Under the pieces are notes generated by a model, which did no database searches, was not told the DNA's origin, and saw nothing but the letters and a program-made list of their open reading frames with translations. From a virus: a stretch of 33,482 bases of DNA. How positions within the stretch are numbered: position 1 is the first letter of the stretch; each line of letters starts with the position of its first letter. The DNA lies in IMG/VR virus record IMGVR_UViG_3300017917_001401, positions 1 through 33,482 of that record. The stretch is one strand, 5' to 3'. Positions 1 to 33,482 of the stretch are shown one piece after another. The position numbers and the translations under genes were made by a program.

Positions 1-8152: not shown

Positions 8153-9739
8153 ATGGCAAAAAGTCTCGACGGTAATTTAATTAAAAAAGCACACGCTCCT
8201 CAAAAGTATACTCTAGAGGAAGTTAAGCATTTAGAAGCTTGTATGGATCCTGTAAACGGACCATTATATTTTGCTAAAAACTTTTTAAAGATTCAGCACC
8301 CAGTTAGGGGTTCAATTCCATTTGAACCTTACGAATATCAAGAAAAACTAATTCAAGCCTATCACGAGAACAAACAGTGTATCGCTATGTTACCTCGTCA
8401 GATGGGTAAGACTACTTGTGCCTGTGCATACTTGCTGTGGTACACAATGTTTGTACCAGAAGCACAAGTGCTAATTGCTGCTCACAAGTACGAAGGTGCG
8501 CAGGACATTATGAATCGTTATCGATTTGGTTACGAGAACTTACCAGACTTTATTCGTGCTGGTGTTTACTCATATAATAGAAACACTATTGAATATGATA
8601 ATGGTGCCCGTATTCAAGCAGTAACAACTACAGAAAATACAGGTCGTGGTAAATCTCTTTCATTGATCTACTGTGATGAGTTTGCGTTTGTTCAGCCACC
8701 AGAAAAAGCCAAAGAGTTTTGGACTGCATTATCTCCAACATTGTCTACAGGTGGTAAATGTATTATTACATCAACACCTAACTCAGACGAAGATCAGTTT
8801 GCGTTAATTTGGACAGAAGCCAACAAGAAGTTTGACGAATACGGTAATGAATCTAAATTAGGTTCAAACGGTTTTTATAGTTATTTTGCACACTGGTCAG
8901 AGCATCCAGACCGCGACGACAAGTGGGCAGCTACTGAACGCAGCAAAATTGGCGACGAACGTTTCCGCCGTGAGTTTGATTGCGAATTCTTAATCTTTGA
9001 CGAAACTCTAGTTAATGCTGTTAAGCTAACAGAACTCAAAGGCGTTGAACCAACAATGACTATGGGACAGACACGCTGGTACAAAGACATCGAACCTAAA
9101 GCCACTTACCTAGTAGCACTTGATCCTAGCCTTGGTACAGGTGGCGACTACGGTGCCATTCAAGTATTTGAAATGCCAGCTATGATACAAGTAGCAGAGT
9201 GGCGTCACAATCTAACTCCTATACAAGCGCAGGTCAAACATATGAGAGAAATTCTCAGATATATCAATGACCGTGGAGTAGAAAAAGGTGGGGCACCGCA
9301 GATTTATTATAGTGTGGAAAATAATACACTAGGGGAAGCAGCACTAATTGTTATCAGCGATTTAGGCGAAGAAAACTTCCACGGACTGTTCTTAAGCGAG
9401 CCTATGCGCAAAGGACACGTTCGTAAATTTCGCAAAGGATTTAACACAACACATCGTACAAAAATTACAGCGTGTAGCCAGTTAAAAAATATGATCGAAC
9501 AACACAAAATGACATTAAAGTCTAAACCTTTAATTTCAGAACTTAAAACGTTTGTAGCACACGGTGTGGGATTTGGTGCTAAAACAGGTGAGCACGACGA
9601 CTTAGTATCTGCTACACTGCTTATTATTCGTATGGCAGATGTGTTAGCGGACTGGGATCCACACATTTATGACAAAATGACTGAAAAAATCACGGAAGAT
9701 CAAATGCCTATGCCGATCTTTGTTAGTATGGGCCTTTGA
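8153..9739 (+). CDS. gp17: Terminase large subunit, gp17-like packaging ATPase/nuclease
   Basis: The motor that pumps DNA into the prohead and cuts the concatemer; 528 residues against 610 in T4. The ATPase domain has Walker A PRQMGKTT (81-88), Walker B LIYCDEFAFV with Asp175-Glu176, and the coupling motif TSTPN (206-210). The RNase-H-like nuclease domain has Asp324 in ALDPSLGTGGDYG, Glu389 in YYSVENN and the acidic pair in GEHDDLVSA (479-487). All catalytic positions are present. The missing length relative to T4 is mostly before Walker A. It starts at the ATG just after a late promoter, without a ribosome site. Confidence 0.97.
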   Translation: MAKSLDGNLIKKAHAPQKYTLEEVKHLEACMDPVNGPLYFAKNFLKIQHPVRGSIPFEPYEYQEKLIQAYHENKQCIAMLPRQMGKTTCACAYLLWYTMFVPEAQVLIAAHKYEGAQDIMNRYRFGYENLPDFIRAGVYSYNRNTIEYDNGARIQAVTTTENTGRGKSLSLIYCDEFAFVQPPEKAKEFWTALSPTLSTGGKCIITSTPNSDEDQFALIWTEANKKFDEYGNESKLGSNGFYSYFAHWSEHPDRDDKWAATERSKIGDERFRREFDCEFLIFDETLVNAVKLTELKGVEPTMTMGQTRWYKDIEPKATYLVALDPSLGTGGDYGAIQVFEMPAMIQVAEWRHNLTPIQAQVKHMREILRYINDRGVEKGGAPQIYYSVENNTLGEAALIVISDLGEENFHGLFLSEPMRKGHVRKFRKGFNTTHRTKITACSQLKNMIEQHKMTLKSKPLISELKTFVAHGVGFGAKTGEHDDLVSATLLIIRMADVLADWDPHIYDKMTEKITEDQMPMPIFVSMGL

Positions 9740-9745
9740 TAAATA
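9738..9745 (+). promoter_or_regulatory. Late promoter GATAAATA
   Basis: GATAAATA matches the T4 late consensus at seven of eight bases. It overlaps the gp17 TGA stop and ends exactly 5 bases before the ATG at 9751, with no ribosome site between. It helps fix that ATG as the start: an in-frame TTG at 9736 would place the promoter inside the gene. Confidence 0.72.
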
Positions 9746-9750
9746 CAACT

Positions 9751-11484
9751 ATGGACGCAAGAAACAATATCGCAACAGATCTTTTCTATAAAATTCGCAG
9801 TAGATTCTCCGGCTTAAAATTAGGCGCAGAAACTGGCGAAATTACTATCAATCCAGAAGAAGCTAGATTCTTTGATTTTGATTATATGGAAGGTGAAACC
9901 CCAATCGGACACGTTAGTATTAGTCTAGCTGAACAGAACTCTATGAAAGTATATTTCAGCCACGGTATTACTGAATCGATGGATGACGGTCAAAAAACTA
10001 ATTGGTACAGTTTTTTGAAAGAATTAAGACAGTTTGCTAAACGCAGACTGTTGAGCTTTGACACTAGAGATATTGCTAAAGACAATCTTGATAAACGAGA
10101 TTATGCATTTTTAAGTCAAGCAGCCCAACCAAAGTCTACACAACCAAACACAATACAAAAACCAGTCGGAGAAAGCATTATGAGTGAAAGCACAATGTAT
10201 GGTAGTCGTTTAATGAGCTATCAAAAATTGATGGACACAAGATTGATTATTAAACACAACCAAGCGGTTATGGACGATACACAGCCAGGCGCTAGAACAC
10301 GTCATATCTCAGCATTGTTTGTTGAAAATCAAGACGGTGAAAGATTTAAATATCCTTTCATTCATCTAGCAGGTGCTCGTGCTATGCAGCGTCACGTTGC
10401 TAACGGTGGCTTACCGTACGACGATCTAGGTAAAAGTATTATTAGAATGAGTGAAGAGATTGCACAACTTAAGAGCTTTGGTAATTATGTTGTTCGCAAT
10501 GATCTAATGAACTCTGAAACTAACAGTGTAGTTGAGCAAAGCTCGGCATATCTAAACTCCTTGCGTGAACAAATCAAGGCGCTATCAAAACAAAGCCACT
10601 ACGAAGCATATAAAGAAAACTTCCAGGCACAAGAACAATTCGATGTACCACAAGAAGTAGCAGAAGATTTCAAAGAAAAATTTACTGTAAGAAATTTCAA
10701 AGAAGACATTGCAAGTGTATTTCCGGTCTTGTATAGACTGATGAAAGAAGGAAGTACAATAGGCTATGACGACATAGTCGCTATGACTCAATCAGAAGAA
10801 GTACAAAACGAAGATGTAGAAATTGAACTAGAATCAGATGATCCATTTGAAAAGTTTGAAAATTGGGTTATTGGATTAGGCGAAGAAAGTGCTATCCAAG
10901 ACCCAGAACAACAAGAAGCAGCAGTTACTAAGTTACAGACATTGGTAGGCGAACATTTCCCTGCAGGTGTCGATGGACAAAATGCTATTGAAAGTTTAAA
11001 AGGAATTATTGAAGATCCAAAACTTGATCAAGCTATTAAACAACAAGCAAATAACGAAGGCGAAGATTCGTGTGTTCGTGGTTTAGTAAAAGATTGGTTA
11101 GAACAAAATGCACCAGAAACTTTAGAAGCATTAGACTTTGGAGACTTTGTCGAAGATCCAATGCAATATGCTAATGATTCTGCAGATGCCGACGCAGTAG
11201 CATACGGTCAACAAGAATCAGAAGAATCAGAAGAACAAGATCAGCCTAGTGAAAAAATGAATGTTCAAGAACTTGCAGAATTTATTCACAGTTTTTATGA
11301 TCGTGAATCAGGCACATTCCCTAAAGGTCCAGAAGGCATTTGCACAATGGTAGGTAAGAAGTTTGGTGAACAGGCTGAACAGATTGCTAGAAAATTAGTA
11401 GAAAGAATGGCTCCACAACAAACAACAGAACAAAATCCAGAGTTAGCAGAATTGGCTCGTATTAAAGAATTATCAGGAATGTAA
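9751..11484 (+). CDS. Large conserved-looking phage protein, function unknown
   Basis: 577 residues from the ATG after the late promoter. No catalytic motif or membrane segment is seen. Residues about 1-110 look like a small folded domain; about 145-290 is a basic/helical domain (SRLMSYQKLMDTRLIIKHNQ, then HLAGARAMQRHVANGGLPY); about 335-520 is strongly acidic and helical (DDPFEKFENWVIGLGEE); and the protein ends in a helix, LAELARIKELSG. Large proteins of this type sit near the terminase in marine T4-like phages, to my recollection, without an assigned function. A virion or prohead component is likely from context. A terminator follows. Confidence 0.68.
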   Translation: MDARNNIATDLFYKIRSRFSGLKLGAETGEITINPEEARFFDFDYMEGETPIGHVSISLAEQNSMKVYFSHGITESMDDGQKTNWYSFLKELRQFAKRRLLSFDTRDIAKDNLDKRDYAFLSQAAQPKSTQPNTIQKPVGESIMSESTMYGSRLMSYQKLMDTRLIIKHNQAVMDDTQPGARTRHISALFVENQDGERFKYPFIHLAGARAMQRHVANGGLPYDDLGKSIIRMSEEIAQLKSFGNYVVRNDLMNSETNSVVEQSSAYLNSLREQIKALSKQSHYEAYKENFQAQEQFDVPQEVAEDFKEKFTVRNFKEDIASVFPVLYRLMKEGSTIGYDDIVAMTQSEEVQNEDVEIELESDDPFEKFENWVIGLGEESAIQDPEQQEAAVTKLQTLVGEHFPAGVDGQNAIESLKGIIEDPKLDQAIKQQANNEGEDSCVRGLVKDWLEQNAPETLEALDFGDFVEDPMQYANDSADADAVAYGQQESEESEEQDQPSEKMNVQELAEFIHSFYDRESGTFPKGPEGICTMVGKKFGEQAEQIARKLVERMAPQQTTEQNPELAELARIKELSGM

Positions 11485-11503
11485 GAATTCGTCGGCAGTA
11501 CTA

Positions 11504-11535
11504 AAGAAGGGGGCACTAGGTGCCCTTTCTTTTTG
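11504..11535 (+). terminator. Rho-independent terminator ending the virion block
   Basis: GGGCAC and GTGCCC form a 6-bp stem around a TAG loop, extended by weaker AGG/TTT pairing, followed by TTTCTTTTT. It lies about 20 bases after the stop of the 577-residue gene and separates late structural genes from the gp32 promoter. Confidence 0.82.
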
Positions 11536-11567
11536 GTTAAATTAATTCAAAATATTTTGCAAAATCT

Positions 11568-11596
11568 TTGACTTTGCTAAATAAAAAGCGCATAAT
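11568..11596 (+). promoter_or_regulatory. Sigma70-like early promoter for gp32
   Basis: TTGACT (11568-11573), a 17-base spacer and CATAAT (11591-11596) give five of six matches to each consensus box. The predicted start near 11603 leaves a leader of about 60 bases ending in a strong ribosome site, TAGGAGG (11649-11655), before the gp32 ATG. A GCTAAATA sequence (11577-11584) inside the spacer could also be read by the late machinery. The 180-base gap 11485-11664 holds only this promoter, the terminator and the leader. Confidence 0.8.
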
Positions 11597-11664
11597 TGTT
11601 TATGTGCATTAAGGCATAGTAGTAAAAAACCATTTACATTTAAGGCTATAGGAGGCATATACAA

Positions 11665-12630
11665 ATGGCAACTCTCGCAGAAATTCGTGCTAAACTTCAA
11701 GAAGCACAGACAAAGAGCACTGGCTCTACACAAAGCGGCGGCGACAACGCAATTTACCCACACTGGAATATGCAAGAAGGCAAAGAAGCGGTTATCCGTT
11801 TACTTCCTGATGGCAATCCTAACAACACGTTCTTCTGGGTAGAACGTGCTATGATCAAACTACCATTCGCAGGTATCAAAGGCGAAGCAGATAGTCGTCC
11901 AGTTCAAGTGCAAGTTCCTTGCGTTGAAATGTACAACGACGGTTCTGTATGTCCAATTTTATCTGAAGTGCGTGGTTGGTTCAAAGACAAATCATTGGAA
12001 GAAATGGGTCGTAAGTATTGGAAGAAACGTTCGTACATTTTCCAAGGCTTCGTTGTAGAAGATCCAATCAAAGAAGATAAGATTCCAGAAAACCCAATTC
12101 GTAGATTTATCATTGGTCCTCAAATCTATCAAATTATCCGTTCAGCATTAATGGATCCTGAATTAGACGAGTTGCCAACTGACTACCTCAAAGGTCTTGA
12201 CTTCCGTATTGCTAAAACATCAAAAGGCGGTTTCGCTGATTATTCTACTTCTAAGTGGAGTCGTCGTGAACGTGCTTTAAGTGATGCAGAACAAGCAGCA
12301 TTACAAACTCATAGCTTGTACAACTTATCAGACTTCTTGCCTAAGAAACCATCTGATGTTGAGTTAAAGGTTATGAAAGAAATGTTTGAAGCATCAGTTG
12401 ATGGCGAAGCATACGATATGGATCGTTGGGGTCAATACTTTAAACCAGCGGGTATGGGTCAAGTAACAGGTGATCCTAACAAGCCAGCATCGGCAGCTAA
12501 AGTATCTGCTCCTGTAGAAGATCAGATTGATGACGAACCAGCACCAGTAGCAAGTACTCCGGCAGCATCAGCAGAAGGTGCTAGTCGTGCGCAAGACATC
12601 CTTGCAATGATTCGCAATCGTCAGAAGTAA
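11665..12630 (+). CDS. gp32: Single-stranded DNA-binding protein, gp32-like
   Basis: Coats ssDNA in replication and recombination and cooperates with UvsX and UvsY. 321 residues (T4: 301). The family shows in the N-terminal basic segment (LAEIRAKLQEAQTK), the aromatic OB-fold strand NNTFFWVERAMIKLPF, and YWKKRSYIFQGFVVEDP. T4 gp32 binds zinc with H64, C77, C87 and C90. Here C86 and C96 match C77 and C87, but the C90 position is Leu99 (CPILSE) and the H64 position is not His, so the zinc site seems lost. The C-terminal region is Ala/Pro-rich with a few acids, ending in DILAMIRNRQK. It is expressed from its own sigma70-like promoter with a strong ribosome site. Confidence 0.9.
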   Translation: MATLAEIRAKLQEAQTKSTGSTQSGGDNAIYPHWNMQEGKEAVIRLLPDGNPNNTFFWVERAMIKLPFAGIKGEADSRPVQVQVPCVEMYNDGSVCPILSEVRGWFKDKSLEEMGRKYWKKRSYIFQGFVVEDPIKEDKIPENPIRRFIIGPQIYQIIRSALMDPELDELPTDYLKGLDFRIAKTSKGGFADYSTSKWSRRERALSDAEQAALQTHSLYNLSDFLPKKPSDVELKVMKEMFEASVDGEAYDMDRWGQYFKPAGMGQVTGDPNKPASAAKVSAPVEDQIDDEPAPVASTPAASAEGASRAQDILAMIRNRQK

Positions 12631-12641
12631 TTAGACTTAAC

Positions 12642-12673
12642 ATAGAGTGTGAGTAGGTCTCACACTCTATTTT
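12642..12673 (+). terminator. Long hairpin between gp32 and uvsX
   Basis: A perfect 12-bp stem (ATAGAGTGTGAG with CTCACACTCTAT) closes a TAGGT loop and ends in TTTTC. The short T tract makes it a partial terminator or a 3' stabilising structure. No promoter is evident between it and the uvsX ATG 17 bases later, so read-through seems necessary, which suits an attenuator setting gp32 above uvsX. Confidence 0.75.
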
Positions 12674-12690
12674 CAACAGGGCATAATAAA

Positions 12691-13770
12691 ATGGCAAAAG
12701 CATTTGATATTTCTAAATTTAGAAAGTCAATTACTAAATCTATTGAAGGTTTAAGTATTGGCTTTAACGACCCAACAGATTGGGTTAGTACAGGTAATTT
12801 TGCATTAAATTATCTAATCAGTGGTGACTTTCATAGAGGAGTTCCGCTTGGTAAAGTAACTGTGTTTGCAGGTGAGAGCGGTGCAGGCAAGTCATATATC
12901 TGTTCTGGCAACCTTATTAAGGCAGCACAAGAACAAGGCATTTATCCAATTCTAATTGATTCAGAGAACGCACTTGATGAAGATTGGCTCAAAGCGTTAG
13001 GTGTTGATACCAGCGAAGATAAGTTGTTAAAACTTAATATGGCTATGATTGACGATGTAGCAAAAACTATTACAGAGTTTGTTGCAGAGTACAAAGCAAT
13101 GCCAGAAGATACTCGTCCTAAAGTTTTATTTGTATTAGATTCACTAGGTATGTTGTTAACACCTACAGACGTTAATCAGTTTGAAGCAGGCGATTTAAAA
13201 GGTGATATGGGCCGTAAACCTAAGGCACTGACAGCACTGGTTCGTAACTGTGTTAATATGTTTGGCTCACTAAACATTGGTCTAGTGGCAACAAATCACA
13301 CATATGCAAGCCAGGATATGTTTGATCCAGATGATAAAATTTCAGGTGGTCAAGGTTTCATTTACGCTAGCTCTATTGTTGTAGCTATGAAGAAGATGAA
13401 GCTGAAAGAAGACGAAGATGGTAACAAGATCTCAGAAGTTAAAGGTATCCGTGCAGGATGCAAGATTATGAAAACTCGTTATGCTAAACCGTTTGAAAGT
13501 GTACAAGTAAAAATTCCTTACGAAACAGGTATGAATCCGTATAGCGGACTGGTAGACCTGGCTGAAGCAAAAGGGATGCTCAAGAAAGAAGGTAACAGTC
13601 TTGTATATGTAACCAGCGACGGTGAGATTATCAAACAGTTCCGCAAAGCCTGGGAACGAAATGAAAACGGCGGGCTTGATGCTATTATGGCCGACATTTC
13701 AAAACACGGCGAAAAATCCGCTTCCGGGATAACTACAAATGTTGAACCTGAAACGGAGAGCGCAGAATGA
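12691..13770 (+). CDS. uvsX: UvsX, RecA-like recombinase
   Basis: Forms filaments on gp32-covered ssDNA and drives strand exchange for recombination-dependent replication and repair. 359 residues from the ATG at 12691 (T4: 391). Walker A is GESGAGKS (61-68) and Walker B LFVLD (146-150). The segment YPILIDSENALDEDWL and the loop around KISGGQGFIYASS are typical of UvsX. A GTG at 12649 would extend the frame through the upstream hairpin and is rejected as a start. The last residues are acidic (VEPETESAE). The stop overlaps the next gene by 4 bases (ATGA). Confidence 0.97.
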   Translation: MAKAFDISKFRKSITKSIEGLSIGFNDPTDWVSTGNFALNYLISGDFHRGVPLGKVTVFAGESGAGKSYICSGNLIKAAQEQGIYPILIDSENALDEDWLKALGVDTSEDKLLKLNMAMIDDVAKTITEFVAEYKAMPEDTRPKVLFVLDSLGMLLTPTDVNQFEAGDLKGDMGRKPKALTALVRNCVNMFGSLNIGLVATNHTYASQDMFDPDDKISGGQGFIYASSIVVAMKKMKLKEDEDGNKISEVKGIRAGCKIMKTRYAKPFESVQVKIPYETGMNPYSGLVDLAEAKGMLKKEGNSLVYVTSDGEIIKQFRKAWERNENGGLDAIMADISKHGEKSASGITTNVEPETESAE

Positions 13771-14006
13771 AAGAAGATTTAATAGCCGACTTATGGACAG
13801 TAATTATTGAACATATTCCAGAAAAACATCGCAAAGATGTTGCTGCTGATTATGTCAATACATTACTTGACTATGGAGTTAAAGATAGCGTATTAGAAAG
13901 TTTACAAGGTGTTGACCCATACCTTGATCAAGCAATCGAATATGCAATCGACGGTGAAGAGATTGAAGACGAAGAAGATTACGACGGTTACGATGATGAG
14001 GAATAA
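13767..14006 (+). CDS. Small acidic protein between uvsX and uvsY
   Basis: 79 residues. The first two thirds look helical (EDLIADLWTVIIEHIPEKH, then DVAADYVNTLLDYGVKDSV); the last 16 residues are almost all acidic (EEIEDEEDYDGYDDEE). I recognise a similar small protein beside uvsX in marine T4-like phages, without a known function. Its acidic tail recalls the tail by which T4 gp32 recruits partner proteins, so an adaptor role in recombination is possible, but this is only an idea. It has a GGAGAG ribosome site in the uvsX 3' end, overlaps uvsX by 4 bases and abuts uvsY. Confidence 0.68.
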   Translation: MKEDLIADLWTVIIEHIPEKHRKDVAADYVNTLLDYGVKDSVLESLQGVDPYLDQAIEYAIDGEEIEDEEDYDGYDDEE

Positions 14007-14462
14007 ATGAATTGGTATGATCGAGTTTCAAAAGATATTTCAAATATCCCAGATGCAGTGGCCTATTATGAAGCCGAGCTGTTAGCGGCAAAACAAGATG
14101 TCCGCATAGCGGGTAACATTGAGAAAGCCTCAGCGCAAATGCCTGGCATTGTTGAAAATCGATTTAACCAACTTCAAGAAATTGAAGGTATTTTAGAATA
14201 CCTAAACATCGAACTTCGTAGACTTCGCAGTCAACATTTTCGTAAGTATCTTGAAAACTATCAACGCAGCTTGTCCTCTAGAGACTGTGAAAAGTTTGTA
14301 GAGGGCGAAGCTGACGTTGTAGACTTTGAAAAAATTATCAATGACTTTGCTTTATTACGCAACAAGTGGTTAGGTATTATCAAAGCATTAGATATTAAAC
14401 AATGGCAAGTTTCAAATATTGTTAAACTAAGAACTGCCGGGCTAGAAGATGCTAGTCTATGA
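14007..14462 (+). CDS. uvsY: UvsY-like recombination mediator
   Basis: Loads UvsX on gp32-coated DNA. 151 residues (T4 UvsY: 137). The whole protein looks helical and charged, as UvsY is. The C-terminal stretch with NKWLGIIKALDIKQWQVSNI then VKLRTAG corresponds in spacing to the T4 UvsY end (YWGILLDF, then IKHIQDMRAFEAG). Position just after uvsX supports the call. The start follows the previous stop directly, with a GAGGA ribosome site. The stop overlaps the first glycan-island gene by 4 bases (ATGA), so the island is fused into the uvsX-uvsY operon. Confidence 0.82.
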   Translation: MNWYDRVSKDISNIPDAVAYYEAELLAAKQDVRIAGNIEKASAQMPGIVENRFNQLQEIEGILEYLNIELRRLRSQHFRKYLENYQRSLSSRDCEKFVEGEADVVDFEKIINDFALLRNKWLGIIKALDIKQWQVSNIVKLRTAGLEDASL

Positions 14463-15220
14463 TTCCAGTTATAGGATTTTCTAGAGCTTCGGCATTTGTC
14501 ACAGGTGCTGGCGGTCGAGTTACCTCTATAGAAGAAACCTTTAGCAATACTAGTATTCCTGTAGCTTGGTCGGGTGTAGGGTATGCCGCCCTTTACCATT
14601 CATTATTAGAAAAAAAATTAGATTATTATTATATCGACACCGGTTATCTTGGCAATGTAAAAACCAAAGATTTTAAACGTATTACCAAAAACGGATTAAA
14701 TGATTTTCAACCGTTAAAAGATCGACCCAATGACCGATTGTCTAAATTAAGGATAGATTCAACTCCTTATAATCGCGGAAATAAAATTTTAATAATTCCG
14801 CCAGATCAAAAAGTACTAAATTGTTTTAGCCCCAATACATCTGCATTATATTGGATAGATAATACCATTCAACAATTAAAATTACATACTGATAGGGAAA
14901 TTGTTGTTCGAGAACGAAACCGTAGTAGACAAGAAAGAGTAACTACAGACAAATTTACAGATGCACTACAGAACGATATACACGCAGTATTAGTTTGGTC
15001 TAGTAATTGTGCAGTTGAGTCAGTGTTACATAATATTCCCGTAATTAACGCAGGGCCAACGGCTACTACACAAGTTAGTCCATATTCAATAGAGCAAGCT
15101 GATAGTGTTCCTAACTTAGACAAAGATTTAGTTGAAAAGTGGAAACGACATCTAAGCTATTGTCAATTTACCGTTGACGAAATGCTATCCGGACTAGCCT
15201 GGGAAATTATTAACCAATAA
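14459..15220 (+). CDS. Capsule-synthesis/GT-B-like family, member A
   Basis: 253 residues. One of seven divergent paralogues in this window. Family blocks: YYYIDTGYLGN (56-66), KRITKNGLNDF (73-83), a Pro-x-Asp-Arg turn (90-93), GNKILIIPP (107-115), LHTDREIVVRER (142-153), SSNCAVES then NIPV (181-194) and a C-terminal block YCQFTVDEMLSGLAWEI (234-250). The S-x(5)-E-S followed by I-P pattern resembles the nucleotide-sugar end of GT-B glycosyltransferases and of capsule proteins KpsS/KpsC; this is a distant resemblance, not a proven homology. It is probably a cytoplasmic glycosyltransferase. Its start overlaps uvsY. Confidence 0.6.
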   Translation: MIPVIGFSRASAFVTGAGGRVTSIEETFSNTSIPVAWSGVGYAALYHSLLEKKLDYYYIDTGYLGNVKTKDFKRITKNGLNDFQPLKDRPNDRLSKLRIDSTPYNRGNKILIIPPDQKVLNCFSPNTSALYWIDNTIQQLKLHTDREIVVRERNRSRQERVTTDKFTDALQNDIHAVLVWSSNCAVESVLHNIPVINAGPTATTQVSPYSIEQADSVPNLDKDLVEKWKRHLSYCQFTVDEMLSGLAWEIINQ

Positions 15221-15228
15221 TATACTCA

Positions 15229-15236
15229 TATAAATA
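15229..15236 (+). promoter_or_regulatory. Late promoter, perfect TATAAATA
   Basis: An exact T4 late promoter octamer, ending 5 bases before the ATG at 15242 and placed in a 21-base gap inside an otherwise overlapping gene string. No ribosome site is present. It would let the downstream glycan genes be expressed late as well as from the uvsX operon. Confidence 0.8.
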
Positions 15237-15241
15237 CCAGT

Positions 15242-16003
15242 ATGAAAAAAATTGTTTTAATTACTGGTGGGTTTGATCCATTGCATAGCGGACATATTGC
15301 TTATTTTCAAGCTGCTAAAAAATTAGGCGATATCCTTGTTGTGGGAGTTAACTCAGATGCGTGGCTTACACGCAAAAAAGGTGCGCCGTTTATGCCGTAT
15401 ACTGAACGTGCAACTATTGTACGCAATATTATAGGCGTGGATTTTGTTATAGACTTTAATGACTCCGACGGCTCAGCTAAACACGCTATTCAAATGGTTA
15501 GACAAAGCTATCCCCAAGATCAAATTATCTTTGCCAACGGCGGAGACAGAACACACGTTAATATTCCAGAAATGGATATAGAGGATAATAATCTACAATT
15601 TGTATTTGGCGTTGGCGGATTTAATAAAGCCAATTCTAGTTCGTGGATTCTTCAAGAATGGAAAGCACCTAAAACTATTCGTCAGTGGGGATACTATCGT
15701 GTATTACACGATGTTCCGGGAATGAAGGTTAAAGAACTTACCGTTGATCCTGGAAAAAGTCTGTCAATGCAACGCCATCACCTTCGTGCCGAATACTGGA
15801 TGGTTAGCGAAGGATCAGCAGTAGTTAATAGTCAAATGGATAGCGGATATACGATGCCGCCTATTACATTAGAAAAACATCAAGAATATCGAGTACCTGT
15901 CGCCGACTGGCATCAGTTAACTAACCCGTTTAACGTGCCAGTTAAAGTTGTAGAAATACAATACGGACAGCAGTGTATTGAAGAGGACATAGAAAGAAAA
16001 TGA
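15242..16003 (+). CDS. Nucleotidyltransferase-cupin fusion (RfaE2-like plus ManC-type isomerase domain)
   Basis: 253 residues in two domains. Residues 1-135 are a cytidylyl/adenylyltransferase like the HldE/RfaE2 C-terminal domain: GGFDPLHSGH (10-19) is the nucleotide-binding H-x-G-H motif, then GDILVVGVNSD and the PYTERATIV signature. Residues about 140-250 are a cupin like the C-terminal isomerase domain of ManC or type II mannose-6-phosphate isomerase: GYYRVLHDVPGMKVKELTV, the metal-ligand region QRHHLRAEYWMVSEG and the second ligand DWHQLTNP. The likely role is sugar-phosphate isomerisation and activation to an NDP-sugar; the exact sugar cannot be read. Stop and next start overlap (ATGA). 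Confidence 0.85.
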   Translation: MKKIVLITGGFDPLHSGHIAYFQAAKKLGDILVVGVNSDAWLTRKKGAPFMPYTERATIVRNIIGVDFVIDFNDSDGSAKHAIQMVRQSYPQDQIIFANGGDRTHVNIPEMDIEDNNLQFVFGVGGFNKANSSSWILQEWKAPKTIRQWGYYRVLHDVPGMKVKELTVDPGKSLSMQRHHLRAEYWMVSEGSAVVNSQMDSGYTMPPITLEKHQEYRVPVADWHQLTNPFNVPVKVVEIQYGQQCIEEDIERK

Positions 16004-16677
16004 TTCCAATTTTTATCGGCTACGATCACAGAGAAGCCATAGCATATCACGTGTGTGCAAATAGTATTATTCGTCACTCGACTAAACCCGTAGCAATTAC
16101 TCCACTAGCATTAAAAAATATGCAGGACTATGAAGAAAAACATACCGATGGTAGTAATCAGTTTATCTACAGTCGATTCCTTGTACCGCATTTAATGGAC
16201 TATAAAGGATGGGCAATCTTTATGGATGGGGATATGTTACTTCGTGACGATATTAATAAGTTATGGGCACTACGTGACGAATCAAAAGCTGTAATGGTTG
16301 TTAAACACGATTATCAAACTAAGATGACTGAAAAATATCTTGGTGCTAAAAATGAAAATTATCCAAGGAAGAATTGGTCTAGTGTAATTCTTTGGAATTG
16401 CGGACACGAAGCAAATAAGGGTGTGACTCCAGAATTTATTCAACAGGCAACAGGTGCACAGGTTCACAGATTTACCTGGTTAGATGATAGTTTAATTGGT
16501 GAGTTACCTAAAGTATGGAATTGGCTTCCGGACGAGTTTGGTGCAAATGATGAAGCAAAATTACTGCACTATACTCTAGGCACGCCAAGTTTCCACGACT
16601 TTGCAACTACTCCTATGGGCGATGAATGGCATCGTGAACGTATCTATACCGACTATTGCCTACAAAGAAATCTATGA
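16000..16677 (+). CDS. GT-A-fold glycosyltransferase
   Basis: 225 residues. Starts with a GT-A nucleotide-binding strand (IPIFIGYDHREAIAYHVC), has the metal-binding D-x-D motif as DGD (76-78) in WAIFMDGDMLL, and an acceptor-side region WSSVILWNCGH (about 125-135). LLHYTLG near residue 190 has the His expected to complete the metal site in GT8-like enzymes. Transfers a sugar from an NDP donor; donor and acceptor are unknown. Similar stand-alone enzymes occur in marine myoviruses and in LPS loci. It overlaps both neighbours by 4 bases. Cytoplasmic, with no membrane segment. Confidence 0.8.
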   Translation: MIPIFIGYDHREAIAYHVCANSIIRHSTKPVAITPLALKNMQDYEEKHTDGSNQFIYSRFLVPHLMDYKGWAIFMDGDMLLRDDINKLWALRDESKAVMVVKHDYQTKMTEKYLGAKNENYPRKNWSSVILWNCGHEANKGVTPEFIQQATGAQVHRFTWLDDSLIGELPKVWNWLPDEFGANDEAKLLHYTLGTPSFHDFATTPMGDEWHRERIYTDYCLQRNL

Positions 16678-17471
16678 TCTTTCTTAGTAAAGATAACCAA
16701 GATGAATACATCAATATGTTTGCACAGGGGTGCGGCAATATCCCTATCTCCACCGACAACTTTGACTACGACTCGTCGACTGATCCAATTGTTCTAAGAG
16801 GAATTCTTAAACACAAAATAATGAAACGGTGTTGGGAAGATAGGCGAACATTTTATTATATGGATACTGGTTATTTTGGTAATGAAAGAACATCGTCTAA
16901 TCCCAACGGATGGAAATATTGGCATCGGATTGTAAAAAATGATTTACAACACGGAGAAATTGTTAAACGACCCGATGATCGTTTTAAACAATTTAACAAA
17001 AAATTTAATCCTTGGAAAAAAGACGGTAGGTCTATATTAGTTGCTGCGCCCGACGAAAAACCTTGTAAATTCTATGGAGTCGACAAAGATCAATGGGTTA
17101 ATGACACAGTTAACACTATTCAAAAATATACAGATCGCCCAGTTATAGTTAGAGAGCGTGCTCCAAAAAGAATAGATCGAATAGTCACAGACACATTACA
17201 ACAGGCGCTGGACAACGATGTATTTGCACTAGTTACATTCAACAGTGTTGCAGCCATCGAAAGTATTTTTCACGGAATACCAGCATTTACTCTTGCGCCG
17301 GCAAATGCAGCTAGTCCAGTCGCACTGCAAGACTTAAGTCAAATAGAAACTCCGTATTATGCAGATGCGGATAAATTATATGCTTGGGGCTGTCATTTAG
17401 CCTATGGACAATTTCATATTAGTGAATTAAGAACTGGAAAAGCAAAAGAATTATTGGAAACATTATGGTAG
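16674..17471 (+). CDS. Capsule-synthesis/GT-B-like family, member B
   Basis: 265 residues from the ATG at 16674, chosen because it overlaps the upstream TGA as ATGA like its neighbours; an in-frame TTG at 16656 is less likely. Family blocks: FYYMDTGYFGN (60-70), HRIVKNDLQHG (84-94), PDDR (100-103), YTDRPVIVRER (152-162), NSVAAIES then GIPAF (190-205), and a C-terminal AYGQFHISELRTGKA. Closest in the window to the next gene, with near-identical DNA in two blocks, so the pair arose by tandem duplication. Probable cytoplasmic glycosyltransferase with unknown donor. Confidence 0.6.
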   Translation: MIFLSKDNQDEYINMFAQGCGNIPISTDNFDYDSSTDPIVLRGILKHKIMKRCWEDRRTFYYMDTGYFGNERTSSNPNGWKYWHRIVKNDLQHGEIVKRPDDRFKQFNKKFNPWKKDGRSILVAAPDEKPCKFYGVDKDQWVNDTVNTIQKYTDRPVIVRERAPKRIDRIVTDTLQQALDNDVFALVTFNSVAAIESIFHGIPAFTLAPANAASPVALQDLSQIETPYYADADKLYAWGCHLAYGQFHISELRTGKAKELLETLW

Positions 17472-18250
17472 AAAATGACCCAGCTAGTTACGAAGAAGCA
17501 TTTGTAAGAGGATCGCAAGAAGCAGTTACTCTTAGCAGAGAAGATGTTTCTAAGCCTGTTATTTTTAGAGGCATTACTAAACGTAAGCACATAAATCGTG
17601 CTAAAGAAATCAATAGAGATTTTTATTATATGGATACCGGTTACTTTGGAAATTTTCCAAGTGTTGGTAACCCAAGCGGTAAGAAAAATTGGCATCGTGT
17701 TGTAAAAAACGATTTACAACACACAACAAGTATAGATGTGCCTTCGGATCGTTGGGATCAGTTAGTAGCTAGCGATCCGCGATTAAAATGGACTGGATGG
17801 AAAACTAAAGGCAACAAAATTTTATTAGTACTACCTAATCCAAAGTCCTGCCACTTTTTTAATTTTGAATTAGATCAGTGGAAAAATCAAACTATTCAAA
17901 CTATTCAAAAATATACAAAGATGCCTATTGTAATTAGAACAAAAGGTTCACGATCTGATCGAAATCAAAATTCTATTTACGATGCATTAGATGATAATAT
18001 TTTTGCTACTGTAACATTCAATAGCATTGCTGCAATGGAATCTATTGCTTATGGTATTCCTGCTTTTGTAACTGTGCCTTGTGCCGCCTGGCCGTTAGCA
18101 AATACCGATTTAACTAAAATTCAAACTCCTGTTTATCCAGACGAATCCCTGGTTCAAAAACATTGTCGCACGTTAGCCTACGGACAATTTAGTTACACAG
18201 AAATACTCGACGGAACTGCGTGGAACATTATTCAAAGATATTATAAATGA
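17465..18250 (+). CDS. Capsule-synthesis/GT-B-like family, member C
   Basis: 261 residues. Family blocks: FYYMDTGYFGN (53-63), HRVVKNDLQHT (77-87), PSDR (93-96), KYTKMPIVIR (149-158), NSIAAMES then GIPAF (186-201), and AYGQFSYTEILDGTAW near the end. It also has TDLTKIQTPVYPDE, which matches the D-L-x-x-I-x-x-P-x-x-P-D segment of members E, F and G. Close relative of member B just upstream. The ATG overlaps the stop of member B by 7 bases, and the TGA overlaps the ATG of member D (ATGA). Function inferred only from the family pattern. Confidence 0.6.
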   Translation: MVENDPASYEEAFVRGSQEAVTLSREDVSKPVIFRGITKRKHINRAKEINRDFYYMDTGYFGNFPSVGNPSGKKNWHRVVKNDLQHTTSIDVPSDRWDQLVASDPRLKWTGWKTKGNKILLVLPNPKSCHFFNFELDQWKNQTIQTIQKYTKMPIVIRTKGSRSDRNQNSIYDALDDNIFATVTFNSIAAMESIAYGIPAFVTVPCAAWPLANTDLTKIQTPVYPDESLVQKHCRTLAYGQFSYTEILDGTAWNIIQRYYK

Positions 18251-19341
18251 AATTATTAATTAACGATAAAGAAATTGCACATTTTTTAGTAAGTCAATTA
18301 AGTATTGATCAATATGTAAAAGAAATTCCAATGTGCGAAACTAGAACAACAGAAGTAGCCGGTTGGATATTAGAAAAAGTAAATCGTGAAGGTTTAAAAA
18401 AATTAGATAAGTGGCGTAAAAAAGCAAAAGATAAAATACGCAAGGGTGTTGAAAACGATCTAAGAGAATATGTCAATCAAGTTAAGCAAGAAATTGCAAA
18501 TAGACAACAAAAAAACATTATCCTTGTTCATAAGAATTTAGAATATTTTGTTAATAAATTTGGCAGTGATCAAATCTTAAAAGCGTATAAAGCTAGTAAT
18601 AAACAAAACTTTGTAAAAAGTGTTGGTCAGCACATTACAGAAAAAAATGTAATGATACGCAGAAAGGATTACATAGATTATCAAGAAAATGCACTAATAC
18701 GCAATACTGTTGGTAATGAGCAAATTCTAATTGACAAAATTGACAATAGTTTGCCGTTTTGGTTTATAGATAGCGGATATACAAATTTTTTAGAACCAAA
18801 TAAAAAATGGCACAGATTAGTGTCAAATCATTTACATCACGGAAAAGTATTTGATGCCCCAGCCGATCGACTAACAGCATTTCCTGTGTTTCCTCGTCCT
18901 TGGAGATCAACAGGTGACAAGATTTTAATTATTGAACCTGGCCCATTTGCTGCAGGAATTTTTCACGTTGATATTAAAACTTGGAAATATAATGTTGAGG
19001 CTGAATTGAGAAAGTATACCGATAAGCCCATAGTTTTTAGAGAAAAAACAAATAAAAAAATTAGAACAAGTCTTTATCAACATTTATGTGACGAAGATTA
19101 TTATTGTACAATTAGTATTAATTCTAATTCTGCTACCGAATCTATTTGGGCAGGAGTTCCAGCAATTACTTTAGATCGACATATATCAAATTTGGTAACA
19201 AGAAATAAATTAAGTGATGTAAATAACCTGTGCCGAGACAATCTCGGGCATTGGTTAACAATGTTAAGTTATAGTCAATTTACATATGACGAGCTGTTAA
19301 ACGGAACAGCAGTTAAAATTATAAAAAAATATTATGTCTAA
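18247..19341 (+). CDS. Capsule-synthesis/GT-B-like family, member D, with N-terminal helical extension
   Basis: 364 residues, the longest of the seven. Residues 1-130 are an extra, Lys-rich, mostly helical region (GLKKLDKWRKKAKDKIRKG at about 49-67) without a counterpart in the others. The family part begins near 135: FWFIDSGYTNF (171-181), HRLVSNHLHHG, P-x-D-R, GDKILIIEPGP, KYTDKPIVFRE, NSNSATES then AGVPAI, and SYSQFTYDELLNGTA at the end. The extension could contact nucleic acid, membrane lipid heads or a partner protein; nothing in it decides this. It overlaps members C and E by 4 and 8 bases. Confidence 0.58.
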   Translation: MKLLINDKEIAHFLVSQLSIDQYVKEIPMCETRTTEVAGWILEKVNREGLKKLDKWRKKAKDKIRKGVENDLREYVNQVKQEIANRQQKNIILVHKNLEYFVNKFGSDQILKAYKASNKQNFVKSVGQHITEKNVMIRRKDYIDYQENALIRNTVGNEQILIDKIDNSLPFWFIDSGYTNFLEPNKKWHRLVSNHLHHGKVFDAPADRLTAFPVFPRPWRSTGDKILIIEPGPFAAGIFHVDIKTWKYNVEAELRKYTDKPIVFREKTNKKIRTSLYQHLCDEDYYCTISINSNSATESIWAGVPAITLDRHISNLVTRNKLSDVNNLCRDNLGHWLTMLSYSQFTYDELLNGTAVKIIKKYYV

Positions 19342-20257
19342 ATTAACAGCAATTGTATACTATAGCGGCATTCCTCCGTCTAATAATAATCCAGAAAAGC
19401 CATTGATTCTTGATAATTTTTATCAGGGAGTTATTGCAGCAGGAGACACAGCTATTGCTCAACGAGCATTATCTGCAATACCCGGCGATGTTGCATTTAT
19501 ACAAGGCTTTGTACACGATAACGGAAAAAATTTACCACATCTTCAATTACGAAAAGCAGCAATAGATTTACAAAAGAAGAACGGAGGTAGGTCTTTAATC
19601 TGCGATAGCAATTTATTTCTATATGCAGATCCTGGAAATACAAAAAGATACCTACGTTATAGTTTTGATGGTGTTTTTCCAACAACCGGGTTTTACTTTG
19701 ACACAGAACCTGATCCAAGTCGATGGACAAAGATTAGCAAAAATTTAGGAATAACGTTAAAACCTTATAGAGAAACAGGATCTCATATCCTCTTGTGCCT
19801 ACAACGAAACGGTGGCTGGAGTATGAGAGGATTATCAGTTATGGATTGGCTTAATCACACCATTAACGAGATTAGAAAATACAGTTCGCGGCACATCGTT
19901 GTTAGGGCTCACCCCGGTGATCGAAAAGTTAGTTCATACTTAAGAATAAATCATCCTAATACCTCATTAAGCAAAAATAAAAATTTAACCGACGACTTTA
20001 AAAATGCGTGGGCGACAGTTGTATACAATAGCTCACCTAGTGTAGCAAGTGCAATAGAAGGAATACCTGTATTTTTAACAGATCCTCATCCAGAATATAG
20101 TCAAAGTTTGCCAATAGCAAACACCGACCTAGCAAAAATTGAAAGTCCTGTGATGCCAGACAGACAGCAGTGGATTGAAAAACTGTCTATGTGTCATTGG
20201 AACTTTGACGAACTTAAATCAGGAGAAGCCTGGAGCTTTTTTAGAAAATATATATGA
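19334..20257 (+). CDS. Capsule-synthesis/GT-B-like family, member E
   Basis: 307 residues. More divergent: the D-x-G-Y block is weak, but IRKYSSRHIVVRAHPGDRK (180-198) carries the His-Pro of capsule/Kdo-transferase-like GT-B enzymes, followed by YNSSPSVASAIEGIPVF (231-247) and the C-terminal TDLAKIESPVMPDRQQW and NFDELKSGEAW blocks shared with member F. About 120 N-terminal residues look like the partner half of a two-domain GT-B enzyme (TAIVYYSGIPP, then a Rossmann-like pattern). Starts with an 8-base overlap and ends in an ATGA overlap with the methyltransferase gene. Confidence 0.58.
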   Translation: MSKLTAIVYYSGIPPSNNNPEKPLILDNFYQGVIAAGDTAIAQRALSAIPGDVAFIQGFVHDNGKNLPHLQLRKAAIDLQKKNGGRSLICDSNLFLYADPGNTKRYLRYSFDGVFPTTGFYFDTEPDPSRWTKISKNLGITLKPYRETGSHILLCLQRNGGWSMRGLSVMDWLNHTINEIRKYSSRHIVVRAHPGDRKVSSYLRINHPNTSLSKNKNLTDDFKNAWATVVYNSSPSVASAIEGIPVFLTDPHPEYSQSLPIANTDLAKIESPVMPDRQQWIEKLSMCHWNFDELKSGEAWSFFRKYI

Positions 20258-20961
20258 AAAAATTAAAAAATGGGTGGCATATGCCCGACGACGAAATTAA
20301 AATGACATCACATATCGAAGCTGATGTTTCAATGTCTAATCCAAGTTACGAGGAAAGACATCGACTTGCTATTTTAAAAAATATTCCTCAAAAAAACACG
20401 TTTGTTGACGTAGGAGCAAATGTAGGTGTGTGGTCTATGGCACTATCTACACAATTTAACAAGGTAATTTCATTTGAACCGAGTGTTAGAAACAGAGAAT
20501 GTTTAGAAGCTAACCTTGGGAAGGTTGTGGAAATTCGTCCATACGCAGTAGGCAACGCTTCAGGAAAAGTAAATTTTAGAGATGCTGTAAAAAACTGCGG
20601 AGATAGTAAAATTTCTTTAGAAAAGCGTGATCATATGTACGAGGTTGAAATTGTAAAACTCGATGATCAAAATATTACCAACTGTTCACTAATAAAAATT
20701 GATGTTCAAGGATTTGAACTGCCCGTTGTAGAAGGTGCCTTAAGAATTATTAAAGAGCAACAGCCTTGGATCATTTTTGAAATCAACGAAGACGTTGATG
20801 TTATTTGTAATATTTTAGAAAAACAAAATTATGAAATGATTAGGAACAAATCTAAACGTGTTATGATTTGGGCTCCAACTTCTGGTAAAATGAAACCATT
20901 AAATTCTGATGCCTTCGGTAGACATCTTGGGCCAGGACCTTATGTTCGTTGGGTCCAGTAA
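20254..20961 (+). CDS. FkbM-family methyltransferase
   Basis: 235 residues. SAM-binding motif I VDVGANVGVWS (51-61), motif II Glu75 in SFEPSVRN, and the FkbM signature IKIDVQGFELPVVEGA (about 148-163) followed by PWIIFEINE. FkbM enzymes O-methylate sugars and polyketides; in LPS and capsule loci they usually methylate a glycan hydroxyl. It ends the first plus-strand glycan string and overlaps by 22 bases, tail to tail, the minus-strand glycosyltransferase. No separate promoter is seen; the start overlaps member E by 4 bases. Confidence 0.86.
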   Translation: MKKLKNGWHMPDDEIKMTSHIEADVSMSNPSYEERHRLAILKNIPQKNTFVDVGANVGVWSMALSTQFNKVISFEPSVRNRECLEANLGKVVEIRPYAVGNASGKVNFRDAVKNCGDSKISLEKRDHMYEVEIVKLDDQNITNCSLIKIDVQGFELPVVEGALRIIKEQQPWIIFEINEDVDVICNILEKQNYEMIRNKSKRVMIWAPTSGKMKPLNSDAFGRHLGPGPYVRWVQ

Positions 20962-21782
20962 GCTTCTGTTCGTTGCACTTTAAGATCTTCTCTTTTACTA
21001 CGTCCAGCAGTCTTACGATCGCCTTTTAAATGATCTAGATACGCACCCCAATCACTGTTAATCAATGGATGACCTTCTCCTGTGGAGTTTCCTGGTCTAG
21101 GTCTAAGGTCTGCTAAATGTGCAGCCCAATCTAATTGATTTAAATCTGTGAATTTCTTTCTTACTTCGTCAAATACAAAACTATCGTGCCATTCTGCCAT
21201 TAAAAAAATTCCATTTTCTGCATCATCGTACACACGTTGAAATTCTTTTAAAAAGTTTTTAGTTTTATCTGAATTTAAATTCATTGCATAAAGCCCGCAT
21301 TCACTATATTTTCCTCTACGTCCTAGATAACATAGATCTTTTTCGCTAGGACATAATTTTATAAGATGTTCGGTGCTGATTGGACTGTGACAAATGGTAT
21401 CAGCATCCATCCACAGTAACATATCAGCGCCGCTGACTTTAGCACAGTCAAAAATTGAATAAACTTTATGAGCAAATCGAATGGCGTGCCACTTAAAACC
21501 TTTGCCAGCATCTTTTCTTCGACTACGTACAGGATCAGCACTAACATCGCCGTTGGCTTTAGGCACATTTTTCCACTTTTCTTTGAATTTAACTAACTCT
21601 GGGCTAGATTGGTGTAAATCCTTAACAATTAAATTTGGAGCTGTTTCAGTTACAACACAATCTTCAGCGTAGACATATAATTTAATGTCACTTGGCCAAT
21701 TTTTTAGAAACGTTTCGATCATACGTTTACCATATGTATCGTATCCTGCTTTATGAAAGGTAGTTACAACTGCAAAATTCAT
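20940..21782 (-). CDS. GT-A glycosyltransferase (minus strand)
   Basis: 280 residues from the ATG at 21782, which shares its A with the stop of the upstream minus-strand gene (TAATG); the ATG at 21797 lies inside that gene and is less likely. N-terminus MNFAVVTTFHKAGYDTYGK resembles the 32182 gene (MKIGIVSTFSKTGYEEYGK). The D-x-D motif is DAD (126-128) in LLWMDADT. Later GRRGKYSECGLYAMNL and DHLKGDRKTAGRSKRE also match that paralogue. Extra sequence of about 20 residues around VSADPVRSRRKDAGKGF is not in the paralogue. Transfers a sugar from an NDP donor; acceptor unknown. Confidence 0.8.
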   Translation of the reverse strand: MNFAVVTTFHKAGYDTYGKRMIETFLKNWPSDIKLYVYAEDCVVTETAPNLIVKDLHQSSPELVKFKEKWKNVPKANGDVSADPVRSRRKDAGKGFKWHAIRFAHKVYSIFDCAKVSGADMLLWMDADTICHSPISTEHLIKLCPSEKDLCYLGRRGKYSECGLYAMNLNSDKTKNFLKEFQRVYDDAENGIFLMAEWHDSFVFDEVRKKFTDLNQLDWAAHLADLRPRPGNSTGEGHPLINSDWGAYLDHLKGDRKTAGRSKREDLKVQRTEAYWTQRT

Positions 21783-22186
21783 TATATTTTTTCCCAAACG
21801 TGATAAGTTCCCTGTAAACTAGTACATTGCCATCTAGTATGATACAGAGATTTTGAAAATTCTCTTCCAATTGCTTCACCGCCTTCGATAACCACAACTG
21901 AGTTGTTCCTTTGCCATATGTCGGATAAGGTTTGCAACATATCTAATCTATCTAAGTCTACAAAAATGACAGTAATGTCTGCGTATGATATTAGACTGCC
22001 AAAATCTGAACGATAAACTAAATTTCTTGCTTTGATTTTAGGAGGAGAATCATTAATTACAAAAACTGTTTTAAACATTTCTAATAAATTTTCCAAATTG
22101 CCAAACGCCGAGCCAACAACTATTGCGTTATTGAGATTTTTGGAGAGTTTAGAAATTCTTTTTTGAAACTTGTTCATAATTATCAT
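21782..22186 (-). CDS. Small Rossmann-like protein, function unknown
   Basis: 134 residues. After a basic N-terminal helix (KFQKRISKLSKNLN), the order is strand NAIVVGSAFGN, helix LENLLEMF, strand KTVFVINDSP, then YADITVIFVDLDRLD and NSVVVIEGGEA: a Rossmann-like alternation resembling a shortened, degenerate class I methyltransferase without a clear G-x-G-x-G motif. Function not assigned. The ATG at 22186 is about 7 bases after the predicted start from the minus-strand late promoter; the next ATG at 22177 is also possible. It is coupled to the glycosyltransferase downstream by a one-base overlap. Confidence 0.55.
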   Translation of the reverse strand: MIIMNKFQKRISKLSKNLNNAIVVGSAFGNLENLLEMFKTVFVINDSPPKIKARNLVYRSDFGSLISYADITVIFVDLDRLDMLQTLSDIWQRNNSVVVIEGGEAIGREFSKSLYHTRWQCTSLQGTYHVWEKI

Positions 22187-22192
22187 TAAATA
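22185..22192 (+). promoter_or_regulatory. Late promoter ATTAAATA, plus strand
   Basis: ATTAAATA keeps the TAAATA core and lies 21 bases before the ATG at 22214. It faces a minus-strand late promoter 6 bases away, so the two would give overlapping divergent transcripts. Confidence 0.5.
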
Positions 22193-22198
22193 CTCTGA

Positions 22199-22206
22199 TA
22201 TTTATT
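22199..22206 (-). promoter_or_regulatory. Late promoter AATAAATA, minus strand
   Basis: On the minus strand AATAAATA matches TATAAATA at seven of eight bases. It precedes the two-gene minus unit 22186-20940. The predicted start near 22193 leaves a leader of about 7 bases before the ATG at 22186. Confidence 0.6.
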
Positions 22207-22213
22207 ACATCAT

Positions 22214-23032
22214 ATGCGCTTCAGATTATATCGCGAGCACGGTGCTCTAAACAGCCGACCTGTTTTTGATGCCTTCGAACAAGGATTGAAATCTCTTGGC
22301 CACGAAAGTGTGAATACCAACGAAGACGTGGCAGTTATTTGGTCAGTTTTGTGGGCTGGTCGTATGGCAGCAAATCAACAGATTTATAATTCTGGCAAAC
22401 CTGTTATTATTATTGAAGTTGGAAATCTCCGCAGAGGAACTACGTGGAGAGTAAGTTTAAAACATATTAATGCACTTGGTGAATTTTCAAACAGCGACAA
22501 TTTAGATGCTGATCGACCAAAGAAATTGGGTGTATTTTTAAAACCATATCAGGCAATTCGTAAACCAGAAATATTAATTGCTGCACAGCATCGTAACAGT
22601 GAGCAGTGGACTGGCCAACCGACAATGGCACAATGGATTGAACGCACGGTATCAGAAATACGAAAGTATTCTAATCGCAAAATTATAGTTAGACCCCATC
22701 CAAGGTCCCCAGTTTCAATTAATATTCCGTCTGTGCAAATAGAACAGCCAAAACAAATTGTAGGTAGTTATGACGATTTTGATATAGATTACAACTACCA
22801 TTGTGTTGTTAATTACAACAGCGGCCCGGCAGTACAGGCAGCAATTTGTGGAGTACCGATTGTCTGTGATAAAACCAGCTTAGCTGGTTCCCTATCGGAA
22901 AAAATGGAAAATATTGAAAACCCGTTACTGCCAGATCGCACTGATTGGTTTATTAAACTATGTCATACCGAATGGACCGTAGATGAAATTAGACAAGGAA
23001 TTCCCTTACAACGACTAATAACAAAAATATAG
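22214..23032 (+). CDS. Capsule-synthesis/GT-B-like family, member F
   Basis: 272 residues, the member most like known phage and capsule proteins. N-terminal half: FRLYREHGALNSRPVFDAF (3-21), AVIWSVLWAGRMAANQQIY (40-58) and PVIIIEVGNLRRGTTW (63-78). C-terminal half: IRKYSNRKIIVRPHPRSP (149-166) with the GT-B/Kdo-transferase-like His-Pro, YNSGPAVQAAICGVPIV (201-217), LLPDRTDW and WTVDEIRQG. It looks like a complete small two-domain GT-B enzyme. It has its own upstream late-promoter octamer. It is the last gene of the first island; its stop is followed at once by the sigma70-like promoter of the uvsW unit. Confidence 0.65.
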   Translation: MRFRLYREHGALNSRPVFDAFEQGLKSLGHESVNTNEDVAVIWSVLWAGRMAANQQIYNSGKPVIIIEVGNLRRGTTWRVSLKHINALGEFSNSDNLDADRPKKLGVFLKPYQAIRKPEILIAAQHRNSEQWTGQPTMAQWIERTVSEIRKYSNRKIIVRPHPRSPVSINIPSVQIEQPKQIVGSYDDFDIDYNYHCVVNYNSGPAVQAAICGVPIVCDKTSLAGSLSEKMENIENPLLPDRTDWFIKLCHTEWTVDEIRQGIPLQRLITKI

Positions 23033-23061
23033 TTGACAACCACTTTTTAAGGTTGTATACT
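23033..23061 (+). promoter_or_regulatory. Strong sigma70-like promoter of the uvsW unit
   Basis: TTGACA (23033-23038), a 17-base spacer and TATACT (23056-23061): a perfect -35 box and five of six in the -10 box. The predicted start, 7 bases after the -10 box, is the A of the ATG at 23068, so the message may be leaderless. A perfect inverted repeat overlaps both boxes. Confidence 0.85.
23036..23056. repeat. Inverted repeat ACAACC-N9-GGTTGT across the promoter
   Basis: Perfect 6-base arms, the left one overlapping the -35 box and the right one touching the -10 box of the uvsW-unit promoter. The position suits an operator for a dimeric repressor, but a chance match cannot be excluded for arms this short. 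Confidence 0.4.
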
Positions 23062-23067
23062 TTATAA

Positions 23068-24258
23068 ATGTTATCATCAGTTTATGTCGAAGACATTTTC
23101 CTTGACTTTTATAGTCATTTTTTAAATACCAATTTACCTGTACAACCACAGGATTTTTCTCCCATTAGTAGCTTTGCTAATAAACTAATAGACAACGAAC
23201 AACTAACCCAGAACCAAGCAAATTATGTGGTTAAGATTTTAGACAAATATAAAACTATTTCAGCAAATTCGGGTTTAGATTATCGGCAGGCACTAACTAA
23301 TATTCAATGGCGAACTTCATTTAGAGTTCTTGACCTAAGTAAAAAAATCTATGTTGAAAAAACAGACCAAGGCAAGGTTTGGGTTTGTTTAAAATTTCCT
23401 TATCAGCTAAAAAAAGAGTTTGAAACCGAAATAGATTCTGGGTACGTTGGCACTGAACGTGCATCGTCTTGGGACAGTGAAGCAAAAGTTCGCCGTTTGG
23501 CGTTATACGAGTATAATCTAATATCACTCTACGAGTTTGCACATAAACATAATTTTGAAATTGATGATTCATTTTTAGTGGCGCTTGCCGAGGTTGAAGA
23601 AATTTGGCAAAATTCTGAAAAAATTGCTCCTTTCTCAACAGCACTAGGCAATGTTGTTGCATTAGGTAACGCCAGCGAGGAAGTACAGGCATTTTGGGAT
23701 ACTAAGGCCATAGGAACCTATGAAAATAATTTACTACTGGCTAAGAGTATGGGTTTTGTTCTAAAAGAAATTCCTAAAACACCTATTGAAAAAATTGCTG
23801 CATCATATGAAAATTCATTTTGGGTGAAGAATAATGCAGATTTGTTTTCTTTATATAAAAACATCAATGGCAGAGTATGTGTCATATTAGATAGGACCGG
23901 AAATACCTTGCAATGGTTACAAAGATTTGTAGCAGATGCAGATCAAGCAGGGGTTAGCCGCGACGATATTAAAGTTTGCTTTAGAGACAGCAAAGAAAAC
24001 AACAGTGGCATTAACGAATGGATTAAAATGGCAGGCGTAGGTGGCAAAGTAGAGACTGGCAAAATTTTAATTTTTGAATATAAGCCTGCAAAGTGGTTGT
24101 TTAAAGATGTTGAAGATGTTAAAATGTTAGTAACAAATAACTTATATCCGCCAACTAACGGCATTACAAAAGATTGGTTTAGCAGCCATCCTTGTGTAAT
24201 ATATTTAGGAGATATTAAGCCATCAGAACAAAGAGGACAGAAAATTGTCGAGCTGTAA
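23068..24258 (+). CDS. Conserved-looking phage protein upstream of uvsW, function unknown
   Basis: 396 residues, no membrane segment and no catalytic motif that I recognise. The N-terminal 120 residues are helical, followed by a beta-rich segment around RTSFRVLDLSKKIYVEK and WVCLKFPYQLKKEFE. The C-terminal third looks alpha/beta (GRVCVILDRTGNTLQWLQRF, DDIKVCFRDSKENNSG, HPCVIYLGDIKPSEQ), like a helicase-type or Rossmann half-domain without Walker motifs. I recall a similar gene directly before uvsW in marine T4-like phages, suggesting a role in recombination or fork processing. The ATG coincides with the predicted transcription start. It overlaps uvsW by 14 bases. Confidence 0.68.
   Translation: MLSSVYVEDIFLDFYSHFLNTNLPVQPQDFSPISSFANKLIDNEQLTQNQANYVVKILDKYKTISANSGLDYRQALTNIQWRTSFRVLDLSKKIYVEKTDQGKVWVCLKFPYQLKKEFETEIDSGYVGTERASSWDSEAKVRRLALYEYNLISLYEFAHKHNFEIDDSFLVALAEVEEIWQNSEKIAPFSTALGNVVALGNASEEVQAFWDTKAIGTYENNLLLAKSMGFVLKEIPKTPIEKIAASYENSFWVKNNADLFSLYKNINGRVCVILDRTGNTLQWLQRFVADADQAGVSRDDIKVCFRDSKENNSGINEWIKMAGVGGKVETGKILIFEYKPAKWLFKDVEDVKMLVTNNLYPPTNGITKDWFSSHPCVIYLGDIKPSEQRGQKIVEL
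24231..24237 (+). promoter_or_regulatory. Ribosome site fixing the UvsW TTG start
   Basis: AAGAGGA lies 7 bases before TTG at 24245, inside the 3' end of the upstream gene. It is the best ribosome site near the start of the UvsW domain and makes the TTG the likely initiation codon. Confidence 0.7.
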
Positions 24259-25702
24259 ACTTACAATTAAAGACGAAGTAAACATTAAAGTTGAAGGACT
24301 TAGTGTTGAAACACGTCGTAAAATTGTTAACAAATTAAAATTTGATTTACCATATGCACGCCATATGCCAGCTTATAAATTAGGCAGATGGGACGGTACT
24401 AAAACATATTTTGGTATTGGGGGCAACGGATATCTTGCACATTTAGATGTGATATTGCCTATCATTGAAGATGCAGGTTATGAAATTGAAGTTGAGGATT
24501 TACGTCAACATCAAGAATTTAAATTTGCTCCAGTAACAGAAAACTATTGGGCCGACCAAGGTAAAACTTGGCCTAAAGGACATCCTAATGCCGGGGATCC
24601 TATTATACTTCGTGACTATCAATACGATGTTATTAATAAGTTTTTAGAAAATCCACAGAGTCTGCAAGAAGTGGCGACTGGTGCTGGTAAAACTATTACT
24701 ACAGCAACACTATCATCGTTATGCGAACCGTATGGTCGCACAATGGTCATTGTTCCTAACAAGTCGTTAGTTGTGCAAACAGAAGAAGACTACATCAACT
24801 TAGGCTTAGATGTTGGTGTGTACTTTGGTGATAGAAAAGAATTAAATCGCACACATACTATTTGTACCTGGCAAAGTCTTAACGTATTAGATAAGAAAAG
24901 TTACGATGACGACGAAGCACTAACTCTTGCAGAATTTACAGAAGGTGTTAATGCTATTATTATTGACGAAGTCCATCAGGCCAAAGCAGAAGTGTTGACT
25001 AAACTGTTAACACAAAATTTTAGAAACTGTGCAATTCGCTGGGGACTAACAGGAACTGTACCTAAAGAAGCTTGGGAATTTCAAGGCATTCTAGCATCAA
25101 TAGGTCCTGTGATTAATCAAGTGTCTGCTAACGATTTACAAAACAAAGGTGTCCTTGCACAACTTGATATTCAAGTTCTACAAACTACAGATGTGCAGGT
25201 ATTCCGTAGTTATCAAGATGAATATAGTTTTTTAGTAACAGATCCTACTCGACTTACCTGGATTGCTAATAAGATCAAAGAAGTAAGTTTAACAGGAAAT
25301 ACTCTTGTGCTAATCAATAGAATTGACACAGGAAACAAATTAAATGAACTTATACCAGATGCTGTGTTTGTCAGCGGTGGAATGAAATTAGACGACAGGA
25401 AAGAAGAGTATGACGAAATTAAAACTAGTGATGGCAAGATCATTGTGGCGACTTACGGTGTGGCCGCTGTGGGTATTAATATTCCAAGGATTTTTAATTT
25501 GGTTCTTATTGAACCCGGAAAGAGCTTTGTCCGCGTTATACAAAGCATTGGACGAGGCATTAGAAAAGCGGAAGACAAAGACTTTGTACAAATTTGGGAT
25601 ATCACGAGCACCTGTAAGTATGCGAAACGGCATCTCACGGAAAGGAAGAAATACTATAAAGAGGCGAAATACCCCTTTACAATAACCAAGGTAAACATAT
25701 GA
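24245..25702 (+). CDS. uvsW: UvsW, SF2 DNA/RNA helicase
   Basis: Unwinds R-loops and branched DNA and drives the switch to recombination-dependent replication. 485 residues (T4: 503). Walker A ATGAGKT (144-150), DEVH box (241-244), motif III-like WGLTGT (about 267-272) and motif VI QSIGRGIRKAED near 435. The N-terminal 110 residues hold the UvsW-type DNA-contact domain (LPYARHMPAYKLGRWDGTK). The start is TTG, supported by AAGAGGA (24231-24237) seven bases upstream; no ATG occurs before the conserved domain. The stop overlaps the next ATG (ATGA). Confidence 0.94.
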   Translation: MSSCKLTIKDEVNIKVEGLSVETRRKIVNKLKFDLPYARHMPAYKLGRWDGTKTYFGIGGNGYLAHLDVILPIIEDAGYEIEVEDLRQHQEFKFAPVTENYWADQGKTWPKGHPNAGDPIILRDYQYDVINKFLENPQSLQEVATGAGKTITTATLSSLCEPYGRTMVIVPNKSLVVQTEEDYINLGLDVGVYFGDRKELNRTHTICTWQSLNVLDKKSYDDDEALTLAEFTEGVNAIIIDEVHQAKAEVLTKLLTQNFRNCAIRWGLTGTVPKEAWEFQGILASIGPVINQVSANDLQNKGVLAQLDIQVLQTTDVQVFRSYQDEYSFLVTDPTRLTWIANKIKEVSLTGNTLVLINRIDTGNKLNELIPDAVFVSGGMKLDDRKEEYDEIKTSDGKIIVATYGVAAVGINIPRIFNLVLIEPGKSFVRVIQSIGRGIRKAEDKDFVQIWDITSTCKYAKRHLTERKKYYKEAKYPFTITKVNI

Positions 25703-26205
25703 GAATTTTAACATTAAACAACACAGCTTTTGATTTAAATGAGCTGCCAGACGAGGTAGACGAGGATACAAGATTTTCAGTACTAGATAATTCTAATCCA
25801 CAAGATCCAGATTTTTTCTTTATGCCTTTGATTTTTTTAGAATCGTTTAATAGCCCTGCAATTTTATTGCGTGTTGGCGATTACGAAGTACAAATGCCAT
25901 TAGATTGGTGTATGGTTGTTGGGGATAAAGAATGTGGGCTAGATCCCGAAGTATTACCGCTGACTAGTATTAACGAACGTGGATTTGATGCATTGGTGTT
26001 TAATCCAATCAAAGGGTTTAAAGCAGAATTTATGCCAATTGAAATCATTAACATCTATCAAGATGTTCGTTGGTATTTTCCTAAAATGAAAAACGGACAA
26101 TTACTAACTGTGCCGTTGCACGATGGTCCAAATCCTCCGTGTGCATACTTTGTTAAAGAAGTTAGTAGACAAAGTGAAATTTTACAATTACATAAAATAG
26201 TGTGA
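25699..26205 (+). CDS. Hypothetical protein after uvsW
   Basis: 168 residues. Starts with an acidic segment (LNELPDEVDEDTRFSVLDNS), then a beta-rich body: FFFMPLIFLESFNSPAILLR, DYEVQMPLDWCMVVGDKEC, VLPLTSINERGFDALVFNPI, DVRWYFPKMKNGQLLTVPL and CAYFVKEV. It looks like a compact all-beta domain; no enzyme motif is seen and I do not assign a family. Overlaps uvsW by 4 bases and the next small gene by one base, so it is expressed with uvsW from the early promoter. Confidence 0.65.
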   Translation: MRILTLNNTAFDLNELPDEVDEDTRFSVLDNSNPQDPDFFFMPLIFLESFNSPAILLRVGDYEVQMPLDWCMVVGDKECGLDPEVLPLTSINERGFDALVFNPIKGFKAEFMPIEIINIYQDVRWYFPKMKNGQLLTVPLHDGPNPPCAYFVKEVSRQSEILQLHKIV

Positions 26206-26447
26206 TGGGATATAGTTATACCGGGTACTTTGAAAATTATGATCCGTTTTGGGAAAGGTCTACTTGGGAATATAAATTTGCAATATGGCCACACAGATGC
26301 GAGATAAGTAAAAGAATATTATGGTTTGAATGTGCTTATAAGGGCACTAGAGTGATAACCGGTCCGGGCGAACCAGTATTTGAATTTCGATGGCTATCAA
26401 AGAACGAATACTTGTTAGCAGCATTAAAAGGATTAATAAAAAAGTAA
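26205..26447 (+). CDS. Small Trp-rich hypothetical protein
   Basis: 80 residues from the ATG at 26205, which shares a base with the upstream TGA (TGATG); a GTG at 26202 is the alternative. Rich in Trp, Tyr and Phe: GYFENYDPFWERSTWEYKF, WPHRCEISKRILWFECAY, EFRWLSKNEYLLAALKG. Small aromatic proteins with a W-P-x-R-C segment and a W-x-x-x-E-Y end are common in phages; the function is unknown. It ends the uvsW-associated genes. The acyltransferase gene starts one base later, so the second glycan island continues the same transcript. Confidence 0.62.
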   Translation: MGYSYTGYFENYDPFWERSTWEYKFAIWPHRCEISKRILWFECAYKGTRVITGPGEPVFEFRWLSKNEYLLAALKGLIKK

Positions 26448-26448
26448 G

Positions 26449-26868
26449 ATGAAAACTAATATTAAAGAAGGCAACAGAGTAAAAATTATAGAACCGGTAA
26501 ATTTATACGGTTGCGAATTAAACGACGATGTGTTTGTTGGGCCGTTTGTTGAAATACAAAGCAACGTTGTAATTGGTGAAAGAACTAGAATACAGAGTCA
26601 TTCTTTTATCTGCTCTAATGTACAAATTGGTCAAGACTGTTTTATCGGACACGGGGTTATGTTTACCAATGATAAATTTATAGACAGAAAACTTTCAAAA
26701 GATTTTTTACCTACTAAACTAGGAAACAAGGTTTACGTAGGATCTAATTCTACAATTCTTCCTGTATCAATATGTGATGATGTAGTAATTGGTGCAGGAG
26801 CAGTTGTTACAAAAGATATTGTAGAACCCGGAACGTATATTGGAAATCCAGCTAAAAAATTAAAATAA
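26449..26868 (+). CDS. Left-handed beta-helix acyltransferase (WbpD/WlbB-like)
   Basis: 139 residues, made almost wholly of hexapeptide repeats: CELNDDVFVGPFVEIQSN, VVIGERTRIQSHSFIC, VQIGQDCFIGHGVMF, NKVYVGSNSTILPV and VVIGAGAVVTKDI, ending in the usual YIGNPAKKLK. Such enzymes are trimers that N-acetylate amino-sugars on a nucleotide carrier. The size and the ending fit WbpD/WlbB and FdtC types. It directly precedes an oxidoreductase and an aminotransferase, the partners expected for a 3-acetamido sugar. No signal peptide, so cytoplasmic. Confidence 0.86.
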   Translation: MKTNIKEGNRVKIIEPVNLYGCELNDDVFVGPFVEIQSNVVIGERTRIQSHSFICSNVQIGQDCFIGHGVMFTNDKFIDRKLSKDFLPTKLGNKVYVGSNSTILPVSICDDVVIGAGAVVTKDIVEPGTYIGNPAKKLK

Positions 26869-26905
26869 TGAATGCTGGTATTTGAAAATCACAAGGAAAA
26901 TATTA

Positions 26906-27811
26906 ATGATATTATTAGTAGGTTATGGATATTGGGGTAAAAATTTAGCAAGAAATTTTAGCAAGGAATTGGTAGCAATTTGTGATGCCGATGATACAAA
27001 ACTATCAGCAGCAAAAAATCTTTATGCAAATGTAACAACATATACAAGTTTGGATTCTGCATTAGAACATCCAGGACTGACAGCAGTGGTGGTAGCAACA
27101 AAAGCAAATACTCATTTTGATATTGTTTCAAAATCTCTAAATCGAGGATATGACGTTTGGGTTGAGAAACCAATTTGCGAAAATCTTGAACAAATTAATC
27201 AACTAATTAAATTGTCCGAAGAAAAGAAAAAAATTATATTTGTAGATCATACATTTTGTTATAATCCAGCAGTGGAAAAATTAAAAACAATCGATGTTGG
27301 TCGTCCTATATATTATGATAGTACAAGGATTAGTTTAGGTCTTTTTCAAAATGACGTTGACGCATTGTTAGATTTAGCAATACACGATTTAAGTATCATA
27401 AATTATCTATATCCGGATCTTGTTCTTGATGAACGCACAATTATTAAAAATAATCATATCAACGACAAAGCCAATCAAGTGATTATTAATTTAAAATTTA
27501 CTAATAATTTTACAGCAACTATTAATTGTAATTGGGTGAGCCCGGTTAAAAAAAGACAGATTATTTTAACGGGTGATAAAAATAGTGTAGTCTACGACGA
27601 CATCGATCTCGACAAACTTAAAGTATATTCAACCGGAGAAATTAATCCGGACTTTAATGCAAATCAGCTAGGAGATATGATTGCACCAAAAATTGGAACT
27701 ACCGAAGCACTATACACAGGTAGAACACATTTTTTAGAATGTATTAAAACAAGACAGCAACCGTTAACAAGTATATACAGTGCTAAAAAAATAATGGAGT
27801 GGGTATTATGA
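26906..27811 (+). CDS. Gfo/Idh/MocA oxidoreductase (WbpB/WlbA-like)
   Basis: 301 residues from the ATG at 26906, which has AAGGA (26893-26897) 8 bases upstream; the in-frame TTG at 26882 has none and would add residues ahead of the nucleotide-binding strand. The Rossmann motif is VGYGYWGKN (5-13), the family motif WVEKPI with Glu87-Lys88-Pro89, and LDLAIHDLSIINYL carries the conserved His-Asp pair of the active site. WlbA-type members oxidise C3 of a UDP-sugar with NAD, which the following aminotransferase then uses. The stop overlaps the aminotransferase start (ATGA). Confidence 0.87.
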   Translation: MILLVGYGYWGKNLARNFSKELVAICDADDTKLSAAKNLYANVTTYTSLDSALEHPGLTAVVVATKANTHFDIVSKSLNRGYDVWVEKPICENLEQINQLIKLSEEKKKIIFVDHTFCYNPAVEKLKTIDVGRPIYYDSTRISLGLFQNDVDALLDLAIHDLSIINYLYPDLVLDERTIIKNNHINDKANQVIINLKFTNNFTATINCNWVSPVKKRQIILTGDKNSVVYDDIDLDKLKVYSTGEINPDFNANQLGDMIAPKIGTTEALYTGRTHFLECIKTRQQPLTSIYSAKKIMEWVL

Positions 27812-28851
27812 TACCGTTTTATAGTTTTAAAGAAATTCACAGTAGTATCGAGGATCAACTAATTGAACAGGCTTCGTCTGTTATTCGTAGCGGGAACTAT
27901 GTGTTTGGTACGAATAAATTTGAAGAAGAATTTGCAGAATACACCGGTGCAAAATATTGCGTAGCAGTATCAAATGGAACCGCAGCAATTCATCTAGCTT
28001 TATTGGCATTGGGCGTTGGTCCTGGCGACGAAGTAATTACAGTCAGCCATACATTTAGAGCTACAGTAGCCGCAATTAAATATTGTGGCGCTACTCCAAT
28101 ATTTGTTGACATTGATCCAGACACATTCACAATGGATTATACTCAAATTGAGTCAAAGATTACAAATAAGACTAAATGTATATTACCGGTTCACATTTAT
28201 GGTAATATGGCTCCTGTTCAAGAGATAGTTGCGATTGCGGCCAAACATAATATTCCAGTTGTAGAAGACTGTAGTCAAGCACACGGTACTACACTAAACA
28301 ATAAACACGTTGGTACATTTGGTAAAATTGGAACTTTTAGTTTTTATCCAGGTAAAGGACTAGGAGCACTAGGAGATGCAGGATGTGTTATAACTGACGA
28401 CGAACATCTAGCAAAACTTATGTCTAGAGTTAGACAGTGGGATGATAACGATGTTGGTTATAACTATAGAATGGCAAATATTCAAGCAGAATTTCTTAGA
28501 ATTAAATTAAAAACATTTAATCACGTATTAGAACAAAAACGATTAGTTGCAGAAGAATACAACAAGCATTTTAATTTTGTAAAGACAAAGCACGGGGTTA
28601 ATCACAGTTATCACGTTTATCCCATTTTAGCAAAATCAAGAGATCAACTAATCAATAATGTAAAACCAGAATTAGATTTAAAAAGTCATTATCCGTTGCC
28701 AGTACACAAGTTAACAGCATATAAAGAATCTTATTGGTTGCCGGTCACAGAAAAAATTGCAGCACACGAAGTGAGTTTACCAATATACCCTGGAGTTAAC
28801 TACCAACGAGTTATAGAGATATTAAATGATCATTCTAGCGCCATTCTTTAA
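27808..28851 (+). CDS. DegT/DnrJ/EryC1 sugar aminotransferase (WbpE-like)
   Basis: 347 residues from the ATG at 27808; it overlaps the upstream stop by 4 bases and a GTG at 27799 is unlikely. PLP-dependent. The cofactor lysine is Lys183 in SFYPGKGLGALGD; Asp154 and Gln157 in VEDCSQAHG face the pyridine ring; SNGTAAIHLA (55-64) binds the phosphate. All key residues are present, so this should be a true aminotransferase. With its two upstream neighbours it would make a UDP- or dTDP-3-acetamido-sugar. Its 3' end overlaps the next gene by 26 bases. Confidence 0.9.
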   Translation: MIPFYSFKEIHSSIEDQLIEQASSVIRSGNYVFGTNKFEEEFAEYTGAKYCVAVSNGTAAIHLALLALGVGPGDEVITVSHTFRATVAAIKYCGATPIFVDIDPDTFTMDYTQIESKITNKTKCILPVHIYGNMAPVQEIVAIAAKHNIPVVEDCSQAHGTTLNNKHVGTFGKIGTFSFYPGKGLGALGDAGCVITDDEHLAKLMSRVRQWDDNDVGYNYRMANIQAEFLRIKLKTFNHVLEQKRLVAEEYNKHFNFVKTKHGVNHSYHVYPILAKSRDQLINNVKPELDLKSHYPLPVHKLTAYKESYWLPVTEKIAAHEVSLPIYPGVNYQRVIEILNDHSSAIL

Positions 28852-29569
28852 AGATCTTCAGCCGTCAAAAGAAGGAACAGAACTTCTTGAAATGTCAAAG
28901 GTTTTTGATTATAAATTAAATTTAACTAGATTAGAGCATACGTTTATGATGGAAAACAGTCATCATAAATTTGAAGTTTGTTCCGACGAACAAACTAAAT
29001 TATCGACTAAAAATGTGTTTAGGTCTAAGTTAACAGATAAAAATATAATGGAGTCTTTTTGTATTTCTAATTTAGAATATGTTAAACTACGTAATGATAA
29101 AATTATTTTATGCGGTGCAGATCATTTAATTAACGGCAAATTAGATAAATTGTTTGACGACGATTTTGATATCGGGTTGGCCATAGCAAAAAAACCTTTA
29201 CGAGTTAATAACACAATTGTGTTGGTTAATAATAAAAATAAAGAGCTAGTTGTTAAATTTTTTGAGAGACGATTGGCTGAATACTATGCGTTACCTGAAG
29301 CTGAAAAACTATGGTATGGCGATCAATTGAGTTATCAGCGAATAATAGAAAAAGAAGGCATTTTTGATTCTTCATTATCAAACCCGCCTATTGGAATTTT
29401 TGAAGCCTGCGGATTAAAAATTAAATTGTTTCCGTACGGAAGTGAGTATGTATCGCCCTTAAAGAAAAATCTATTTCCTGAACCCTCAATGCCAGTTATT
29501 ATAGATTTTAAAGGTCCAAAAAGAAAACTGCGAACAACAGAAGTTTACAATAATCTAATATCAAAATGA
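28826..29569 (+). CDS. Probable GT-A-like glycosyltransferase
   Basis: 247 residues. The order of elements follows the two other GT-A enzymes here: an N-terminal strand (MIILAPFFKDL), a central motif KIILCGADHLINGKLDKLFD (about 92-111) where the Ala-Asp-His replaces the D-x-D, and a C-terminal IDFKGPKRKLRTTE resembling the HFKGDR end of the 32182 gene and the HLKGDR end of the 20940 gene. The D-x-D is not standard, so metal use or activity is less certain. Starts within the aminotransferase 3' end and overlaps the epimerase by 4 bases. Confidence 0.6.
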   Translation: MIILAPFFKDLQPSKEGTELLEMSKVFDYKLNLTRLEHTFMMENSHHKFEVCSDEQTKLSTKNVFRSKLTDKNIMESFCISNLEYVKLRNDKIILCGADHLINGKLDKLFDDDFDIGLAIAKKPLRVNNTIVLVNNKNKELVVKFFERRLAEYYALPEAEKLWYGDQLSYQRIIEKEGIFDSSLSNPPIGIFEACGLKIKLFPYGSEYVSPLKKNLFPEPSMPVIIDFKGPKRKLRTTEVYNNLISK

Positions 29570-30402
29570 TTAAAATTTTAATAACAGGAAATTCAGGATA
29601 CATTGGCTCGCATCTTAGTAAAATATTAAATCAAAGATCGGATTTAAATCTTCACGGGTTAGATAAACAAATACCAACTGTACAGTTAAAAAAACAATTT
29701 GCTCAAGATATTTCTTTAGATACTAACTGGATAATTGATCAGGAGTACGATTGTGTAATACACTTGGCCGCCGAGGTTGCTGTAGGAAGAAGTGTATATA
29801 ATCCCACGCTGTACTATCTAACTAATACGCTTGGAACTCTGAATGTATTAAAAAAAATTAAAACAAAAAACTTTATTTTTGCATCGACTGGATCAGCAGC
29901 TGGTCTTGCAAGCCCGTACGGAATTTCAAAACGTATGGCTGAAGATATTGTAAAACAATACTGTACAAGTCACAGTATTCCGTTTACAATTTTTAGATTT
30001 TATAATGTTGTTGGTAGTGACGGAATCCCGCCAACAAATCCGGACGGTCTTTTTTATAATTTAATTCAGGCTAAACAAACTGGTGTTTTTAAATTATTTG
30101 GAACAGATTATAACACCAGAGACGGTTCTTGCGAGCGAGACTATACACACGTTAACGAAATATGTAGAGCTATTGAGAAATGCATTACTACTAGTACTGG
30201 TCAAATAGAAAATTTAGGTCACGGTAAAGGTACAACAGTTAAAGAAATGATTTCTATTTTTAAAACTGTTAACAACTGTGATTTTACAGTTATAGATGAA
30301 CCTAGGCGAGCTGGCGATTTAGAAAGGAGTGTTTTAGATAATCCTTCTAAATTTATGCAACAACTTTATTCAATAGAAGAAGTGTTAAAAATTACGGATT
30401 AA
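29566..30402 (+). CDS. NAD-dependent sugar epimerase/dehydratase (GalE-like SDR)
   Basis: 278 residues, somewhat short for GalE (about 330). NAD motif GNSGYIGSH (8-16), HLAAEVAVGRS (66-76), catalytic Ser/Thr in FASTGS (105-110) and Tyr118-x-x-x-Lys122 in PYGISK. RDYTHVNEICRAIEKC (about 205-220) is the usual GalE substrate-side segment. Acts on a UDP-sugar, most likely as a 4-epimerase, though a dehydratase of the same family is possible. The 11-base tail overlap with the minus-strand gene suggests a join between two inserted pieces. Confidence 0.85.
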   Translation: MIKILITGNSGYIGSHLSKILNQRSDLNLHGLDKQIPTVQLKKQFAQDISLDTNWIIDQEYDCVIHLAAEVAVGRSVYNPTLYYLTNTLGTLNVLKKIKTKNFIFASTGSAAGLASPYGISKRMAEDIVKQYCTSHSIPFTIFRFYNVVGSDGIPPTNPDGLFYNLIQAKQTGVFKLFGTDYNTRDGSCERDYTHVNEICRAIEKCITTSTGQIENLGHGKGTTVKEMISIFKTVNNCDFTVIDEPRRAGDLERSVLDNPSKFMQQLYSIEEVLKITD

Positions 30403-31183
30403 TTTGATACTGTTCGATCATTTCGATCACTTTAGTGCTATTTTTAAACTCATCGGGATAAAACTGACTCCAAGAAATATGTTCCAACCAAGCAGTTCTG
30501 TCCGGATATGTTGGATTAGAAATAGCCGACAAGTCAGTTCCCATTAATAGACTTACCATAGAAAAATCAGTAGTATATGCAGGGTATCCCATCATCACGG
30601 CTTCAACACAGGCCATTGTTCGTTCACCAACTACTGCGTGACAACCTTTAAGGTCTTCTAGATAACTAGGCCATCTTCCAGGATTTTTTCCGCTACGTTT
30701 GCTTCTCCATTTAATTGGACCATTCCAGTGCGGGCTTAGTTTTTCTAAAAGTTCGTCCCTCCACTGTATAAATGTAATACCGCGCCTTTCTTCGATTATT
30801 GCAGGAAGAGGCTCGATGACTAAGAGATAGTCTCCCCTAGTTGTTTTCCAATTTTCTATTTTAGGTGTTAGAGTATGTAATCTAGAAAATGGAGGTTTTT
30901 TCATTGTTAGATTATGATGACCATTATATGTTATTCGCCTGGATTCGCGTCGTCGTTCACCGTCACCCCAGTATCCAAATTCAATTTCAATATATTTGTT
31001 GCCTTTCGCTATCCATTCTTTAAACGGACTACGCCAGGGCGGATAGTGACAAGATATTAATATATGATCGTCTGGGACTTGGCTTACTTTATCAAAAGTG
31101 GGTGTTCCTATTTTCAACCAAGGTTCAAGATATTGTGTACCTTTGATTTCAATTAATTCTTTACAAATCGCATATTTTTTCAT
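30392..31183 (-). CDS. Capsule-synthesis/GT-B-like family, member G (minus strand)
   Basis: 263 residues from the ATG at 31183, 5 bases after a late promoter; the GTG at 31186 lies in the spacer. Family blocks: KYIEIEFGYWGDG (63-75), RRITYNGHHNL, a W-x(5)-G-D-Y-L-L-V-I-E-P block, GERTMACVEAVMMGYPAY (S-x-x-x-E-A/G-x-P type), TDLSAISNPTYPDRTAWLEH and SQFYPDEFKNST near the end. It matches members A-F best in the last 70 residues. Separated from them by the whole uvsW unit and on the opposite strand, it ties the two islands together. Confidence 0.58.
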   Translation of the reverse strand: MKKYAICKELIEIKGTQYLEPWLKIGTPTFDKVSQVPDDHILISCHYPPWRSPFKEWIAKGNKYIEIEFGYWGDGERRRESRRITYNGHHNLTMKKPPFSRLHTLTPKIENWKTTRGDYLLVIEPLPAIIEERRGITFIQWRDELLEKLSPHWNGPIKWRSKRSGKNPGRWPSYLEDLKGCHAVVGERTMACVEAVMMGYPAYTTDFSMVSLLMGTDLSAISNPTYPDRTAWLEHISWSQFYPDEFKNSTKVIEMIEQYQINP

Positions 31184-31188
31184 CACTG

Positions 31189-31196
31189 TATTTAAC
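31189..31196 (-). promoter_or_regulatory. Late promoter GTTAAATA, minus strand
   Basis: GTTAAATA on the minus strand ends exactly 5 bases before the ATG at 31183, without a ribosome site. It lies back to back with a plus-strand late promoter, one base apart. Confidence 0.62.
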
Positions 31197-31197
31197 T

Positions 31198-33482: not shown

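Follow-up and report, generated by a model that had tools for sequence, protein, structure and literature searches.

Retaining β-Kdo glycosyltransferases operate by a covalent double displacement that has been described as hitherto confined to them among glycosyltransferases (PMC9587256, PMC12887879). The evolutionary origin of Kdo transferases has been described as unclear (PMC10148158). Their nucleophile is the Asp of a QXXXD motif (PMC10148158, PMC12887879); the catalytic residues of E. coli KpsC are Glu66 and Asp160 (PMC10148158), and the general-base Glu of KrkA comes from a different element (PMC12887879). In phages, glycosyltransferase clusters have been described in the host-recognition clusters of pelagimyophages (PMC7029224), and an aquatic phage lineage has four core glycosyltransferase groups (PMC12619734). 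The locus analyzed here likewise belongs to T4-like or large aquatic phages with several glycosyltransferases, but the relevant parts of those two accounts describe GT8 enzymes with O-chain genes or unnamed ortholog groups, and not the GT-B family reported below. Homologous proteins, also in several copies, occur in Caulobacter jumbo phages (by tblastn, gp127 and gp128 of CcrColossus and gp164 of C1), where the neighborhood differs in that they lie just behind the tail genes, and the 'capsule polysaccharide' proteins of Tetraselmis virus 1, again several copies, are structurally alike (TM-scores of 0.67-0.73).

The window, that is, the whole 33,482-nucleotide stretch of viral DNA analyzed, contains seven members of this family (A to G), the open reading frames of which were all confirmed, A to F on the plus strand and G on the minus strand. 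They encode proteins of 253-307 aa, except for D (364 aa). The paralogs and their neighbors are as follows.

14459-15220, plus strand: paralog A, GT-B family, without HP and without the nucleophile (open reading frame and homology)
15242-16003, plus strand: HldE-like nucleotidyltransferase fused to a mannose-6-P-isomerase-type cupin (Pfam CTP_transf_like 4.9e-13, MannoseP_isomer 5.2e-22)
16000-16677, plus strand: GT8-type GT-A glycosyltransferase, ATGA overlap with B (Pfam Glyco_transf_8 1.3e-7; 71 loci)
16674-17471, plus strand: paralog B (open reading frame and homology; alternative upstream TTG start at 16656)
17465-18250, plus strand: paralog C (AlphaFold2 pLDDT 94.5; Foldseek matches to KpsC, KrkA and WbbB)
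18247-19341, plus strand: paralog D, with an N-terminal extension of ~120 residues (open reading frame and homology)
19334-20257, plus strand: paralog E, RxHP present, Gly in place of the QXXXD nucleophile (AlphaFold2 pLDDT 95.7)
20254-20961, plus strand: FkbM-type methyltransferase (Pfam Methyltransf_21 8.2e-15)
20940-21797, minus strand: probable GT-A-like enzyme with a DxD-like LLWMDADT motif, recurrent beside the family (70 loci)
21782-22186, minus strand: small conserved island protein (43 loci)
22214-23032, plus strand: paralog F, with RPHP and with Glu in the acidic column (alignment)
26449-26868, plus strand: hexapeptide acyltransferase (Pfam)
26882-27811, plus strand: GFO/IDH/MocA sugar dehydrogenase (Pfam)
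27799-28851, plus strand: DegT/DnrJ/EryC1 sugar aminotransferase (Pfam 5.7e-99)
29566-30402, plus strand: NAD-dependent sugar epimerase/dehydratase (Pfam)
30392-31186, minus strand: paralog G (8 viral contigs carry relatives with 59-63% identity)

Genes B, C, D and E overlap by a few bases, with the GT8 gene just before B and the methyltransferase after E. The HldE-like nucleotidyltransferase-cupin, present in 66 related loci, also matches rfaE_dom_II (7.5e-21, under the curated cut-off) and phrog_7878 (4.7e-28), and probably makes an activated sugar. For the protein encoded at 20940-21797, Pfam and PHROG gave no match and PDB sequence searches chance matches only, so that its GT-A-like assignment is by motif only; a related gene lies at 32182-32907. 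Promoter and terminator scans revealed no excess over shuffled sequences.

The homology of the seven copies, as asserted in the original prediction, was confirmed by two approaches. All-versus-all BLASTP linked every pair, from the strongest (B-C, 45% identity; E-F, 36%) to the weakest (C-F, 6e-5 in a seven-sequence database), and leave-one-out HMMs recovered each withheld member with an E-value of 4e-22 or better (A 5e-47, B 4e-62, C 9e-61, D 3e-48, E 5e-35, F 2e-28, G 4e-22). Because these models match all copies and none of 1,400 shuffled sequences (200 per member), the similarity is far beyond chance; they matched no further protein in the window, and no eighth copy was detected there. The proposed motif blocks are less uniform than had been claimed: E and F have neither the N-x-L-x-H block nor the Glu in NS-x-x-A-x-E-S, K-Y-[TS] is absent from A and G, and G carries ERTMACVE. 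Besides Met1, eight columns are identical in all seven copies (in B numbering, Gly66, Arg85, Arg103, Leu122, Trp141, Arg160, Pro203 and Glu251).

No Pfam, NCBIfam or PHROG family scored meaningfully for the paralogs. Several family members give weak sub-threshold matches to PF05159 (Capsule_synth; cut-off 20 bits, best score 15.9 among relatives scanned singly and none in the window copies) or PF20471 (DUF6716; cut-off 27 bits, of which B reaches 15.5), and PDB sequence searches with E and with profiles returned chance matches only. The AlphaFold2 models of C and E are, however, confident, and their best Foldseek matches in the PDB are KpsC (GT107), WbbB (GT99) and KrkA (GT140), with E-values of 4e-6 for C and 3e-8 for E at 10-15% identity. 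These two predicted structures are thus GT-B-like, as had been anticipated, and an unrelated fold was not seen; since TM-scores range from 0.31 to 0.57, the kinship is at the superfamily level. Profile-profile comparison against Capsule_synth alignments with hhalign (best of three targets) makes this kinship clear for some clades only, with 95% for F, 82% for D, 74% for B and 96% for a sister group from related phages, here termed Q, versus 48% for E, 44% for A, 24% for C and 17% for G; six unrelated window proteins gave 0.1-1%. C and G hence have no clear tie to Capsule_synth from sequence alone.

The active sites depart from those of the Kdo transferases. In alignment, the QXXXD nucleophile is missing from all seven window copies, the site reading QRNGG in E and QHRNS in F and beginning with Pro in A-D and G. 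The (K/R)XHP CMP-binding motif is present in E and F, which are, as predicted, the only window copies with His-Pro; in A-D and G the His is replaced by Lys or Arg (177 of 177 tallied members). The acidic column is Asp or Glu in all 350 tallied clade members (Asp in A-E; Glu in F, G and Q), and it matches the KpsC general base by profile alignment rather than by superposed coordinates. The Arg and the Ser (Thr in G) that bind the nucleotide are kept, along with the GT-B core. Sister group Q holds the whole catalytic set of QXXXD nucleophile, Glu base and RxHP, and QXXXD occurs in 26 sister-group proteins only (26 of 106, counted by alignment, a 'QxxxD+HP' regular expression having been set aside as too loose). 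Aligned to a KpsC-like protein, Q places QxxGD over QVFGD, HP over HP and its ES acid over the EDG acid; in that protein EDG lies at 67 and QVFGD starts at 160, close to Glu66 and Asp160 of E. coli KpsC. Membership of the retaining β-Kdo families (GT99, GT107, GT140) was rejected, and a reading of the window copies as Kdo transferases is not supported, because the QXXXD Asp is missing in all seven. The likeness to KpsC, WbbB and KrkA lies in the aligned acid, the (K/R)-anchored nucleotide site and RxHP in E and F, with QXXXD added in Q; short length and the absence of HP from A-D and G are further differences.

Across related phages the copies form ortholog clades, each single-copy per locus (A 6 loci, B 60, C 51, D 59, F 67); clade E has 80 members and, with Q excluded, never more than one per locus. 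Identity is 20-45% between copies and mostly 50-80% between orthologs of different phages, and the paralogs are, by sequence, ancient diverged ortholog clades. In clades B-E, 21-25% of columns are invariant, with active-site signatures that differ by clade. Synteny is retained in related phages as uvsX-uvsY-island-uvsW, so that in the lineage of the window the island is housed in the gp32/uvsX/uvsY/uvsW recombination region and not beside the tail fibers. At least 588 viral-contig stretches of the family were confirmed, and Pelagibacter phage Mosig has two members; in one locus (L072) a GT8 domain, recognized by a GT8 match, is fused to the family domain, and the same fusion is probable in another (L086) from length only. 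As no part of the seven-member alignment was sufficiently conserved to serve as a contig pattern, single members and the sister-group alignment were used, and a single-pattern scan of genome contigs returned five loci: two on T4-like phage contigs, nearly identical to each other, that were binned into a Neomarinimicrobiota MAG, one in Neomarinimicrobiota near a phage tail gene, one on an alphaproteobacterial MAG contig that also encodes a head-tail connector, and one in Rhodoblastus with no evident phage genes. This thin search found no cellular pathway of origin, and the family so far seen is almost confined to phages and prophage-like regions.

On balance, these data are best explained by a cytosolic phage glycan-assembly system made up of the GT-B paralogs and their neighbors, in which the seven genes would encode glycosyltransferases sharing ancestry with the Capsule_synth (KpsC/KpsS) transferases, a reading that we favor somewhat as a whole. 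Since the nucleophile is gone yet the acid, Arg, Ser (Thr in G) and GT-B core are kept, sugar transfer by the window copies may proceed by single displacement, or by some other route that needs no nucleophile, and the conserved Asp/Glu would then serve as base. E and F, which keep RxHP, would probably still use cytidine-nucleotide sugar donors, and A-D and G, with His changed to Lys or Arg, probably others, such as NDP-sugars. Together with the GT8, GT-A-like, methyltransferase and sugar-nucleotide genes, the paralogs would form a soluble cytoplasmic island in which every ortholog would take a donor or acceptor step of its own; the suggested addition of one residue per enzyme would be compatible with single-copy clades bearing different invariant active sites. 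Because diverged paralogs adjoin other sugar-building genes, the product is probably a tailor-made decoration of several sugars, carried most likely by the phage's own particles or by the host. Candidate acceptors are a virion protein, a host glycan and DNA, among which a soluble protein of the virion, for instance of its tail or fibers, may be likeliest, at low confidence. The position of homologues behind the tail genes of Caulobacter jumbo phages, and of one beside a phage tail gene in a bacterial contig, speaks for this reading, and the location of the island in the recombination region, away from tail fibers, against it. Only tentatively, a KpsC-like double-displacement transferase may have radiated into single-displacement paralogs with different donors that build a virion oligosaccharide.

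A possible, though clearly less probable, alternative is that the island remodels a host surface glycan (LPS/O-chain or capsule) and so blocks superinfecting phages. KpsC and WbbB act on capsule and LPS, the HldE-like nucleotidyltransferase fits ADP-heptose-type LPS sugars, and the pelagimyophage clusters were interpreted likewise (PMC7029224). A polyprenyl-phosphate initiating transferase (Bac_transf, Glycos_transf_4) is nevertheless absent from seven related records, among them Mosig and CcrColossus in full and fragments of 90-199 kb, and neither the island of the window nor ten related islands have an evident flippase, polymerase or other membrane protein. The uvsX-to-uvsW island of the window contains no KD19 hydropathy segment above 1.6, and hence no membrane flippase/transferase of gtrABC-like O-antigen modification; in the ten related islands, isolated segments above this value occur only in members C and F, in one Q-type copy and in an unassigned ORF. 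Host-glycan remodeling would still be workable by enzymes at the cytoplasmic membrane face, as KpsC does. It is rather unlikely that only some copies are active and those without QXXXD or HP are pseudoenzymes, e.g. scaffolds or regulators: the loss from A-D and G of both catalytic residues, Asp and His, would suit such a role, but essentially every member across 50-80 divergent phages retains the acid, Arg and Ser, and the invariant fraction of the B-E columns, with active-site signatures particular to each clade, speaks against it too. More doubtful again is a multi-sugar anti-restriction coat on phage DNA, attached via a hydroxymethylated base. The location among gp32, uvsX, uvsY and uvsW would accord with it, as would the reported hypermodification of DNA with glycans by glycosyltransferases that viruses encode (Pyle 2024, as cited in PMC12619734), but a thymidylate-synthase-family gene (dCMP hydroxymethylase; PF00303) is absent from the seven records, most of them fragments; a search for PF12851 (Tet/JBP) matched neither the records nor its controls. 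Recent redundant duplication, with dosage or drift at work instead of separate steps, is suggested by the tandem arrangement but is highly improbable given the lower identity between copies than between orthologs, the single-copy clades and the tree.

The idea of a phage-owned multi-enzyme sugar island is supported, the island being conserved in many phages. That such a system lacks precedent among phages does not stand in general, as glycosyltransferase clusters had been described, but the divergent, catalytically rewired GT-B paralog family looks new as far as the relevant parts of those accounts extend. The coexistence of nucleophile-bearing and nucleophile-lacking members in one island offers a natural test of how the covalent double-displacement mechanism is gained or lost. 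It also points to a widespread, unannotated glycan pathway, the product of which could affect host range, superinfection or virion stability in aquatic T4-like phages.

The 33,482-base window, an entire IMG/VR virus record, is a piece of a T4-like phage genome. Its left end appears to carry contractile-tail genes, as read from position and sequence rather than from a database match, and the top tblastn match of the large terminase is a Pseudomonas phage terminase (53.6%). The genes considered here are:

right of the large terminase, gp32-like gene
left of UvsY, UvsX, RecA-type (Pfam RecA)
14007-14462, UvsY (phrog_231, 3e-16)
14459-15220, plus strand, family member A
16674-17471, plus strand, family member B
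17465-18250, plus strand, family member C
18247-19341, plus strand, family member D
19334-20257, plus strand, family member E
22214-23032, plus strand, family member F
24245-25702, UvsW-like helicase
30392-31186, minus strand, family member G

The original prediction grouped A to G in one divergent family. All seven are real ORFs, BLASTP connects every pair, and in leave-one-out searches a six-member profile recovers the seventh copy with E-values of 4e-22 to 4e-62, with zero matches among the other window proteins and none of 1,400 composition-matched shuffles scoring. None of the window copies scores above threshold for a Pfam, NCBIfam or PHROG family. D has about 120 additional N-terminal residues (18247-18600) with no recognisable domain, and its orthologues are similarly long.

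A viral-contig scan with E identified 79 loci at 47-81% identity. In all, 359 family members came from iterated profile searches of these loci, the window and four annotated phage regions. The copy-number survey proposed for related phages shows that four to six members per contig are usual; eleven contigs searched as whole records hold three to six copies each. In the tree, B (60; node of low support), C (51), D (59), F (67) and A (6) form clades in which no locus occurs twice. E comprises 80 proteins, one per locus, once the 26 proteins of a sister group, Q, are separated, a group delimited by motif that the tree does not resolve into a single clean clade. G has relatives in 8 contigs (59-63% identity). 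Within one phage the paralogues resemble each other less than orthologues do across phages, which makes the seven copies ancient. The Q-group scan confirmed at least 588 related viral stretches. Few annotated phages carry homologues: Pelagibacter phage Mosig, Caulobacter jumbo phages and one podovirus. The homologues are labelled hypothetical proteins or, in the podovirus (MW202713; L009:4792-5610), lie mostly within an unannotated stretch where features skip to a pyridoxal-phosphate enzyme. Two contigs (335 kb and 153 kb) in a single Neomarinimicrobiota MAG carry near-identical T4-like phage stretches (L090, L091), pointing to phage sequence that was binned with the MAG.

AlphaFold2 models built with family alignments were confident for C (pLDDT 94.5, pTM 0.91) and E (pLDDT 95.7, pTM 0.91). 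The proposed likeness to capsule-type GT-B enzymes was borne out by Foldseek against the PDB: for both models KpsC, WbbB and KrkA, bacterial retaining beta-Kdo transferases, rank first (lowest E-values 4e-6 with C and 2.9e-8 with E; TM no higher than 0.57), with general GT-B enzymes behind them. Among predicted viral structures, E matches four Tetraselmis virus 1 proteins (TM 0.67-0.73), two of them named capsule polysaccharide biosynthesis, and a CcrColossus protein. Pairwise hhalign probabilities, which carry no database calibration, against the best of three Capsule_synth targets aligned from alphaproteobacterial genomes were 96% (Q), 95% (F), 82% (D; first half of the alignment off register), 74% (B), 48% (E), 44% (A), 24% (C) and 17% (G), versus 0.1-1% for six unrelated window proteins. 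Sequence profiles agree in part with the structural kinship.

Retaining Kdo transferases share a QXXXD Asp nucleophile, a CMP-holding (K/R)XHP and a Glu base (PMC10148158, PMC9587256, PMC12887879). QXXXDxS and RxHP both occur in Q proteins, along with a Glu that is invariant, and in hhalign these motifs fall on those of a KpsC-like protein (EDG at 67, QVFGD from 160, KQHP at 196; compare Glu66 and Asp160 of E. coli KpsC). E keeps the Gln and RxHP, with Gly at the nucleophile position; F keeps the Gln and RPHP, with Ser there. In A, B, C, D and G the nucleophile Asp is absent, Pro replaces the Gln in all proteins but one, and Lys or Arg replaces the His in all 177 tallied members. All 350 clade members retain the acidic residue, which is Glu in Q, F and G and Asp in A-E. 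Across the family, conservation is 99.7% for the Arg opening RxHP and for the NS-block Ser; G of the window has Thr instead of that Ser. The window copies probably do not use the covalent route, the conserved acid may serve directly as base, and the altered His site may imply an altered donor.

The commonest order of the island is uvsX, uvsY, nucleotidyltransferase/cupin, GT8, B, C, D, E, (FkbM), a minus-strand pair, F and uvsW, varying somewhat among related phages, with GT8 and B sometimes rearranged. Counted over the 79 loci of the E scan plus the four annotated regions, nucleotidyltransferase-cupin is present in 66, GT8 in 71 and a minus-strand GT-A-like gene in 70. Each gene in the run from GT8 through FkbM shares a few bases with the next, as would be the case in a single operon. 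GT8 and the family member adjoin as separate genes in the window, unlike L072:8299-10050 and L086:3039-4742, where they form one protein of ~570-584 aa; the fusion rests on a GT8 domain match in L072 and is probable in L086 from length and tree position. In the window A follows uvsY on the plus strand, and in L011:8077-8847 and L024:12059-12832 an A-like minus-strand gene adjoins the GT-A-like gene, so the A slot has moved. Between F and uvsW, a 396-aa protein (23068-24258) with no Pfam or PHROG match shows 25-65% identity, diverging far faster than the adjoining uvsW. The region right of uvsW is variable; in the window, a hexapeptide acyltransferase, GFO/IDH/MocA dehydrogenase, DegT aminotransferase and epimerase lie close together (26449-30402), a set rare in related loci. 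Such a combination suits amino or acylamino sugar synthesis, and this one resembles an amino-sugar pathway carried by the phage.

The island is best read as a soluble phage glycan-assembly system with several non-redundant GT-B enzymes. The copies are very probably glycosyltransferases and, with less assurance, probably act in one multi-step pathway. A virion protein is tentatively favoured as acceptor, at somewhat under even chances and on indirect grounds: there are no evident membrane proteins, and homologues elsewhere adjoin or lie near tail or connector genes. Proteins of the window's island, taken from uvsX to uvsW, show no hydropathy peak above 1.6, and ten related islands show isolated peaks only, mostly inside family members. 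In Caulobacter jumbo phages homologues come immediately after tail genes, and two bacterial contigs have them close to tail or connector genes; against a virion acceptor, the island of this lineage sits among recombination genes. Host-surface modification is a serious rival, and similar pelagimyophage clusters have been interpreted in this way (PMC7029224). Seven related records, two of them complete, yielded neither PF02397 nor PF00953, families of lipid-linked glycan initiation. DNA modification is a less likely reading; the thymidylate-synthase family (PF00303), which would supply hydroxymethylated bases, was not found in those same records.

The original prediction treated the glycan-assembly line as a phage system of a form not known to have been described. 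As a kind of system it is not new, since glycosyltransferase islands in phages are already known in outline. By the libraries and literature compared, the novelty lies in a large phage GT-B family that is unclassified, in the great age of its multi-paralogue arrangement, and in how its clades show a graded loss of the Kdo-transferase catalytic set.
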